NCBI RefSeq assembly: GCF_013041615.1
Contig: NZ_JABEPQ010000001.1
Span: 1,232,976-1,296,975 of the forward strand
Length of the DNA: 64,000 bases
Reading direction: 5' to 3'
Source of the DNA: Knoellia koreensis
GTDB taxonomy: Bacteria; Actinomycetota; Actinomycetes; Actinomycetales; Dermatophilaceae
The position numbers and the translations under genes are program-made. Positions 1 through 64,000 of this stretch are shown here, one piece after another. Every line of letters begins with the position of its first letter. Position 1 is the stretch's first letter. The notes under the pieces are model-generated. The model was given only the letters and a program-made list of their open reading frames with translations, had not been told where the DNA came from and did no database searches.

Positions 1-369
1 GTTCGGGTAGTCGAGGAGCACCAGCGCGCCGTTGAACGTGTCCTTGGAGCCCTTGACGGCCGGGTCGTTCCAGCTCGTGCCCGGGGGTTTGACGTAGTCC
101 TCCCACGTCATGTCGTCGGGGTTCTCCCAGTCCTGGGGGTCGATCGGACCTGGGAAGCCGGCAGCCTTGACCTCGTTCGCCATTCGGCGCTGGTCGGGCG
201 AGCCGGTCGGCCCTCCCTGCTGCCACGGCTGCGTCTGCGGCCAGTGGTCGGCACGCCACGGCGTCGGCGCCGGGTCGGCGGCGGGGCTGGGGCCGGCCGA
301 CGTGACGACCAGGGCCCCGACGGCGGCGAGGGCAAGCGGAACGAGGCGGCGAACAGTGCGGATGCTCAC
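1..369 (-). CDS. Secreted protein, N-terminal part, possibly M6-type metalloprotease (cut by window edge)
   Basis: The reading frame begins with GTG at 369 and runs off the left edge, so only about 123 residues are visible. It opens with a short basic stretch (VSIRTVRR), a hydrophobic segment and an AGPSPAAD region, which reads as a Sec signal peptide. The following part is rich in Trp, Pro and Asp and reaches a strand-like GALVLLDYPN at the edge, which resembles the entry into the catalytic domain of M6 (immune inhibitor A-like) peptidases. No HExxH zinc motif lies inside the window, so the enzyme assignment is inference; an exported protein is well supported. The aminotransferase gene at 438 is divergent, and the 68 bases between them must hold both promoters. 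Confidence 0.55.
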   Translation of the reverse strand, partial: MSIRTVRRLVPLALAAVGALVVTSAGPSPAADPAPTPWRADHWPQTQPWQQGGPTGSPDQRRMANEVKAAGFPGPIDPQDWENPDDMTWEDYVKPPGTSWNDPAVKGSKDTFNGALVLLDYPN

Positions 370-437
370 AATTCGGACGGTAGACCTGCCCCAAGGCACT
401 CGCCACCGGAAGTCTGCACACGGCATACCCTCAGGTC

Positions 438-1595
438 ATGTCGCGCCCACCCGGCAACCCGGCCCTCGCACCGTTCGGCACCACGATCTTCGCCGAGATG
501 AGTGCGTTGGCCCTCGAGCACGACGCGATCAACCTCGGGCAGGGATTCCCCGACACGGACGGGCCGCGCGAGATGCTCGATGCCGCAAAGGCGGCGATCG
601 ACGCCGGGCGCAACCAGTACCCACCGGGCCCTGGGGTGCCGGAACTGCTGGATGCCGTTGCGGCGCATCAGGATCGGTTCTACGGGATCGACCTCGACCC
701 GCGACGCGAGGTGCTCGTGACGGTCGGTGCGACCGAGGCGATCGCGGCCACGATCCTCGCGTTGTGCGGCCCCGGCGACGAGGTGGTCACCTTCGAGCCC
801 TACTACGACTCGTATGCCGCGTCGATCGCCCTCGCCGGCGCCACTCGCCGCACCTCGGTGCTGCGCTTCCCGGACTTCGCCGTCGACGAGGAGTCCCTGC
901 GGGCGGCGTTCTCCCAGCGCACGCGCATGGTGCTGCTCAACACCCCACACAACCCGACCGGCAAGGTGTTCACGCGCTCCGAGCTCGAGCTGATCTGTTC
1001 TCTGGCGTGGGAGTTCGATGCCTGGGTGGTGACCGACGAGGTCTACGAGCACCTCGTGTTCGACGGCGTCGAGCACATCCCGGTCGCGACGCTGCCCGGC
1101 ATGAGGGAGCGGACGCTCACCATCTCCTCGGGCGGCAAGACGTTCTCGGCCACGGGGTGGAAGGTCGGTTGGGTGAGTGGACCGGCCGAGGCGGTCGCGG
1201 CGGTGCGGGCGGTCAAGCAGTTCCTCACCTTCGTGGGGTCGGGGCCGTTCCAGCCGGCCGTCGCCGTGGCCCTGGGCCTCGGTGACGACGTGTACGACGG
1301 GTTGTCGAAGTCGTTGCAGGACAAGCGAGACCTGCTCATCGACGGTCTGCGGTCGGCCGGCCTTGAGGTGTCGGTGCCGGCGGGCACCTACTTCGTCGTG
1401 GCCGATGCCGCTCCGCTCGGCGCGACCGACGGGCTGGCGTTCTGTCGCGAGCTGCCGGCCCGCGCCGGCGTGGTCGCCGTGCCGGTGTCGGTCTTTCACG
1501 ACGACAAGGACGCCGCGAGAACGTTGGTGCGGTTCGCCTTCTGCAAGCGCGACGAGGTGTTGCAGGAGGCCGTGCGCCGCCTGACCGCGCACTGA
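438..1595 (+). CDS. Class I/II PLP-dependent aminotransferase
   Basis: This 385-residue protein has the fold-type I aminotransferase signatures: NQYPPGPG near residue 60, HNPTG at 171-175, TDEVYEHL around 199-206 and SSGGKTFSATGWK, in which Lys234 should form the Schiff base with pyridoxal phosphate. The length matches the family. It is closest in style to the group holding kynurenine/glutamine transaminases and the actinobacterial DapC-like N-succinyldiaminopimelate aminotransferases. The substrate cannot be fixed from sequence, and no lysine biosynthesis gene is nearby to support DapC. The start at 438 is the first ATG after the divergent gene; no strong ribosome binding site is visible. 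A GGCATAC motif copy lies nine bases upstream of the start. Confidence 0.9.
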   Translation: MSRPPGNPALAPFGTTIFAEMSALALEHDAINLGQGFPDTDGPREMLDAAKAAIDAGRNQYPPGPGVPELLDAVAAHQDRFYGIDLDPRREVLVTVGATEAIAATILALCGPGDEVVTFEPYYDSYAASIALAGATRRTSVLRFPDFAVDEESLRAAFSQRTRMVLLNTPHNPTGKVFTRSELELICSLAWEFDAWVVTDEVYEHLVFDGVEHIPVATLPGMRERTLTISSGGKTFSATGWKVGWVSGPAEAVAAVRAVKQFLTFVGSGPFQPAVAVALGLGDDVYDGLSKSLQDKRDLLIDGLRSAGLEVSVPAGTYFVVADAAPLGATDGLAFCRELPARAGVVAVPVSVFHDDKDAARTLVRFAFCKRDEVLQEAVRRLTAH

Positions 1596-1633
1596 AGCGC
1601 TGCCTGTCCCCGCCCACGACCCGAGCGTCACGG

Positions 1634-1671
1634 TCGTCCACAGGCTCTCCCGGTGAGACTGGCTGTCCACA
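1634..1671. other. Two DnaA-box-like sites
   Basis: TCGTCCACA (1634-1642) and CTGTCCACA (1663-1671) lie in the gap between the aminotransferase and the M23 peptidase gene. Each differs by one base from the actinobacterial DnaA box TTGTCCACA. The same orientation and close spacing are suggestive. They are not an origin: no dnaA, dnaN or AT-rich unwinding region is present. Confidence 0.3.
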
Positions 1672-1722
1672 GGTGGGCCCACGGCCCTCGCCCACCGGCC
1701 GAGTGGTCGCCACCGTGGAGGC

Positions 1723-2358
1723 ATGCCTTCACTCTCCGCCCTGCTGACCGTCACCCTGGTCGGTGGCGCGACCCTGCTCGTCGCGGGAGCGGCGAGCTCC
1801 ACGCCGGCGCAGCGAGCCGGGTCCGGCGAACAGTCCGTCGTGGCACCTGCGCTGCGGGAGCCGACCGGTGCCGGTGCCGCGCCGACCCCGGCTGCTCCCC
1901 CGGGCACCGCGAGCACACGCGCGCCGACCCAGACCGCTCCCCGGGGTCGCTGGCGTTGGCCGATCCTGCCCAGACCACCTGTGGCACGTCCGTTCGACGC
2001 CCCGTCGTCGACCTGGGGCGCGGGTCACCGTGGCGTCGACTTGGCGGCACCCGAGGCGACCGACGTACGCGCAGTCGCGGACGGGGCGGTGACCCACGTG
2101 GGCGTGATCGCCGGGCGGCCCACGGTGACGGTCACGCACCCGGACGGCATTCGCTCCACCTACGAGCCGGTCGAGCCGGCGGTACGAACCGGGCAGGTGG
2201 TGGCGGTGGGGCAGGTCATCGGCACGCTTGTCACCGACGGCTCGCACTGCGCTCCCGGCAGCTGCCTGCACCTCGGGGCCCTGCGTGGCGACCGCTACCT
2301 CGACCCGCTTCAGCTCCTCGGCCCTACGCGGGTGCGACTGCTGCCGCTGTGGAACTGA
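1723..2358 (+). CDS. M23 family metallopeptidase (LytM-like murein hydrolase)
   Basis: This 211-residue protein starts with a hydrophobic signal-like segment (residues 5-24) and a Pro/Ala/Thr-rich linker, then an M23 domain from about residue 85. The metal and catalytic motifs are visible: HRGVD with His102 and Asp106, and CLHLG with His183. These fit a zinc endopeptidase acting on cross-linked peptidoglycan outside the membrane. The start is ATG at 1723 behind GGAGG. Peptidases of this small type commonly sit beside the rpsB/xerC/dprA block in actinobacteria, which agrees with the neighbours here. The gene is convergent with the DUF3152 gene to its right. Confidence 0.88.
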   Translation: MPSLSALLTVTLVGGATLLVAGAASSTPAQRAGSGEQSVVAPALREPTGAGAAPTPAAPPGTASTRAPTQTAPRGRWRWPILPRPPVARPFDAPSSTWGAGHRGVDLAAPEATDVRAVADGAVTHVGVIAGRPTVTVTHPDGIRSTYEPVEPAVRTGQVVAVGQVIGTLVTDGSHCAPGSCLHLGALRGDRYLDPLQLLGPTRVRLLPLWN

Positions 2359-2408
2359 TCGCCTCGGTGCGACCGGGTGGCGAGCCCGTCACGACGAGGT
2401 GGAGAGCG

Positions 2409-3230
2409 TCAGGCGCCGGAGGGGTACGGCCACGGCGTGCAACCGCCCAGGCTCAGCGTCTGCTGCACCATGATCGGCGCGCGCTTGCCCTTCCCCGGGC
2501 ACGCTGCGTGGCCGTGGCCGAGGCCGTGGCCCACCTCGTGGTTGACCTGGTAGATGCGGTAGCGCGCGACGTCGTCGCCATAGCTGTCGTCGCCGAGGGC
2601 CCAGCGCCGGAAGTTGAGCACCGACCGTTCGCCGTTCCAGCACGAGACCTGGGACAGGGTGCGCATCGGCGCGCAGAGCTTGTCGGTCAGAGCCGGGCTC
2701 GCCAGCGTGACGCGGATGTCGACCGCCTTGCCGTCCTTGGCCTCGGCGGGGCTCACGTTGACGAACTTGACCCCGTCGACCTTCTGCCACCCCTTCGGGT
2801 CGAGCAGCACCGCTTGCACCGTGCGCCCCACCTCGGCGGCGTCGACGTCCAGGCCGCCCTCGACCTCGACCGTGTACCGCACCGTCCGGCCAGTGGCCGG
2901 GTTCGCCATCGCCGGGACGCTGACCACGGTGAGCTTGCCGTTGCCGGACTGGGGCACGCTGGTGCGCACGGGTGCGGTCTCGGTCGCGGACCCACCGTCC
3001 TCACTGCTGGTGGCGGCCGGGGTCGTGGCCTGGGTCCGGGCGGGCGAGGAGGTGCTGCTCACGGCGGCGACTGGCGCCTCGTCACCGCCGCGGTTGATCA
3101 ACCGCACCGTGACCAGCACGGCCAGCGTCAGCACCACGAGCGCGGCGAGCGTGCGCCGCAGCCGCACCCGCCTGCTCACCCTCCTGCGTCGGGTGCGTAC
3201 GGGCGGAGGTACCGTCGGTGCCTGGGTCAC
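2409..3230 (-). CDS. DUF3152 family protein with zincin-like motif
   Basis: The protein has about 273 residues: a very basic N-terminus (repeated Arg), one membrane anchor at about 27-44, a Ser/Thr/Pro-rich linker and a C-terminal DUF3152 domain. Near residues 231-241 it carries HEVGHGLGHGH, the HExxHxxxxxH pattern of metzincin zinc proteases, followed by a Cys pair. I therefore infer an anchored extracellular metalloprotease-like protein; activity in this family is not something I can confirm. I chose GTG at 3230 because AAAGGAGG lies seven bases before it. A GTG nine codons further upstream would place that site inside the gene. Confidence 0.8.
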   Translation of the reverse strand: MTQAPTVPPPVRTRRRRVSRRVRLRRTLAALVVLTLAVLVTVRLINRGGDEAPVAAVSSTSSPARTQATTPAATSSEDGGSATETAPVRTSVPQSGNGKLTVVSVPAMANPATGRTVRYTVEVEGGLDVDAAEVGRTVQAVLLDPKGWQKVDGVKFVNVSPAEAKDGKAVDIRVTLASPALTDKLCAPMRTLSQVSCWNGERSVLNFRRWALGDDSYGDDVARYRIYQVNHEVGHGLGHGHAACPGKGKRAPIMVQQTLSLGGCTPWPYPSGA

Positions 3231-3358
3231 CGCCGCTCCTCCTTTCCTGCCGGCCACCTGCGCAACTGGCAGACGTGCCTGCCCTCACCCCTCATGATGC
3301 CCTCGTATGCCGCGTCACGTCGGCGCGGCGCGCGGGGACGAGCCGCAACCCGGCACGC

Positions 3359-4270
3359 TCAGGCGCGCGGGTGGGCCTGCTGGTACGACTTCTTGAGCCG
3401 GTCCACGGAGACGTGGGTGTAGATCTGGGTCGTCGCCAGGGAGGCGTGCCCCAGCAGCTCCTGGACCTCGCGCAGGTCCGCACCACCCTCGAGCAGGTGG
3501 GTCGCGGCGCTGTGCCGCAGGCCGTGGGGGCTGAGGTCGGGCGCGTCGGGCACGTGCCGGAGCAGGCTGTGCAGCGCGCTGCGGATCTGGCGCTGGTCGG
3601 CTCGCCGACCCCGGCGCCCGAGCAACAGGGCCGGACCGCTCTCACCGGTGGCCACCTGGGGACGGCCCCGCCGCAGCCAGGCCTCGACGGCATCGCGCGC
3701 TGGCCCGCCGAACGGCACGGTGCGTTCCTTGCCGCCCTTGCCCAGCACCCGGACGACACCGCCCGCGAGGTCGATGTCGTCGACGTCCAGGGAGGTCAGC
3801 TCGCCGACGCGAATACCGCTGGCGTACAACAGCTCCAGGGCAGCCCGGTCACGCAGGTGCATGGGGTCCTCGTCGTCGCTGGCGACGGCGGCCACGTCCA
3901 GGAGGTCGGCCGCCTGCTGCTGCTTGAGCACCTCCGGCAGCACCGAGGACCTGGACGGCGCGGCCAGCCGCAACGACGGGTCGGTCGGGATGCGTCCGGT
4001 CCGGGTGGCCCAGCCCAGGAAGGTGCGCACCGCAGCCGAGCGCCTGGCCACCGTGGACCGTGCCGACCCGGCCGACAACGCCGCGAGCCAGGCGCGTAGA
4101 TCGCGCAGCCCGATCTCGCCCAACCTGGTGACGCTTCGTTCGCGTTCGAGGTGGTCGAGCATCGACCGCACGTCACCGAGGTAGGCGCGGATCGTGTGCT
4201 CGGACCGGGCGCGTTCGGAGCGCAGGTGCCGCTCGAAGGCGACCAGCGTCTCGGCCACGGTCTCGTCCAC
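3359..4270 (-). CDS. xerC: Tyrosine recombinase XerC
   Basis: This 303-residue protein has an N-terminal SAM-like core-binding domain (about 1-90) and a C-terminal catalytic domain. The tyrosine recombinase residues are all present: Arg154, Lys178, His249-x-x-Arg252 (HGLRH), His275 (LGHA) and nucleophile Tyr284. It should act with XerD at dif to resolve chromosome dimers. Position directly downstream of dprA, with a 74-base gap, is the standard actinobacterial context and argues for XerC rather than XerD or an integron-type recombinase. The start is GTG at 4270. A second xer gene is not seen here. Confidence 0.93.
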
Positions 4271-4344
4271 CCGCTCACGGTCGCAAAAGCCCCCGCGACG
4301 AACAAGGCGCCACCCCGGTCGGTGGCCAGCGGGCTCGGCCCCAC

Positions 4345-5547
4345 CTAGATCTGTCCCGCCACCCCCTTGCGCTCCTCCCCCGCCTTGCGCCAGCCACCGG
4401 GTCGGCGCTCGGACAGCCCACTCAGCTCGAGCTGCGCCAGCGCCGCCCGCACCTGCCGCCCTGACATTCCGGAGCGCCGCACCAGCGCCTCCAGGTCGGC
4501 CGGCGCCCGCGTGGGCATCGCCTCGAACACGCGGCGCTGCACGGGATCCAGCTCGTCGACGAGCGTGGCCTGCTCCTGCTTCAGCGGCGCGAGCTCACCG
4601 ATGCGACCGGCCAGCTCGACCACCTCGGCGGCGTCCGTGACGAGCGTCGCGCCACCACGGATCAGCTCGTGGCACCCGGCCGACACGGCGGAGGTCACCG
4701 GTCCCGGCACGGCCGCGATCGGCCGGCCCATCCCGCGGGCGTGCTTGGCCGTGTTGCGCGACCCGGACCGCAACCCCGCTTCGACAACGACCGTTGCCCC
4801 GCTGACCGCGGCGATGATCCGGTTCCTGCTGAGGAAGCGCCACCGCGTCGGCGCCGACCCCGGTGCCACCTCGGTCACCACGGCACCGGTGGCCGCGACG
4901 CGCTCGAGCAGCCCGGCGTGGCTGGCCGGGTAGGCGCGGTCGATCCCACCCGCCAGCACCGCGACGGTGGTGCCCTCGACCGCGAGCGCCCCTTCGTGGG
5001 CGGCGGCGTCGATGCCGTAGGCAGCACCGGAGACCACCGTGAACTCACGGTCGGCGACTCCGGCGCCGAGCTCGCGTGCCGTGTGCACCCCGTATGCCGT
5101 GGCGGCCCGCGCCCCGACGATGGCCACACTGCGCTCGGTCAGGTCGACGAGGTCACCCGACCCGCGGACCCACAGGCACAACGGCGGCTCGGGGTGGTCC
5201 TCGACTGCGACCGGCCACTCGTCGTCGCCCGGGATGAGCACCCGCGCGCCGAGGGCTCGCAGGATCGACTGCTCGCGAGCGGGGTCGATGTCGAGCAACC
5301 GCGGGAAGGCGTTGCGCGCAATGTCCTCCTCGGGCTTGAGCTCCTCCAGTGCAGCGCGGGCGCCGCCCTTGGCCACAGTCGCGATGGCCTCCTTGTTCTC
5401 CGGCTCGACCAGCCGCGCCCACACCATCCGGGCGGCGCGTTCGTCGGGGACCAGACGACATACCCTGGCGAGCTCAGCCGCCACGTCGCGTGGCGACGGC
5501 AGCTCGACCGCCCGCCAGGCGCGGACCCCGCGGTCCTGTGGGTTCAT
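4345..5547 (-). CDS. dprA: DNA-processing protein DprA
   Basis: The 400-residue protein contains the Rossmann-like DprA core ([35 protein letters not shown]), which loads RecA on incoming single-stranded DNA during natural transformation. A C-terminal winged-helix segment (about 325-385) is present. The ATG at 5547 overlaps the comM stop as ATGA, so translation is coupled. An open frame continues far upstream, but that part is shadow sequence over comM. Together with comM this gives two competence-linked proteins in one operon, relevant to the dispersed GTATGCCG word in this window. Confidence 0.95.
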
Positions 5548-7085
5548 GCCGCCACCGCCTGCTGGCTGCGGAACATCAGGGCCTGCCCGAGGTCCTCGCG
5601 CGTCGGCACCACCCGGCCACCGAGGTCGGCCAGCGTCCAGCCCACCCGCAGCACCCGGTCGTAGCCGCGCAGCGTCAGTGTGCCGCGGTCGAGGGCCCGC
5701 TCGAGGTCGACGGTGACGCTGCCGGGCAGCCGCCAGGGTGGGCGGCGCAGCCGCGACCCGGGCACCTCGCTGTTCAGCCGCCACCTCGTGTCCTTCCAAC
5801 GCTCCGCCTGCGCCGACCGCGCAGCCACGACGCGGCGGGCCACCGCCTCGCTCGGCTCGCCCCCGCCGAGCTCCAGCGAGGCACGGGTGACCGCCTGCAC
5901 CTCCACTTGCAGGTCGACGCGGTCCAACAGGGGGCCGGACAGCTTGGCGACGTAGGCTCGCTTGTCTCGAGGCGAGCAGGAGCAGCCGACCCCCTTGCCG
6001 TAGCCGAGTCCGCACGGGCACGGGTTGGCCGCCATGACCAGCTGGAACCGCGCCGGGAAGCGCACCGCCGAGCGTGCCCGCGCGACCACCACGTGCCCGG
6101 ACTCCAGCGGCTGGCGCAGCGCCTGCAGGGCCCCGACCTTGAACTCCGGGGCCTCGTCGAGGAACAGGACGCCGTGGTGGGCCTGGCTGATCAGCCCCGG
6201 TCGGACCGCACCGCTGCCGCCGCCGATGATGGCGGCCTGGCTGGCGCTGTGGTGCGGTGCCACGAACGGCGGCATCCCCCGCAGGTCCAGCTCGGCCGCG
6301 GTCAGGCCCAGCAACGACTTCACCGCGAGCACGTCGATCGACTGCTCCCGGGTCAGGCGCGGGAGGATCGAGACCAGCCGCTCGGCGAGCATCGTCTTGC
6401 CGGAGCCGGGTGGCCCGAGCAGGAAGAGGTGGTGGCCGCCGGCGGCGGCCAGCTCGAGGGCGTCCCTGGCCTCCTGCTGGCCGACCACCTCGGCCAGGTC
6501 CGGACCAGCCGGAGCAGCCGGGTCGGTCGCGTCCGAGGGGTCGGGTTCGGTCTCGGGCGGTCGGCCCGTCGCGGCATACGAGGCCAGGAGGTCACCCAGG
6601 TTGGCGGCAGTGTGCACCCGCACCTCGGGGACCAGCCGCGCCTCGGCGGCGTTGGCGGGTGGCACCACGATGTCGTGGAAGCCGGCCCGCGATGCCGAGA
6701 GCACCGCGGGCAGCACGCCACGCACCGCTCGGATCGCGCCGTCGAGGCCGAGCTCACCGATGTGCACGACGTCGCGCACCGCACTCTCGGGCACCAGGCC
6801 GACCGCGGCTGCGATGGCGACGGCGATGGGCAGGTCGAAACCGCTGCCGTTCTTGGGGATCGACGCCGGCGACAGGTTGACGGTGATGCGGTCCTGCGAC
6901 AGCAGCCGCCCCACACCGGCCATCGCTGCCTTGACGCGGTGCGGCGACTGTGCGCAGGCCGTGTCCGGCAGCCCCGCCAGCATGAAGGCCGGAAGCCCAC
7001 CGGACAGGTGTGCCTCCACCTCGACGACGGCCCCGACCAGCCCCTCCAGGGTGACCGACCGTGTGGACCCGAACCCCCGGCTCAT
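5544..7085 (-). CDS. comM: YifB/ComM family Mg-chelatase-like AAA+ ATPase
   Basis: The 513-residue protein has the ComM layout: an N-terminal Lon-protease-like fold (to about 170), an AAA+ module with Walker A GPPGSGKT (224-231) and Walker B GVLFLDEAPEF (from 305), a four-Cys cluster (NPCPCG and GCSC, residues 356-370) and a C-terminal Mg-chelatase lid. Homologues are hexameric helicases that drive branch migration of transforming DNA. The start ATG at 7085 overlaps the upstream yraN stop as ATGA. This ATG gives the conserved opening MSRGFGSTRS; an earlier in-frame start would be inside yraN. Confidence 0.94.
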   Translation of the reverse strand: MSRGFGSTRSVTLEGLVGAVVEVEAHLSGGLPAFMLAGLPDTACAQSPHRVKAAMAGVGRLLSQDRITVNLSPASIPKNGSGFDLPIAVAIAAAVGLVPESAVRDVVHIGELGLDGAIRAVRGVLPAVLSASRAGFHDIVVPPANAAEARLVPEVRVHTAANLGDLLASYAATGRPPETEPDPSDATDPAAPAGPDLAEVVGQQEARDALELAAAGGHHLFLLGPPGSGKTMLAERLVSILPRLTREQSIDVLAVKSLLGLTAAELDLRGMPPFVAPHHSASQAAIIGGGSGAVRPGLISQAHHGVLFLDEAPEFKVGALQALRQPLESGHVVVARARSAVRFPARFQLVMAANPCPCGLGYGKGVGCSCSPRDKRAYVAKLSGPLLDRVDLQVEVQAVTRASLELGGGEPSEAVARRVVAARSAQAERWKDTRWRLNSEVPGSRLRRPPWRLPGSVTVDLERALDRGTLTLRGYDRVLRVGWTLADLGGRVVPTREDLGQALMFRSQQAVAA

Positions 7086-7465
7086 GCCACCACCGACTCG
7101 AGGTGCCGCAGCCTGGCCGGCGACCCGGCCACCAGGACGATGCCGATGACGTCGATGCGCACCTGCGGCGCATGCACGTCGTGCGCCTGGAGCCACGCGG
7201 CCACCAACCGTCTCAGCCGCGCCGCCTTCTCCCAGTGGACCGCTTCCACGGGTGACCCGAACCGCTGGGAGCGGCGGGTCTTCACCTCGCAGAAGACGAG
7301 GCAGTCCCCATCACGGGCCACGATGTCGATCTCGCCGTGCCGACACCGCCAGTTGCGGTCGACCAGCTCGAAACCGCGGTCCTGCAGGTAGCGCGCCGCC
7401 AGCCGCTCTCCCCAGGAACCCAGGACTCGTCGCGGATCCTCATGTCCCGCATCGGAATTCGCCAT
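7082..7465 (-). CDS. YraN family (UPF0102) nuclease-like protein
   Basis: A 127-residue protein of the UPF0102 family, which has a restriction-endonuclease-like fold. The conserved residues are visible: GERLAARYL, NWRCRHGEIDIVARD and FCEVKTRRS, together giving the E...D...ExK arrangement of that fold. Its biochemical role is not settled in the family. It lies immediately upstream of comM with a four-base overlap and downstream of rnhB and DUF2469, as in most actinobacteria. Confidence 0.92.
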   Translation of the reverse strand: MANSDAGHEDPRRVLGSWGERLAARYLQDRGFELVDRNWRCRHGEIDIVARDGDCLVFCEVKTRRSQRFGSPVEAVHWEKAARLRRLVAAWLQAHDVHAPQVRIDVIGIVLVAGSPARLRHLESVVA

Positions 7466-7518
7466 GCCCCAAGGCTGGCGACCCCATCCGACACCTGTCA
7501 GCCCTCAGAGTCCCGGCC

Positions 7519-7556
7519 TGTGGACAGTACGCCCGGCGTCGACCCCCTGTGGACAA
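7519..7556. other. Two DnaA-box-like sites between yraN and the DUF2469 gene
   Basis: TGTGGACAG (7519-7527) and TGTGGACAA (7548-7556) read on the other strand as CTGTCCACA and TTGTCCACA. The second is an exact match to the actinobacterial DnaA box. They sit in a 200-base gap (7466-7665) that should also carry the promoter of the yraN-comM-dprA-xerC genes, so DnaA-linked expression control is conceivable. No other feature is evident in the gap apart from one GGCATAC motif copy at 7635. Confidence 0.35.
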
Positions 7557-7665
7557 CCGCACAGCCCCGACCGGACGGCCCCGACCGGACCCTCCCGCAC
7601 GCACAGCACCGCTCGCGCGCGCTCGGGACCACGCGGCATACCCGGCGGTCGGCCGCCCGCGCGCC

Positions 7666-7995
7666 TCAGGCGCCGGGCTGGAACCCGCCGCCCTTGGGCA
7701 GCTCGAGGTCCGACTTGGCCAGCTCCTCGACGTTGACGTCCTTGAACGTCACGACCCGCACCTGCTTGGCGAACCGCGCGGGCCGGTAGATGTCCCACAC
7801 CCACGCGTCCTGCATGGTGACGTCGAAGTAGACCTCGCCGCCGTCGGAGCGCACCTTCACGTCGACCGAGTTGCACAGGTAGAACCGCCGCTCGGTCTCC
7901 ACGACGTGGGAGAACAGCCCGACGACGTCGCGGTACTCGCGATAGAGCTGCAGCTCCATCTCGGACTCGTACTTCTCGAGGTCCTCAGCACTCAT
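7666..7995 (-). CDS. DUF2469 family protein
   Basis: A 109-residue acidic protein with the conserved opening [10 protein letters not shown] and the aromatic-rich motif [14 protein letters not shown]2469 is nearly restricted to Actinobacteria and almost always follows rnhB, as here; I know of no established function. The start overlaps the rnhB stop as ATGA (7992-7995), so the two are translationally coupled. No signal peptide or membrane segment is visible, so it should be cytoplasmic. Confidence 0.92.
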
Positions 7996-8765
7996 CGCGC
8001 GCCCATCTCCAGCTGGCTCGGTTGCACACCGCCATCATGGCCCCCGTCGTCCGCGAGCCCCACCCCGGGGAGGCGCCACGAGCGCCGGTGCAGCACCGAG
8101 GCGCCGTGGGTCTCGAGCGCGGCGAGGTGCTCCGGCGCGGCATACCCCTTGTTCTCCTCCCACCGGTATGCCGGGTGGTCGGGCGCGGCGGCCATCATCA
8201 GGGCGTCGCGTTCGACTTTGGCGAGGACGGAGGCGGCCGCGACCGAGGAGCACTTCAGGTCGGCCTTGATCATCGTCGTCACCGGCGGCGTCTGCGGCCC
8301 CGTTGCCGCGCCATCGTCGGCGAAGGCGAACAGCCCCACCTCCTCCGGCGCGGTCAGCCAGTCGTGGTTGCCGTCGAGGATGACCAGGTCGGGCACGACA
8401 CCCACGGCAGCGAGCGCGCGGCACCCGGCCAGCCGGAGCGCGGCCATGATGCCGATCTCGTCGATCTCGGCCGCGGAGGCGTGCCCCACGGCATACGCCA
8501 TCGCCCACCGGCGGATCCGCGGCACCATCGACACCCGCGCGGCCGGCGTCAGCAGCTTGGAGTCCTTGACCCCGGCCGGCGCGCTGCGGCACGTCTCGTC
8601 GATCAGGACGACGCCGACGCTGACCGGTCCGGCGAGCGCGCCGCGACCGACCTCGTCCATGCCGGCGAGCACCCGGTGGCCGTCACGCTGGAGCTGGCGC
8701 TCCACGCGCAGGCTCGGCTTGCGGCTCCCCACCGGCTTGGCCCGGCGGGTCGTGGTGGGTGCCAT
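7992..8765 (-). CDS. rnhB: Ribonuclease HII
   Basis: The 257-residue protein carries the RNase HII signature [13 protein letters not shown], supplying the first acidic metal ligands, and a later LDGNHDWL segment. It removes RNA from RNA-DNA hybrids and single embedded ribonucleotides. The start ATG at 8765 lies one base beyond the lepB stop. A longer open frame continues upstream but only shadows lepB. Compared with shorter RNase HII proteins it has an N-terminal basic extension and a C-terminal tail. Confidence 0.94.
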
Positions 8766-8766
8766 G

Positions 8767-10032
8767 TCAGCCACCACCCTCGGTGCCGACGTCACCGCCG
8801 CCGGTGGTCGGTGCGTCGGTGCCGGGCTCGCCGTCTGTGGGCGGCGACTCCTCGGCGTCGGTCGGCTTGGGCGCCGGCACGTCCTTGAAGGTCTGCGACG
8901 GGTTGCCCAGCCAGGTGAGGTGGTCCAGCGGCCACACCAGCGCGACGGCGCGCCCGACGATGAGCCGCTCGTCGACCGAGCCGAGGCGCACGTCGTTCTC
9001 GGGGCCCAGGTGGGCGCGCGAGTCGGCCGACCCCGAGCGGTTGTCCCCCATGACCCACACGCGTCCGCGTGGCACGACGACGTCGAAGTCCTGGTCGCTC
9101 GGGGCGACCCCGGGCTTGAGGTAGGGCTCCACCACGGGCTGGCCGTTGACGGTGAGCCGTCCGCCCTGGTCGCAGCATGCGACGTGGTCACCGGGCAGGC
9201 CGATGACCCGCTTGATGAGGTGGTTCTCGGAGTCGTCGGGCAGCAGTCCGACGAACATCATGGCGTCGCGGACGATGGTCGCGACCTTGCCGTGCTTCTC
9301 CTCCACCGGCGGGTCGACCCAGTCGCCCGGGTCGGCGAACACGACGATGTCGCCCCGCTTGAGCTCCAAGGGGCCAGGCGTCAGCTTGCTGACGATGACG
9401 CGGTCGTTGACCAGCAGGGTGTTCTCCATCGAGCCGGACGGGATGTAGAACGCCTGCAGCAGCCACGTCTTGACGATGAACGACAGGACCAGGGCCATGC
9501 CGACGACGATCGCGAACTCCTTGACGGCCGCCCCCAGAACTGCCAACCCGCTGGTCGGCTCGTCGGCGTCGTCCTTGCCGCTGCCCTTGCGTTTGCGCTG
9601 ACGGTCGGTGTCCTGGGCGTCGGTGTCGGTGCGCGCGGCGTCCCCCGCGGCATCCCCCGCGGCATCCCCCGCGATCGCCGCGTGGTCCGCCCGCGGTGTC
9701 ACCGTCGGCAGCACGGCCGTCGGGGCGGTGGCCATCGTCGGGGTGGTCTCCGGGATCGCGGGGTCCTCCGCGAGCGTGGGCGGCACCCCGGTGTCCTCGA
9801 CGGCGTCGTGCCGGGCGGGTGCGTCGGCGACGGTGTCGGGTGCGAGCCACGGAGAGGGCTCGCGGGGCGAGAACGCCTCGAGGTCCTGCGGCTCGTGGCG
9901 CAGCCAGGGACCGGTCGTCTCGATCGCGTGGTCCTGCTGGGACGTGGGCGCGTCGGCAGGCTCGACGGGCTCCGGCTCCCAGCCGAGCCAGTCGTCGCCG
10001 CGCCCGCGGCCGTCGCCAGGGGCGCCGGTCAT
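8767..10032 (-). CDS. lepB: Signal peptidase I (long form)
   Basis: At 421 residues this is far longer than typical signal peptidase I. The first 155 residues are a low-complexity acidic/Pro/Ala region including repeated GDAA units, followed by a basic patch and one membrane span (about 172-187). The catalytic Ser is Ser201 in IPSGSM and the general base is Lys274 in [12 protein letters not shown] Gly/Thr/Pro-rich tail follows the catalytic domain. It should cleave Sec and Tat signal peptides at the outer face of the membrane. It is the second of two tandem lepB genes, overlapping the first as ATGA. Confidence 0.94.
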
Positions 10033-10784
10033 GGGGTGCTCGCCCGAGGTATGCCGGCGAGCTGGCTCGGGTGATCGAACCCACCTGTGCGCGACAGCGG
10101 CCAGTAGGTCACCACGGCGCGCCCGATGACGTCGTCGACGCGCACGGTGCCGCCGCCGGGGTCGCCGAGGTGGGAACGGGAGTCCGCGCTGTCGGAGCGG
10201 TGGTCACCCATCACCCAGAGCCGGTCCTTGGGCACGACGATGTCGAAGGTGAGCTCGCTGGGCTTGTCTCCGGGGTAGATGTACGGCTCCTGCACCGCGG
10301 TGCCGTTGACGGTGAGCCGTCCGGAGCTGTCGCAGCAGACGACCCGGTCGCCCGGCAGGCCGATGACCCGCTTGATGAAGTCCTGCTCGCCGACGTCGAT
10401 GCCGATGGCCTTGGCGATCGAGGCGAGGGTCCGCCCGATGAGGCCGTCGTCCTGGTGCGGCGTGCGGTCGTCGACGGCCCAGCTCGTCGAGCCGTCGAAG
10501 ACGACCACGTCGCCGCGCTTGATCGAGTCGGCCCCGACGAGCTTGTTGACCAGGATGCGGTCACCGGGCTCGATGGTGCGCTCCATCGACCCGGAAGGCA
10601 CGTAGAAGGACTGCACGAGCAAACCCCGGACCAGGACCATCACGACGAGTGCGATGCCGATGAGCAGCAGCCACGAAGGGCCGCCCTTGGCGTCGCCTGA
10701 CCCGGCCTTGGCGTCGGGCTGCCGGTCGGCAGCCGAGGACGCGGTGGCCAGGTCCTGATCTGATGGTTCGGGTCCGGGGTTCAT
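10029..10784 (-). CDS. lepB: Signal peptidase I (short form)
   Basis: A 251-residue signal peptidase I with a short polar N-terminus, one membrane span (about 38-55), catalytic Ser66 in VPSGSM and Lys138 in [11 protein letters not shown]. The MGDHR box near the C-terminus is the conserved box D/E region. It lies 78 bases downstream of rplS and overlaps the long lepB paralogue. The two share the same core but differ in N-terminal length, pointing to a tandem duplication with later divergence. Confidence 0.94.
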   Translation of the reverse strand: MNPGPEPSDQDLATASSAADRQPDAKAGSGDAKGGPSWLLLIGIALVVMVLVRGLLVQSFYVPSGSMERTIEPGDRILVNKLVGADSIKRGDVVVFDGSTSWAVDDRTPHQDDGLIGRTLASIAKAIGIDVGEQDFIKRVIGLPGDRVVCCDSSGRLTVNGTAVQEPYIYPGDKPSELTFDIVVPKDRLWVMGDHRSDSADSRSHLGDPGGGTVRVDDVIGRAVVTYWPLSRTGGFDHPSQLAGIPRASTP

Positions 10785-10862
10785 CGCATCCGGAGCCTAA
10801 CCCTCGGCACTGGGACGTCTCGCAGGGACACGTCGCGGCCGACGGTGCGCAGTGACCTCGCC

Positions 10863-11222
10863 TTACTTGGCGGGGGTCGTCTCGCGCTTCTCCTTGATCT
10901 TGGCGGCCTTGCCGCGCAGGTCGCGCAGGTAGTAGAGCTTGGCGCGACGGACGTCACCGCGGGTCACGACCTCGATCTTGTCGATGATCGGGGTGTGCAG
11001 CGGGAACGTGCGCTCCACGCCGACACCGAAGGACACCTTGCGGACGGTGAAGGTCTCGCCGACGCCGCCACCGTGACGACGGATGACCACGCCCTGGAAG
11101 ACCTGGATGCGGGAGCGGTTGCCCTCGACGACCTTGACGTGAACCTTGACGGTGTCACCGGCGCGGAAGGCGGGGATGTCCTCGCGGATGGAGGCCTTGT
11201 CGAGCTCGTCGAAACGCTGCAT
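10863..11222 (-). CDS. rplS: 50S ribosomal protein L19
   Basis: The 119-residue protein matches bL19 along its length: [43 protein letters not shown] and [16 protein letters not shown]. It sits at the 30S-50S interface. I set the start at ATG 11222 ([11 protein letters not shown]), the usual family start; an open frame continues 13 codons upstream without conservation. The gene heads the run rplS-lepB-lepB-rnhB-DUF2469. A leader of about 150 bases contains a TGGCAGAATGG motif shared with rpsP. Confidence 0.96.
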
Positions 11223-11361
11223 GACGGTGTCGCTTTCTCGTCGGTGCCACAGGTCACCCACGGGTCTGGTGGTGCTACGTGATGTGAGATGCGCCGATCC
11301 GCGGGCCGCGTGCTGGGCACTCCCCCTGTGGCAGGGGCCGTGGTCGAGGTGGCGCGAGGAG

Positions 11362-11372
11362 CCATTCTGCCA
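11362..11372 (-). promoter_or_regulatory. Shared TGGCAGAATGG motif upstream of rplS
   Basis: On the minus strand this reads TGGCAGAATGG, 140 bases before the rplS start. The identical 11-mer occurs upstream of rpsP (16759-16769). CAGAAT could serve as an extended -10 box; no convincing -35 box is seen at the right distance. A shared promoter for ribosomal protein genes is inferred. Confidence 0.4.
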
Positions 11373-11432
11373 CGCAGGAGCTCCCCACCAGAAATCGGCG
11401 ACCGCACCTTCCGCGCGGCCTACCGCGCGTCG

Positions 11433-11654
11433 TCAGCCGCAGGCGGGGTCGAGCCGGTCGGCCCAGCGACGCTCGACCTTGGCGGCGGCGCGCAAGGTGG
11501 CGGCCAGCGACCGGCGCACCCCGCGAGGTGCGGCGGCCACGGGAGCCGGCTTCGCGGCATACCCGTCGTCGACGACCGGGGCGTCGGGGCGGGCGGACAG
11601 CGCCTCGGAGGCGCCGCCGCGGCGGATGGTGGTCAGGGCGATGAAGTCGTTCAT
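11433..11654 (-). CDS. Small hypothetical protein (73 aa)
   Basis: A 73-residue frame, ATG at 11654, with AAGGAG seven bases upstream. The product opens MNDFIALTTIRRGG, continues through a DDGYAAKP patch and ends with a basic helix (RRSLAATLRAAAKVERRWADRLD). No family is recognised; there is no signal peptide or membrane span. The strong ribosome binding site and the position 35 bases downstream of the LacI-family gene argue that it is real and possibly co-transcribed with that regulator. Confidence 0.6.
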   Translation of the reverse strand: MNDFIALTTIRRGGASEALSARPDAPVVDDGYAAKPAPVAAAPRGVRRSLAATLRAAAKVERRWADRLDPACG

Positions 11655-11689
11655 CGTGGATCTCCTTGCGGTGGAACTGTGGTGGGTGG

Positions 11690-12760
11690 TCAGTGGGGCG
11701 CCGGGCCGGTGCTGGACCGGACGACGAGCTCGGTGGGCAGCACCACGCGGCGCGGCTCGAACTCGGGGTCGAGCACCATGCGGCCGAGCAGGCGACCCTT
11801 CTCGTGGATGGGCTGGCGGACGGTGGTGAGGCCGACCTCGGCGGCCCGCGGGATGTCGTCGAAGCCGGTGAGCGAGACGTCGCGGCCGACCTCGAGCCCG
11901 CACTGGCGGATCGCGTCGCGTGCGCCGAGGGCGAGCACGTCGCTGATGCAGGCGATGGCCGTAGGCCGGTTCTGGTGGTCGAGGAGGTATGCCGCGGCGG
12001 CAGCACCTGCCTCCGTCGAGTTGTGCCCGGCGAAGACCGGGATGACCTCGACGTCCGGGCCGAGCGCGTCACGCAGGCCGTCGAGTCGGATGCGCGAGTC
12101 GACGAACAGCTGCGCCTCGTCCTCGGGCCGCACCACCCGGGGCGTGGTCCGGGGCTCGACGTCGTCCATCCTGGAGTCGACGATGACGCCGACCCGCTGG
12201 TGACCGAGGTCGCGCAGCAGCCCGCCCAGCGAGGCGGCGGCCCCGGCCTCGTCGATGAGCACGTACTTCTGCCGGTCGTCGTCGATGTCGATGGTCGAGG
12301 CCACGGTCAGCCCTCGTTCCATGGCGACCAGGCGCGCGGGGTGGTCGGCGTCGACGCAGTAGGCCACGACCGCGTCGACGACCGACTGGCGCATCGTCTC
12401 GGCCGACGGCTCGGCGTCCTCGGGGTGGCTCGGGTCGTAGTGCTCGAGCGGGATGAGCAGGAGCCCGGTCTTGAACTCCTCGGCCACCTCGGCCAGGCCA
12501 GCGAGCATGCCGACGGAGTACGGGTCGGAGAAGGCGTAGGACAGCTGCTCGGTGAACAGCAGGCCGATGGCGCCCGCCCGCTGGGACCGCAGGCTGCGGG
12601 CAGCCGGGTTGGGCCCGGCATACCCGAGGCGCTTGGCCGTCTCGAGCACGCGGTCACGCACCTGGGCCGAGAGCTGGTCGGGCTTGTTGTAAGCGTTCGA
12701 CACGGTCGAGACCGAGACACCGGCCTGCTCGGCCACGGTCCGCAGGGTCACGTTCCCCAC
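11690..12760 (-). CDS. LacI family transcriptional regulator
   Basis: The protein of about 356 residues has an N-terminal LacI helix-turn-helix (VTLRTVAEQAGVSVSTVSNAYN, split here as VTLRTVAEQAGVS and VSTVSNAYN), the hinge helix with NPAARSLRS, and a periplasmic-binding-like effector domain ending in a PTELVVRSS-type tail. The effector is probably a sugar, but no sugar-utilisation gene is nearby, so the target is unknown. I prefer GTG at 12760, eight bases after GAGGAGG; a GTG at 12769 would abut that site. Operator-like repeats lie immediately upstream, consistent with autoregulation. Confidence 0.9.
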   Translation of the reverse strand: MGNVTLRTVAEQAGVSVSTVSNAYNKPDQLSAQVRDRVLETAKRLGYAGPNPAARSLRSQRAGAIGLLFTEQLSYAFSDPYSVGMLAGLAEVAEEFKTGLLLIPLEHYDPSHPEDAEPSAETMRQSVVDAVVAYCVDADHPARLVAMERGLTVASTIDIDDDRQKYVLIDEAGAAASLGGLLRDLGHQRVGVIVDSRMDDVEPRTTPRVVRPEDEAQLFVDSRIRLDGLRDALGPDVEVIPVFAGHNSTEAGAAAAAYLLDHQNRPTAIACISDVLALGARDAIRQCGLEVGRDVSLTGFDDIPRAAEVGLTTVRQPIHEKGRLLGRMVLDPEFEPRRVVLPTELVVRSSTGPAPH

Positions 12761-12780
12761 CGCGACCACCTCCTCACTGC

Positions 12781-12814
12781 ATCGTTCTACTAAATCGTTC
12801 TAGAAAAACGATAC
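12781..12814. promoter_or_regulatory. Operator/promoter region of the LacI-family gene
   Basis: ATCGTTCTA occurs twice as a direct repeat (12781-12789 and 12794-12802), and the second copy forms an inverted repeat ATCGTT-N7-AACGAT (12794-12812). This AT-rich island stands out in GC-rich surroundings, 21 bases before the regulator start. A LacI-type autoregulatory operator is the natural reading. Confidence 0.5.
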
Positions 12815-12869
12815 AGAACTCTACTGGCCCTGGCAAGCCGGGGGCGGCCCGAGGCCGGCCGGGCCGCCA

Positions 12870-12940
12870 AACTTTCGGCCACGCGCCCGAGTTCTCGGCC
12901 CGACCGCCCCCCACTGCCGGAACTTTCGGCCACTCGCCCG
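12870..12940. repeat. Paired AACTTTCGGCCAC repeat
   Basis: AACTTTCGGCCAC followed by G/T-CGCCCGA occurs at 12870 and 12921, 51 bases apart. The second copy can pair CTTTCGG with CCGAAAG. The same design, two AACTTTGGGCC units 49 bases apart, is found at 26585-26654. It lies in the 230-base gap between the LacI-family gene and the FetB-like gene. Confidence 0.6.
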
Positions 12941-12990
12941 AAAGCTGACGCTGCCGCGGGAGTCGGCCCCGCGGCATACCCTCGTCCCTC

Positions 12991-13749
12991 GTGAGCATCG
13001 ACCCGGGCTGGCCGGTCGCGGCAGCCCTGGTGCTGCTGCTGGCCGTGACGCTCGTCGCGCACCGGACCGCTGGCTACGCGATGGAGCGGCCGGTCGTCGT
13101 GGCGGCTGTGCGCGCGATCCTCCAGCTCGGGGTCGCCGCCCTCGTCATCGCCGCGGTGGTCCGCAGCCTGGTGCTGTCGTGCCTGCTGCTGGTGGTGATG
13201 TTCGGCATCGGGGTGCTCACGACGAGCCGCCGGATCGAGGCCGCGCGGGCGTGGCCGTGGGCGGCACTGGCGATGGCGTGCGGCGTCGTGCCCGTCCTCG
13301 CGATCGTCCTCGCGACCGGCACCATCCCGCCCAAGGGCATCGCGGTGATCCCGGTGGGAGGCATCATCATCGGCAACGCGATGACCGCCAACACGCTGCT
13401 CGGCCGGCGCGCCTTCGCGGCGTTGCGCGAGGAGCGCGGGCTCTACGAGGCGTGCCTGTCGATCGGCCTGCTGCCTGCGCAGGCGATCAACGAGCTGATC
13501 CACCGGCGGGCGCCCGAGGCACTCCTGCCCGGCCTCGACCAGGTCAAGACGACGGGGGTCGTCACGCTCCCCGGCGCGTTCATCGGCGTGATGCTCGGCG
13601 GCGGCTCACCCGTGCAGGCGGCCACCGCGCAGGTGTTGGTGCTCTTCGGGATCATGGCCGCGCAGACCGTGACGGTGCTCGTCGGCGAACGCCTCATCGA
13701 GGCCAGGCGGTTGGTGCCGGCCGACGTGCGCGCCGAACTGATCGACTAA
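12991..13749 (+). CDS. FetB/UPF0014 family ABC transporter permease
   Basis: A 252-residue membrane protein with about seven hydrophobic segments and the UPF0014/FetB signatures [29 protein letters not shown] and [15 protein letters not shown]. FetB is the permease of the FetAB exporter linked to iron homeostasis. No fetA-like ATPase lies beside it, so its partner must be elsewhere. The start is GTG at 12991. The gene is convergent with trmD; the two stop codons overlap (13746-13749). A GGCATAC motif copy lies 11 bases before the start. Confidence 0.87.
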
Positions 13750-14945
13750 CGGGCGCGCTTGGTCAGGTCGACCGTCTCGGGGTGGGCTCCCACGCCGGGT
13801 CGCACGCGGTACCCGGCCTTCTTGTAGATCTTGAGGTTGCGCTCGCTGCGCTCGCCGGTGTTGAGCCAGAAGGTGATCGTGCCGACCGGCGCCTGTGCCT
13901 CCGCGAAGGCAAGCAGCGCCCGGCCGAGACCGCGGCCCTGCAGGTCGGGGGCGACCATGAGCCGGCCGATCTGCCAGGTCGTGGGGTCGGCCGGGTCGAG
14001 TCGGGCGCGCACCGACGCCACGAGCCGCCCCGCGCTGCGCAAGACCCACGTCGTCCATTCGGCCAGCTCGTCGGCGAACTCGTCCACCGTGTCCGTCCCC
14101 GCGCCGAACAGGCCGTACCGCACGTACTCCTGCGCCCAGCACGCGCGGGTGAGGGTGAGCAGCTCGGCCGCGTCACCGCGCGTCGCCACGGACAGGTCGT
14201 ATGCCGCGAGCTCACCGTCGGCTGCCTGGCTCGAGTGGAGCAGGTCGGGGCGTCGGGCGGCGGTGCGCTCGAGCCGCTGCTGGTGGCGCCAGCGGGCGAT
14301 GGCCCCGTGGTCACCGGACAGCAGCACCGGCGGGACGTCGCGGGTCGTGCCGGTCGGCGAGGTCCACGACGCGGGCTTGGTGAAGACGGGGTACTCGAGC
14401 AGGCCGTCCTCGTGCGACTCCTCGACGAGGGACTCGGCGTTCCCGATGACCCCGGGCAGCAGGCGGGCCACGGCCTCGGTGATGGCGAGGACCGCCACCT
14501 CTCCCCCGTTGAGCACGTAGTCGCCGAGCGACACGACGTCGACGCGCAGACCGAGGTCGTCCGCGGCATAACCGTAGACGCGCTCGTCGATGCCCTCGTA
14601 GCGTCCGCACGCGAACGCCAGCCACGGCTCCTCGGCGAGCTCGCGCGCCAACGCCTGCGTGAACGGCATACCGCCAGGCCCGGGCACGATGACCCGGGGA
14701 CGCGCACCCGCGTCACCTGAGGCGACCACGGCGTCGAGTGCCTCTGCCCACGGCTGCGGCTTCATCACCATGCCGGCGCCGCCCCCGTAGGGCGTGTCGT
14801 CGACAGTCTGGTGCCGGTCGTGGGTGAAGTCGCGCAGCTGGTGGACGCGCACGTCGAGCAGCCCGTCCCGCCGAGCCTTGCCGATAAGCGACAGGTCGAG
14901 GGGCGCGAGGTACTCGGGGAAGATCGAGACGACGTCAATTCGCAT
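13746..14945 (-). CDS. trmD: tRNA (guanine37-N1)-methyltransferase TrmD fused to a GNAT acetyltransferase domain
   Basis: Residues 1 to about 235 are a complete Trm[39 protein letters not shown] and the SPOUT knot region [11 protein letters not shown]. It methylates G37 of tRNAs to prevent frameshifting. Residues from about 245 to 399 add a GNAT-type N-acetyltransferase domain with the acetyl-CoA motif [12 protein letters not shown] and a C-terminal EKxGYR-like strand. Ordinary TrmD is about 240-270 residues. I chose ATG 14945; a TTG three codons upstream is less likely. The gene follows rimM by 29 bases. Confidence 0.93.
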
Positions 14946-14974
14946 GGCTGCCAACGGTTTTCACGAGTCGACGT

Positions 14975-15544
14975 TCATGAGTTGAGGTCGAGGAGGCCGG
15001 GAGGTGGGTCGATGACGACGCGACCGCCCTCGACGTCGACCTCGGGCACGATCGCCTCGACGAAGGGAATGAGCGCCTCGGTGCCGTCGGTCAGGGTGAC
15101 CTGGAGCAGGTCCTGGGCGGTGCCGATGAGCAGGCCGCTGACCGTGCCGAGCGTGGCACCGGACGGGTCGACGACGGTGAGGCCGACGAGGTCGTCCTCG
15201 TACCAGCCCTCGTCGTCATCGTCGTCGCCGTCGTCGGCGAGGGAATCCGCGTCGACGAAAAGCCGTGTCCCGCGCAGGGACTCGGCACCGGTACGGTCGG
15301 GGATCTGCTCGAACCCGAGCAGCCAGATGCCGCGGTGGACCCGGTGGCTCGCGATCGTGAGCGTCCGTGGCACGCCCGACCCGGCAGCCGCCTCGGTGCG
15401 GAATTCAGCACCCTCGACGAACCGCCCCTCGGGGTCGTCGGTGTGCACCTGCACGGTGACCTCACCGCGCAGGCCGTGGGGCTTGCCGATGCGGGCGACG
15501 AGCAGCTCGTCACGCGCCGGGGAGGCGGAGGGGGGCTGCGGCAT
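14975..15544 (-). CDS. rimM: Ribosome maturation factor RimM
   Basis: A 189-residue RimM with the N-terminal barrel (LLVARIGKPHGLRGEV) and the C-terminal PRC-barrel (VVDPSGATLGTV, ALIPFV). It binds ribosomal protein S19 and assists 30S head assembly. A run of Asp and Glu between the domains (DDGDDDDDE) enlarges the linker compared with shorter homologues. It stands in the usual order rpsP-khpA-rimM-trmD, separated from khpA by a gap with a hairpin. Confidence 0.95.
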   Translation of the reverse strand: MPQPPSASPARDELLVARIGKPHGLRGEVTVQVHTDDPEGRFVEGAEFRTEAAAGSGVPRTLTIASHRVHRGIWLLGFEQIPDRTGAESLRGTRLFVDADSLADDGDDDDDEGWYEDDLVGLTVVDPSGATLGTVSGLLIGTAQDLLQVTLTDGTEALIPFVEAIVPEVDVEGGRVVIDPPPGLLDLNS

Positions 15545-15581
15545 ACGGGTGATCCTCTCAGGCGGGTGCGCCCCGACGAAC

Positions 15582-15615
15582 GAAGGCCGCCGGGACAGGT
15601 GTCCCGACGGCCTTC
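15582..15615 (-). terminator. Hairpin between khpA and rimM
   Basis: Two 16-base arms (15582-15597 and 15600-15615) pair with one mismatch around a two-base loop. No T-tract follows. It lies downstream of khpA and upstream of rimM in the same operon, so partial termination or mRNA processing that lowers rimM-trmD expression relative to rpsP is likely. Confidence 0.6.
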
Positions 15616-15634
15616 GGCGTTGGCGTGAAACTGG

Positions 15635-15877
15635 TCAGCGCACGCGGTCGGTGTCGACGATGTCGACCCGGACGTTGCGCCCGCCGGACAGCGCACCCAT
15701 CACGGTGCGCAGCGCGCTGGCGGTGCGACCCGAGCGGCCGATGACGCGACCGAGGTCGTCGGGGTGCACGCGCACCTCGAGGATCTCGCCGCGACGCAGC
15801 TCCTTGTGCCGCACGACGACGTCGTCCTTGTGGTCGACGATGCCCTTGACGAGGTGCTCGAGCGCCTCCTCCAGCAC
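15635..15877 (-). CDS. khpA: KH-domain RNA-binding protein (KhpA)
   Basis: An 80-residue single KH-domain protein, opening VLEEALEHLVKGIVDH and carrying the GxxG RNA-contact loop in RVIGRSGRTASALR. Homologues work with KhpB/Jag in RNA binding and cell division control. The GTG start at 15877 lies two bases beyond the rpsP stop, so coupling is tight. Length and position next to rpsP are typical for Gram-positive bacteria. Confidence 0.93.
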   Translation of the reverse strand: MLEEALEHLVKGIVDHKDDVVVRHKELRRGEILEVRVHPDDLGRVIGRSGRTASALRTVMGALSGGRNVRVDIVDTDRVR

Positions 15878-15879
15878 GA

Positions 15880-16641
15880 TCAGGCTCCGGCCTTGGTGAA
15901 GCCGGCGGCCTCGGCGTCGGCCGCGGTCTTGAACCAGACCTCGGCGATCGTCTGGTCGTACCACTGGCCGTCGGGCTCGTGGAACTTCATCGAGTCCTTG
16001 TTGCCCTTGATGGTGTAGCCCTCGGGAGCCTCGCCACCCTCGAGCGGAGCGGCGGCACCCTTCGGCAGCTCGGCCTCCGCGGCAGCAGCCTCGGTGGTCT
16101 CGGTGGCCGGGGTGGCCTCGGCCGGGCTGGTGACCTCGTCGGTCGCGCCGTCCTCGGCCGCGGCCTTGGCGGCGTCCGGGGTCAGGTCGGCGAACTCGGC
16201 GGCCTGCTCGGCCTGCTCGGCGTTCTCCGCCGGCACCTCGGCCTTGGCGTCGTCGGTCTTGGGCTCCTCGGCGGCCTTCTTGGCGGCGCGCTTCTTCGGC
16301 GTGGTGGCACCCGACTCGTCGTCACCGGACTTGCCGGCGGCGGCGACAGCGGCCTCGTAGAGCTCCTTCTTGGAGGGCTTCTTCTCGGCGACCTGGAGGG
16401 TGCCGTCCTTGTAGAGCTTGAGCAGCGCGGCGACGGCCTCGGTCGGCTGGGCGCCCTGGGCGACCCAGTAGTCGGCGCGCTCCATGTCGATCTCGACGAG
16501 CGACGGGTTCTGGTTCGGGTCGTACTTGCCGATCTCCTCGATCGCGCGGCCATCGCGCTTGGTGCGCGAGTCCATGACGACGACGCGGTAGATGGCGGTG
16601 CGGATCTTGCCCATCCGCTTGAGACGAATCTTGACGGCCAC
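15880..16641 (-). CDS. rpsP: 30S ribosomal protein S16 with long C-terminal extension and sunset-like module
   Basis: The first 85 residues or so are normal bS16 ([41 protein letters not shown]). The protein then continues to 253 residues with an Ala/Glu/Lys-rich, probably disordered stretch and ends in a compact module of about 45 residues: [25 protein letters not shown] and AEAAGF. That ending resembles the small sunset-type domain found on secreted and nuclease proteins. S16 in most bacteria is 80-150 residues. The start is GTG at 16641. It heads the operon rpsP-khpA-rimM-trmD. Confidence 0.94.
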
Positions 16642-16758
16642 GAGTGTGGTCTCCGTTCGGTTGTGAGCACGGCGAGACCGCACGCGATCTGTGCGGGGTG
16701 CCGTCACCCGGGGTAGGTATCCGTGCCGTGATACGCCGGCCGGAAGGTGTACAGCGGA

Positions 16759-16769
16759 CCATTCTGCCA
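16759..16769 (-). promoter_or_regulatory. Shared TGGCAGAATGG motif upstream of rpsP
   Basis: This is the same 11-mer as at 11362-11372, on the minus strand 118 bases before the rpsP start. It probably belongs to the rpsP operon promoter, giving a leader of roughly 110 bases. I see no second promoter in the 217-base gap between rpsP and the SDR gene. Confidence 0.4.
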
Positions 16770-16830
16770 GACGCGAGGGGGTGCTCCCGACCACGCGCCT
16801 TCCCGGCGCCCGGGCACCAACCCGGCCACG

Positions 16831-16855
16831 CGGCATACCTCGCTCGTATGCCGCC
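16831..16855 (-). terminator. Inverted pair of GTATGCC motifs after the SDR gene
   Basis: GCGGCATAC (16831-16839) and GTATGCCGC (16847-16855) are perfect nine-base arms around a seven-base loop, starting three bases beyond the SDR stop codon. The hairpin is placed exactly where a terminator should be. It is built from the dispersed motif of this chromosome. Confidence 0.6.
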
Positions 16856-16858
16856 TGC

Positions 16859-18342
16859 TCACCAGGGGTGCGGCGCGTAGTCCTTGAGGAAGACGCCGAA
16901 CAGGTCCTGCCCGGCCTCGCCCTGCACGATCGGGTCGTAGACGCGGGCGGCACCGTCGACGAGGTCGAGCGGTGCGTGCCAGCCCTCGGCGGCGATGCGC
17001 AGCTTCTCGTGGTGGGGGCGCTCGTCGGTGATCCAGCCGGTGTCGACCGCGGTCATGAGGATCTGGTCGGTCTCGAACATCTCCCCCGCACTGGTGCGGG
17101 TCAGCATGTTGAGCGCGGCCTTGGCCATGTTGGTGTGCGGGTGGCCGGCGCCCTTGTAGCGGCGCGAGAACTGGCCTTCCATGGCCGAGACGTTGACGAC
17201 GTAGGCCCGCCGCGCGCCCGCAGCCACGGCCGCGCGCATGGCCGGGCGCAGCCGCGACACGAGGATGAACGGGGCGGTCGCGTTGCACAGCTGCACCTCG
17301 AGCAGCTCGAGCGGGTCGACCTCGTCGACGACCTGGGTCCAGCTGTTGTTGGTCTGGGTGTCGGGCAGCAAGCCGCCGGCGTCGACGGCCGTGCCGGCCA
17401 GGTGGGCGTCGAGGCTCGCGTGCCCCGCGGTCAGGGCCATCTCGGTCATCTGTGCGGCGGTGCGGGCGGCGAGCGCCTCGGCGGCGTGCTCCTGAGACTC
17501 GCCCTCGTGGTGGGCGACGCGGTGCGCACCGAGGGTGCGGACGAGGTTGGCGGGGGGTGGGAGTAGGCGCCGGGTGAGCGGCGGACCGTCTGCGCCGCGT
17601 TGTTGATGAGGATGTCGAGCGGGCCGTCGGAGGCGACCTCGTCGGCGAGCGCGACGACCTGGGTGGGGTCGCGCAGGTCGATGCCGACGATCTTGAGCCG
17701 GTCGATCCAGAGGGCCGAATCCTCTTGTGCCGCAAAGCGTCTCGCCGCGTCCTTGGGGAACCGCGTCGTGATCGTGAGGTGGGCCCCGTCACGCAGCAGC
17801 ATGAGCGCGATGTACATGCCGATCTTCGCGCGTCCCCCGGTGAGCAGGGCCCGCTTGCCCGTGAGGTCGGCGCGCTGGACGCGTTTGCGGTGGCTGGTGG
17901 CCGCGCAGTCGGGGCACAGCCAGTGGTAGAACGCGTCGACGGTCGTGTAGTCGGTCTTGCAGATGTAGCAGCCACGCGGGTTGATCAGCTCACCGACAGT
18001 GGTGCCGACCGGTGGCACCGTGAGCAGGATGCCCTTGGTCTCGTCGTCGATCCGCAGCGGCGAGCCGGTGGCGGTCTGCGCGAGCAGGGCCTCGTCGTGC
18101 CGGATCTGGGGCTGCTTGGCCTCGCGGCGGCGGCTCTTGCGGATCTGCTTGTACATCCGGCCGGTCGCACGCTTGACGACCTGGATCGCGGCGTCGTCGG
18201 CGGCGAGCTCGGGCAGCTGGGCGAGGACCCGCAGGGTGGTGGCGAGGTCGTCGGGGTCGAGGCCGGTCGGCAGCTCACCGGCCAGGGCCTGCTCGCGGGC
18301 GGGGTCGAGCGCCTCCGGGTTGGACGAGGCGGCGTCGGTCAC
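16859..18342 (-). pseudogene. SDR family oxidoreductase, frameshifted in a C-run
   Basis: Two reading frames together make one SDR protein of about 494 residues. The upstream part (from GTG 18342) has a zinc-binding pair CYICK and CPDC, the nucleotide motif TGGRAKIG and ILINNAAQTVRRSPGAY. The downstream part continues in another frame with VVNVSAMEGQFSRRYKG and HTNMAKAALNM. The break falls in six consecutive G on the plus strand (17552-17557); one more base there restores the full frame. Thr replaces the usual catalytic Tyr of the YxxxK motif. The loss may be real or a sequencing error. It overlaps the Rrf2 stop as GTGA. Confidence 0.8.
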
Positions 18343-18812
18343 CGGCTGGTCCAGGCATCGGGGTCCTCGGCGAGCGCGCGCACGTGCGGCGGCAGGTCAC
18401 CGGAGAGCGCGTCGGCGAGGCTGGTCTCGTCGAGGACGGTGCGCAGGCTGGCGCGGACCGCGACCCAGATGGTGGGCAGGTTCTGGGCGACGCCGTCGTA
18501 TGCCGTCTCGTGCGGCCGCAGTCCCCTCACCTCCGCGAGCGGGCCGTCGACCGCGCGGAAGACGTCACCGAGGGAGATGTCGCGCGGCTCCCTGGTGAGG
18601 GTGTAGCCGCCACGGGCCCCGCGGGTGCTGCGGACCAGCCCGGCGGTGCGCAGGTCGGCGACGATCGCCTCGAGGAACTTGCGCGGCAGGGTCTGCCGGA
18701 AGGCCAGGGTCTCGACACTGACCGGGCCGGCCGCCGTGGTGGCGGCCTCGGCGAGGATGAGCATGGCGCGAACCGCGTACTCCGTGCGCGCCGAGATGTC
18801 CACGTCGGACAT
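18339..18812 (-). CDS. Rrf2 family transcriptional regulator
   Basis: A 157-residue winged-helix protein of the Rrf2 family: ISARTEYAVRAML, FLEAIVADLRTAGLVRSTRG and GGYTL. It contains no cysteine, so it cannot hold the Fe-S cluster of IscR or NsrR and is more like CymR-type regulators of sulfur metabolism. It lies directly downstream of the sulfate transporter genes (64-base gap) and overlaps the SDR gene, so a role in sulfate uptake control is a reasonable inference. Confidence 0.88.
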   Translation of the reverse strand: MSDVDISARTEYAVRAMLILAEAATTAAGPVSVETLAFRQTLPRKFLEAIVADLRTAGLVRSTRGARGGYTLTREPRDISLGDVFRAVDGPLAEVRGLRPHETAYDGVAQNLPTIWVAVRASLRTVLDETSLADALSGDLPPHVRALAEDPDAWTSR

Positions 18813-18876
18813 TGTGGCGCATGGCCGGGGCCACCCCGGCCATGGCTACCCAGCCAGCCGGGCCACGGCCGTCGCG

Positions 18877-19887
18877 TCAGATGGCCAGTGCCGGGTCGAC
18901 CTCGAGGACGTCCTGGGTCTGCCGGGCCCTGGCGTGGACCTCGTCGCCGGGGCGCAGGGCAAGGGCATCTGCCTCGGCGCGCGTCAGCTGCGCCGCAAAC
19001 CGCTCGCCGGTGTGGGCACGCAGCTCCACGCGCACCTCGAAGCCCAGCCGGACCACGCGCTCGACGACCGCGTCGATCACGCCGGGTGACCCCGGCACGG
19101 ATCGGTCGGCGGCGACCGCGGCCGCCCGGTCCCGGCTCAGCTCGATGTCGTGCGGGCGGACCAGCAGACCACCGAGCCGGGCGACCGACCCGAGGAAGGA
19201 CATGACGAAATCGTTGGCCGGCCGGTCGTAGAGGTCGACGGGGTTGCCCACCTGCTCGATGCCGCCCTTGTTGAGCACCGCGATGCGGTCCGCCACGTCG
19301 AGGGCCTCCTCCTGGTCGTGGGTGACGAGGACCGTGGTCACGTGGACCTCGTCGTGCAGCCTGCGCAGCCAGCGCCGCAGGTCGGCGCGCACCTTGGCGT
19401 CCAGTGCGCCGAACGGCTCGTCGAGCAGCAGCACCTCGGGGTCGACGGCGAGCGCGCGAGCCAACGCCATCCGCTGGCGCTGGCCACCGGAGAGCTGGCT
19501 CGGGTAGCGGTGCTGGAAACCCTCGAGCCCGACGATCTCGAGCAGCTCGTCAACCTTGGCCCTGACCTGGGCTTTGGGCTTCCTGCGGATGGTGAGGCCG
19601 AACGCCACGTTGTCGCGGACGGTCATGTGCTTGAACGCCGCGTAGTGCTGGAAGACGAAGCCGATGCCGCGCTTCTGCGGTGGCAGGCCGGTGACATCGA
19701 CTCCGGCGATCGCCACCCTTCCGGAGTCGAGGGTCTCCAGCCCCGCGATCGCCCGCAGCAGCGTGGACTTGCCCGAACCGCTGGGGCCGAGCAGCGCGGT
19801 GAGCGACCCGGGCGGGATCTCCAGCGAGACGTCGTCGAGTGCCGTGAAGTCGCCGTAGGACTTCCTGGCTCCGGACACGGTGATCAT
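18877..19887 (-). CDS. cysA: Sulfate/thiosulfate ABC transporter ATP-binding protein
   Basis: A 336-residue ABC ATPase with Walker [10 protein letters not shown], signature [10 protein letters not shown], Walker [12 protein letters not shown] and the H-loop [10 protein letters not shown], then a C-terminal TOBE-like regulatory domain. It energises sulfate import with CysT and CysW. The ATG at 19887 overlaps the cysW stop as ATGA. The long open frame further upstream is shadow sequence. It is the last gene of the transporter operon. Confidence 0.94.
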
Positions 19888-20690
19888 CGGGTGCTCCTCT
19901 TTCGGTCCAGCACGGTCATGAGCAGCAGCGTGACCACGGCGAGCCCCATGAGGAGGGTGGCCGCGGCATACGCGCCGTAGGTGTTGTGGTCGTCGAGGTA
20001 GCGCGAGTGGACCAGCAGAGTCAGCGTCTGGCTCACGCCCGGGAATCCGGAGCTGACCATGATCACCGCACCGAACTCCCCCAGCGCGCGGGCCACCGTC
20101 AGCACCACACCGTAGGTGAGGCCCCAGCGGATCGCGGGGAGCGTGATCCGCCAGAACGTCTGCCACGAGCTCGCGCCGAGCGTTGCCGCTGCCTGCTCCT
20201 GCTCGGTGCCGATCTCGTGCAGGACCGGCTCGACCTCGCGCACGACGAACGGCAGCGTGACGAAGAGGGTGGCAATGACCATGCCCGGCAGGCCGAAGAT
20301 GACCTTGAAGCCCGACCGCTCGACGAACCCGAACCAGCCGCCGACGCCCCACAGCATGATGAGCGCGACACCGACGACGATGGGCGAGACCGCGAACGGC
20401 AGGTCGACGACCGCCTGAAGGACGCCCCGTCCGCGGAACCGTCCGCGGACCAGTGCCAACGCAGTCCCCACGCCGAAGACCACGTTGAGTGGCACCACGA
20501 TCGCGACGATCAGCAGGGACAGGTTCAGCGCGGAGATGGCGGCCGGGGTCCGCACCGAGTCGAGGAACGCGCCGACACCCGGTTCGAACGTGCGCCAGAG
20601 GATGAGCACTACCGGGACCAGCAGGAGGACCACGAGGTAGCCGAGCGCCACGACGCGAAGCGTGAGCCGGGTTGGGGTGGACACCTTCAC
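19884..20690 (-). CDS. cysW: Sulfate ABC transporter permease CysW
   Basis: A 268-residue permease with six predicted membrane segments and the binding-protein-dependent transport motif in the cytoplasmic loop ([28 protein letters not shown]). The [10 protein letters not shown] sequence is typical of CysW. It overlaps cysT upstream and cysA downstream by four bases each, so the three transporter genes form one coupled unit. Confidence 0.93.
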
Positions 20691-21643
20691 GACGACACCT
20701 CCCGCGCCCGTCCACGGCCGGCCGCCCAGCGCAGGACGAAGAGGGTGGCGAACGCGATGAGCAGCAGCACGACCGAGACGGCCGCGGCGTTGACCGGCTG
20801 GTCGGTCTCGACCTGCTGCTGGATGTACTGAGAGGCGACCTGGGTCTTCTTCGGGATGTTGCCGCCGATGAGGACCACCGACCCGTACTCGCCGATGGCC
20901 CGGGCGAACGCCAGCCCGGCCCCGCCGAGGATCGCCGGGGCCAGCGTGGGAAGCACGACCCGGCGGAAGGTCGTCCGGTTGGAGGCCCCCAGCGACGCCG
21001 CGGCCTCCTCGACGTCACGGTCCAGCTCGAGCAGCACTGGTTGGACCGAGCGGACGACGAACGGCAGGGTCACGAACGCCAGTGCGACGAGCAGGCCCGG
21101 TTGGGTGGCGTTGAGGTGGATGCCGACCGGGCTGCTCGGGCCGTAGAGCGAGAGCAGGACGATGCTGGCGACGATGGTCGGCAGGGCGAACGGAAGGTCG
21201 ATGAGCGCGTTGACGACACGCTTGCCCGGGAACTCGTCGCGGACGAGGACCCAGGCGATGAGGGTTCCCATCACTGCGTTGAGCACCGCGACGACAGCCG
21301 ACACCCAGACGGTGACCCACAACGCCGCGCGGGCTCCGGGCTCGCTCACCGCGGCCACGAACCCCCCGGCCCCGCCCTCGAGCGAGGTCGCCGCGAGCGC
21401 GGCGAGCGGCAGCAGCACGATGACGCTCAGCCACAGGCCAACGACGCCCACACCGAGCGGGCGCGCAGTCCAGCGTCGAGTCCGCACAGCGCTGGGGGCC
21501 TCCGCGTCGGTCGGGGCCACTGGCTCCAGGCCGGCCACGACCGCGCTGTGTGCCACCGGCCGGTCGGGCACAGCCTCGGGCACGGCATCGGGCAGCGAGG
21601 CGGAGCGCTCCGCCTCGCTGCCCCTGGTGTGGGTCAGTGCCAT
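20687..21643 (-). CDS. cysT: Sulfate ABC transporter permease CysT (CysU)
   Basis: A 318-residue permease with six predicted membrane segments and the EAA loop ([17 protein letters not shown]) plus [11 protein letters not shown], which fits CysT. The first 60 residues form a polar Ala/Pro/Ser-rich extension absent from short homologues. A perfect 34-base palindrome lies inside this extension. The ATG at 21643 comes two bases after the stop of the binding-protein gene. Confidence 0.93.
21590..21623. repeat. Perfect 34-base palindrome within the start of cysT
   Basis: Arms of 17 bases (21590-21606 and 21607-21623) are exactly complementary with no spacer. On the mRNA it begins about 20 bases after the cysT start codon. 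It encodes the poorly conserved [13 protein letters not shown] stretch. It could stall transcription or translation and lower permease levels relative to the binding protein. Confidence 0.6.
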
Positions 21644-21645
21644 GC

Positions 21646-22674
21646 CTACTTCGTGGCCTTGTCGTAGATGACGGCGATCGCGCCGGTCTCCTTCTTGAAC
21701 AGGTCACCGTCGACGGTCTTCCAGCCACCGAGGTCGTCGATGGTCCACAGCTTCTCGGGTGTCGGGAAGTCCTTCGCGTACTTCGCCGCGACCGTCGGAT
21801 CGACGGGCCGGAACCCTGCCTGTGCCCACAGGTCCTGGGCCTCCGGCGTGAACAGGTAGTCGTTGAAGGCCTTGGCCGCCGCGGCGTTCTTGCTGGTCTT
21901 GATGACTGCCGTGGGGTTCTCGATCTTGAAGGTCTGCGCCGGGGTCACGTGCTCGACGGCGTCACCGCTGCGCTCGGCGAACAGCGCCTCGTTCTCATAG
22001 CTGAGCAGCACGTCGCCGGTGCCCTGGAGGAATGTCTCGGTCGCCTCGCGGCCCGACTTCGGCTGCACCTTGACGTGGTCGCTGACGAGCTTGTCGATGA
22101 AGGCGAGCCCGGCGGCGCGGTCCTTTCCGCCCTGGCTCTTCGCGGCATACGGCGCCAGCAGGTTCCACTTGGCCGAGCCCGAGCTGAACGGGTTGGGGGT
22201 GACGACCTCGACTCCTGGCTTGAGTAGGTCGTCCCAGTCCTTGATGCCCTTGGGGTTGCCCTTGCGCACCACGATGGTCACGACCGAGCCGAACGGAATT
22301 CCCTTGTGCTCACCGGCATTCCAGCTGGTGTCGACCAGGCCTGCGTCGACGAGGCGGGTGATGTCCGGCTCCACCGAGAAGTTGACGAAGTCGGCGCTCG
22401 CGCCCGCCGCGACCTTGCGCGACTGGTCGCCCGAGGGGCCGTAGGACTGCTGGAACTGCACGCCCTTGCCGGCATCGGTCTTCTCGAAGGCGGGGATGAC
22501 CTTGTCGAAGCCGACCTTCGGGACGGCGTACGCGTAGAGGTTGAGGGTGACCGCCGCCTTGCCGGCGTCGCCGGCGGCGTCGGTGGAGTCGCTGGCCCCA
22601 CCACCGGCACAGGCGCCCAGGGCCAACGCTGCGACGGCGAGGGTGGCGGTGAGGGCGAGGCGGGGGCTGGGCAT
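21646..22674 (-). CDS. Sulfate-binding lipoprotein (Sbp/CysP family)
   Basis: A 342-residue extracytoplasmic solute-binding protein. The N-terminus is a lipoprotein signal with lipobox LGAC (Cys22). Family motifs include LNLYAYAVPK, FSVEPDITRLVDAG, NPFSSGSAKWNLLA and FRPVDP, typical of Sbp-type sulfate binders. The start ATG 22674 is preceded by AGGAGC at five bases; an open frame further upstream lacks a signal peptide at its start. It is the first gene of the sulfate operon. Confidence 0.92.
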   Translation of the reverse strand: MPSPRLALTATLAVAALALGACAGGGASDSTDAAGDAGKAAVTLNLYAYAVPKVGFDKVIPAFEKTDAGKGVQFQQSYGPSGDQSRKVAAGASADFVNFSVEPDITRLVDAGLVDTSWNAGEHKGIPFGSVVTIVVRKGNPKGIKDWDDLLKPGVEVVTPNPFSSGSAKWNLLAPYAAKSQGGKDRAAGLAFIDKLVSDHVKVQPKSGREATETFLQGTGDVLLSYENEALFAERSGDAVEHVTPAQTFKIENPTAVIKTSKNAAAAKAFNDYLFTPEAQDLWAQAGFRPVDPTVAAKYAKDFPTPEKLWTIDDLGGWKTVDGDLFKKETGAIAVIYDKATK

Positions 22675-22747
22675 GGGTGCTCCTGGTCTGCGATGGACGT
22701 GGGCGTCCGATCTCCTGTTGGACAAGTAGGAGTTTTGGATAGCATGG

Positions 22748-22766
22748 CGTTATCGGTCAAATAACG
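22748..22766. promoter_or_regulatory. Inverted repeat in the sulfate operon promoter region
   Basis: CGTTAT-N7-ATAACG is a perfect inverted repeat about 75 bases upstream of the sulfate-binding protein start. On the minus strand a TTGACC -35-like box falls inside it. It is an AT-rich patch in a GC-rich region and a candidate site for the Rrf2 regulator or another sulfur regulator. Confidence 0.45.
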
Positions 22767-22860
22767 TCGGATTATGTCTCAGGATGTGGTCGCGCTGGGA
22801 TCCCCGCTCGTGTGCCGCGCGCCTGCGCCCGCCGCCCGCGGCCGCCGAAGCCGTCCGGGC

Positions 22861-23949
22861 TCAGATCGTGATGCCGCGCAACACGATTCGCGACGGATGG
22901 CCCAGGGCACCGATCTCCTCGCGCGGGTCCGTGTCGTAGACGACGAGGTCCGCCTCCGCGCCCTCCTCGAGCCCCGGGCGGCCGAGCCACGCACGCGCAC
23001 CCCAGGCCGCGGCATACAACGCCTCGCTCGGGGTGAGTCCCGCCTTGGTGAGCTCGACGGCTTCCTCGGCGACGAGTCCGTGCGGCAGCGAGCCGCCCGC
23101 GTCGGTGCCGAGATAGATGGGTATGCCGGCCTCGCGCGCCGCGCGGATCGTGTCGAGTCGGCGGTCGTAGAGGTCGATCATGTGGCGGTGGTAGCGGGGG
23201 AACTTCTCGCGCGCGGGCTCGGCGATCTGGGGGAAGGTCGCGATGTTGACCAGGGTCGGGACGATGGCGATGCCCTGCTCGGCGAACTGGCGGATCGTCT
23301 CGTCCTCGAGACCGGTCGCGTGCTCGATGCAGTCGGTGCCCGCGGCGGCGAAGTCGTAGAGCGACGCCTCGCCGAAGCAGTGCGCGGTCACCCGGGCGCC
23401 CTCCTCGTGGGCGGCGGCGATCGCATCGGTGAGGACGTCGACCGGCCAACACGGCGTGAGGTCGCCTTCCCCCCGGTCGATCCAGTCCCCCACCAGCTTG
23501 ACCCAGCCGTCCCCGGCGCGGGCCTCGATGCGCACGCGCTCGACGAGCTGCTCGGGCTCGACCTCCCACGCGTAGTTGCGGATGTAGCGGCGGGTGCGCG
23601 CGATGTGGCGGCCGGCGCGGATGACCTTGGGCAGGTCGTCGCGCTCGTCGATCCACCGCGTGTCGGCGGGCGACCCGGCGTCGCGGATGAGCAGGGTGCC
23701 GGCGTCACGGTCGGCCAGCGCCTGCTGCTCCGACGTCGCGTCGTCCACGGCACCGTGGGCGTCGAGCCCCACGTGGCAGTGGGCGTCGACGAGCCCAGGG
23801 AGCACGAAGCCGCGGACAGTCTCGATGTCGAGCCCGTCGGCCGTCGGGCGTTCGAACGTGAGCCGTCCCTCCACGACCCACGCCTCGGGTCGCACGTCCT
23901 CGGGTCCGACGAGGACCTCCCCGACCAGGTGCAGCACCGGTGCCGTCAT
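22861..23949 (-). CDS. Amidohydrolase family protein
   Basis: A 362-residue metal-dependent hydrolase of the amidohydrolase superfamily. The metal ligands are visible: DAHCHVGLD (HxH), TAHCFG, EHATGLED and the terminal Asp in GTDAGG. This pattern fits imidazolonepropionase/prolidase-like members with cytoplasmic substrates; the substrate is unknown. I chose ATG 23949; an in-frame GTG six codons upstream lacks support. It stands alone between the sulfate operon and the alpha/beta hydrolase gene. Confidence 0.87.
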   Translation of the reverse strand: MTAPVLHLVGEVLVGPEDVRPEAWVVEGRLTFERPTADGLDIETVRGFVLPGLVDAHCHVGLDAHGAVDDATSEQQALADRDAGTLLIRDAGSPADTRWIDERDDLPKVIRAGRHIARTRRYIRNYAWEVEPEQLVERVRIEARAGDGWVKLVGDWIDRGEGDLTPCWPVDVLTDAIAAAHEEGARVTAHCFGEASLYDFAAAGTDCIEHATGLEDETIRQFAEQGIAIVPTLVNIATFPQIAEPAREKFPRYHRHMIDLYDRRLDTIRAAREAGIPIYLGTDAGGSLPHGLVAEEAVELTKAGLTPSEALYAAAWGARAWLGRPGLEEGAEADLVVYDTDPREEIGALGHPSRIVLRGITI

Positions 23950-23972
23950 GAATCCGACCCTACCCACGCACG

Positions 23973-24020
23973 AGTTGAGTGCCTGAGACCTCCCTATAGG
24001 TCGGTGTCAGGCACTCAACT
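23973..24020. repeat. Large inverted repeat overlapping the alpha/beta hydrolase stop codon
   Basis: Arms of 18 bases (23973-23990 and 24003-24020) pair with a single mismatch around a 12-base loop; outer CACGC and GCGTG could lengthen the stem. The stop codon of the hydrolase gene (24015-24017) is within the right arm. It can act as a terminator for the ffh-hydrolase transcript or may be a repeat element. Confidence 0.65.
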
Positions 24021-24821
24021 GAGCGTGGCGAACCGGCGCAGCGCCTCGATGACGACCTCGGGGGCGTCGGTGTGCACCCAGTGGGTCGCGCCCTTGACGG
24101 TGAGCAGCCGCACCCGCGGGAAGTAGGCGCGCATCGCCTCGGCGTCCTCGTCGCGGATGTACTCGGAGTCGCCGCCGGCGATCCACAGCGCGCGGCCCGG
24201 GAACGGCTCGACCTCGCCAGGCGTCAGTGGCCACCCGGCGATGGCCGAACCGGTGCCCTTGTCGGCATCGGCTGCCACGAGCGGCAGGTTGGCCTGCCAG
24301 CGCCACCCGTCGCCGTCACGGCGCAGGTTCTGCAGCAGGAAGGCCTTGACCCCCGGGTCGCTCTCCTCGAACCTCGCCTCCGCGTCGGCCCGGCTGGTCA
24401 GCTGGTCGAGCGGCAGCCTCTTCATCTCGCTGATGTAGCCCTCGAACCGCTCCAGCGAGCCGTAGGACTTCGGGGCGATGTCCACGACGGCCACCCGGTC
24501 GACGAGGTCGGGGTGCTCCAGCGCGAGCAGCATCGCCACCTTGCCGCCGAGGGAGTGGCCGACCACGGCCCACCTCGCGTCGGGGTCGACCGCGCGCAAC
24601 GTCGCGGCGACGGCCGCGGCATACGCCTCGAAGGAGAACTCCTGCGACCACGGCGAGCGCCCGTGGTCGGGCAGGTCGACGAGGGTCGCACGCACCTGGT
24701 CGCCGTTCGGGCCGGCGAGGGCCTTGGCGATCTGCTGCCAGTTGCGTCCCTGCCCGAAAAGCCCGTGGAGAAAGGCGATTCGCGGTCCCGCGGTGCCGAC
24801 GGAGATGGTGTGAAGGGTCAC
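24015..24821 (-). CDS. Alpha/beta fold hydrolase
   Basis: A 268-residue alpha/beta hydrolase with the oxyanion-hole region FLHGLFGQGRNW, the nucleophile elbow GHSLGGK and the catalytic His in GATHWVH. It resembles YbfF/esterase-type cytoplasmic hydrolases. Substrate unknown. The GTG start overlaps the ffh stop as GTGA, so it is translated from the ffh transcript. Its stop lies inside the large inverted repeat. Confidence 0.87.
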   Translation of the reverse strand: MTLHTISVGTAGPRIAFLHGLFGQGRNWQQIAKALAGPNGDQVRATLVDLPDHGRSPWSQEFSFEAYAAAVAATLRAVDPDARWAVVGHSLGGKVAMLLALEHPDLVDRVAVVDIAPKSYGSLERFEGYISEMKRLPLDQLTSRADAEARFEESDPGVKAFLLQNLRRDGDGWRWQANLPLVAADADKGTGSAIAGWPLTPGEVEPFPGRALWIAGGDSEYIRDEDAEAMRAYFPRVRLLTVKGATHWVHTDAPEVVIEALRRFATLS

Positions 24822-26440
24822 CGACCGAGGAACTTCTCGAAGCCGGCCGGCAGGTTGTTGGGGTCGAGATCGGTGGGTATGCCGCCGTTCCCGGCTCCCT
24901 GCCCACCGGCGCCGAACGCTGAGCCTCCGCCGGATCCCTTTGCGGCAGTGGCCCTTTCGGCTGCTGCGCGCTCCTCGGCGGCCCGCTTGGCGGGGTTGCC
25001 GGACTTGGACTTCTTGCGCTGCGGCTGCTGCTTGCCGCGCTTGCCCTTGCCGCCACCCATGCCGGGCATGCCCGGCATGCCGGGGATGCCGCCGCCACGG
25101 GCGAGCTGCTTCATCATCTTCTGCGCCTCGGTGAACCGCTCGAGCAGCGCGTTGACCTCGGACACCTGCACACCCGAACCCTTGGCGATGCGGGCGCGGC
25201 GAGATCCGTTGATCTGCTTGGAGTGGGTGCGCTCGAACGGCGTCATCGAGCGCACCATGGCCTCGATGCGGTCGAACTCTTTGGGGTCGAGGTTGTCGAG
25301 CTGGGCCTTCATCTGGCCCATGCCCGGCATCATCCCGAGCATCGACTTGAGGCCACCCATCTTCTTCAGCGCGGCCATCTGCGACAGGAAGTCGTCGAAG
25401 GTGAAGTCCTCCTCGGCGAGGAACTTGCGCTGCATCTCCTCGGCCTGGCTGCGGTCGAACGCCCGCTCGGCCTGCTCGATCAGGGTGAGCACGTCACCCA
25501 TGTCGAGGATCCGCGAGGCCATCCGGTCGGGGTGGAAGACCTCGAAGTCCTTCACGTTCTCGCCCGTGGAGGCGAACATGATCGGCCGCCCGGTGATGCT
25601 CGCGACCGACAGGGCCGCACCACCGCGGGCGTCACCGTCGAGCTTGGACAGCACGACGCCGGTGAAGTCGACGCCCTCCTGGAATGCCTGGGCGGTCTCC
25701 ACCGCGGCCTGGCCGATCATCGCGTCGATGACGAACAGGACCTCGTCGGGCTGGATCGCGGCGCGGATGTTGGCGGCCTGCTGCATGAGGTCGGCGTCGA
25801 CGGCGAGGCGGCCGGCGGTGTCGACGATGACGACGTCGTGCTGCTTCTGGCGGGCCTGCTCGATACCGGCCCGGCTCACGGCAATCGGGTCACCGAAGCT
25901 GCGCGTGCCCTCGCCGGTCGGCCCGACGGCGTCGTGGCCGCCGATGTTGCCGCGCTCGGGCGCGAAGACCGGGACACCCGCACGCTCACCGACGACCTCG
26001 AGCTGGGTGACGGCGTTGGGGCGCTGGAGGTCGGCGGCGACCAGTATCGGGGTGTGGCCCTGGTCCTTGAGCCAGTAGGCGAGCTTGCCGGCGAGCGTGG
26101 TCTTACCAGCACCCTGGAGGCCCGCGAGCATGATCACGGTCGGCGGGTTCTTGGCGTACTGGATCGTGCGGGTCTCGCCGCCGAGGATCGACACGAGCTC
26201 GTCGTTGACGATCTTGACGACCTGCTGGGCCGGGTTGAGCGCCTGCGACACCTCCGCACCGAGCGCCCGCTCGCGCACGCCCGCCGTGAACTGCTTGACG
26301 ACCGGTAGCGCGACGTCGGCGTCGAGCAGCGCAAGGCGGATGTCGCGGATCGTGCTGTTGACGTCGGACTCGGTCAGCCGCCCCTTGCCCCGGAGGTTCT
26401 TGAAGGTGGCTGTCAGGCGGTCGGAAAGACTGGTGAACAC
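24818..26440 (-). CDS. ffh: Signal recognition particle protein Ffh
   Basis: A 540-residue Ffh with N domain (FTSLSDRLTATFKNL), G domain (AGLQGAGKTT, DTAGRLAVD, KLDGDARGG) and the Met-rich M domain that binds SRP RNA and signal sequences (SMLGMMPGMGQMK, then repeated GMPGMPGM). A Gly-rich insert (GNIGGHDAVGPTGEG) sits in the G domain. The C-terminus is long and rich in Lys/Ala/Gly. It works with FtsY, encoded at 36686-37909. The start is GTG at 26440; the upstream open frame runs through palindromic intergenic DNA. Confidence 0.95.
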   Translation of the reverse strand: MFTSLSDRLTATFKNLRGKGRLTESDVNSTIRDIRLALLDADVALPVVKQFTAGVRERALGAEVSQALNPAQQVVKIVNDELVSILGGETRTIQYAKNPPTVIMLAGLQGAGKTTLAGKLAYWLKDQGHTPILVAADLQRPNAVTQLEVVGERAGVPVFAPERGNIGGHDAVGPTGEGTRSFGDPIAVSRAGIEQARQKQHDVVIVDTAGRLAVDADLMQQAANIRAAIQPDEVLFVIDAMIGQAAVETAQAFQEGVDFTGVVLSKLDGDARGGAALSVASITGRPIMFASTGENVKDFEVFHPDRMASRILDMGDVLTLIEQAERAFDRSQAEEMQRKFLAEEDFTFDDFLSQMAALKKMGGLKSMLGMMPGMGQMKAQLDNLDPKEFDRIEAMVRSMTPFERTHSKQINGSRRARIAKGSGVQVSEVNALLERFTEAQKMMKQLARGGGIPGMPGMPGMGGGKGKRGKQQPQRKKSKSGNPAKRAAEERAAAERATAAKGSGGGSAFGAGGQGAGNGGIPTDLDPNNLPAGFEKFLGR

Positions 26441-26487
26441 GCGCCCCAGCCTAAACGAGCCGCCGCACCCCCTCGCGCGCCCGCTTG

Positions 26488-26529
26488 CGTCTGCGTCGAC
26501 GGTTGCCATGGCAACCGTCGACGCAGACG
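26488..26529. repeat. Perfect 42-base palindrome upstream of ffh
   Basis: Twenty-one base arms meet at CCATGG (centre 26508/26509) with no spacer and no mismatch. It begins 48 bases upstream of the ffh start. The left half (GCTTGCGTCTGCGTC, GGTTGCCAT) recurs at 59613-59639, so it belongs to a dispersed family. A GTATGCC copy lies six bases to the right. Confidence 0.75.
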
Positions 26530-26584
26530 TCCCGGTATGCCGCGTGCTCACCCGGTCGTGCCGACCCGGCCCGAGGTCGGAGCT

Positions 26585-26654
26585 AACTTTGGGCCAAAGT
26601 TCCCCCACGCCGGGAACCTTCCAAGCACGGGCGAACTTTGGGCCAAAGTTCGCC
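26585..26654. repeat. Two copies of the palindrome AACTTTGGGCCAAAGTT
   Basis: The 17-base odd palindrome occurs at 26585-26601 and 26634-26650. The second copy extends to 25 bases (26630-26654, GGCG/CGCC flanks). The 49-base spacing matches the paired AACTTTCGGCC repeat at 12870-12940. It lies in the glnD-ffh gap (26441-26689), which holds no gene. Confidence 0.7.
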
Positions 26655-26689
26655 AGGGGTCCGGGGGCGGTCAGGCGGTGATGGGGTGG

Positions 26690-29071
26690 TCAGGAGGTGG
26701 GGGCGGGGCCGTCGCAGGTGTCGATGACCATCGCCACGGTCTGGGCGACCTTGGCCGGCGACAGGAGCCGGCCACCGAACTCGGTGAGGTAGAAGGTGTC
26801 GAGGGTCTGGCCGGCATACGTGGCGATGTGGGCCGACCGGACCGACAGGCCCGCCTTGGCGAACCCCATGCCGAGCTCGTGCAGCAGACCCGGGCGGTCC
26901 TGGGCGCGCACCTCGATGACGGTGGCCTCGTCGGACGCGTGGGGCACGACGAGCGCCCGCGCCTGCCCGGGCGAACCCGTGCCGGACTCCCCGCTGGGCC
27001 GGCCGGCATACCGGCGTCGTCGCTCGAGCAGCCCGAGCGGCGCCCGGTCACCCTCGGCGAGCCGGGCGAGGCCGCGCACGATCCGCTCCTCGTGGGGTTC
27101 CTCCCCGCTCGGGCTCTCGACGTGCCACTCGTTGGCGGCGACGCCGTCGACGGTGCGCAGGATCGCGGTCCGGACGACGAGCCCTTGGGCGGCCAGCAGC
27201 CCGGCGGTGTCGGCGAACAGCCCGAGGCGGTCGCGGTCGAACACGTCGATGCGGTAGCTGCCGCCCTGCGGGCGCACCACCACCCGCGGCTCCCCCGCCG
27301 CCACCGCCTCCAGCTCGGACCGCGCGACCGTCGTGGACGCCGCCGGGCCCGCCGGGTCGACCGCGTCGGCGTCCCAGCCGGCCCGGGTCGCCTCGGCGAG
27401 CTGGCGCAGCAGGCTCGCCCGCCAGTCGGTCCAGGCCTGCGGTCCGGCTGCACTCGCATCGGCCTCGGTGAGGGCGAGCAGCAGCTCGAAGACCTCACGG
27501 GACCCGTCCGCGGCCTTGCGGGCGGCGACCACGGTCGCAGGGTCCTGGTGGTCGCGCCGGGTGGCCAGGTCGATGAGGGTGAGGTGCTCGCGCACGAGGG
27601 TCTCCACGACGGCGACGTCCGGCGCGGTATACCCGAGCCGGGTGGCGACTGCGCGTGCGATGGGTGCGCCGACAGTCGAATGATCATGTGCCCCAGGGGT
27701 TTTGCCGATGTCGTGGAGCAGGGCGGCGAGCAGCAACAGGTCGGCGCGGGCCACCTCACGAACCAGTCCCCCGGCGACGACGACGGTCTCGACGAGGTGC
27801 CGGTCGACGGTGTGGCGGTGCACCGCGTTGCGCTGCGGCCGCGAGCGCACCGACGCCCACTCGGGCAGCCAGCGGTCGATGATGCCGGCCTGGTCGAGCC
27901 CCTCCCAGACGGCGACGAGCCCCGGTCCCGTGGCCAGCAGGTCGGCGAAGAGGTCACGGGCGATGGCCGGCCACGGCTCGGGCAGGCTCGGCGCCTGCCC
28001 GGCCAGGTTGGCCAGCGTGGTGGGGGGGATGGGCAGGTGGCTGCGCGCAGCGACGACCGCCGCGCGCAGCGGCAGCAGCGGATCGGTCGACAACGCGCTG
28101 CGCGGTCCCAGCACGACCTCCCCGTCGTGCTCGAACATGCCGTAACCGAGCGGGTTGAGCTGGGGGCGGCGGGGGCCGACCCGCAGGGTGCGGGCGCGCT
28201 GGGACTGCCCCGCGCGCCGGACGGTGCCGTCGAGCGCGTAGGCGATGGTGCGTCCTGCCCCCGCCACGGAGGTCAGCAGCTCGTCGGCGTCCGCGTGACC
28301 GAGCAACGCGGCCACGGCGTCCTGGTCCTCGCGGGTGAGCCGGTCGCGCCCACGACCGGTCACGACGTGCACGGCGTCGCGGACGTCGAGCAGCACCCCG
28401 TGCGCCTCGTCGAGGCCATCGCGTGGACGGTCGGTCAGCCAGGCCGCGACGAGGGCGTCGAGGACCGTCAGGTCGCGCAGGCCGCCGTGGGCCTCCTTGA
28501 GGTCCGGTGTGAGGCTCTGGGCGAGGTCGCCGTGCCGAGAATGCCTGGCGCGCAACGCTTCCAGCAGGTCCGGTAGGCGCTTGCGGGCGTTGGCCCGCCA
28601 GTCGTGGGCGACGGTCGATCGGGCCGCCGCCACCACGTCGGGGTCCCCCGCCACGCAGTCGAGGTCGAGCAGGCCGACCGCCGCGGTCAGGTCACCTGAG
28701 GCGACCGTCCGGCACTGGTTGACGGTGCGCACCGAGTGGTCGAGCTTGATGCCCGCGTCCCACACGGGGTACCAGACCCGGTCGGCCAGCTGCCTGAGTT
28801 GGTCGCCCCCGAGGGAGCGCCCGTAGTGCAGCAGGACCAGGTCGACGTCGCTCAGCGGCCCGGCGTCACCGCGAGCGAGGCTGCCGACGGCGGCGAGCGC
28901 GATGCCCTCGCTCGAACGGCCCTCCAGCGCCTCGTCCCACACGCCGCACAGCCACTCGCGGGTCAGGCCGGCGACCGCCTCACGGCGCGCTGCCCCGGCC
29001 CCCGGGACCTCGAACCCTCGCGCCCCGGCAAGGTCGAGCCGCCGTGCGGCCACGTCGGTCTGCAACGTCAT
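26690..29071 (-). CDS. glnD: PII uridylyltransferase / uridylyl-removing enzyme GlnD
   Basis: A 793-residue GlnD with nucleotidyltransferase domain (AVGSLARGDAGPLSDVDLVLLH), central HD domain (LLAALLHDIGKTP and HDHS) and two C-terminal ACT domains that sense glutamine. In actinobacteria this enzyme is known to adenylylate rather than uridylylate PII. The neighbours glnB and amtB agree with this role. I chose ATG 29071, seven bases after AGAGG; the frame remains open for 16 codons upstream. Confidence 0.94.
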   Translation of the reverse strand: MTLQTDVAARRLDLAGARGFEVPGAGAARREAVAGLTREWLCGVWDEALEGRSSEGIALAAVGSLARGDAGPLSDVDLVLLHYGRSLGGDQLRQLADRVWYPVWDAGIKLDHSVRTVNQCRTVASGDLTAAVGLLDLDCVAGDPDVVAAARSTVAHDWRANARKRLPDLLEALRARHSRHGDLAQSLTPDLKEAHGGLRDLTVLDALVAAWLTDRPRDGLDEAHGVLLDVRDAVHVVTGRGRDRLTREDQDAVAALLGHADADELLTSVAGAGRTIAYALDGTVRRAGQSQRARTLRVGPRRPQLNPLGYGMFEHDGEVVLGPRSALSTDPLLPLRAAVVAARSHLPIPPTTLANLAGQAPSLPEPWPAIARDLFADLLATGPGLVAVWEGLDQAGIIDRWLPEWASVRSRPQRNAVHRHTVDRHLVETVVVAGGLVREVARADLLLLAALLHDIGKTPGAHDHSTVGAPIARAVATRLGYTAPDVAVVETLVREHLTLIDLATRRDHQDPATVVAARKAADGSREVFELLLALTEADASAAGPQAWTDWRASLLRQLAEATRAGWDADAVDPAGPAASTTVARSELEAVAAGEPRVVVRPQGGSYRIDVFDRDRLGLFADTAGLLAAQGLVVRTAILRTVDGVAANEWHVESPSGEEPHEERIVRGLARLAEGDRAPLGLLERRRRYAGRPSGESGTGSPGQARALVVPHASDEATVIEVRAQDRPGLLHELGMGFAKAGLSVRSAHIATYAGQTLDTFYLTEFGGRLLSPAKVAQTVAMVIDTCDGPAPTS

Positions 29072-29106
29072 CTTCACGCCTCTCGGTCGTCGCACGGCTG
29101 GCTGGA

Positions 29107-29154
29107 CCACGCGGCACACCTCCGTCAGCAGGGACCGGGAGGTATGCCGCGTGG
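29107..29154 (-). terminator. Hairpin after glnB built from the GTATGCC motif
   Basis: Seventeen-base arms (29107-29123 and 29138-29154) pair with one mismatch around a 14-base loop, ending four bases beyond the glnB stop. The right arm contains GTATGCCGCGTGG and the left arm its complement with one change (CACACC for CATACC). It separates glnB from glnD and should reduce read-through into glnD. Confidence 0.65.
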
Positions 29155-29158
29155 CCGG

Positions 29159-30915
<1,757 letters not shown>

Positions 30916-30960
30916 GCCCAGAACTGTGGCTGGGCTCCGTTTCGGGTCGTGTGGGTGTTT

Positions 30961-30976
30961 GTTACGTCCGTGTTAG
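30961..30976. promoter_or_regulatory. Possible GlnR-type half-sites upstream of amtB
   Basis: GTTAC-N6-GTTAG (30961-30976) shows two GlnR-like half-sites with the 11-base period of actinobacterial GlnR boxes, 46-61 bases before the amtB start. GAAAC half-sites at the expected positions are not seen, so the match is partial. Confidence 0.35.
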
Positions 30977-31078
30977 CGGTGGCGTCCCCGCGTAAGAACT
31001 AGGTTTCGCCGTGCTCGGCCAGGCCGCCAGGGCCCGCGCCCACCTGGAACGAGCACAGGACCGGTGTGGTGTGCCGAG

Positions 31079-31120
31079 ATGCGAACCTGGGTTGTCGATA
31101 TTGCCAACCCAGGTTCGCAT
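31079..31120. repeat. Intergenic inverted repeat with 16-base arms
   Basis: ATGCGAACCTGGGTTG (31079-31094) and its exact complement (31105-31120) flank a ten-base loop; GAG and CTC extend the stem past one unpaired base. It lies in the 288-base gap between amtB and the broken isomerase-family gene, downstream of the latter, so it may be its terminator. No further copy is seen in the window. Confidence 0.65.
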
Positions 31121-31203
31121 TCTCGCCAACCCCTTTGTCTTCCCGGGCTCCCGGCCGCTCAGAACGCGCAGACGGCAGCTCGGTCCCCTGGGCCTCCAGC
31201 CGC

Positions 31204-31843
31204 TCAGAACGCCGACACGACAGCCGGGCCCGCTGCGGGCGGCTCAGGGCCCGCACCACCGCCGTAGCGCCGTGCCGGTCCGCGGCCACCGAGGCAAGCA
31301 GCCCCACCACCGGCACCACCGCGGCCTCGGGGAACTCCGGCGTCCGCAGCCCGACGCTGCTCGCGAGGTCGTCGGCGTGCACGAGCATCTCCATCATGCG
31401 AGTGGTCAGCCAGTCGTCGGTCGTCAGCGACCAGCCCTGCCACGGGATGAAGACCGTGTCGGGGTCCCGCTGCGCGGCCAGCAGCTGCTCGAGGGCGCGG
31501 GTGCGCTCGGTCGCCTCCTCCAGCACGGCGTCGGGGCCGGCAGCGGCGGCCGTGTTGTCCTTGTCCAGCTGTTCCGGGTCGGCGCTGCCCGACCGCGACG
31601 CCGCGACCCAGGGCGCCTGCCGGTAGTGGTCGAGCAACGCGATCGGGTTGGCCTCCGGAGCCGCCGACAGCCCGCGGCGGTGTTGACCGCCTGGCCCAGC
31701 AGGTGGTGCGCCAGCCCGCCGACCGTCATCCCCGCGCAGGAGCTCTCGGTGTCCCAGGCTGCCCGCACCGCGTCGGACGCCGCGAGCTGCCGGCTGATGC
31801 GGACGGACTCGAGGAATGCCGTGCGGTGCGAGGTCAGCGACAT
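31204..31843 (-). pseudogene. Maleylpyruvate isomerase N-terminal/DinB-like family gene with two frameshifts
   Basis: The product begins MSLTSHRTAFLESV and contains AGMTVGGLAHHLLGQAVN, the metal-binding start of mycothiol-dependent maleylpyruvate isomerase family proteins. The frame is then lost at a C triplet (31671-31673); one added base restores LSAAPEANPIALLDHYRQAPW and VHADDLASSVGLRTPEF. Near 31226-31234 a second missing base would restore the common family ending VSAF and a stop at 31204. Without it the frame runs to 30999 through the intergenic palindrome. Either a decaying gene or sequencing errors. The upstream gene ends 19 bases before the ATG. Confidence 0.65.
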
Positions 31844-31862
31844 GGCCACCATCCTCACGCGG

Positions 31863-32837
31863 TCACGGCACCAGCGCGAGGTAGCGCTCCCCCATCGAGG
31901 TGAGCTCGTCGTCGTCGAGCAGCTTCCCGACCTCGACGAGCGCGGAGGCGGGCTCGCGCAGCTGGTCGAGGTCGCCGGTCTCGACGAGCAGGTCGCACAG
32001 CATCACCTGCAGCCCCGGCGGCACCGGTCGCCCCGTGCGCGCGGCCGCGTCGATCGCGGCGCGCAGGATGGCTGCCGCCGACGCCGGGTCGCCGCCCTGC
32101 CACGCGAGCAGCGCCTGGATCTCGGCCAACGAGATCCGCAGCTCGACCGTCGGGTGCGCCTCCACGAGCGCGTGCGCCCGGGTGAGCGTGTCGCCGAGCC
32201 GCGCGTCACCCGTCGTCGTCATGGCCCGCGCGGCGATCACCGCAGCCTCCGCGGCCCAGCCCCCGTCCCCGGCCCGCTCGTAGAGGTGCGACGCACGCAG
32301 CAGCATCGACGCGGCCTCACCGTCGGGCACGACGTGCGCCAGCCCCATCAGCCCACCGGCCGCGTGGCCGTACTCCTCCAGCGCGAGCAGCTGCTCGACG
32401 TACCCCGCACCGGAGTCCAGGGCGGTCGCGTCACCCACCGCCACCTCGACCGGCACGAAGGCCAGCCGACAGCGCAGCTCCTCGACGGTGCTGCCCGATG
32501 CGGCAGCATGCGCGATCGCGTCGACCAGGACGTCGGCCGCCGCGGGCAGCCCCTCACCGAAGAGCACCTGCCCGAGCCGGCGGTCGAGGACCGCCCACGC
32601 ACGGTGCTCCTCGTCGGTGTCCGCCTCGAGCACATCGCGCGCCATGGACCAGCCGTGGACGAGGTGGTCCATGCGGATCGGGTCGTGCGCGTCCGCGGCC
32701 GCCAGCAAGGCGTCGTGGTATGCCGTGACGTCGCCAGGCAGCTCGCGTCGCGCCTCCTCCAGGACGGCGGCGGGCAGCTGGTCCGCACCCGGGACCTCTT
32801 GCAGCCCAGTCGTTTCCGACAGCTGTGGGTCGGTCAT
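31863..32837 (-). CDS. Hypothetical protein with TPR-like helical repeats
   Basis: A 324-residue soluble protein rich in Ala, Leu and Asp, made of paired amphipathic helices (for example LLRASHLYERAGDGGWAAEA, IQALLAWQGGDPASAA and VMLCDLLVETGDLDQL) that look like degenerate tetratricopeptide repeats. No catalytic motif is recognised. The start overlaps the HTTM gene stop as ATGA (32834-32837), so it is coupled to the membrane-protein genes upstream. A scaffold or partner-binding role is inference. Confidence 0.75.
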   Translation of the reverse strand: MTDPQLSETTGLQEVPGADQLPAAVLEEARRELPGDVTAYHDALLAAADAHDPIRMDHLVHGWSMARDVLEADTDEEHRAWAVLDRRLGQVLFGEGLPAAADVLVDAIAHAAASGSTVEELRCRLAFVPVEVAVGDATALDSGAGYVEQLLALEEYGHAAGGLMGLAHVVPDGEAASMLLRASHLYERAGDGGWAAEAAVIAARAMTTTGDARLGDTLTRAHALVEAHPTVELRISLAEIQALLAWQGGDPASAAAILRAAIDAAARTGRPVPPGLQVMLCDLLVETGDLDQLREPASALVEVGKLLDDDELTSMGERYLALVP

Positions 32838-33706
32838 GTACGTGCCTCCTCAGCCACCGGTGCCGCCCCGCGCGAACGCCAGCGCGCGAACCGCGCCCGC
32901 AGCCACGCGGCATACTCCTCCAGCGGGAGGAAGGCGAGCATCATCACGAGGTGCGGCCAGAACGCGATGGTGATGGCCGCGTAGGTCATGGCGTGGAAGA
33001 CGAACCATGCGCCCACGACGCGGCGCCGCCACTTCTCCGAGAGGAAGAAGATGACCGGCGCGGTCAGCTCGGCGGTGAACAGCACCCACTGGAACCAGTG
33101 CAGCGTCCACGGCACCTCGAGCAGCCACTGCGCCCACGGCGTCCCGCGGCGCACGACGGCGCGCACCATCGTCGCCGAGTTGACCCAGTCCCAGCCGCCG
33201 AAGCGGACCTTCGCCCAGGCCGAGAGGAAGTACGTGGCGATGGCTGCCAGCTGCACCGCCCGCAACGCGAATCCCGCTGCCTCCGAACGCCTTCGGTCCG
33301 ACAGGTGCGCGAGGCCGACCGTGGGCAGCAGGGCCATGGCGACGACGAAGTCGGCGCGGTCGTGGTCGACCTTGCCGTAGGCGAACGCGACGTACTGGTA
33401 CCAGGTCCAGCCGATCGCGACCGCCCAGCCGAGCAGCCGCGGCGCACGTCCGGTGAGGGCTGCGAGCGCCGCCGCGACGGTGCCCCACTTGAGCACCTGG
33501 ACGAGCAGCACGGACGCCGCCGGCAGGTGGAGCACCTTGCCCATGACCAGCGGCTCGTACCAGACCGGGTCGGCCCAGCCGTGGTACCAGCCGGAGGTGT
33601 GCAGCCCGAGGACGTCGATGACGACGAAGGCGAAGACGAGGATGCGCAACCACGCCACCCGGGCGAGCGGCATCGGCGTGAACAGCCAGTCGCGCAGGCG
33701 GCTCAC
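32834..33706 (-). CDS. HTTM domain membrane protein
   Basis: A 290-residue integral membrane protein with about six hydrophobic segments, related to the HTTM/vitamin K-dependent gamma-carboxylase-like family: RVAWLRILVFAFVVIDVL, WYHGWADPVWYEPL, YFLSAWAKVRFGGWDWV and EVPWTLHWFQWVLFTAEL fragments fit it. The bacterial function is unknown. GTG at 33706 overlaps the upstream stop as GTGA. The gene belongs to a unit 33703-34200, 32834-33706, 31863-32837, divergent from a lipase maturation factor homologue. Confidence 0.82.
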   Translation of the reverse strand: MSRLRDWLFTPMPLARVAWLRILVFAFVVIDVLGLHTSGWYHGWADPVWYEPLVMGKVLHLPAASVLLVQVLKWGTVAAALAALTGRAPRLLGWAVAIGWTWYQYVAFAYGKVDHDRADFVVAMALLPTVGLAHLSDRRRSEAAGFALRAVQLAAIATYFLSAWAKVRFGGWDWVNSATMVRAVVRRGTPWAQWLLEVPWTLHWFQWVLFTAELTAPVIFFLSEKWRRRVVGAWFVFHAMTYAAITIAFWPHLVMMLAFLPLEEYAAWLRARFARWRSRGAAPVAEEART

Positions 33707-34200
33707 GGCGCCCTCCACTCGGCGAGCACCTCGGTGCGCAGCTCGCCCGTGGGCTTGCGGTCGACGACCACGATGAGTCGCCGCACCACCCGCAGGGCGG
33801 TCCACTCTGGGGCGTCGGGACGCAGCTTGGCATGGCTGGCGGCGAGGGTGCCAAGGCGCGCGGGATCAGCCTCGATCTGCGGGATGCGGCCCTCGACCTC
33901 CGCGCGGTTGAGGCCCACGTTGGGGGGCGTGAGCGGTGCCGGGACCCATTCGCCCGGGGCGTCGGCTGTCTGGACCTCGATGCCGGTCGACCAGACCGAC
34001 CCGGTCGCCGCCTGCGACGTCGAGTACATGCGCCACGGACTGAAGGGCCACCAGTGGTCGTTGCCGACGAGGGAGCCCAGGCAGAACATCACCGCGAGCA
34101 CCACCACGACGCCGGTCCGCCACGCCTTCGCGGGCGCCCCGAGTCCCGCGACCTCGTCGGTCGCCTCCTCGGTCGCGTCGTCGCGCACCCCCACGGCCAC
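33703..34200 (-). CDS. Hypothetical membrane-anchored protein
   Basis: About 165 residues: a polar acidic N-terminus, one membrane span (TGVVVVLAVMFCLGSLVG) and an extracytoplasmic part with NDHWWPFSPWRMYST. The WWPFSPWRMYS motif is typical of small proteins accompanying HTTM genes, which supports a joint role. I chose GTG 34200 because it leaves a 55-base promoter gap to the divergent gene at 34256; the frame stays open to 34257. Confidence 0.75.
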   Translation of the reverse strand: MAVGVRDDATEEATDEVAGLGAPAKAWRTGVVVVLAVMFCLGSLVGNDHWWPFSPWRMYSTSQAATGSVWSTGIEVQTADAPGEWVPAPLTPPNVGLNRAEVEGRIPQIEADPARLGTLAASHAKLRPDAPEWTALRVVRRLIVVVDRKPTGELRTEVLAEWRAP

Positions 34201-34255
34201 GCGGACAGTATGCCGTGTGCGCGCGAGCGCGGTTCGTGCGCGGCACGATGGGTGC

Positions 34256-35701
34256 ATGGGCGCGTGGTTCGCCGCGGACGGCTACAACATCGGGAGGCTG
34301 CTCGTGCAGCGCGGGCTGGCCGCGGTCTACCTCGTCGCGTTCCTCGTGGCGGCGAACCAGTTCCGCGCCCTGATCGGCTCGCGTGGGCTGACGCCGGTGC
34401 CGTCCTTCGTCGCACGGGTACCGTTCAAACGCTCGCCGAGCCTGTTCCACTGGCGCTACTCCGACCGGCTGTTCGCCGCCGTCGCGTGGTCGGGCGCCAC
34501 CCTGGCAGCGCTCACCCTCGTCGGCGTCACCGCACGGCTGCCACTCGCGCTGACGATGCTCGTCTGGGCACTGATGTGGGCGGCATACCTCTCGATCGTC
34601 AACGTGGGGCAACGCTGGTACGGCTTCGGCTGGGAGTCGCTGCTGCTGGAGGTCGGCTTCCTCGCGATCTTCCTCGGCAACGCCGACACCGCTCCTCCGT
34701 GGCCGCTGCTGCTCGCGCTGCGGTGGGTGCTGTTCCGGCTCGAGTTCGGCGCCGGGCTGATCAAGTGGCGTGGCGACCCGTGCTGGCGCGACCTGACCTG
34801 CCTCTACTTCCACCACGAGACCCAGCCGATGCCCGGTCCGCTGTCGTGGTGGTTCCACCGGCTGCCCCGCCCCCTGCACCGGGTCGAGGTCGCGGCCAAC
34901 CACGTGACCCAGCTGGTGCTGCCGTTCGGGTTGTTCCTGCCGCAGCCGGTCGCCGGCGCGTGCGCGGTGGTGATGGTCGTGACGCAGCTGTGGCTCGTGC
35001 TGTCGGGCAACTTCTCGTGGCTCAACTGGATGGCGATCGTCCTGGGCGTCTCGGCGATCCCCGACGGGTTCTGGGCGTGGCTGCGGATCGGGACGGGCGA
35101 TGGGTATGCCGCGGCGTCCGCGGGCGGCGCCGGCCCCCTGTGGTGGGTGGTGCTGTGCTGGGTGGTGGTGGCGCTGGTGGCCGCGTTGAGCATCGGGCCG
35201 GTCCGCAACCTGGTGTCGAGCCACCAGGTGATGAACCGGTCGTTCGACCCGCTGCACCTCGTCAACACCTACGGCGCCTTCGGCTCGGTGACGCGCGACC
35301 GGCGCGAGGTGGTCATCGAGGGACGCGCTGGTGACGGTCCCTGGCTGGAGTACGAGTTCAAGGGCAAGCCCGGTTCGGTGCGAGGTCGACCGGGCCAGTT
35401 CGCGCCCTACCACCTGCGGCTCGACTGGCTGATGTGGTTCGTCGCGATCTCGCCCAGCTATGGCGAGCCGTGGCTCACGCGGCTGCTGCGCCAGCTGCTC
35501 GTCGGTGACCCCGCCACGCTGAAGCTGTTGCGGGACAACCCATTTCCCGACGGACCGCCGACCGAGGTGCGGGCGGTCCTCTACCGCTACCGGTTCACGA
35601 CCCGCGACGAGCACCGTGCCACCGGCGACTGGTGGCACCGCGAGCGCATCCGCGACCTCGTGCCAGCCGTCACCCTCGCCGACGTCCCCGACTGGCGCTG
35701 A
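34256..35701 (+). CDS. Lipase maturation factor family protein
   Basis: A 481-residue polytopic membrane protein matching LMF1-type proteins: GLTPVPSFVARVPFKRSPSLFHW, seen here as GLTPVPSF and SPSLFHWRY, YLSIVNVGQRWYGFGWE, RLEFGAGLIKWRGD, CLYFHHETQPMPGPLSW and the C-terminal LVNTYGAFGSVTRDRREVV domain. In animals LMF1 helps lipases fold in the ER; the bacterial role is unknown. ATG 34256 is the in-frame start after the divergent promoter gap. Its 3' end overlaps the convergent gene at 35670 by 32 bases. Confidence 0.87.
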   Translation: MGAWFAADGYNIGRLLVQRGLAAVYLVAFLVAANQFRALIGSRGLTPVPSFVARVPFKRSPSLFHWRYSDRLFAAVAWSGATLAALTLVGVTARLPLALTMLVWALMWAAYLSIVNVGQRWYGFGWESLLLEVGFLAIFLGNADTAPPWPLLLALRWVLFRLEFGAGLIKWRGDPCWRDLTCLYFHHETQPMPGPLSWWFHRLPRPLHRVEVAANHVTQLVLPFGLFLPQPVAGACAVVMVVTQLWLVLSGNFSWLNWMAIVLGVSAIPDGFWAWLRIGTGDGYAAASAGGAGPLWWVVLCWVVVALVAALSIGPVRNLVSSHQVMNRSFDPLHLVNTYGAFGSVTRDRREVVIEGRAGDGPWLEYEFKGKPGSVRGRPGQFAPYHLRLDWLMWFVAISPSYGEPWLTRLLRQLLVGDPATLKLLRDNPFPDGPPTEVRAVLYRYRFTTRDEHRATGDWWHRERIRDLVPAVTLADVPDWR

Positions 35702-36683
35702 ACCACACCACGCCCGCCAGGACGGCTCCGGCCACGCCACCGACCAACCACCAGGCGCGGCTGTCATCGCCCGACCCGGCCGCACTGTCTGACGCCGAGC
35801 TGGGGACCCCGCTGCTCACGGGCCCGGCGGTGGTGCTCGGGGTGCTCGGGGTCGTGACCTCCGGCACCGGCACCACGCGCACGTCCGACCGGGCGCCTTC
35901 GGTGCCGACGAGCAGCCGGTCACCACAGGGCCAGGCCACCAGCGTCTCCCCCTGCGGCATCAGGGGCAGCAGGCGAGATGCCTTGACCGCAAAGGTCTTC
36001 GGGTCGAGCAGCAGGGCCGAGGTGTAGGTCCGCGTCACCAGCCCCGAACCATCAGGCAGGTATGCCGCGTCCGTCACCACCGCCGGCGCGGCACCCACCT
36101 TGCGGAGCCGGTTGACGCCGGTGCGCGAGACCTCGGCCGGCACCTCGTACACCCCGCCGACGGAGTCCTTGGTGACGACGACGATGCGCCCTGTCCGTGG
36201 GTCGACCGCGAGCGCCTCGGCGTCGTGTGGCCCGTCCGGGTAGGTGAGTTCCCAGGAGGCCCAGTCCCCTTGTGTGTCACCGAGGTCCGGCTCGTCGAAC
36301 CAGAAGATCCGCACCACTGCGCGAGACCGCCCGTTGTCGCCGATGTCGCCCACGAGCACCCGCCCGGACGGGGTGATCGCCAGCGCCTCGACGTCGCGGA
36401 CCGGCGCGCCGAACCGGTGCACCCCGACCGTCCGGCCCGTCCGCGTGTCCACGGCGAAGATCCGCCCCGAGTCACCCGAGTCGTTGGCCGTCCAGACCAC
36501 GCCCGGATGCCGCCTGCTCACCGCGAGCCCGGACGACTCGGTCACCCGGTCGTCGAGGATGCGGAAGTCCGACGGCACCGCGCAGGCAGGTGAGGTGGCC
36601 GCGAGGGAGGCACGCGGCATACCGACGACGACCGAGCCGGCCACGACGGCAGCCGCAGCCGCCGCGCCCAGCCAGCCACGCAC
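35670..36683 (-). CDS. Secreted beta-propeller-like protein with C-terminal membrane anchor
   Basis: A 337-residue protein with a signal peptide (to about residue 29, ASLAA), repeated blade-like segments (ESSGLAVSRRHPGVVWTAND, VEALAITPSGRVLVGDIGDNGRS, AEALAVDPRTGRIVVVTKD) and a Ser/Thr linker leading to a C-terminal hydrophobic span plus a basic tail (SRGRRRG). This is a surface-anchored propeller; ligand unknown. It ends inside the convergent LMF-type gene. It lies two bases after the ftsY stop region in the same direction, so it may be read from the ftsY transcript. Confidence 0.75.
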   Translation of the reverse strand: MRGWLGAAAAAAVVAGSVVVGMPRASLAATSPACAVPSDFRILDDRVTESSGLAVSRRHPGVVWTANDSGDSGRIFAVDTRTGRTVGVHRFGAPVRDVEALAITPSGRVLVGDIGDNGRSRAVVRIFWFDEPDLGDTQGDWASWELTYPDGPHDAEALAVDPRTGRIVVVTKDSVGGVYEVPAEVSRTGVNRLRKVGAAPAVVTDAAYLPDGSGLVTRTYTSALLLDPKTFAVKASRLLPLMPQGETLVAWPCGDRLLVGTEGARSDVRVVPVPEVTTPSTPSTTAGPVSSGVPSSASDSAAGSGDDSRAWWLVGGVAGAVLAGVVWFSASRGRRRG

Positions 36684-36685
36684 GC

Positions 36686-37909
36686 TCAGCCGACGATCGC
36701 GTCGACGAACGCCTCGGGGTCGAAGGGGGCCAGGTCGTCCGGTCCCTCACCGAGACCGACGAGCTTGACCGGCACGCCGAGCTTGCGCTGCACCGAGACG
36801 ACGATGCCGCCCTTGGCCGTGCCGTCGAGCTTGGTGAGGACGATGCCGGTGACGTCGACGACCTCGGCGAAGACCTCGGCCTGGCGCAGGCCGTTCTGGC
36901 CGGTGGTCGCGTCGAGGACGAGCAGCACCTCGTCGATCGGGCTCTGCTTCTCGATGACGCGCTTGACCTTGCCGAGCTCGTCCATGAGCCCGACCTTGTT
37001 GTGCAGGCGGCCGGCGGTGTCGACGAGCACGACGTCGGCCTCGAGCTCGGTGCCCGCCTTGACGGCGTCGAACGCCACGGCGGCCGGGTCGGCGCCGTCC
37101 CGGTCCGACCGGATGGTCGGCACACCGACCCGCGCGCCCCACGTCTCGAGCTGGTCGGCGGCGGCCGCGCGGAACGTGTCGGCCGCGCCCAGCACGACGT
37201 CCTTGTCCTCGGCGACGAGCACGCGCGCCAGCTTGCCGACGGTGGTGGTCTTGCCGGTGCCGTTGACGCCGACGACCATCACCACGGCCGGGCGGCCGTC
37301 GACCCGGGAGTCGGCGATCGAGCGGTCCATGGTCGGGTCGACCAGCTTGAGCAGGTCCTCGCGCAGCCAGCCGCGGACCGTGGCCTCGTCGGTGGTGCCG
37401 TCGACCTTGACCTGCTGGCGCAGGCTGTCGACGAGCTCGGTCGTGGCCTCCACGCCGAGGTCGCTGGCGATGAGGGTGTCCTCGACCTCCTCCCACGCCT
37501 CCTCGTCGAGGTGTCCGCGCGAGAGCAGGGCGAGCAGTCCCTGGCCGAGGCTGGAGTTGGAGCGGGCGAGCCGGGCACGCAGCCGCTGGAGGCGACCCTT
37601 GGCCTCGGCCGGGCGCTCGATCGTCGGCGTCTCGGGCTCAGGGGGTGCGGGCGTCTCGTAGCCGGGCGCGGGGAGGGTGTCGACGGAGCCGGCGTCCTCG
37701 ATGGGGCGCTTGGGAGCATCACGGGGAGGCTCCGCGTCGTCGCCGACACCGGGCAGGACATCGCCGTCCCGTCCCGGCGCCTGCGGGGGCGCCTCCTTGG
37801 TGCGCCCACCCCGTCCGCGCATGAGGCCGACGACGGCCCCGCCCAGGACGACGAGCAGGCCGACGGCGACGGCAATCCATTCCCAGAGCTCGTTGATCAC
37901 GCGCGCCAT
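36686..37909 (-). CDS. ftsY: Signal recognition particle receptor FtsY
   Basis: A 407-residue FtsY: an N-terminal membrane span (WIAVAVGLLVVLGGAVVGL), an acidic/Pro-rich A region and the NG GTPase domain with VGVNGTGKTTTVGK, DTFRAAAADQL, DTAGRLHNK and LTKLDGTAKGG. It docks SRP-ribosome complexes at the membrane. The start ATG 37909 lies downstream of a strong hairpin that isolates it from the upstream gene. Actinobacterial FtsY usually keeps such a membrane span. Confidence 0.95.
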   Translation of the reverse strand: MARVINELWEWIAVAVGLLVVLGGAVVGLMRGRGGRTKEAPPQAPGRDGDVLPGVGDDAEPPRDAPKRPIEDAGSVDTLPAPGYETPAPPEPETPTIERPAEAKGRLQRLRARLARSNSSLGQGLLALLSRGHLDEEAWEEVEDTLIASDLGVEATTELVDSLRQQVKVDGTTDEATVRGWLREDLLKLVDPTMDRSIADSRVDGRPAVVMVVGVNGTGKTTTVGKLARVLVAEDKDVVLGAADTFRAAAADQLETWGARVGVPTIRSDRDGADPAAVAFDAVKAGTELEADVVLVDTAGRLHNKVGLMDELGKVKRVIEKQSPIDEVLLVLDATTGQNGLRQAEVFAEVVDVTGIVLTKLDGTAKGGIVVSVQRKLGVPVKLVGLGEGPDDLAPFDPEAFVDAIVG

Positions 37910-37921
37910 CCTCTCATCGCG

Positions 37922-37959
37922 GCTGCGCCCGCACCCCCGGTGGGGAGTGCGGGCGCAGC
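37922..37959 (-). terminator. Terminator hairpin after the secreted propeller gene
   Basis: Perfect 13-base arms GCTGCGCCCGCAC (37922-37934) and complement (37947-37959) with a 12-base loop that can itself pair CCCC with GGGG. It is located 26 bases beyond the stop at 37985 in the transcription direction. No T-tract follows, as is common in actinobacteria. Confidence 0.75.
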
Positions 37960-37984
37960 GATCAGTGCGTCACCGAAGCGAGGG

Positions 37985-40669
37985 TCACTGCGGTGCGGCG
38001 ATGCTCCACATGCCTCGGCCGTGGGTGGCGGCGTAGAGGTTGCCGTCAGGGGCGACCTCGAGGTCCATCACCACGGTCGTCGGCAGACCGGTCCCGAGCA
38101 CCTGCCACTGGGTCGCACCGGGCGCCCGGTAGAAGGTGGCCAGGTCGGTGCCGAGTGCCAGGCCGCCGCCCGCGAGCTGCTTGATGCTGCTCGCCGGGAC
38201 GTCGGGCAGGTTGGCGCTGACGTCGGTCCAGGTGGCCCCGCCGTCGCGGGTCTCGTAGACGTGGCCGACGCCCGCCCCGGGACCCTCGGTGAACCGGCGT
38301 GAGAAGCCGTTGATCGCGGCATACGCGTGGTTGCCGTTGGCCGGGTCCACGGTGAGACCCTGCACGAACCGGTTCGGGAACGAGTCAGCCAGCGTCAGCT
38401 GGTGCCACGTGCCTCCCGCGTTGGTGGCGATGCCACGCTTGAAGCCGGCGTTGTTGCAGGGGCCACACCACGAGACGTATGCCGTGCCGCCCTGCATCGT
38501 GACCGCCGTCGCCGAGTGGCCGGCACCGAGGTCGAACGCCTTCTTCAGCGCCGAGCTGTCGCGGGCCTGCCACACGTTGTCGGCCGTCCACACGTACTGG
38601 CCACCGAAGATCGCGGCGTCCGGGTTGGCGCCGTCGAGCCCGAGCGGGGCGATGAACCGTGCGCCGGGGTCGCCCGGGTCGAGCGACCACGACGTGGCCG
38701 TGGCCTCGCTCGTGGCACCCGGGTTGGTGGCGCAGTTGTTGGTCACCTTGACCGCGAGGTAGACGTACTCCTGCAGCTGGTTGCAGCCGTTGCGCGGGTC
38801 GGCCGCGCTGTCGCCGCCGTCACCGCCGAAGTGCGAACCCATCTCGGTGTCGCCGTTGGTGGCGTCCGGGTTGACCTTGCGCAGGTTGGACGCACCGTTG
38901 TCCTGCAGGCCACCGGAGACGACCACACCGGTCCCACTCGGGTCCTTGCCGACCGAGCTCGAGTAGTACTGCAGCGCGTCGAGGGTGCCGTCGGCGCTCA
39001 TCGACTGCAGGTCGGTGGCGTTGTGGTTGGCGTTCTCCTTGCCGTTGACCGGGCGCCGGTAGACGCCACCGTCGTTGCCGAAGAACACCACCGGTGCGCC
39101 GCCGGCGGTGCCGACCGCGACCGAGTGCTGGTCGGGGTGTCCGGCCAGCGGGCAGCTGTTGGAGGCGTCGCTGATGCTCCAGCACGGGAAGTTGAAGTTC
39201 CAGTACGGCGAGACGGCCGCCCAGTGCGAACCGGCGTCCTTGGTCTCGAAGACCTCCTCAAGACCCGCCCAGACGTGGTCACGGTTGGCCGGGTCGACCT
39301 GGAGGAACTGGTTGTACCAGGCCTGCACGCCGACGCCGTAGCCCTTCTTGTCCAGCGCCGAGCCGCTGTTGTGCAGCTGCTGCTGGCTGGCGATCTGGTT
39401 CCACGGGCCGAGCGGCGAGCCGGTCTTGGAGACAAAGATGCCCGCCAGCGACGACGACGCGTTGATCTTGCTGGGCTGCTGCACCATGGCGTAGAGCCGG
39501 TCACCGGTCTTGCTGAACGCGAACGTCGTGTAGCCGACGTCGGTCGTGTTGGTGATGCTGCCGAGGACGACGTTCAGCTTGTGCCAGCTGCTCGGGCCCT
39601 GGGTGTAGTCGTTCGTCTCGTAGAACCCGTTGTAGGTGTCACCCGAGCGCCACCCGATGGCGGCGACCACGTGCTTGGGGTTCTTGGGGTCGACGGCGAT
39701 GTCGTTGACGATGTTCTTGTATGCCGCGTTGGTCGGCCCCGACGACGTGTTGCCGGTCCAGTTCGCCCCGGCCGGCACGAGCACGCGGCCCGCGTCGTCC
39801 TTGATCTCCGGCATCCACGACATGTTCGGCGCGAACGCGAAGGTCCAGGCGCCGGCCTTGGTGCCCTGCGCGTGGTACCAGATGCCGCGGTTGGTGGCGA
39901 CGAAGACGTTGGAGCCGCCGTAGCGGACGCGGCCGATCGTCGTCGACTCGAGCTCCTTGCCGCCGACGCGGTCGGTCGGGGCGAAGCTGCCCGTCGCCGG
40001 GTTCGCGAGGCGGTAGACGCCGGCGCCGACGTAGGACGTGCCGCCGGTGTTGGCCTCACCGGTGGAGAACCACAGCGACCCGTCGCCCGCGAGCTGGAGG
40101 TCACCCGCAGACAGCGAGGGGAGCTGGTCGGCGATCGGGGTCCACTGGCCACCACCCTGGGAGGAGCGCCACACGCCACCGTCGGCGCCCGCGGCATACA
40201 CATGGTTGGCGTTGTCGGCCGCCAGGCCGGTGACGCGACCGGTCACGCGACCGGCGCCACCGGAGCTGTTGGAGTACCAGTCGCGGTAGCGCGGGTCGTC
40301 GGCGTTGTAGGGCACCTTGGTGACCTCACGCCAGGTGCCGGCGCTGCGCGGCATCGACGAGAGCTGGGTGAAGGCGTTGCCGTACGCGCCCGGCGCGACG
40401 ATGCCGGGGGCGGTGCGCGCCTGGGCGAACTCCTCGGCGAGCGTGGCCGCTTCCTTGGACTCGTTCTGCGCTTCGGCGGGGTTGCCGCCGGCGATCATCA
40501 GCTGCTTCTCCATGACGGAGGCGTTGTAGTGGCGGTCGCGCCACTGGTACTTCAGCCAGGCTTCGTTGAGCTCGTGGCGCCCGGCGAAGCCGGCGGTACC
40601 GGCGGCGACGAGGGCCACACCGGCGCCGGCGGCTATCAGCCGTCGGGCGCGCAGGGAGGTGCGGGCCAT
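37985..40669 (-). CDS. Large secreted beta-propeller (BNR/sortilin-like) protein
   Basis: An 894-residue exported protein with signal peptide (LIAAGAGVALVAAGTAGFAG) and many BNR/Asp-box-like blades: GGVWRSSQGGGQW, GIWYHAQGTKAGAW, ETKDAGSHWAAV and ETRDGGATWTDVS. This is the layout of sialidase- or sortilin-type propeller proteins of actinobacteria. I see no sialidase FRIP motif, so a glycosidase claim would be weak. ATG 40669 follows AGGAG at seven bases. Several Cys pairs (CWSISDASNSC, CGPC) would suit extracellular disulfides. It is a single-gene unit with its own terminator. Confidence 0.8.
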   Translation of the reverse strand: MARTSLRARRLIAAGAGVALVAAGTAGFAGRHELNEAWLKYQWRDRHYNASVMEKQLMIAGGNPAEAQNESKEAATLAEEFAQARTAPGIVAPGAYGNAFTQLSSMPRSAGTWREVTKVPYNADDPRYRDWYSNSSGGAGRVTGRVTGLAADNANHVYAAGADGGVWRSSQGGGQWTPIADQLPSLSAGDLQLAGDGSLWFSTGEANTGGTSYVGAGVYRLANPATGSFAPTDRVGGKELESTTIGRVRYGGSNVFVATNRGIWYHAQGTKAGAWTFAFAPNMSWMPEIKDDAGRVLVPAGANWTGNTSSGPTNAAYKNIVNDIAVDPKNPKHVVAAIGWRSGDTYNGFYETNDYTQGPSSWHKLNVVLGSITNTTDVGYTTFAFSKTGDRLYAMVQQPSKINASSSLAGIFVSKTGSPLGPWNQIASQQQLHNSGSALDKKGYGVGVQAWYNQFLQVDPANRDHVWAGLEEVFETKDAGSHWAAVSPYWNFNFPCWSISDASNSCPLAGHPDQHSVAVGTAGGAPVVFFGNDGGVYRRPVNGKENANHNATDLQSMSADGTLDALQYYSSSVGKDPSGTGVVVSGGLQDNGASNLRKVNPDATNGDTEMGSHFGGDGGDSAADPRNGCNQLQEYVYLAVKVTNNCATNPGATSEATATSWSLDPGDPGARFIAPLGLDGANPDAAIFGGQYVWTADNVWQARDSSALKKAFDLGAGHSATAVTMQGGTAYVSWCGPCNNAGFKRGIATNAGGTWHQLTLADSFPNRFVQGLTVDPANGNHAYAAINGFSRRFTEGPGAGVGHVYETRDGGATWTDVSANLPDVPASSIKQLAGGGLALGTDLATFYRAPGATQWQVLGTGLPTTVVMDLEVAPDGNLYAATHGRGMWSIAAPQ

Positions 40670-40739
40670 GGTTTGACTCCTGAAGGGGGGACGACGGACC
40701 CGTGCGGGTCCGCGCCAACCTTGCCGCGCGGGCACGGAA

Positions 40740-40767
40740 ACGACCCATGACAAAAGTCACGGGTCGT
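40740..40767. repeat. Hairpin upstream of the secreted propeller gene
   Basis: Twelve-base arms (40740-40751, 40756-40767) with one mismatch and an AAAA loop lie 71 bases before the propeller gene start; a smaller GGACCC-GTGC-GGGTCC hairpin is at 40696-40711. They may form the 5' leader or mark the end of the IclR transcript. The gap 40670-40900 has no gene. Confidence 0.45.
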
Positions 40768-40900
40768 GGCAGAAAATGCGGGTTGACCTGCACAGACGCG
40801 ACAAGCCGGGTATGCCGTGACGTAGGCCGGCGTGTGCGTCAGGTGTCGTCGTGCCTGCTGGCTGCGCGCCTGCGTTCGGCTGGCGGAGGAGTGCTGCGGT

Positions 40901-41692
40901 TCAGAGGCCGAGCACCCGCGCCAGCTTGTTCGCGGCCGCGGTGACCAGCCGTGCCTCGTCGGCGATGTGGCCGGACACCAACCTGGACTCCCCCACGAGG
41001 GACAGGGCGGCGCGGGGCACACCCGTGTGGTCGCTCACCGCCGCGGCGACTGTGGTCATCCCGTGGACGGTCTCCTGGTCGTTCACCGCGTATCCGCGGC
41101 GTCGAATGTCGACGAGCGCGCGGTCGAAGTCGACACTGCTGCGGATCGACGACGGGGTGAACGAGCGGAATCCCTGGACACGGCACGCGGCAGCCACAGC
41201 CGGGTCGAAGGCTGCGATCACCTTGCCGGATCCTGTGGTGTGCGCGGGAAAACGCAAGCCGACCTGCCCCAGCTGGTGTGCGGCCGCGCCGCTCGACAAC
41301 CGTGCGAGGTAGACGACCTCGCCACCGTCGGGCACCGCGAGATGCACCGTTTGCCCGGTGCGACGACGCAGGTCCTCGAGCAGCGGCATGGCCAGTCGAC
41401 GGACCTTGGAGCGGGCGGCTGCCGCTTGCCCGAGCTCGTAGAGCCGCATCCCCAGGCGGTACCGGCCGGTCTCCTCGTCCCGTTCGACGAACCCGCGATC
41501 GCCCATGGTGGTGAGCATTCGGTGTGCGCTGCTCTTGGACACACCCAACTGGCGCGCGACCTGGGAGACGCCGAGGCTCTCTGCGTCGGCGAAGCAGTCG
41601 AGCAGGTCCAGCGACGTCGCCAGTGACTGGAGCCCACCATGAGGTGCGCCCCGGTCGGCGACGCCACCCGCCGTGAGCTGAGGATCAGACAT
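40901..41692 (-). CDS. IclR family transcriptional regulator of the phenol cluster
   Basis: A 263-residue IclR-type regulator with the N-terminal winged helix (SLDLLDCFADAESLGVSQVARQLGVSKSSAHRML, in part) and the C-terminal GAF-like effector domain (GKVIAAFDP, YAVNDQETVHGMTTVAAAV). IclR members often control aromatic degradation as activators or repressors. It follows dmpP in the same direction after 84 bases, so it is probably the local regulator. ATG 41692 has AGGAGG six bases upstream. Confidence 0.9.
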   Translation of the reverse strand: MSDPQLTAGGVADRGAPHGGLQSLATSLDLLDCFADAESLGVSQVARQLGVSKSSAHRMLTTMGDRGFVERDEETGRYRLGMRLYELGQAAAARSKVRRLAMPLLEDLRRRTGQTVHLAVPDGGEVVYLARLSSGAAAHQLGQVGLRFPAHTTGSGKVIAAFDPAVAAACRVQGFRSFTPSSIRSSVDFDRALVDIRRRGYAVNDQETVHGMTTVAAAVSDHTGVPRAALSLVGESRLVSGHIADEARLVTAAANKLARVLGL

Positions 41693-41776
41693 GCGCCCTC
41701 CTGGACTGGCCACCGCCACGCGCGAGGCGCTCGTCACGATGGTACGGGTTTGGCGGACTCGCCGCCTCAGTTCCCA

Positions 41777-42838
41777 TCACCGCTTGAGAAGCGGGCTCCG
41801 CACCCCGGTTCCCGCGGCCTTGGCGGCTTCGTCCAAGAAGTCCTCGCGGTAGATGTCCCGAGGGAAGAGTCGTTTACCCATCAGGACCCGCATCGCGGCC
41901 TCGACCATCGCGGGCGGTCCACACAGGTAGCCGACGTGACCGCTCAGGGTCGGCTTGTCGCGGTCCAGGACGTCCAGGACCGTGCCCGCGAGGTAGCCCT
42001 CGCGGTCCTCCTCGGACAGGCACGGTCGGTACACGAACCGGTCCGGGTGCCTCTCCGCGAGTGCCGTGAAGAACTCCTGGTCGTAGAGGTGGTCCACGGT
42101 CCTCGCCCCCTGGTAGAGCGTGATCGTCCGATCGCAGTCCCCTTCCAGCACATGGCGAATCATGGACTTCATCGGCGCGAGGCCCGTCCCTCCCGCGATG
42201 AGTACCGCGGGCTCCTCACGTTCCTCGCGCAGGAAGAAGTTCCCGTACGGACCAGCCAGGTTCACCCGGTCCCCCTCGGCGAGGGTCGCGAAGATCCAAC
42301 CGTCGGAGGCGAGCCCGCCGGGCGTCCGGCGGATGTGCAGCTCGATGCTGTTGCGCTGCGACGGGGGGCTGGCAATCGAGTAGGTGCGGACCACGTCCTT
42401 GCCCGGAACGGTGACCTGGACGTACTGACCGGGGTTGAAGTCGATCTCCTGGTCCAGCTCCAGCACCAGCCTGCGGGTGTCGACTGCCACGTCCTCGAGC
42501 ACCGTCACCGTGCCGACGAAGTCCCGGACGGGGTGGAAGACCACTCCCTCTTCCGCGTCCACGTCGCCCTCGATCGTCACGTCGGAACGCGGCATGGCGC
42601 AGCACAGCAGTGCCTTGCCCTCGTCACGCTCGAAGTCCAGCAGGGCGAACGAGGATGCGGCACCGTGGTCGACGTCGCCGTCCAGCACCTCCGCCTTGCA
42701 GGTGCCGCAGGTCCCGTGCGTGCACGAGTGGGGTAGCCAGACGCCGGCCCGGAGGCACGCCTCCAGGATCGGCTGGTCCTCGGCGCACTCGACCTCCTTT
42801 CCCAGTGGTTCGACCGTGACTCGGTAGGTGCCTGCCAC
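41777..42838 (-). CDS. dmpP: Phenol hydroxylase reductase component (P5, DmpP-like)
   Basis: About 353 residues: N-terminal plant-type 2Fe-2S domain (CTHGTCGTC and a later Cys in ALLCC), then an FAD domain (RTYSIASPP, LAGPYGNFFLR) and an NAD domain (IAGGTGLAPMKSM, LCGPP). It passes electrons from NADH to the DmpN diiron centre. I prefer GTG 42838, eight bases after AGAGGGG; the GTG at 42847 would overlap that site. It is the last catabolic gene of the leftward operon. Confidence 0.93.
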   Translation of the reverse strand: MAGTYRVTVEPLGKEVECAEDQPILEACLRAGVWLPHSCTHGTCGTCKAEVLDGDVDHGAASSFALLDFERDEGKALLCCAMPRSDVTIEGDVDAEEGVVFHPVRDFVGTVTVLEDVAVDTRRLVLELDQEIDFNPGQYVQVTVPGKDVVRTYSIASPPSQRNSIELHIRRTPGGLASDGWIFATLAEGDRVNLAGPYGNFFLREEREEPAVLIAGGTGLAPMKSMIRHVLEGDCDRTITLYQGARTVDHLYDQEFFTALAERHPDRFVYRPCLSEEDREGYLAGTVLDVLDRDKPTLSGHVGYLCGPPAMVEAAMRVLMGKRLFPRDIYREDFLDEAAKAAGTGVRSPLLKR

Positions 42839-42852
42839 GACAGTCACCCCTC

Positions 42853-43764
42853 TCAGGTGAGGACGGACGTGAAGCGTTCGCTCAGCTCACGGCCGATGTA
42901 GAAGATGCCGGTGCCGAGCTGGTCCACGGTCCACGTCTTGGTCGGGGTGTCCGGGAAGACGGCGTAGCCGCCGGAGAAGACCTCGTTCCGGTTGCCGGCC
43001 GGGTCGAAGAAGTAGACGGTCTCCCCACGGGTGATCCCGTGCTGGGTCGGCCCCACGTCCACCGGGACGTCGTCCATGGTGAAGATCGCGCCGGCGTTCT
43101 TGATCGCGTACCAGTCACTCAGCTCGTACGCGAAGTGGTGCAGCTTGCCGTTCGGACCCTTGATGAAAGCGATGTCGTGCGGAGTGGTGGTGCACGACAT
43201 CCAGGAGCCGAGCAGGCCGCCACCGTCGAGGTCCTCCACGACGCGTTCCGCGGCCCGGAAGTCCAGCACCTCGCTGAAGAACCGCTCGAGGGTGTCCGGG
43301 TCCTCGGCGGTCACCAGGCAGTGGTCGATCCGCGGCACACCGACTCCCACGAGGTGGCGCGGGAAGGGTGCCGGGTTGACCAGGCCCACCTCGCTGCCGA
43401 GGTACTCCGCCTCGTTGTAGAGCTCGAGCACGTGCTCCGACGGAAGCACGATCCGCACCCCGTCGCCGATGCCGACGTTGTCACCCCTGCTCATCCGCTC
43501 GGTCAGGCACCCGAACTGTTGTGCCCGTCGCTCGAACAGGTCGAGGTCGTCGGACGTGGCGACCTTGTAGCCCATCTTCACCAGGCCGACGCCGCCCTCC
43601 TCGACCACCACGGAGTGATGGTCGAACTCGTCCCATGCCTTGAAGTAGACACGGTCCGCTTCGGTGTGGACGGCCTTCATCCCGAGGGTGTCGCCGTAGT
43701 GCCTCCGTGCATCGTCCAGATCAGTCACGCGTGTGTGCACGTAACCCAGTCGCATCACTCCCAT
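42853..43764 (-). CDS. dmpB: Catechol 2,3-dioxygenase
   Basis: A 303-residue extradiol dioxygenase made of two VOC domains. The Fe(II) ligands are recognisable as His in RIDHCLV, His in LHHFAYEL and Glu in NRNEVFSGG. It opens catechol next to the hydroxyls to give 2-hydroxymuconic semialdehyde. ATG 43764 follows AAAGGA at seven bases and overlaps the ferredoxin gene end by ten bases. XylE/DmpB-type enzymes have this length. Confidence 0.95.
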   Translation of the reverse strand: MGVMRLGYVHTRVTDLDDARRHYGDTLGMKAVHTEADRVYFKAWDEFDHHSVVVEEGGVGLVKMGYKVATSDDLDLFERRAQQFGCLTERMSRGDNVGIGDGVRIVLPSEHVLELYNEAEYLGSEVGLVNPAPFPRHLVGVGVPRIDHCLVTAEDPDTLERFFSEVLDFRAAERVVEDLDGGGLLGSWMSCTTTPHDIAFIKGPNGKLHHFAYELSDWYAIKNAGAIFTMDDVPVDVGPTQHGITRGETVYFFDPAGNRNEVFSGGYAVFPDTPTKTWTVDQLGTGIFYIGRELSERFTSVLT

Positions 43765-44129
43765 GGTCTTTTCCTTTCGTTCCGCAGGACTTGTTTCTTG
43801 GTGGTGGATTCGAACCGCGCAGTCAGGTAGGGGTTGAGCCGGCGAAGCCGCTCGTTGCGAAGCTCGATGGTGAGGTCGCCGTCGGGTACGGCCCGGCAGC
43901 TGAGGCAGGTGCCGGCCGCCCGCTCGTCGGGTGGGAGCACTTGGTCGCTGACCGTGGCCGCCGTGTACGAAACGGACCCCTGGCGAAGGTCGACCTTGCA
44001 GATGCCGCAGCCGCCACGCGTGCAGCCGGTCCGGTATCCGAAGCCCGACCGGGAGAGGGCGTCGAGCACTGTCTCACCGGGTCGGGAGTCGACGGTGACG
44101 TCGTCGGGGAGCACGCGGATGGCGGCCAT
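43755..44129 (-). CDS. dmpQ: Plant-type 2Fe-2S ferredoxin (XylT/DmpQ-like)
   Basis: A 124-residue ferredoxin with the Cys pattern CTRGGCGIC and CLSC. XylT/DmpQ-type ferredoxins reductively reactivate catechol 2,3-dioxygenase whose iron was oxidised by substituted catechols, and the overlap with the dioxygenase gene fits this. The basic C-terminus (RNERLRRLNPYLTARFE) is longer than in short homologues. Confidence 0.9.
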   Translation of the reverse strand: MAAIRVLPDDVTVDSRPGETVLDALSRSGFGYRTGCTRGGCGICKVDLRQGSVSYTAATVSDQVLPPDERAAGTCLSCRAVPDGDLTIELRNERLRRLNPYLTARFESTTKKQVLRNERKRPWE

Positions 44130-44130
44130 G

Positions 44131-44454
44131 TCAGGCCTCGAAGGTCAGCAGGCTCTTGTGGCCGACGCCGAGGTCCGCGAGGGTCGCGGTGTCCTCGGGT
44201 GTGATGGCCGAGCCGTCCAGGGTCCAGCCGCGCAACCCTTGCGGGTCCAGCTCCGGGTCACTGGAGACCCACGGCGTGACGATGTCGGTCAGGAACGCGG
44301 CGAAGGTCATCGCCGGTGGAACACGGTGGGTGGACGGTGCCGCGAACAGGCGGTTCCCGCGAAGGCCGACGTGCACGAGGATGTCGTCGCCGTACAGCTC
44401 CTGGCGGCTCCGTGAGGGGTACTTGTACTCGGGGTAGAGCGCAGTCACGGGCAT
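44131..44454 (-). CDS. dmpO: Phenol hydroxylase component P4 (DmpO-like)
   Basis: A 107-residue small subunit with MPVTALYPEYKYPSRSRQ, the usual opening of P4, and WTLDGSAITPEDTATLADLGV. P4 is the gamma subunit of the oxygenase. It begins two bases after the dmpN stop. The open frame continuing upstream is shadow of dmpN. Confidence 0.92.
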   Translation of the reverse strand: MPVTALYPEYKYPSRSRQELYGDDILVHVGLRGNRLFAAPSTHRVPPAMTFAAFLTDIVTPWVSSDPELDPQGLRGWTLDGSAITPEDTATLADLGVGHKSLLTFEA

Positions 44455-44456
44455 GG

Positions 44457-45965
44457 TCAGCTCCTCACCGGTTCGTCGGAATGCCACTGTTGCCAGTCGA
44501 TCTGGTCGGCCGAGCCGACGTACTCCCCCGAGTCCCCGTCCTGGAAGCCGTACCAGGCGAGCACCTCCGGCAGCGTCGGGCCGCCGCAGGAGCCCTGGAG
44601 GATCTGGTGGACGGGCAGCCACGCCTGGACGTACTTCTCGGGTTCGTCGGCGAAGATGCGCGCACAGCCGTCGGAGCAGAAGTGGTAGCGCTCGCCCTCG
44701 AACACCGTGTCGCGGACCGCCACGACCTCGGGGTCGTCGACCTCGGTGAACAGCATGGGCAGCTGGCAGACCTGGCACAGCTGCGGCAGACCAGTGTTGA
44801 AGAAGCGACCGCCGTCGGCCTCGATCTTCGCGGCCTTCTCCCACAGCGGGCGGTAGTACTTGTCGAACGTGTCCGGGTACTGCGCGGACAGCCAGTCCAG
44901 GTGCTCGGCGTCGGGGATGGTCGTGGTGAACCCGGCGGCGTAGCTGTACTGGTAGAGCGTCCAGTAGGCCTGGTGGGAGTAGTGCTCCTTCTCCGCGATG
45001 GCCACGGCCACGTCAGCCGGCGGACGGATCCCGTAGAACTCCAGGTCCTTGAACAGGCCCTCCAGCATCTGCTCCTCGAAGTAGAGCTCGAAGGACTCCT
45101 TCCAGCTCATGACCTTCTTGGGCAGCATGTAGTCGAGCATCGCCGCGATCAACGAGACGAGCCGGTACCCGCGCCAGAACCACTTGTCGATCCACTTCTG
45201 GATGATCGGCACGTTCGCCTCGTCCTGTTCGAGCAGGAACTTGATCGCCTCCAGACCGAGCGTCATGTGGCGGCTCTCATCGCTTTGCGCCGAGAAGCCG
45301 AACGTCATCGTGGGCACGTCGCCGTTGAAGCTGGCTCCGCTCATGAACGGCACGAACAGCAGGTTCGTGAGGAGGTACTCGAACGAGAAGCTGACGGCGA
45401 TCAGGTACTCGAACGGGCCCGACGCCATGGCGTCCTCGATGAACGACTTGGGCACCGAGAGGTACCAGACCCGGTCGAACTGCTTGGGCCAGCTGTGGAA
45501 CCCGCCGTAGTACTTGTTGTATGCCGACAGCGTGTGCGCCTCGGTCTGGGTGTGGCGCAGCTCGTCGACCGACTGGCAGAGCGCGGCAAACCGCGGCCCC
45601 GGACCGTTGTAGTGCCGAGCGAGGAACGAGAAGTGTCGGTTCGCGGCATACTCGATCGGAGTGACGCCCTGGATGAACAGCTTCATCGCGTTGATGTATG
45701 ACGCATCCGACAGGCTCAGGTGCCCCTGCCCCTGCGCAAAGCTGTCGATCACGGCATACAGCCGCTTGTCCTTCTCCGCCTGGTACTTGTAGTAGGAGTC
45801 GACGGTGAGCCGGAAGGGGTCCTCCCAGGCGGCCCAGTCGTTCACCTTGATTCCCTCGAACCGGGTGTACGGGAACAGCTTCTCCTCGTCCACGTAGCTC
45901 GGCGTCCAGTCGAGGTCACGCGTCAGCGCCGCATAGCGCTGTTTCATGCTGAGCTTTCTGGCCAC
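44457..45965 (-). CDS. dmpN: Phenol hydroxylase large oxygenase subunit P3 (DmpN-like)
   Basis: A 502-residue alpha subunit carrying the diiron site: the two ExxH motifs are in SVDELRHTQTEAH and AQSDESRHMTLG. It hydroxylates phenol (and probably methylphenols) to catechols. A C-terminal YHS-type segment (RYHFCSDGCARIF) and CQVCQLPM are normal for this subunit. GTG 45965 has AAAGGA eight bases upstream; ATG 45950 is an alternative. Three GTATGCC-type motif copies lie within it. Confidence 0.95.
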   Translation of the reverse strand: MARKLSMKQRYAALTRDLDWTPSYVDEEKLFPYTRFEGIKVNDWAAWEDPFRLTVDSYYKYQAEKDKRLYAVIDSFAQGQGHLSLSDASYINAMKLFIQGVTPIEYAANRHFSFLARHYNGPGPRFAALCQSVDELRHTQTEAHTLSAYNKYYGGFHSWPKQFDRVWYLSVPKSFIEDAMASGPFEYLIAVSFSFEYLLTNLLFVPFMSGASFNGDVPTMTFGFSAQSDESRHMTLGLEAIKFLLEQDEANVPIIQKWIDKWFWRGYRLVSLIAAMLDYMLPKKVMSWKESFELYFEEQMLEGLFKDLEFYGIRPPADVAVAIAEKEHYSHQAYWTLYQYSYAAGFTTTIPDAEHLDWLSAQYPDTFDKYYRPLWEKAAKIEADGGRFFNTGLPQLCQVCQLPMLFTEVDDPEVVAVRDTVFEGERYHFCSDGCARIFADEPEKYVQAWLPVHQILQGSCGGPTLPEVLAWYGFQDGDSGEYVGSADQIDWQQWHSDEPVRS

Positions 45966-45999
45966 GGCCTGAGTCCTTTCTGCGAATGGCAACGATGAG

Positions 46000-46290
46000 T
46001 CAGTGGTCCCACTTGATGACGATCTCGTCGTCTTCCCACGTGGAGATGTGACCGAAGTAGGAGACGATGGCCAGCTGGAACTCGGGTGTCTCCCACTCGC
46101 GTCCCAGGTGGGTCTCGACGGTCTCTCGGCGGATGGTCATGCACGACGGGACCTGCACCCGGACCAGGCCGGGCATGCGCGTCACCTGGGCGCCGTCGTT
46201 GTCTGCCACGATGGCCTGCACCAGCCGCAGGTTCTCCTCGTTCGCGTCCTGCAGGTCGACACCGACGTTGCGAACTCGGGTGTCGCTCAT
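46000..46290 (-). CDS. dmpM: Phenol hydroxylase activator protein P2 (DmpM-like)
   Basis: A 96-residue cofactor-free regulatory subunit: VGVDLQDANEENLRLVQAI, VTRMPGLVRVQVPSCMTIRR and FGHISTWEDDEIVIKW. It binds the oxygenase and speeds turnover. The start overlaps the dmpL stop as ATGA. Confidence 0.94.
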   Translation of the reverse strand: MSDTRVRNVGVDLQDANEENLRLVQAIVADNDGAQVTRMPGLVRVQVPSCMTIRRETVETHLGREWETPEFQLAIVSYFGHISTWEDDEIVIKWDH

Positions 46291-47328
46291 GACGAGACCT
46301 CCTCGGTCTGGGTGCCCGGGAGGCCGAGCGCCGTGAAGCGCTCCCGGATGTCAGCGACCTCGGCTGCACCGGCCTCCTGGGCGCCGGCGTCCCCGCCGAG
46401 CAGCTGGTCGATCGACTCCAGCAGGGGCGCGGTCGCGGACTGTGCCCGGGGCAGCCACTCGTCGAGCCAGCGGCCCAGGACCGTCACGTTGGCCGCACCG
46501 TGCTCCGGGTCGGTCGCCCACGCCTGGTAGAGCGCGTCGAGCCACTTGCGTTGGTCGGCGTACCAGGCGATCAGGTGCTGGGTGACCAGGCTGTACGGCG
46601 CGGCCCCGCCGATGATCGCGGCGTCATCGAGTCGTCGGTAGAGGACGGGGTAGAGGATCTGGTCGACCAGGTCTTGCCCCATGACTCCGACCGCCCAGTC
46701 CCCGTCGGCCATCAGCTCCTCGACCAGCCGGCGCAGCGGCTGCAGCCGTGGGTCGTCCACCCAGAACGACTTCGCGGCCGTGAGCGCCTCGTCGGTGCCG
46801 TCTGCGACTGAGATCCCGACCCGGCTGAGCATCTGCGCCAGACCCGATCCGGTCGTAGGCGGCATACGACAGGCACTGGGCGATCGGAGTGCCCCAGGCG
46901 AACCTCGCGCCGTTCACGGTGATGAGCTGCGCACCGGACTCCGCGTGCCGCAACGGCACGACGATCTCGCGCAGCACCGTCGACCACGGCTCGGGCAGGC
47001 GACCGAACATCTGGCGCTGGTCGATGTAGTCGAGCGCCTTGCCGAAGGCCTCGTGCAGGTTGGCCCGGGCGGTCACGTAGGGCGCGTAGTAGTACTGGCG
47101 CGGGTCGACGAAGCCCTCGGGGTCGCTCAGCCGCAGCGCCGTGAAGGCGGGGTCGTAGATCTGGCGGGTCGCATCCCACTGCGGCCGGTAGTGGAAGTTC
47201 TCGGTCGGCTGGATCGCGACCGTTCCTTCCTGGTACCGGGTGGCCGGCACGTCGCCGAAGCGCTCGATGAGCGCCTGAAAGGTCTGGCGTCGCGGGGTAA
47301 TCGTGTTCTGACGCAATTCGTATTGCAC
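46287..47328 (-). pseudogene. dmpL: Phenol hydroxylase subunit P1 (DmpL-like), one-base frameshift
   Basis: The frame starting GTG 47328 (AAGGAGG five bases upstream) encodes normal P1 to LSYAAYDRIG, then is lost at a CCC run on the plus strand (46843-46845). Removing one base gives YDRIGLAQMLSRVGISVADG and continues to the stop at 46287, about 346 residues. P1 is the beta subunit needed for activity, and every neighbouring gene is intact, so a sequencing error, or less likely a +1 recoding site, should be considered before true inactivation. A GGCATAC motif copy lies 16 bases from the break. Confidence 0.85.
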
Positions 47329-47377
47329 GAGATCCTCCTTCGGTCGAGCACCACTGTGGGCGCCGTCTCACGCGATC

Positions 47378-47406
47378 GCGGAACGGTGTTCCCGAGGGCG
47401 GAACGG
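47378..47406. promoter_or_regulatory. Repeated GCGGAACGG sites in the divergent phenol promoter region
   Basis: GCGGAACGG occurs at 47378 and 47398, exactly 20 bases apart, and the first copy forms GGAAC-GGT-GTTCC (47380-47392). The 145-base gap 47329-47473 must contain both divergent promoters, so these are candidate IclR operator half-sites. Confidence 0.45.
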
Positions 47407-47473
47407 AGATTTCGCCGGCCCCGGGCGTCGGCGCACAGTGGGGCGCACACAGTGATGGCGTGTCGAGATTGGG

Positions 47474-47923
47474 ATGAAGATGACCGAATTCATGGATCGC
47501 ATCGAGGACGCGGTGCGTGCCGGCGGAAGTGTCCCGGCCGTGCGTGTCGTGGAGTCCGACTACCTCAGCACCGGCCAGGGCGCCCACGAGCAGGTCGAGA
47601 ACCGGGCCTATGCCGAGCAGCTGGTGTGCGAGGCGAACGCAGTGCTGTCCGCCGCCGGCCGGCCGGTCCTGGAGCTGGAGGACCACAGCGGCAGCCTCGA
47701 CCAGGTCTTCGACGTCCGGGTCGGCGAGCACTGGGCTCGCTTTGCCACCCGCTTCGATCACGGCCGGTCGATCGGTGAGCTCCTGGGCAGCTCGCTCCCG
47801 CTCGACCCGACCGCGACCCGGCACAAGCTGATGGACGCCGAGGCGTTGGAGGACTTCATCGTCGGGCTGGTCGCCGGCAGCGGCGACGTCGCAGCGACGA
47901 ACACAACGGGAGCCCGCTCATGA
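47474..47923 (+). CDS. Unknown protein heading the lower meta-cleavage operon
   Basis: A 149-residue acidic protein, MTEFMDRIEDAVRAGG at the start, then VRVVESDYLSTGQGAHEQVENRAYAEQ and QVFDVRVGEHWARFATRFDHG. No family, signal peptide or membrane span is recognised. Its stop overlaps the hydrolase start (47920-47923), so it is translated with the pathway enzymes. ATG 47474 and 47480 are both possible starts. It is not like DmpK or the tautomerase DmpI. A role as binding or regulatory partner in the pathway is inference. Confidence 0.75.
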   Translation: MKMTEFMDRIEDAVRAGGSVPAVRVVESDYLSTGQGAHEQVENRAYAEQLVCEANAVLSAAGRPVLELEDHSGSLDQVFDVRVGEHWARFATRFDHGRSIGELLGSSLPLDPTATRHKLMDAEALEDFIVGLVAGSGDVAATNTTGARS

Positions 47924-48777
47924 GCGCCGAAGCCGAAACCACGACAGCGAATCCGGAGGTCGGCGACACCGTCGACGTCGCCGGCATCGCGACGAACTAC
48001 CACGACTACGGCACCGGCACCCCGGTCCTGCTGATCCACGGATCCGGGCCCGGCGTCACGGCCTGGGCCAACTGGCGCCTCGTGCTGCCCGAGCTCAGCA
48101 CGTCGGTGCGTGCCATCGCACCGGACATCGTGGGCTTCGGTTACACCGAGGCGCCGGACGGCTTCGACTACTCGCTCGACGCGTGGCTCAACCACCTCAT
48201 CGGGTTCCTCGATGCGCTCGGGCTGGACCGGGTGTCCATCGTCGGCAACAGCTTCGGTGGGGGCCTCGCAATGCACCTCGCGGCGCGGGCCCCCGAGCGG
48301 GTGGACCGCCTGGTGTTGATGGGCAGTGTCGGCGTCGACTTTCCCCTCACCGCTGGTCTGGACGCGGTCTGGGGCTACGAGCCATCGGTCCCCGCGATGC
48401 GCAGGCTGCTCGACATCTTCGCCTACGACAAGTCGATCGCGACCGACGAGCTGGCGCAGCTGCGCTACCGGGCGTCGGTTCGGCCAGGAGCGCAGGAGTC
48501 GTTCTCGGCGATGTTCCCCGCCCCCCGACAGGAAGGCATCGGCCGACTCGCGCTCCCCGAGGAGCAGATCCGCGCCATCGGCACTCCCACGCTCGTCGTG
48601 CACGGAAGGGACGACGAAGTCATCCCCGTGACGAACAGCATCCGCATCAACGAGCTGATCGACGACTCGCAGCTGCACGTGTTCGGGCGGTGCGGACACT
48701 GGGTGCAGATCGAGCAGACGGCGCGGTTCGTCCGCCTGGTCGAAGACTTCCTCACCGAACCTCGGGACGCACGATGA
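47920..48777 (+). CDS. dmpD: 2-Hydroxymuconic semialdehyde hydrolase
   Basis: A 285-residue alpha/beta hydrolase of the DmpD/XylF type with HGSGPGVTAWANWR, nucleophile motif GNSFGGGLA, the Asp in HGRDDEVIP and the catalytic His in GHWVQIE. It splits the ring-cleavage product into 2-hydroxypenta-2,4-dienoate plus formate, or acetate for methylcatechols. Four-base overlaps with both neighbours show tight coupling. Confidence 0.94.
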   Translation: MSAEAETTTANPEVGDTVDVAGIATNYHDYGTGTPVLLIHGSGPGVTAWANWRLVLPELSTSVRAIAPDIVGFGYTEAPDGFDYSLDAWLNHLIGFLDALGLDRVSIVGNSFGGGLAMHLAARAPERVDRLVLMGSVGVDFPLTAGLDAVWGYEPSVPAMRRLLDIFAYDKSIATDELAQLRYRASVRPGAQESFSAMFPAPRQEGIGRLALPEEQIRAIGTPTLVVHGRDDEVIPVTNSIRINELIDDSQLHVFGRCGHWVQIEQTARFVRLVEDFLTEPRDAR

Positions 48778-49568
48778 CCACCGGCGCATTCGAGGCCCTG
48801 GCGGCGGTGCTGGAGACGGCCGAGCGCAACCACGAGCCCGTGCCACCCATCCGCACGATGATCGGCGAAGACCTGTCCATGGCCTACGCGGTCCAACAGG
48901 TCCTGGCCAGGCGACGAGAGGCCAGGGGCGGCGTGGTGGTGGGCCGGAAGGTCGGGCTCACGTCAACGGCCGTACAGCAGCAGCTCGGCGTCGACCAGCC
49001 CGACTACGGCGTGCTCTTCGCCGACATGGACGTCTCGGGCAGGCGCACCGTGCCGTTCGGGCGCCTGATCGCCCCCAAGGTGGAGGCCGAAGTCGCCTTC
49101 GTGCTGAAGTCGGACCTGGATGCCGGCGACCTCGACTACGCACAGGCGAGGGCCGCGATCGACTACGCAGCCCCGGCCCTGGAGATCGTGGACAGCCGGA
49201 TCGCCGACTGGGACATCAGCATCTACGACACCGTCGCCGACAACGGTTCCAGTGGACTCTTCGTGTTGGGCGAGTCACGGCGCAGTCTCGAGAACTTCAC
49301 CCCGGCCGACGTGCGGATGTCGATGTACGACGGCAACCGCCTTGTGTCCCAAGGCAATGGGGCGGCATGTCTGGGTGACCCCATCAACGCACTCGTCTGG
49401 CTGGCACGCACGGCACGCGATGTCGGCGACCCGCTCCGAGCCGGGCAGATCGTGCTGTCAGGGGCGCTCGGCCCGATGGTGCCGGTCACTCCCGGCATGA
49501 CGATCCGCGCGGACATCGAGCCACTCGGATCAGTAGCTGTGTCGTTTGCGAGCGAGGGAGAGAGATGA
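48774..49568 (+). CDS. dmpE: 2-Oxopent-4-enoate (2-hydroxypentadienoate) hydratase
   Basis: A 264-residue hydratase of the DmpE/MhpD family: [24 protein letters not shown] (start and end visible), [11 protein letters not shown] with the metal-binding Glu pair and [12 protein letters not shown]. It adds water to give 4-hydroxy-2-oxovalerate. The ATG overlaps the hydrolase stop as ATGA, and its own stop overlaps the next start in the same way. Confidence 0.94.
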
Positions 49569-50512
49569 ACAAGGCCAAGGTTGCCATCATCGGTTCCGGC
49601 AACATCGGGACCGACCTGATGTTCAAGGTGTTGCGCACCACCACCGCGCTCGAGATGGGCGCCATGGTCGGCATCGACCCGCAGTCCGACGGGCTGGCAC
49701 GAGCTGCGCGCCTCGGCATCCCCACCACCCACGAGGGCGTCGAGGGGCTGATCGCGATGCCTGGCTTCGACGAGATCGAGGTGGTCTTCGACGCCACCTC
49801 GGCCAAGGCTCACGTCGCGAACGCGAAGGCTCTGGCGCCCCACGGAAAGCGCCTCGTGGACCTCACACCCGCGGCCCTCGGCCCCTACGTCGTGCCAGCG
49901 GTCAACGGCACCCAGCACGCCGGCGCCCCCAACGTGAACATGGTGACCTGTGGCGGCCAGGCGACGATCCCCATGGTCGCGGCGGTGTCGCGCGTGGTCG
50001 ACGTGCCGTATGCCGAGATCGTCGCCTCCATCGCGTCCAAGTCCGCCGGTCCCGGCACGCGTGCCAACATCGACGAGTTCACCGAGACCACCTCGGCCGC
50101 CATCGAGCAGGTTGGGGGTGCACGGCGTGGCAAGGCCGTCATCATCCTCAATCCCGCCGATCCGCCGATGATCATGCGCGACACGGTGTACTGCCTCGTG
50201 GCCACCGCGGACCCGGCGCAGCTGGAGGAGATCAGGACCTCCGTCGGGGAGATGGCCGCAAGGGTGCAGCAGTACGTCCCCGGCTACCGCGTGAAGCAGG
50301 AGGTCCAGTTCACGTCGGTCGGAAGCGACGAGCCGGTTCACACACTCGTGGGTGTCGGCGCCGGACCGGTCCGCACCCGCGTGGCCATCTACCTGGAGGT
50401 CGAGGGCGCCGCCCACTACCTGCCCGCCTATGCAGGCAATCTCGACATCATGACCTCGGCGGCGATCCGCGCCGCGGAGAGCATGGACGCCCGGCAGCCG
50501 GTGGGTGCGTGA
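49565..50512 (+). CDS. dmpF: Acetaldehyde dehydrogenase (acylating)
   Basis: A 315-residue enzyme with NAD motif IGSGNIGTD, the catalytic Cys in [11 protein letters not shown] and [13 protein letters not shown]. It oxidises acetaldehyde to acetyl-CoA with CoA and NAD and forms a channelled complex with the aldolase DmpG, encoded next. ATG follows GAGGGAGAG. Its stop shares one base with the dmpG start (TGATG). Confidence 0.96.
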
Positions 50513-51534
50513 TGGGCGGCCCACTGTACGTCCAGGACGTGACCCTCCGGGACGGCATGCACGCGCTCCGGCACCGAGTCGACCCTGCGGACGTCGGCAC
50601 GATCGTCGCTGCGCTCGACGCAGCAGGTGTGTCGGCGATCGAGGTCGCGCATGGCGACGGGCTCGCCGGTGGCTCGGTCAACTACGGACCCGGCAGCCAC
50701 ACGGACGCCGAGTGGATCGAGGCAGCGGCTGCCAACATCCGCAATGCCGTCCTGACCACCTTGCTGCTGCCCGGCATCGGGACCATCGAGGACCTCAAAG
50801 AGGCCCACCGGCTGGGTGTGCGCTCGGTTCGGGTGGCCACCCACTGCACCGAGGCGGACGTGTCGGCGCAGCACATCGCGACCGCTCGCGAGCTGGACAT
50901 GGACGTGTCCGGCTTCCTCATGCTCAGCCACATGGCCGAGCCGGCCGCGCTGGCCGCCCAGGCGAAGCTCATGGAGTCCTACGGCGCGCACTGCGTCTAC
51001 GTCACCGACTCCGGTGGCCGACTCACCATGGACGGGGTCCGCGACAGGGTGCGCGCCTATCGCGACGTCCTGGACGACGCCACGCAGATCGGCATCCATG
51101 CCCACGAGAACCTGTCGCTGTCGGTTGCCAACAGCGTCGTTGCGGTGGAGGAAGGCGTCACGCGCGTCGATGCCGCCCTTGCGGGTCAGGGTGCCGGGGC
51201 GGGCAACTGCCCGCTGGAGGCGTTCGTGGCCGTCGCCGACCTGCTCGGCTGGGACCATGGCTGCGACCTGTTCGCCCTGCAGGACGCGGCCGACGACTTG
51301 GTGCGGCCCCTGCGGGATCGGCCCGTCCAGGTGGACCGCGAGACGCTGACGCTCGGGTATGCCGGGGTCTACTCCTCGTTCCTGCGACATGCGGAGGCTG
51401 TGGGCGAGCGGTATGGCATCGACGCCAGGGCCTTGCTGATGGAAGCCGGCAAGCGGCGGTTGGTCGGCGGCCAGGAGGACATGCTCACCGACATTGCTTT
51501 GGACGCCGTGCGCGCGCCGGCCGCCGTCGACTGA
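50512..51534 (+). CDS. dmpG: 4-Hydroxy-2-oxovalerate aldolase
   Basis: A 340-residue DRE-TIM metallolyase with [26 protein letters not shown] supplying the metal-binding His pair, and [15 protein letters not shown]. It cleaves 4-hydroxy-2-oxovalerate to pyruvate and acetaldehyde, the latter passed to DmpF. It closes the operon and is followed by a strong hairpin. Confidence 0.96.
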
Positions 51535-51539
51535 CATGC

Positions 51540-51580
51540 GTGGCCCGACGGCCCGGCGGTCCAACGGGCCGTCGGGCCAC
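51540..51580 (+). terminator. Terminator of the lower meta-cleavage operon
   Basis: Perfect 16-base arms (51540-51555 and 51565-51580) with a nine-base loop begin five bases after the dmpG stop. No T-tract follows. The hairpin separates the operon from the phosphotransferase gene at 51653. Confidence 0.85.
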
Positions 51581-51652
51581 GGGTGCTGAGCCGATGGGCG
51601 CGTTAGCATGCGGCGTGGTCGCCGCCGTCCTGCCTGCGTGCGAAGTGTGCGC

Positions 51653-54475
51653 ATGAACGACTACGTCGTCTTCTTCGACAGCGGCCGCGACCCCGACCCG
51701 CAGCTCCTCGGCGGCAAGTGCGCCTCCCTCGTCTCGTCGACAACGGCGGGTATGCCGGTCCCACCCGGCTTCGCCGTGACCACGAGGGCTTTCGACGACT
51801 TCATGGACGGCACCGGGCTGCGGGCGCAGATCAAGGCCCAGCTCGCCGAGATCGACGCAGCTGACCTGACGCGCATCGACGCCGTCTGCACCTCCATTCG
51901 CGAGTCGATCGAGTCCCGTGACGTCCCCGCCGACCTGCAGCGCGTCCTCCGGGCGGGTTACGACGAGCTGATGGCCCGCTGCCACGGGGACGTGCCGGTT
52001 GCGGTGCGGTCGTCTGCCACGGCCGAGGACCTGCCGGGCGCGAGCTTCGCCGGGCAGCACGACACCTATCTCTGGCTGACCCGCTACGACACCGTGCAGC
52101 AACACCTGCGCCGCTGCTGGGCGTCGCTCTACTCCAGCCGGGCTGTCACCTACCGGCTCACGAACGGCATCGCCGAGGACGACCTGTCGATGGCAGTGGC
52201 CGTGCAGAAGATGGTCAACGCCCGGATCGCGGGCGTGGCGATGACCGTGGACCCAGCCAACGGCGACCGTTCCAAGATCGTCGTCGAAGCCTCGTGGGGC
52301 CTCGGGGAGCTGGTCGTGTCGGGCCAGGTGACCCCCGACAACATGCTCCTGGACAAGGTGATGCTCACCGTCGTGCGGGAGACGGTCGGTGACAAGCGCG
52401 CCGAGCTCGTGCCCGACCCCGCGTCGAGGTCACTCATCGAGCGTGAGGTGGGGCCCGAACGTCGATCGGTCCGATGCCTCACCGACGACGAGCTGATGGC
52501 GGTCGCCACCCTGGCCAAGAGGGCCGAGCAGCACCACGGCTGTGCGCAAGACATCGAGTTCGCCTTCGACGCCGACCTGCCTGCGGGCTCTGACCTGCTG
52601 CTCCTGCAGTCACGTCCCGAGACCGTCCACTCGTCCGGACCCAAGGCGGGCGAAAGGACTCAGAACCCCATTCCTGCCCTGAAGTCCTTCCCCAGACCCT
52701 CGGAGCTGACGGTCCCCCCGGGCGCCGAAGGCTGGGACGAGCTGTACCCCTACCACCTGCTCTTCGCGAACTCCCCCGGCAGCGAGGAGAAGTTCTGGTT
52801 CTGCGACAGGTACCACTGGCCGACGGCGTTCAAACCGTTCGAGACCGGCGTCGCGGAGTTCGCCCTCAAGTGCCTGGGGCAGTACAACACCCGTCACCTG
52901 CTGGTCCCGCCGGCCAACGGCATCGAGTTCAAGATCCACCTCGGCTACCTCTACATGAGTCCCGTGCCCGTCCCCGAGGACGAGATCACTTCACGCGTAC
53001 CCGAGTTCGAGAGGCGGTCCGGGCACTACTACCGCAACTGGGAGGACCTGCTGGACCGGTGGCGCGGCAAGGTGCGTTCGACGATCGCCGAGATGGAGCG
53101 GCTGAGCTTCGCGCCACTACCGGAGATGATGCCGTTCGACGACATCGTCTCCGGCAAGGCGACGGACGGGTCCGAAGTCCTCCTGGAGAACTACGACCGG
53201 CTGATCCAGCTGACCTACCAGAACTGGCAGTACCACTTCGAGTTCCTCAACCTCGACTACCTCGCCTACCTCGACTTGTTCACCTTCGCCAAGGATGCCT
53301 TCCCGGACATTCCCGAGCAGGCCGTCGCCAAGATGGTGCAGGGAGTCGACATGGAGCTCTTCCGACCGGATGACGAGCTGAAACGCTTGGCGCTCATGGC
53401 GGTCGAGTCCGAGCTCCAGTCCGCCTTCACCGACACTGACGACGTCGACGGGACGCTCCAGGCCATCCGCGACGCCGGCGGCGAAGAGTGGCTCGCGGCT
53501 TACGAGGCCGCCCAGGACCCGTGGTTCAACTTCACGGTCGGCAACGGCTTCTACGGCCATGACAAGTACTGGCTGGAGCACCAGGAGATCCCGTTGGCCT
53601 ACATCAAGGACTACATCCGCCGGGTGGACGAGGGGCAGCAGATCCAACGTCCCCTCGACCAGCTGACGGCCGAGCGAGACCGCATCATCGCGGAGTACCG
53701 CGCACTGCTGGACGCGGATCAGACCGCGGAGTTCGACGCCAAGCTCGCCCTGGCCACCACCGCCTACCCGTACGTCGAGAACCACAACTTCTACATCGAG
53801 CACTGGACCATGGGCGTCTTCTGGCGCAAGGTGCGGGAGCTGTCCCGCCTCTTCGTGGCGGCGGGGTTCTGGCAGGACGAGGGGGACCTGCTCTACCTGG
53901 ACCGTGGGGAGGTGCGCGACGCCATCTTCGACCTGGTGGCGGGGTGGGCCGTCGGCGCGCCGGCGAGCGGCCCGACCTATTGGCCGACGGAGATCGAGCG
54001 ACGCAGGAGGATCTTCGAGGCGTTGGACGCCCGACGTCCGCAGCCTGCGCTCAACACCCCGCCGGAACAGATCACCGAGCCGTTGACGCAGATGCTCTGG
54101 GGCATCACCCCCGAACAGGTCCGGCAGTGGCTCGCTGACGACCGCGACGACCTCGCCATCACGGGCCTGGCTGCCTCCCCGGGGGTCGTCGAGGCGCGGG
54201 CGCGAGTGGTCCACCACGCCGACCAGCTGAGCGAGGTGCAGGACGGTGAGGTCCTCGTCACCACCTACACCGCGCCGTCGTGGGGTCCGATCTTCGGCAG
54301 GATCACGGCGACCGTCACGGACATCGGCGGCATGATGAGCCACGCAGCCATCGTCTGCCGCGAGTACGGCCTCCCGGCCGTCACCGGCACGGGTGACGGG
54401 TCCACGACGATCCGGACCGGACAGCTGATCCGGGTGGATGGCAACACCGGCCGGGTCGAGGTCCTGGAGAACTGA
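51653..54475 (+). CDS. PEP synthase-like phosphotransferase, possibly phenol/aryl-phosphorylating
   Basis: A 940-residue protein with three parts. Residues 1-330 are an ATP-grasp domain of the PPDK/PEP synthase type (GGKCASLVSS, AVRSSATAEDLPGASFAG). Residues about 380-830 are a large Trp/Tyr-rich middle domain unlike PEP synthase. Residues from about 850 form a swivelling His domain with TDIGGMMSHAAIVCREYG, where His is the phosphate carrier. There is no PEP-binding TIM barrel. This order matches rifampin phosphotransferase and phenylphosphate synthase-type enzymes, which phosphorylate a small aromatic acceptor. Location after the phenol operon supports an aryl substrate, but that is inference. 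No clear ribosome binding site precedes the ATG. Confidence 0.85.
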   Translation: MNDYVVFFDSGRDPDPQLLGGKCASLVSSTTAGMPVPPGFAVTTRAFDDFMDGTGLRAQIKAQLAEIDAADLTRIDAVCTSIRESIESRDVPADLQRVLRAGYDELMARCHGDVPVAVRSSATAEDLPGASFAGQHDTYLWLTRYDTVQQHLRRCWASLYSSRAVTYRLTNGIAEDDLSMAVAVQKMVNARIAGVAMTVDPANGDRSKIVVEASWGLGELVVSGQVTPDNMLLDKVMLTVVRETVGDKRAELVPDPASRSLIEREVGPERRSVRCLTDDELMAVATLAKRAEQHHGCAQDIEFAFDADLPAGSDLLLLQSRPETVHSSGPKAGERTQNPIPALKSFPRPSELTVPPGAEGWDELYPYHLLFANSPGSEEKFWFCDRYHWPTAFKPFETGVAEFALKCLGQYNTRHLLVPPANGIEFKIHLGYLYMSPVPVPEDEITSRVPEFERRSGHYYRNWEDLLDRWRGKVRSTIAEMERLSFAPLPEMMPFDDIVSGKATDGSEVLLENYDRLIQLTYQNWQYHFEFLNLDYLAYLDLFTFAKDAFPDIPEQAVAKMVQGVDMELFRPDDELKRLALMAVESELQSAFTDTDDVDGTLQAIRDAGGEEWLAAYEAAQDPWFNFTVGNGFYGHDKYWLEHQEIPLAYIKDYIRRVDEGQQIQRPLDQLTAERDRIIAEYRALLDADQTAEFDAKLALATTAYPYVENHNFYIEHWTMGVFWRKVRELSRLFVAAGFWQDEGDLLYLDRGEVRDAIFDLVAGWAVGAPASGPTYWPTEIERRRRIFEALDARRPQPALNTPPEQITEPLTQMLWGITPEQVRQWLADDRDDLAITGLAASPGVVEARARVVHHADQLSEVQDGEVLVTTYTAPSWGPIFGRITATVTDIGGMMSHAAIVCREYGLPAVTGTGDGSTTIRTGQLIRVDGNTGRVEVLEN

Positions 54476-54553
54476 CGACCGGCCCCGAGATTGCCGCGCG
54501 GCCAGCGCAGACGTGAGGGACCAGGTATGCCGCGGGCTGGCGTCCGCGGGCGC

Positions 54554-54823
54554 TCAGCCGGCGCGGTGGCGGCCGGCGTCGCCGGCGCTGCTGTCGGACC
54601 CGACGGACCCGACGGTGTCGGACACCTTGTCCTTGGCGGTGGACAGGGCGTCACCGGTCCGGCCGATGGCCGACTCGGTCTTCTCCTTGGCCAGCGTCAT
54701 GAGCTCCTCGCCCTGCGGGGTGAGGATGTCGCGGCCCTCACGGCGGGCGGGGATGGCCACCAGCGCAACGACGGCAACAGCCAGCGCGATGCAGATGAGC
54801 ATGCCGATGATGAGCGCGACCAT
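54554..54823 (-). CDS. Small membrane-anchored hypothetical protein
   Basis: An 89-residue protein with an N-terminal membrane span (VALIIGMLICIALAVAVVAL) and a cytoplasmic helical part with alternating Lys/Glu and Ser/Thr/Asp (LAKEKTESAIGRTGD, LSTAKDKVSDTVGS). No family is recognised. It lies 52 bases upstream... in coordinate terms beyond the smc stop, in the same direction, so it may share the smc transcript. A GTATGCC copy follows its stop by 22 bases. Confidence 0.7.
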   Translation of the reverse strand: MVALIIGMLICIALAVAVVALVAIPARREGRDILTPQGEELMTLAKEKTESAIGRTGDALSTAKDKVSDTVGSVGSDSSAGDAGRHRAG

Positions 54824-54875
54824 GGCACTAGGGTGCCTTGCGCAGGGCGTTTGCCCAAATCGGGCGCGCCGTCTG

Positions 54876-57800
54876 CTACGCGCTTTGCGCAGCCACGTCC
54901 CGGATCCGCTGCGACACCACGGTCGTCACGCCGTCACCACGCATCGAGACGCCATAGAGCGCGTCCGCGACCTCCATCGTGCGCTTCTGGTGGGTGATGA
55001 CGATGAGCTGGCTGGAGTCGCGCAGCTCCTCGAACAGCGTGATGAGGCGGCCGAGGTTGGCATCGTCGAGCGCGGCCTCGACCTCGTCCATGATGTAGAA
55101 CGGGCTGGGCCGGGCCTTGAAGATCGAGACCAGCAGCGCGACCGCCACCAGCGACCGCTCGCCACCGGAGAGCAGCGACAGGCGCTTGATCTTCTTGCCG
55201 GGCGGGCGGGCCTCGACCTCGATGCCGGTGGTGAGCATGTTGGCCGGGTCGGTGAGCGTGAGCCGCCCCTCACCGCCGGGGAACAGCCGTGAGAACACCT
55301 GCTCGAACTGCGCCGCCGTGTCGTGGTATGCCTCGGTGAAGACCCGCTCCACCCGCTCGTCGACCTCGCGGACGATGTCCAGCAGGTCGCGCTTGGACTT
55401 CTTCAGGTCCTCGAGCTGCTCGGTGAGGAACTTGTGGCGCTCCTCCAGCGCGGCATACTCCTCCAGCGCCAACGGGTTGACGCGGCCGAGCGCATTGAGC
55501 GCCCGCTCGGCCTTGCGCAGCCGCTTCTCCTGCACCTCGCGCACGTAGGCCACCGGCTCGACCTCGACCTCGGGGTCGTCGTCGGGACCCGGCACGTGCG
55601 GCACGAGCTGGTGCGGACCGAAGTCTTCCATCAGCACCTCGGGCTCGATGCCGAGCTCCTCGACCGCCTTGGCCTGCATCGCCTCGATCCGCAGCCGCTG
55701 CTGGGTGCGGGCGACCTCGTCACGGTGGACGGTGTCGGTGAGGTCGCGCAGCTCGTCCTGGAGGGCGGCGACGCCACGTCGCACCTGCGCCAGCTCGGTG
55801 TCGCGTTCGGTGCGCTCCCGCTCGGCCGCCGCGCGCTGTCGGGCGGCCGTGTCGAGGGCGTCCGCGATGACAGTGGCCGCGTATGCCGCCCCGTGGGCGA
55901 CTGCCTGGGCCACGGTCGCCTCGCGCTTGCGGCGCTCCTGGCGAGCGGCCAACCGTTCCCGGGCGGCGAGCTCGTTGCGGGCGGCACCCTCGAGGGAGTC
56001 GGCGCGACCCTTGAGGGCGCGGGCCCGCTCCTCCTTGGTGCGCAGCGTGAGCCGCAGCTCGGTCTCGCCGGTGCGGGCCCGGCTGGCCTCCAGCTCGAGC
56101 CGGTCACGCTCGTCGGTGCTGGGCTCCTCGGCCTCGGCCGGCTCGGTGCTGGCCTCGTCGAGCCGCTCGGTGAGGGCGGCCAGCTCGGTGCGGTCGTTCT
56201 CCAGCGCCGCCTCGGCGTCGGCGATCGCGCGCTCGGTGCGCTCGGCCTCGGCCTTGGCGGAGCGGACGGTTGCGCCGAGGTGGCCGAGCCGCTCGGCCAC
56301 GGCGGCCATCTTCGCGTCGGACTCGTGCAGCGCCTCGAGGGCGCTCTCGACCTCGTCGTTGATGGTGCGGTGCTTCTCCTGGGCCGCGTTGAGCGCGAAG
56401 CGCGCCTGCTCCCCGCGGCGAGTGGCGTCGGCGACCCGGTCGCGTGTCTCGTCGACCGCCGACTGGATCTCGATGAGGCTGGGTGCGCTCGTGCTGCCAC
56501 CACGGACCCAGCCAGGCGCGAACACGTCGCCGTCTGAGGTGACGGCGGTGATGCCCTCCCCGCGGGCGGCGAGCGCCGCAGCGGCTGCGGCATCCGGCAC
56601 CAGGGCGACCCGGTCGAGCAGCTGCTCGACCGCGGGACGGACGGTGGTGGGGGCCTCGACGACCTCGCGGGCCCACACGGCGCTGCCGTCGAGGGCCGGC
56701 CACGAACCCGGGTCGGAGGTGACGGCGGTCTGGCCGACCAGGAAGGCGGCCCGTCCGGCGTCGTCGTCACGCAGGGTGGTGATGGCGGCAGCAGCCGCAT
56801 CGACCGACTCGACCGCGAGCGCGTCGCCGGCCCAACCGAGCGCGGCGGAGATGGCGACCTCGTGCCCACCACTGACCTGCAGCAGCGAGGCGACGGACCC
56901 GACGATGCCGTGGCGGGAGTCGGCTGCGGCCAGGAGTGTGGCGGCTCCGTCCTTGCGCGACAGGCTCAGCTCGAGCGCCTCGAGCCGGGCGGCGGCGGTG
57001 GTGCGGTCACGCTCGGCGGTGCGCTCGGCCTCCCGGAGCTGCTCGACCTCGGCCTCGATCTCCTCGAGCTTGGCGGCGGCGGTCTCGTAGGTCGAGTCCA
57101 GCCCCTCCTCGCCCTCCTCGTCGACGGCCACCGAGGCCTCGAGCCCGGCGAACTCCTTCTCGGCGACACGGGCACGCTCGAGCGACTGCTCCACGATGCC
57201 CCGCAGGCGCCCGATCTCGGCCTCCCCGGCCTCGATCCGGCTCTTGCGCGCTCCGACCTGTCCGGCGAGCTTGGCCAACCCTTCGCGACGGTCGGCGGCG
57301 GCACGGGCGAGGCGCTGGAGGCGCTGCTGCTCCGCGGCATACGCCCGCTCGAGCTCTTCGCGGCCGGCGACGGCCGCCTCGAGTGCGGCCTTGGCGTCGC
57401 GCACCTCGGCGAGCAGGTTCTCCTCCTGCTTGCGCGCCTCGGCGGCCTGCGCGCGCAGCTCCTCGGGGTCACGGCCGGTGGTCTGCTCGTCCTGGGTGTC
57501 CTGGGAGAGGAGGCGCACGCGCTCGGCGGCGAGGGACTCGGTCGAGGTGAGCTTGTCGCGCAGCTGCTGGAGGGCGAACCAGCGCTCCTGCGCGCGGTTG
57601 AGCTCGGGCGCGGCCTCCGCGGCGCGCTGCTCGAGGGTCTGGAGGCGGGACCGGGCGTCCGCGAGCCCCTCCTCGACCTCGGTGCGCTTGGCGATCAGGG
57701 CGGTCTCGTCGGCGACCTCCTGCTCGAGGGTGGAGGTGAGCTGGACCAGGTCGTCGGCGAGCAGGCGCAACCGGGCGTCGCGGGCATCGGCCTGCACCAT

Positions 57801-58448
57801 CGCGGCCTTGCGCGCGGCCTCGGCCTGGCGCCCGAGCGGGCCGAGCTGGCGCCGGATCTCACCGGTGAGGTCGGTGACGCGGGTGAGGTTGGCCTCCATC
57901 GCCTCGAGCTTGCGCAGCGCCTTCTCCTTGCGCTTGCGGTGCTTGAGGACCCCGGCGGCCTCCTCGATGAACCCGCGGCGCTCCTCGGGGGTGGCGCGCA
58001 GCACGGTGTCGAGCTGGCCCTGGCCGACGATGACGTGCATCTCGCGGCCGATTCCGCTGTCGGACAACAGTTCCTGGACGTCGAGCAGTCGGCAGGAGGT
58101 GCCGTTGATGGCGTACTCCGAGCCACCGTTGCGGAACATCGTCCGGCTGATGGTGACCTCGGTGTAGTCGATCGGCAGGGCGCCGTCGGTGTTGTCGATG
58201 GTGAGGCTGACCTCGGCGCGACCGAGCGGCGCGCGGCCGGCGGTGCCGGCGAAGATGACGTCCTCCATCTTGCCGCCGCGCAGGCTCTTGGCACCCTGCT
58301 CACCCATGACCCAGGCGAGCGCGTCGACGACGTTGGACTTGCCGGAGCCGTTGGGGCCGACGATGCACGTGATGCCGGGCTCGAGGCGCATCGAGGTCGC
58401 CGAGGCGAAGGACTTGAAGCCCTTCAGGGTCAGGCTCTTGACGTACAC
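54876..58448 (-). CDS. smc: Chromosome segregation protein SMC
   Basis: A 1190-residue SMC ATPase: N-terminal Walker A (IVGPNGSGKSNVVDAL), long coiled coils rich in Glu/Ala/Arg/Leu, a central hinge (about 500-640, including GWAGDALAVESVDAAAAA), return coil and C-terminal signature LSLLSGGERSLVA with Walker B FYIMDEVEAALDD. It condenses and separates chromosomes with ScpA/ScpB. GTG 58448 gives VYVKSLTLKGFKSFA, the standard SMC start; the upstream open frame is spurious. Confidence 0.96.
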   Translation of the reverse strand: MYVKSLTLKGFKSFASATSMRLEPGITCIVGPNGSGKSNVVDALAWVMGEQGAKSLRGGKMEDVIFAGTAGRAPLGRAEVSLTIDNTDGALPIDYTEVTISRTMFRNGGSEYAINGTSCRLLDVQELLSDSGIGREMHVIVGQGQLDTVLRATPEERRGFIEEAAGVLKHRKRKEKALRKLEAMEANLTRVTDLTGEIRRQLGPLGRQAEAARKAAMVQADARDARLRLLADDLVQLTSTLEQEVADETALIAKRTEVEEGLADARSRLQTLEQRAAEAAPELNRAQERWFALQQLRDKLTSTESLAAERVRLLSQDTQDEQTTGRDPEELRAQAAEARKQEENLLAEVRDAKAALEAAVAGREELERAYAAEQQRLQRLARAAADRREGLAKLAGQVGARKSRIEAGEAEIGRLRGIVEQSLERARVAEKEFAGLEASVAVDEEGEEGLDSTYETAAAKLEEIEAEVEQLREAERTAERDRTTAAARLEALELSLSRKDGAATLLAAADSRHGIVGSVASLLQVSGGHEVAISAALGWAGDALAVESVDAAAAAITTLRDDDAGRAAFLVGQTAVTSDPGSWPALDGSAVWAREVVEAPTTVRPAVEQLLDRVALVPDAAAAAALAARGEGITAVTSDGDVFAPGWVRGGSTSAPSLIEIQSAVDETRDRVADATRRGEQARFALNAAQEKHRTINDEVESALEALHESDAKMAAVAERLGHLGATVRSAKAEAERTERAIADAEAALENDRTELAALTERLDEASTEPAEAEEPSTDERDRLELEASRARTGETELRLTLRTKEERARALKGRADSLEGAARNELAARERLAARQERRKREATVAQAVAHGAAYAATVIADALDTAARQRAAAERERTERDTELAQVRRGVAALQDELRDLTDTVHRDEVARTQQRLRIEAMQAKAVEELGIEPEVLMEDFGPHQLVPHVPGPDDDPEVEVEPVAYVREVQEKRLRKAERALNALGRVNPLALEEYAALEERHKFLTEQLEDLKKSKRDLLDIVREVDERVERVFTEAYHDTAAQFEQVFSRLFPGGEGRLTLTDPANMLTTGIEVEARPPGKKIKRLSLLSGGERSLVAVALLVSIFKARPSPFYIMDEVEAALDDANLGRLITLFEELRDSSQLIVITHQKRTMEVADALYGVSMRGDGVTTVVSQRIRDVAAQSA

Positions 58449-58630
58449 GAGCGGGGTCGCTCCTCGGGTGTGGCGGCCGGTGCCGGCGGGCGGCTCCCGG
58501 TGGATCGGGGCAACCCTACCCGCGCGCGTGAGCCGGTCCACGCACCTCGCCCGCCCCTGCGTTGCCTGTGCCTCGTGTGACTGAAGTGACGCCTGAGTCG
58601 GGGCGCTGGGTACGTGGGAGACGCCCGGCG

Positions 58631-58951
58631 TCAGTCGGTGGAGTCGGCGATGGCTTCGTGGTGGTGGATGACCTCGGCGATGACGAAGTTGATGAACTTC
58701 TCGGCGAACTCGGGGTCGAGCCCGCTCTCGTCCGCCAACGCCCGCAACCGCGCGATCTGGCGCTCCTCGCGCGCGGGGTCGGCGGGCGGCATACCCTCGC
58801 GCGCCTTGAGCTCGCCCACGCGCTGGGTGCACTTGAAGCGCTCGGCGAGCAGGTGCACGAGCGCGGCGTCGATGTTGTCGATGCTGGCGCGCAGGCTCAG
58901 CAGCTCGGCCGGCGTCGGTGTGGCGTTCGGCTCGGAGGCGGGGGAACTCAC
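58631..58951 (-). CDS. Chorismate mutase (AroQ type)
   Basis: A 106-residue helical protein of the AroQ fold with LRASIDNIDAALVHLLAERFKCTQRVGELK (ends visible), the Arg and Lys that bind chorismate, and DPEFAEKFINFVIAEVIHHHE. It converts chorismate to prephenate for Phe and Tyr synthesis. GTG 58951 overlaps the upstream stop as GTGA. A GTATGCC motif in the frame Gly-Met-Pro lies inside. The 182-base gap to smc holds nothing I recognise. Confidence 0.9.
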   Translation of the reverse strand: MSSPASEPNATPTPAELLSLRASIDNIDAALVHLLAERFKCTQRVGELKAREGMPPADPAREERQIARLRALADESGLDPEFAEKFINFVIAEVIHHHEAIADSTD

Positions 58952-59139
58952 CCGGCAATCGTAGGTGCGGCCGCGGCGACGACGTCCGGCTGTCTCAGAT
59001 CCTCACGCAGCTGGTCGTTGTCGCGTTGCAGCCGGTCGACCAGCGCCTCCAGGTCACGCACCCGGCGGCGCAGTTCCACGGTCTCGAGCTCGCGCCGCGG
59101 GTCCACAGCAACGCGATAGCCCACCAGGGCCTTGGCCAT
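58948..59139 (-). CDS. Small coiled-coil hypothetical protein
   Basis: A 63-residue protein: MAKALVGYRVAVDPRRELE followed by a heptad-like helix (LRRRVRDLEALVDRLQRDNDQL). AAGGAG lies six bases before the ATG at 59139, which strongly supports expression. It overlaps the chorismate mutase start, so the two are coupled. No function is known to me. Confidence 0.78.
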   Translation of the reverse strand: MAKALVGYRVAVDPRRELETVELRRRVRDLEALVDRLQRDNDQLREDLRQPDVVAAAAPTIAG

Positions 59140-59266
59140 GTCGACTCCTTCATCCGCAGGTGGCGGGGTCATGACCTGCGGCTCACCCCGAACGGGGCCA
59201 CCTCTCAGAGTGACAGGGCACCTCGGTGGGGTCAATGGAGGAGGCGGGGCGGGTATGCCGCGGAGC

Positions 59267-59563
59267 TCACTTCTCGACGAAGCCCTCCACGTCGTCGCGG
59301 GCGACACCCCATGTGGTGACGCAGGTGTGCACCTCACCGGGGCGCAGCTTGGTGGTCGGCTTCTCCTCGAGCAGCGCCACGAGCTCGCGGATCTGGGCCG
59401 GCGTCCCTTGGGCGACGACCTCGACGCGGCCGTCGCCGGCGTTGCGGGCATGCCCCTCCAGGCCCAGCTCGAGCGCGCGGGCGCGGGTCCACCAGCGGAA
59501 CCCCACGCCCTGCACCCGTCCGTGCACCCAGATGACTGCCCGCGCCGGAGAGTTCTCGTCCAT
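59267..59563 (-). CDS. acyP: Acylphosphatase
   Basis: A 98-residue acylphosphatase with the active-site loop GRVQGVGFRWW (catalytic Arg) and GHARNAGDGRVEVVAQG containing the Asn that orients water. It hydrolyses acyl phosphates. ATG 59563 gives the family length. It belongs to the smc-side block smc/acyP/mutM/rnc usual in actinobacteria. A GTATGCC copy follows the stop by seven bases. Confidence 0.93.
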   Translation of the reverse strand: MDENSPARAVIWVHGRVQGVGFRWWTRARALELGLEGHARNAGDGRVEVVAQGTPAQIRELVALLEEKPTTKLRPGEVHTCVTTWGVARDDVEGFVEK

Positions 59564-59614
59564 ACCTTCAGTTGTACGCCGGCAGGCGCGCGGTGTCAGC
59601 CACCTCGCGCCTGC

Positions 59615-59662
59615 TTGCGTCTGCGTCAATGGTTGCCATAGCCGCCATTCACGCAGACGCAA
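59615..59662. repeat. Imperfect palindrome related to the 42-base palindrome at 26488
   Basis: TTGCGTCTGCGT (59615-59626) pairs exactly with 59651-59662; inside, AATGG pairs with CCATT. GCTTGCGTCTGCGTC and GGTTGCCAT are identical to the copy near ffh, but the right half has diverged. It lies between mutM and acyP and overlaps the region where mutM transcription should end. Confidence 0.7.
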
Positions 59663-59666
59663 CGAG

Positions 59667-60551
59667 TCAGGGGGTCTGGATGCGTCGGGGGCGGGGACGC
59701 GGGCGCGGCTGGCAGCGGGGGCACGAGAACGACGAGCGGTTCATGAACGCCTCGCGCCGCATCGGGGTGCCGCACCGGTCGCACGGCTCCCCCTCGCGCC
59801 CATAGGCGTGCAGCGACCGGTCGAAGTAGCCCGACGCCCCGTTGACGTTGACGTACAACGAGTCGAAGCTCGTCCCGCCCGCGACGAGCGCCGCCGCCAT
59901 CACCTCGCGCGCATGGTCGAGCACCCGCGACAGCGTCGGCTTGGTGATCGAGGAGCACAGCCGCTCCCCGTGCACCTGCGCGCGCCACAGGGCCTCGTCG
60001 GCATAGATGTTGCCGATGCCCGCGACGAGCGTCTGGTCGAGCAGCGCGCGCTTGACGGCGACGTCCTTGCCCTTCATCCGCTTCACCACCGCGGCCTGGT
60101 CGAACGACGCCTCGAACGGGTCCGGCGCGATGTGCGCGATCGTCTCCGGCACGTCGTCGGAGGTCAGCTCGGCCAGCGCCATCCCACCGAACGTCCGCTG
60201 GTCGACGAACCTCAGCTCCGGCCCACCATCGGCGAAGACGAACCGCGCGTGCAGGTGCTTCTCGTCCGGTGCGTCCGCCGCCTCGACAAGCAGCTGCCCG
60301 CTCATCCCCAAGTGTGCGATGAGCCCCTGCCGACCCCCACCCGGCTCGGAGAGCACCAGCCAGAGGTACTTGCCGCGACGGCATACCCGCTCGACGCGGT
60401 TGCCGGCCAGCCGCGCACCCAGGTCCTCGGGCCCGGCCAGGTGGCGGCGCGCGACGCGCGTCCCGCGAAAGGTGGCGCGCTCGATGGTGCGTCCCGCGAC
60501 GTGGTCGGCGAGGCCGCGACGGACCACCTCGACCTCGGGCAGCTCAGGCAT
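59667..60551 (-). CDS. mutM: Formamidopyrimidine-DNA glycosylase (Fpg/MutM)
   Basis: A 294-residue Fpg with the invariant N-terminus [13 protein letters not shown] (Pro nucleophile, Glu next), the helix-two-turn-helix region [20 protein letters not shown] and the C-terminal zinc finger CDRCGTPM...CPRC. It removes 8-oxoguanine and other oxidised purines. It is 23 bases downstream of rnc. Confidence 0.95.
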
Positions 60552-60574
60552 GAGTCGGTATGCCGCGTGGTCGC

Positions 60575-61396
60575 CTAGGAGGGCGACCCGGCGGGAACGT
60601 CGTCCTCACCGTCGTCGGCCGCGGCCGAGCTGCCGTCGGAGCCGGCGGTCCCGAGCTTCTGGCTGCGCGCCGACAACGAGCGCCAGGCCAGCTCGGCGGC
60701 GCGCTGCTCGGCCTCCTTCTTCGACCGCCCGGTGCCCTCACCGAGCACCTCATCGCCGACGACGGCGCGGGCGGTGAAGGTCTTCTCGTGGTCGGGGCCC
60801 TCCTCGTCGACCCGGTAGTCCGGGACACCGAGGGTCGAGGCAGCGGCGAGCTCCTGCAGCGAGGTCTTCCAGTCGAGCCCGGCGCCGAGGGTGGCCGACT
60901 CGGCCATCAGCGGGTCGAGCAGGTGGTGCACCAGCACGGCCGCCGGGTCCATGCCCGCCGACAGGTAGACGGTGCCGATGACGGCCTCCATCGTGTCGGC
61001 GAGGATCGAGGCCTTGTCGCGGCCACCGGTCGCCTCCTCGCCGCGGCCGAGCCGGACGTGGTCACCCAGCCCGAGGGTGCGGGCGACGTCGGCGAGCGCC
61101 CGCATGTTCACCACGGCGGCGCGCAGCTTGGCCAGCTGCCCCTCCGCGAGGTCGGGGTGCGCGGTGTAGAGCGTGTCGGTGACCACGAGACCCAGCACCG
61201 AGTCGCCGAGGAACTCGAGGCGCTCGTTGTTGGGCAGGCCACCGTTCTCGTAGGCGTACGAGCGGTGCGTGAGGGCACGCAAAAGCAGCGACTCGTCGAC
61301 GGGCGCCCCGGTCACCTCGACGAGGTGAGCGGCGAACTCGGCGACGGGTCGCTGCGACGCGCTGTCCGGCATACCAGTCGGACCGGAGGGACTCAC
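60575..61396 (-). CDS. rnc: Ribonuclease III
   Basis: A 273-residue RNase III with signature [15 protein letters not shown] holding the metal ligands, [15 protein letters not shown], and a C-terminal dsRNA-binding domain ([30 protein letters not shown]). An acidic Ser/Gly tail extends the C-terminus. It processes rRNA precursors and structured mRNA. It follows rpmF by 16 bases. GTG 61396 is the start used; ATG eight codons downstream is possible. Confidence 0.95.
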
Positions 61397-61412
61397 GCGC
61401 AGCCCAAGGGGG

Positions 61413-61607
61413 TCAGCCCTGGTGCTCGGTGCGCTCGGCGGTCGTGTAGTGACGACCCTTGTAGTAGCCGCACGACGGGCAGGCCACGTGGGGCTGCGTC
61501 GGCTGCTTGCACTGCGGGCACGTGGTCAGCGTGGTCGCGGTCGCCTTCCAGTTCGCACGGCGCGAACGGGTGTTGGAGCGCGACATCTTCCGCTTCGGGA
61601 CAGCCAC
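61413..61607 (-). CDS. rpmF: 50S ribosomal protein L32
   Basis: A 64-residue bL32: [20 protein letters not shown] and the zinc-binding pairs CPQC and CPSC, so this is the Cys-containing (C+) form. It follows the DUF177 gene by one base, the standard arrangement. Confidence 0.97.
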
Positions 61608-61608
61608 G

Positions 61609-62181
61609 TCAGTTCCTCTTCTCTTCGGTGTCGGCAGCCAGCGCCTGGAGCGCGGACCACCTGGGGTCGATCACTTCGTGGTGGTGGTCCGGGTCGTCCG
61701 CCAGCCGCGCTCCGCACTCGGAGCACAACCCTGGGCAGTCTTCCCGGCACACCGGCTGGAACGGCAGTGCAGGCACCATCGCGTCCCGGAGCACCGGTTC
61801 GAGGTCGAGCAGGTCGCCCTCGAGGTGGTGCTCGTCTGCCTCGTCGTCCTCCGACGCCACCTCGCGGTGGTGTGCGGTGCGCTCGGCGTACGCGAACAGC
61901 TCCTGGAACCGCACCTCGAGAGGGATCTCGACGGGGTCCAGGCACCGCACGCATGCGCCGGTCGCGACTGCCTTCGCCGAGCCGGTGACCAGCACGCCCT
62001 CCACGACGGACTCGAACCGCAGGTCCAAGTCGATCGGGGCGCCCTGCGGCACCGCGATGACGTCCGTGCCGAGGTCGGCGGGTGCCTCGACGACGCGCTG
62101 GACCTGCTCCATCGAACCGGGACGACGACCCAGGCTCTTGGTGTCGAAGACCAAGGGGGACCGGGGGTCGAGGTGGTTCAT
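61609..62181 (-). CDS. DUF177 (YceD family) protein
   Basis: A 190-residue YceD-type protein with the Cys motif [15 protein letters not shown] and the second metal-like pair [12 protein letters not shown]. The family is linked to 23S rRNA maturation and always precedes rpmF. ATG 62181 ([14 protein letters not shown]) is the conserved start. In many relatives coaD and rsmD lie upstream; here an acyltransferase gene does, 115 bases away. Confidence 0.92.
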
Positions 62182-62296
62182 GGCTCCAGCAGACGTCGAG
62201 TGACTCGGATCCGGCCTCGGATGAGACGCAGACCGACGCACGAGATTACCTGAGCACGGGTCACCTTCCCAAATGCAGGTATGCCGCGTGCTGCCG

Positions 62297-64000
62297 TCAG
62301 TCTGCCCCGGCACCACCCGGGCCCGCGACCTGGCCGGTGGCGGGGTCGGCGGCTGGGTCGGTGAGCTGCTCGTCGAGGGCGCGGCCGAGCACGGGCGCGA
62401 GCGTGCGGACGTAGGTGGCGGTGAGGTGGTCGGCGGGCCGGTGGACCGCGACGTTGCCGACCACCAGGGGGCACCGCTCCCCCGGGCAGATCCAGTCGGT
62501 GAGGTCGACGAGCCGCACTGCTGGTGTCGCGGCCGCAGCGACGGCCTCACGCTGCTGGGGCAGGGCGGTGGCGGTGACCGCGGCGTCGCGGTCGAAGGCG
62601 CAGCGGCGCAGGGAGGTGGCGTTGCGGGCGGCGCAGACATCGACGTCGCCGGGCGAGGCGGGGCTGTCCCCCAGCACCGCGACGGGTATGCCGGCCGCCG
62701 CCAGCTCGCGCCAGCGCTGCGCCCACCCGGCGGTCATGGCTGCGGTCGTCGGTCGGCGCCCGTCCCACGCGGTGGTGGCGTGGCCGGAGGTGACGACGAG
62801 GTCTGGTGGTTCGGCGCGCAGCCGCGCCATCACGGCGTCGTTCCAGCGGTCGCACTGCGGGTAGGCCAGGCCCCGCCGCTGCGCCCGGCCGGCGGCGAGC
62901 TCGCACCCGGACTTGGCGTAGGTCTCGACCCGCCAGCCGCGCTGTGCCGCAAGCTCCTGGAGCGCCGGCAGCCACTGCAGCGTCGTCGAGTCGCCGACAA
63001 GGGCGACCGTTACGGACCCGGTCGGGTCGCCGAAGTCGCAGCGCTTGGCCCGCACGGTGGCAGGGCTCGCGAGGCAGCGTGTCGTCTCCGCGTCGGTGCG
63101 GTCGCGGCCCGCGAGCTGCGGGTCGGGGGCGACCCAGTCCCAGGCGTCGACGTCGTATGCCGCAGGGTCACCTGCTCCTGTTCCGGCCCCCTGTTGCCCG
63201 GGCGCAGGGGTGCCGAGGGTGGCGGCCCCGAGCTCGGTGACGGGCGGGCGTGCGGCGGACGCGGGTGCGGTGCGGAATGCCGAGGGCACGAGCAGCAGCG
63301 GCGCGGCGACCGCCACTCCCGCCAGCGACAGGCCCAGCCCGAGCGCCAGCACCGGTCGCGCCCGCCGGGCCAGGGCGCGGCTGTGGTGGATCGGTGCCTC
63401 GACGAAGCGGTGGGACGCCCACGCCGGCACCACCGAGGCGACGACGACCGCGACCTTCTCCGGGCCGGTCAGGCCGCGGTGCCACCACTCGGTGAGGATC
63501 ACGGCCGGCCAGTGCCAGAGGTAGAGGGAGTAGGACAGGCCGCCGATCCACACCATCGGCGCGGTGCCGAGCAGCCGGACCGGTCCCCAGCGGTCACCGG
63601 TGGTGCCTGACCAGATCACGGCGGCGGCACCGACCGTCGGGACGAGGGTGAGCGGCCCGGGGTACCCACCGGTCTTCGGCAGCCACAGGGCGCTGGCGAC
63701 GACGGCAGCGAGCCCCGCCCAGCCGACGCCGGCACGGGTGAGCGTCGCAACGCGCCCACTCCCCCAGTTGCCTTGTCCCACAGCGCACCACAACGCCAGG
63801 GCGCACCCGAGGCCGAGCTCCCAGGCGCGGGTCGTGGTGACCACGTAGGCGCGCGACGGCTCCAGCGGGGCCAGCCACACGGCATACGCGAACGACGGGA
63901 TGGCGACCACGGCGAGGACCGCCGCGACCCAGCCGACCGTGGGGCGGCGACCGAGGCGGCGCAGGACCAGGGCGAGTGCGATGAGCGCCAGCGGCCACAC
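62297..64000 (-). CDS. Acyltransferase 3 family protein with SGNH domain (cut by window edge)
   Basis: The visible 567 residues are the C-terminal two thirds of an OafA-type protein. Hydrophobic segments with GGLSYSLYLWHWP belong to the acyltransferase-3 membrane domain; after a Pro/Ala-rich linker comes an extracytoplasmic SGNH-hydrolase-like domain with VALVGDSTTLQWLPAL and a later DLTDWICPGERCP. Such proteins add acyl groups to surface polysaccharide. The start is outside the window. A GTATGCC copy follows the stop by 11 bases. Confidence 0.88.
   Translation of the reverse strand: MWPLALIALALVLRRLGRRPTVGWVAAVLAVVAIPSFAYAVWLAPLEPSRAYVVTTTRAWELGLGCALALWCAVGQGNWGSGRVATLTRAGVGWAGLAAVVASALWLPKTGGYPGPLTLVPTVGAAAVIWSGTTGDRWGPVRLLGTAPMVWIGGLSYSLYLWHWPAVILTEWWHRGLTGPEKVAVVVASVVPAWASHRFVEAPIHHSRALARRARPVLALGLGLSLAGVAVAAPLLLVPSAFRTAPASAARPPVTELGAATLGTPAPGQQGAGTGAGDPAAYDVDAWDWVAPDPQLAGRDRTDAETTRCLASPATVRAKRCDFGDPTGSVTVALVGDSTTLQWLPALQELAAQRGWRVETYAKSGCELAAGRAQRRGLAYPQCDRWNDAVMARLRAEPPDLVVTSGHATTAWDGRRPTTAAMTAGWAQRWRELAAAGIPVAVLGDSPASPGDVDVCAARNATSLRRCAFDRDAAVTATALPQQREAVAAAATPAVRLVDLTDWICPGERCPLVVGNVAVHRPADHLTATYVRTLAPVLGRALDEQLTDPAADPATGQVAGPGGAGAD

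Follow-up and report, generated by a model that had tools for sequence, protein, structure and literature searches.

The octamer GTATGCCG, which occurs about once per gene and in thousands of copies per genome in the actinobacterium Knoellia koreensis and in many of its relatives, is best explained as a DNA-uptake (self-recognition) sequence, a putative role suggested by its abundance, conservation and lineage-specific spelling.

The window (the whole 64-kb stretch of DNA that was analysed) contains 33 forward and 31 reverse copies of GTATGCC, i.e. 64 in total, exactly as counted in the sequence-only reading. As that reading had also stated for nearly all copies, the next nucleotide is G, in 63 cases (32 + 31), which gives GTATGCCG. 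The enrichment, previously judged against about 2 octamers expected from composition, is real and larger: GTATGCCG is the top-ranked octamer of the window, with 63 copies where an order-2 Markov model predicts 1.3. The presence of dprA and comM in the window, also proposed earlier, is supported by Pfam matches, the name comM being the one that we take to apply to the Mg-chelatase-family gene at 5544-7085. The features of the window are as follows (coordinates, strand, description; "copy" denotes a copy of GTATGCCG):

421-428, -, copy, exact match
812-819, +, copy, exact match
3305-3312, +, copy, exact match
4345-5547, -, dprA (transformation-associated; start uncertain), Pfam PF02481 (E 9.1e-69) and DprA_WH
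5092-5099, +, copy inside dprA (antisense, Ala-Tyr)
5544-7085, -, comM-like Mg-chelatase-family ATPase, PF01078 (E 1.3e-83), PF13541, PF13335
6572-6579, -, copy inside the comM-like gene
7634-7641, -, copy, exact match
8138-8173, inverted pair of copies: 8138-8145 (-) and 8166-8173 (+)
8489-8496, -, copy, exact match
10049-10056, +, copy, exact match
11555-11562, -, copy, exact match
11987-11994, +, copy, exact match
12616-12623, -, copy, exact match
12972-12979, -, copy, exact match
14199-14206, +, copy, exact match
14664-14671, -, copy, exact match
15539-15546, -, copy, exact match
16831-16853, inverted pair of copies: 16831-16838 (-) and 16846-16853 (+)
18498-18505, +, copy, exact match
19964-19971, -, copy, exact match
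22143-22150, -, copy, exact match
23010-23017, -, copy, exact match
23121-23128, +, copy, exact match
24617-24624, -, copy, exact match
24877-24884, +, copy inside ffh (antisense, Gly-Ile-Pro with ATA)
26535-26542, +, copy, exact match
26812-26819, -, copy, exact match
27004-27011, -, copy, exact match
29142-29149, +, copy, exact match
29700-29707, +, copy, exact match
32718-32725, +, copy, exact match
32908-32915, -, copy, exact match
34208-34215, +, copy, exact match
34581-34588, -, copy, exact match
35104-35111, +, copy, Tyr-Ala frame
36060-36067, +, copy, exact match
36615-36622, -, copy, exact match
38317-38324, -, copy, exact match
38477-38484, +, copy, exact match
39719-39726, +, copy, exact match
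40192-40199, -, copy, exact match
40810-40817, +, copy, exact match
45519-45526, +, copy, exact match
45644-45651, -, copy, exact match
45752-45759, -, copy, exact match
46860-46867, -, copy, exact match
50008-50015, +, copy, exact match
51357-51364, +, copy, exact match
51750-51757, +, copy, exact match
54525-54532, +, copy, exact match
55451-55458, -, copy, exact match
55881-55888, +, copy, exact match
57335-57342, -, copy, exact match
58787-58794, -, copy, Gly-Met-Pro frame
59253-59260, +, copy, exact match
60379-60386, -, copy inside fpg (Val-Cys-Arg frame)
60558-60565, +, copy, exact match
61367-61374, -, copy, exact match
62279-62286, +, copy, exact match
62686-62693, +, copy, exact match
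63155-63162, +, copy, exact match
63880-63887, -, copy, exact match

The whole genome (G000; 4.28 Mb, 15 contigs) contains 3,986 copies of the word (1,983 + 2,003 by strand) and 114 copies of the reversed word used as a control (54 + 60); the genome-wide count is 35-fold above this control and thus not at background level. A short, non-palindromic word with about one copy per kb across the genome is typical of DNA uptake sequences (DUS/USS). The word is composed of a sharp 8-bp core, GTATGCCG, and a graded one-sided flank (G-[core]-CGTGG). Its 24 one-letter neighbours together occur 309 times against an expectation of 230; the GTCTGCCG-type (C at position 3) has the lowest observed-to-expected ratio (25 vs. 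36.8).

Of the 63 window copies, 47 fall within genes, 14 between genes and 2 on gene edges, as judged with a home-made gene caller; for 413 copies in 456.5 kb of K. koreensis sequence the respective numbers are 313, 92 and 8. In the latter set the density between genes (1.61/kb) is about twice that within them (0.78/kb). The genic copies are spread over all gene deciles (25, 37, 37, 32, 38, 19, 31, 28, 36 and 30 copies), which shows that the word is not placed at gene ends, as had been suggested. All six reading frames are used by the 313 genic copies (161, 87, 34, 21, 6 and 4), most commonly those encoding Tyr-Ala and Ala-Tyr, and the five frames named in the sequence-only reading were recovered (Tyr-Ala at 35104, Gly-Met-Pro at 58787, Val-Cys-Arg at 60379, Gly-Ile-Pro with ATA at 24877 and Ala-Tyr at 5092). 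Inverted pairs less than 80 bp apart account for 14 of the 393 gaps; Neisseria has many more such pairs of its uptake word. Over-representation between genes, partly as inverted pairs, and frame independence within genes, with no replication-strand bias, are features of uptake words that the K. koreensis word has. The spacing of the copies in this genome is more even than chance (CV 0.82 vs. 0.98 ± 0.05); the effect is weak in 50 dense loci of other genomes (CV 0.925 vs. 0.984 ± 0.032) and was not seen in another locus set (CV 0.919 vs. 0.941 ± 0.036).

Within the family, 105 of the 186 genomes contain at least 0.15 copies/kb (the highest density in a relative being 1.36/kb), vs. none of the 192 genomes sampled outside it. 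Less than 0.03 copies/kb was found in 62 of the 186 genomes, one of them a GGATGCCG genome, and even neighbours on the tree differ (0.00/kb in G084 and 0.22/kb in G086). The spelling of the word varies by lineage (GGATGCCG, GAATGCCG, GTATGNCG and GTATGCGG), and these dialects appear congruent with phylogeny, as is the case for uptake words. The GGATGCCG dialect, which sits on two branches of the tree, reaches 3,816-4,480 copies in four genomes (G017, G018, G034 and G178) and 3,619 copies in the 83%-complete G035, while two mixed genomes, G036 and G037, carry 2,195 and 2,099 copies of GGATGCCG beside 1,217 and 1,189 copies of GTATGCCG, respectively. In Janibacter indicus and J. terrae the usual word is missing; these two species carry, together with three further genomes, the unrelated CGAAGGGGG, which behaves alike. 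A replacement this unrelated in sequence is more than the drift of one receptor would produce and speaks against the uptake interpretation. The variant CGGATGCCG, i.e. (C)GGATGCCG, was found in a second family, probably the Microbacteriaceae, and in a named Microbacterium. In G289 of this second family, GGATGCCG is not denser between genes (1.07 vs. 1.40/kb) and its spacing is random (CV 0.99), which also weighs against that interpretation.

The word sites are conserved well past neutral expectation. At 85-90% nucleotide identity, 226 of 279 sites are kept, where identity raised to the eighth power gives about 0.34, and TAT is kept at 124 of 143 positions inside the word vs. 16 of 93 elsewhere. 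The word is absent from (i) a 10.3-kb stretch that carries a serine integrase, (ii) an 8.2-kb stretch that includes a gene for a primase-like ATPase, and (iii) one 12.5-kb contig, and a Tetrasphaera phage contains 2 words in 49 kb. Scarcity in mobile DNA, expected of an uptake word, is seen in only two mobile-looking stretches and one phage.

The K. koreensis genome contains comEA, comEC, dprA and a tad locus. In the family, ComEC is encoded by 180 of the 186 genomes, whatever their word count, and PilM by only 7; TadE was found in 61 of 62 genomes. A competence pilus, ComEA/ComEC and DprA, as expected of a species with an uptake word, are present, but wordless relatives have them too, so their presence is no evidence for its role. 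A comparison of word-bearing and wordless genomes for a sequence-specific surface receptor showed both the comEA/comEC neighbourhood and the tad-1 locus to be similar in appearance, with no word-specific gene or residue seen in either. An orthologue of the tad-1 ATPase (E ≤ 1e-120) was not found in 12 of the 110 word-bearing genomes, including the dense, 98%-complete G100, and its association with the word is weak (98/110 vs. 47/61; Fisher p = 0.046, uncorrected for kinship). The uptake-signal interpretation of the sequence-only reading is partly supported: it has gained the dialects, the conservation and the absence from mobile-looking stretches as support, and has lost the competence genes.

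We propose that competent cells of the family would bind free double-stranded DNA through a putative surface protein that prefers the word. The bound DNA would be pulled in by the Tad/Flp pilus (a route perhaps shared with Micrococcus luteus, from which it is carried over; PMC4322843), passed on to ComEA and ComEC, and finally recombined by a process involving DprA and RecA. If word-bearing fragments enter more often, word-bearing alleles would replace word-less ones, and such a drive could fill long-resident chromosomal DNA to about one copy per kb, on both strands and in any frame, while recently arrived mobile DNA would not yet be filled. Shifts in receptor preference would be followed by the genomic word, giving rise to dialects. 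We give slightly less than an even chance to the wider proposal that two actinobacterial families (Intrasporangiaceae-type and probably Microbacteriaceae) perform sequence-specific, Tad/Flp pilus-mediated DNA uptake, with about six related dialects and a full swap to an unrelated word in J. indicus, J. terrae and their kin, and that this system would represent an origin outside the Gram-negative type IVa-pilus systems and a new kind of receptor.

Several other explanations were weighed. The strongest of them, though unlikely, is that an intracellular DNA-binding protein (a nucleoid organiser, condensin loader or global factor) recognises the word; this protein would need a site about every kb, and its sites would be kept by selection. 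A sharp core with a graded one-sided flank is the mark of a sequence-specific protein, and the doubled intergenic density, the strong site conservation and the occurrence in two families suit this explanation as well; however, lineages have lost the word (the 62 genomes below 0.03/kb, and the contrast between the tree neighbours G084 and G086) or altered it at thousands of sites, and such loss or respelling between relatives would be uncommon if an essential chromosome protein were involved. A Chi-like recombination hotspot signal (RecBCD/AddAB/AdnAB) or a polar FtsK/segregation signal is largely refuted and improbable. Chi-type words are likewise over-represented 5-8-mers of the core genome, but Chi and FtsK-type (Chi/KOPS) signals favour one strand with respect to replication. 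A strand skew, which the earlier reading had named as a refuting sign for its own proposal, was absent from the K. koreensis 20-kb loci (largest imbalance 16/9 among 19 loci over 1.2 Mb), from 11 stretches of the single-contig chromosome of G103 (63/61) and from the 105 enriched genomes (mean strand z -0.06, sd 0.78). This strand symmetry, with the nearly equal genome-wide counts given above, argues against both signals, as do the changes of dialect and a density as high as 0.9/kb.

That a DNA modification (methylation) system targets the word, which would then be kept as a self mark, we consider very unlikely. Asymmetric words can be methylated, and a search for three methyltransferase families in 16 word-bearing genomes (14 with GTATGCCG, 2 with GGATGCCG) gave at least one match in 14, but none of the families is common to all (PF01555 in 5, PF02384 in 10 and PF00145 in 9 genomes), G007 and G100 match none of the three, which also disfavours the methylase option of the earlier reading, and modification alone does not enrich a word. 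A mutational or repair bias (very-short-patch-like conversion) writing the word is very unlikely as well: the one-letter dialect changes would fit, but such a bias should drain one specific neighbour, and the 24 neighbours sum to 309 copies vs. 230, the lowest of them standing at 25 vs. 36.8. It should also hit mobile DNA that is resident, yet the mobile-looking stretches sampled are free of the word. A codon-pair or protein-motif artefact, for which the prevalence of the Tyr-Ala and Ala-Tyr frames might speak, has a negligible probability. Synonymous shuffling of the sampled genes left 22.8 ± 4.4 copies vs. 314 observed, so the enrichment outlasts the codon-usage check that had been called for; the density is higher between genes, and the word accounts for 34 of 53 ATA and 162 of 294 TAT codons, with 162 TAT vs. 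20 TAC in word context and 132 vs. 2,212 elsewhere.

If the uptake-sequence interpretation is true, a word system in monoderm, high-GC, Tad-pilus bacteria would constitute a further origin of uptake words, and more than 100 genomes with natural dialect switches, mixed dialects and losses would allow a comparative test of how and why uptake becomes self-selective. A practical tool would be gained as well, since an added word should aid the transformation of Knoellia, Terrabacter, Tetrasphaera and Microbacterium (harmless soil and wastewater genera). Thousands of 8-mers that are conserved and exchangeable call for explanation even if they are read by another protein.

Among known repeats, the HIP1 elements of cyanobacteria are very frequent short words over the whole genomes of one lineage, but they are palindromic and the GTATGCCG-type word is not. 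To our knowledge, uptake words are a speciality of Neisseriaceae and Pasteurellaceae, and no uptake signal of this kind is described for the actinobacterial phylum in the literature searched. The known uptake words are presented as belonging to Gram-negative families (PMC7811141). For the Neisseriaceae DUS, PMC3630211 reports 1,543 to 3,770 exact copies per genome, eight lineage-specific variants with a common three-nucleotide core, and one genome carrying two dialects; the actinobacterial word likewise shows thousands of copies, lineage dialects and two-dialect genomes (G036 and G037). The Neisseriaceae system differs in its longer word, type IVa pilus and ComP receptor, as opposed to an 8-bp core, rare PilM (7/186), a Tad pilus and one clade with an unrelated word in the putative actinobacterial system. 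The Pasteurellaceae USS, as covered in PMC7811141 and PMC12616744, are similar in being short, genome-wide and split into dialects, but belong to another phylum, have another word, and operate in cells bounded by an outer membrane, with a type IV minor pilin as candidate receptor, unlike the monoderm cells considered here. Transformation of M. luteus depends on a Tad/Flp pilus, and the main text of that study (PMC4322843) uses neither "uptake sequence" nor "DUS" and does not appear to report a word. Taken across these systems, the actinobacterial word looks like the "self" tags that guide the choice of DNA in Neisseria and Haemophilus.

The sequence-only reading had claimed a frequent word in the window, and its count of GTATGCC/GGCATAC is exact: 64 copies are present (33 and 31 by strand), 63 of them as the 8-mer GTATGCCG (GTATGCC followed by G). 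Under an order-2 Markov model only 1.3 copies of GTATGCCG are expected; it is the top over-represented 8-mer of the window, and its sub-words head the corresponding 6-mer and 7-mer rankings. The enrichment is genome-wide, since the whole Knoellia koreensis assembly (4,282,418 bases, 15 contigs) contains 1,983 + 2,003 copies, compared with 54 + 60 of the reversed word used as a control. A 456.5-kb sample of this genome (19 loci of 20 kb across 1.19 Mb of contig 1, a 12.5-kb contig and the window) holds 413 copies; an order-3 model with the word masked predicts 3.1. The word is sharp, because its 24 one-letter neighbours total 309 in the same sample, against 230 expected. The signal is real and large, and is undescribed in the open-licence literature searched.

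Genes of the sample were predicted with a home-made caller (447 genes, 87.5% coding). Within genes, GTATGCCG occurs 313 times and in all six frames, while 92 copies are intergenic and 8 lie on gene edges; its density is 1.61 per kb between genes and 0.78 per kb within them. Over 200 rounds of synonymous shuffling, 446 genes retained 22.8 ± 4.4 copies and never more than 35, vs. 314 observed. The frame independence noticed earlier holds, the enrichment outlasts the modelling of codons, and a codon effect was excluded as the cause of the word. Tyrosine codons flanked by G and GCCG are TAT in 162 cases and TAC in 20, as opposed to 132 and 2,212, respectively, in other contexts, and 34 of the 53 ATA codons lie within GTATGCCG. 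Selection or drive acting on the word as DNA is almost certain. According to NCBIfam, the ribosomal protein S16 encoded in the window (15880-16953, minus strand) bears a "sunset" domain at its C-terminus.

For 29 genes in the trmD region, codon alignments across up to 49 relatives (L001-L049 of 80 loci) showed that word sites are retained above their surroundings. In counts of ordered, non-independent pairs of related species, including a few loci of mixed or degenerate dialect (L012, L040 and L042), 226 of 279 sites were retained at 85–90% nucleotide identity (identity to the eighth power, about 0.34) and 342 of 1,361 at 70–75% (about 0.08). At 85–90% identity, TAT codons were kept in 124 of 143 cases within the word and in 16 of 93 elsewhere.

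Flanks are complete for 91 of the intergenic copies, which are preceded by G (77%) and followed by C (60%), G (75%), T (54%), G (65%) and G (62%), with GGTATGCCGCGTGG as the extended consensus. This flank preference is graded and lies on one side, as would be expected of a protein-binding site. Fourteen inverted pairs are less than 80 bp apart, seven in each arrangement, and some are hairpin-like (L094, near 2974). In the K. koreensis genome the copies are spaced more evenly than by chance: the coefficient of variation (CV) of the gaps is 0.822 vs. 0.981 ± 0.048 under a null model in which positions are weighted by the densities in coding and intergenic DNA (0 of 2,000 null sets that low), and 96 gaps are below 400 bp vs. 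125 ± 7, with four loci that contain mobile or odd stretches (L093, L095, L096 and L112) excluded. With only L112 excluded, the CV is 0.86 vs. 1.01 ± 0.05. Even spacing is weak in 50 other dense loci (0.925 vs. 0.984 ± 0.032), and no such effect was found in another set of 39 loci.

Within the sampled genome, the word is missing over the longest distances in (i) contig C2 (12.5 kb), an accessory contig with a dioxygenase and glutamine-synthetase-like gene cluster, (ii) an 8.2-kb part of L096, where small genes accompany an ATPase matching a phage primase family, and (iii) the following region:

L095, 1-10334 (10.3 kb): word-free stretch with small genes and a large serine recombinase

Few mobile elements were sampled; among them, phage TJE1 of Tetrasphaera jenkinsii has 2 copies over 49 kb, where composition predicts 0.9 and the density seen in a Tetrasphaera locus would give about 54.

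Among 186 genomes of the family to which Knoellia belongs, GTATGCCG reaches at least 0.15 per kb in 105 (30 of 53 genera); it stays below 0.03 per kb in 62, and 19 are intermediate. Of 197 genomes sampled across the class (192 outside the family), none exceeded about 0.052 per kb, as read by eye. Loci with the word include those of Phycicoccus sp. Soil802, Knoellia, Terrabacter, Tetrasphaera australiensis, Humibacillus xanthopallidus, Intrasporangium oryzae and Janibacter sp. HTCC2649, whereas the loci of Phycicoccus sp. Soil748, Root101 and Pedococcus sp. 5OH_020, all near Knoellia, have only 1–3 copies in 21 kb.

Other lineages use other spellings (dialects). GGATGCCG replaces GTATGCCG in five genomes (G017, G018, G034, G035 and G178; 3,619–4,480 copies, vs. 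about 240–1,340 in other genomes), and two carry both GGATGCCG and GTATGCCG (G036, 2,195 + 1,217; G037, 2,099 + 1,189). The GGATGCCG genomes fall on two distinct branches of a five-gene FastTree phylogeny (midpoint root), in which G036 adjoins G034; named or described GGATGCCG loci belong to Humibacillus sp. DSM 29435 and two metagenome-assembled genomes (MAGs). Where GGATGCCG coding sites were aligned to GTATGCCG species, the commonest 8-mer was GTATGCCG (27 of 740, with GGATGCCG at 25), which hints that some sites may have been converted in place. Samples of 15–45 kb per genome yielded GAATGCCG in a Phycicoccus MAG (17 copies in 15.7 kb), GTATGNCG in two Flexivirga loci (L040 and L042) and GTATGCGG in Nostocoides F2B08 (9 copies) and G120 (5 copies). 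In both Flexivirga loci GTATGNCG is degenerate, several bases being enriched at position 6, as if the reader of the word disregarded it. A dialect search of 20 low-count family loci revealed GGATGCCG in three, CGAAGGGGG in two and weak GTATGCGG in one; 45 kb of G160 (g46) lacked a word of this kind. A palindrome, ACTCGAGT, forms an array with steps of about 22 bp, mostly intergenic, in Terracoccus sp. 273MFTsu3.1 (L025, 18610-20640).

Unlike that of Janibacter sp. HTCC2649, the sampled loci of Janibacter indicus and J. terrae (L030 and L034) carry, without GTATGCCG, the unrelated word CGAAGGGG(G), as do those of G091 (L125 and L168), G064 (L127) and G057 (L249-L251). In samples of the same 15–45 kb range, CGAAGGGGG was found 25 times in the two Janibacter (42 kb; 1.3 expected), 23 in G091 (40 kb; 0.8), 20 in G057 (45 kb; 1.2) and 8 in G064 (20 kb; 0.5). 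Across the eight loci (147 kb), CGAAGGGG lies 45/58 on the strands, in several frames, and is about four times denser between genes (2.03 per kb) than within them (0.55 per kb). Its retention between J. indicus and J. terrae is 7/10 and 7/8, vs. 0.31 for control 8-mers. Though unrelated in sequence, CGAAGGGG behaves like GTATGCCG; a ribosome-binding site was excluded by its presence on both strands and within genes.

A second family has a related form. Among 396 genomes of the order, GGATGCCG at 0.6 per kb or more is confined to family f4 (21 of 33 genomes, hand-counted from a printed table). Genome G289 of f4 (L201, L218-L223) contains 190 copies in 140 kb (20.6 expected), at 1.40 per kb in genes vs. 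1.07 per kb between them and without even spacing (CV 0.99). Microbacterium NZ_CP072877 (L238 and L239) has 63 copies of CGGATGCCG in 68 kb (4.2 expected), and the best match of one query was also Microbacterium (74% identity over 16% of the query); f4 is thus probably Microbacteriaceae. An CGGATGCCG-type word occurs about once per kb in the loci of both. NZ_CP072877.1 (L239, 465 kb), labelled a plasmid, holds the core genes uvrC, tig, rplU and rpmA and looks chromosomal. In G277 the core is shorter, because the base after GGATGCC is loose (G 33, T 34, C 18, A 7). GTACGCCG was noted in Nocardioides loci and, among 18 loci queried from other families of the class (one unreadable, two short at 10.7 and 8.2 kb), in G190 (16 vs. 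1.4 expected in 10.7 kb); it may reflect preferred Tyr-Ala codons.

We favour, with moderate confidence, the reading of GTATGCCG as a putative DNA-uptake sequence with dialects. The main rival, a binding site of an intracellular protein, is possible but less likely, because the dialects change, neighbouring genomes differ and the word is exchanged in Janibacter. Polar signals (Chi, KOPS) show strand skew, and its absence here speaks against a Chi/FtsK-type signal: the imbalance is 16/9 at most across the 19 K. koreensis loci, 63/61 in 11 stretches around the single-contig G103 chromosome, and z averages -0.06 (SD 0.78) over 105 enriched family genomes. A repair bias that writes the word is opposed by its one-letter neighbours, which lack clear depletion.

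A target of a DNA modification system is disfavoured by the three methyltransferase families searched: matches to PF01555, PF02384 and PF00145 were seen in 5, 10 and 9, respectively, of 16 genomes with the word, none of these families is common to all 16, and G007 and G100 match none of them. G103 has eight PF01555 methyltransferase matches, far above the other 15 genomes searched.

As for the machinery that DNA uptake would need, a type IVa pilus was rejected, PilM (PF11104) being matched in 7 of 186 family genomes, K. koreensis not among them. The K. koreensis genome does carry comEA, comEC, dprA and a tad locus. ComEC is present in 180 of 186 and TadE in 61 of 62, and the ATPase of the Tad/Flp pilus locus (tad-1) in 155 of 186, its association with the word being weak. 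Competence genes were rejected as a discriminator; since word-bearing and wordless genomes differ little, the machinery is compatible with uptake but does not prove it. Forty comE loci were compared, 20 mostly word-bearing (three low or mixed) and 20 that are wordless, low or of the GGATGCCG type: the comEC cluster is found in 20 vs. 17 and comEA in 19 vs. 16, and no gene tracking the word was found in this neighbourhood. Among the listed alignment rows of tad-1 minor pilins (31–32 sequences per protein, 36 loci), inspection by eye gave no obvious word- or dialect-specific residue.

In the open-licence literature no description of uptake sequences in actinobacteria was found, and GTATGCCG, GGATGCCG, GAATGCCG, CGGATGCCG and CGAAGGGGG are absent as whole words; CGGCATA, CGGCATAC and TCGGCATCC do occur, in four papers on subjects unrelated by title. 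In Micrococcus luteus, tad clusters are reported to be needed for transformation, and the tad gene order of K. koreensis is the same as that reported there (PMC4322843). In the Neisseriaceae study of Frye and co-workers, eight dialects with a common three-nucleotide core, and two dialects in one genome, are described (PMC3630211); these form the nearest parallel to the dialects of the actinobacterial word.
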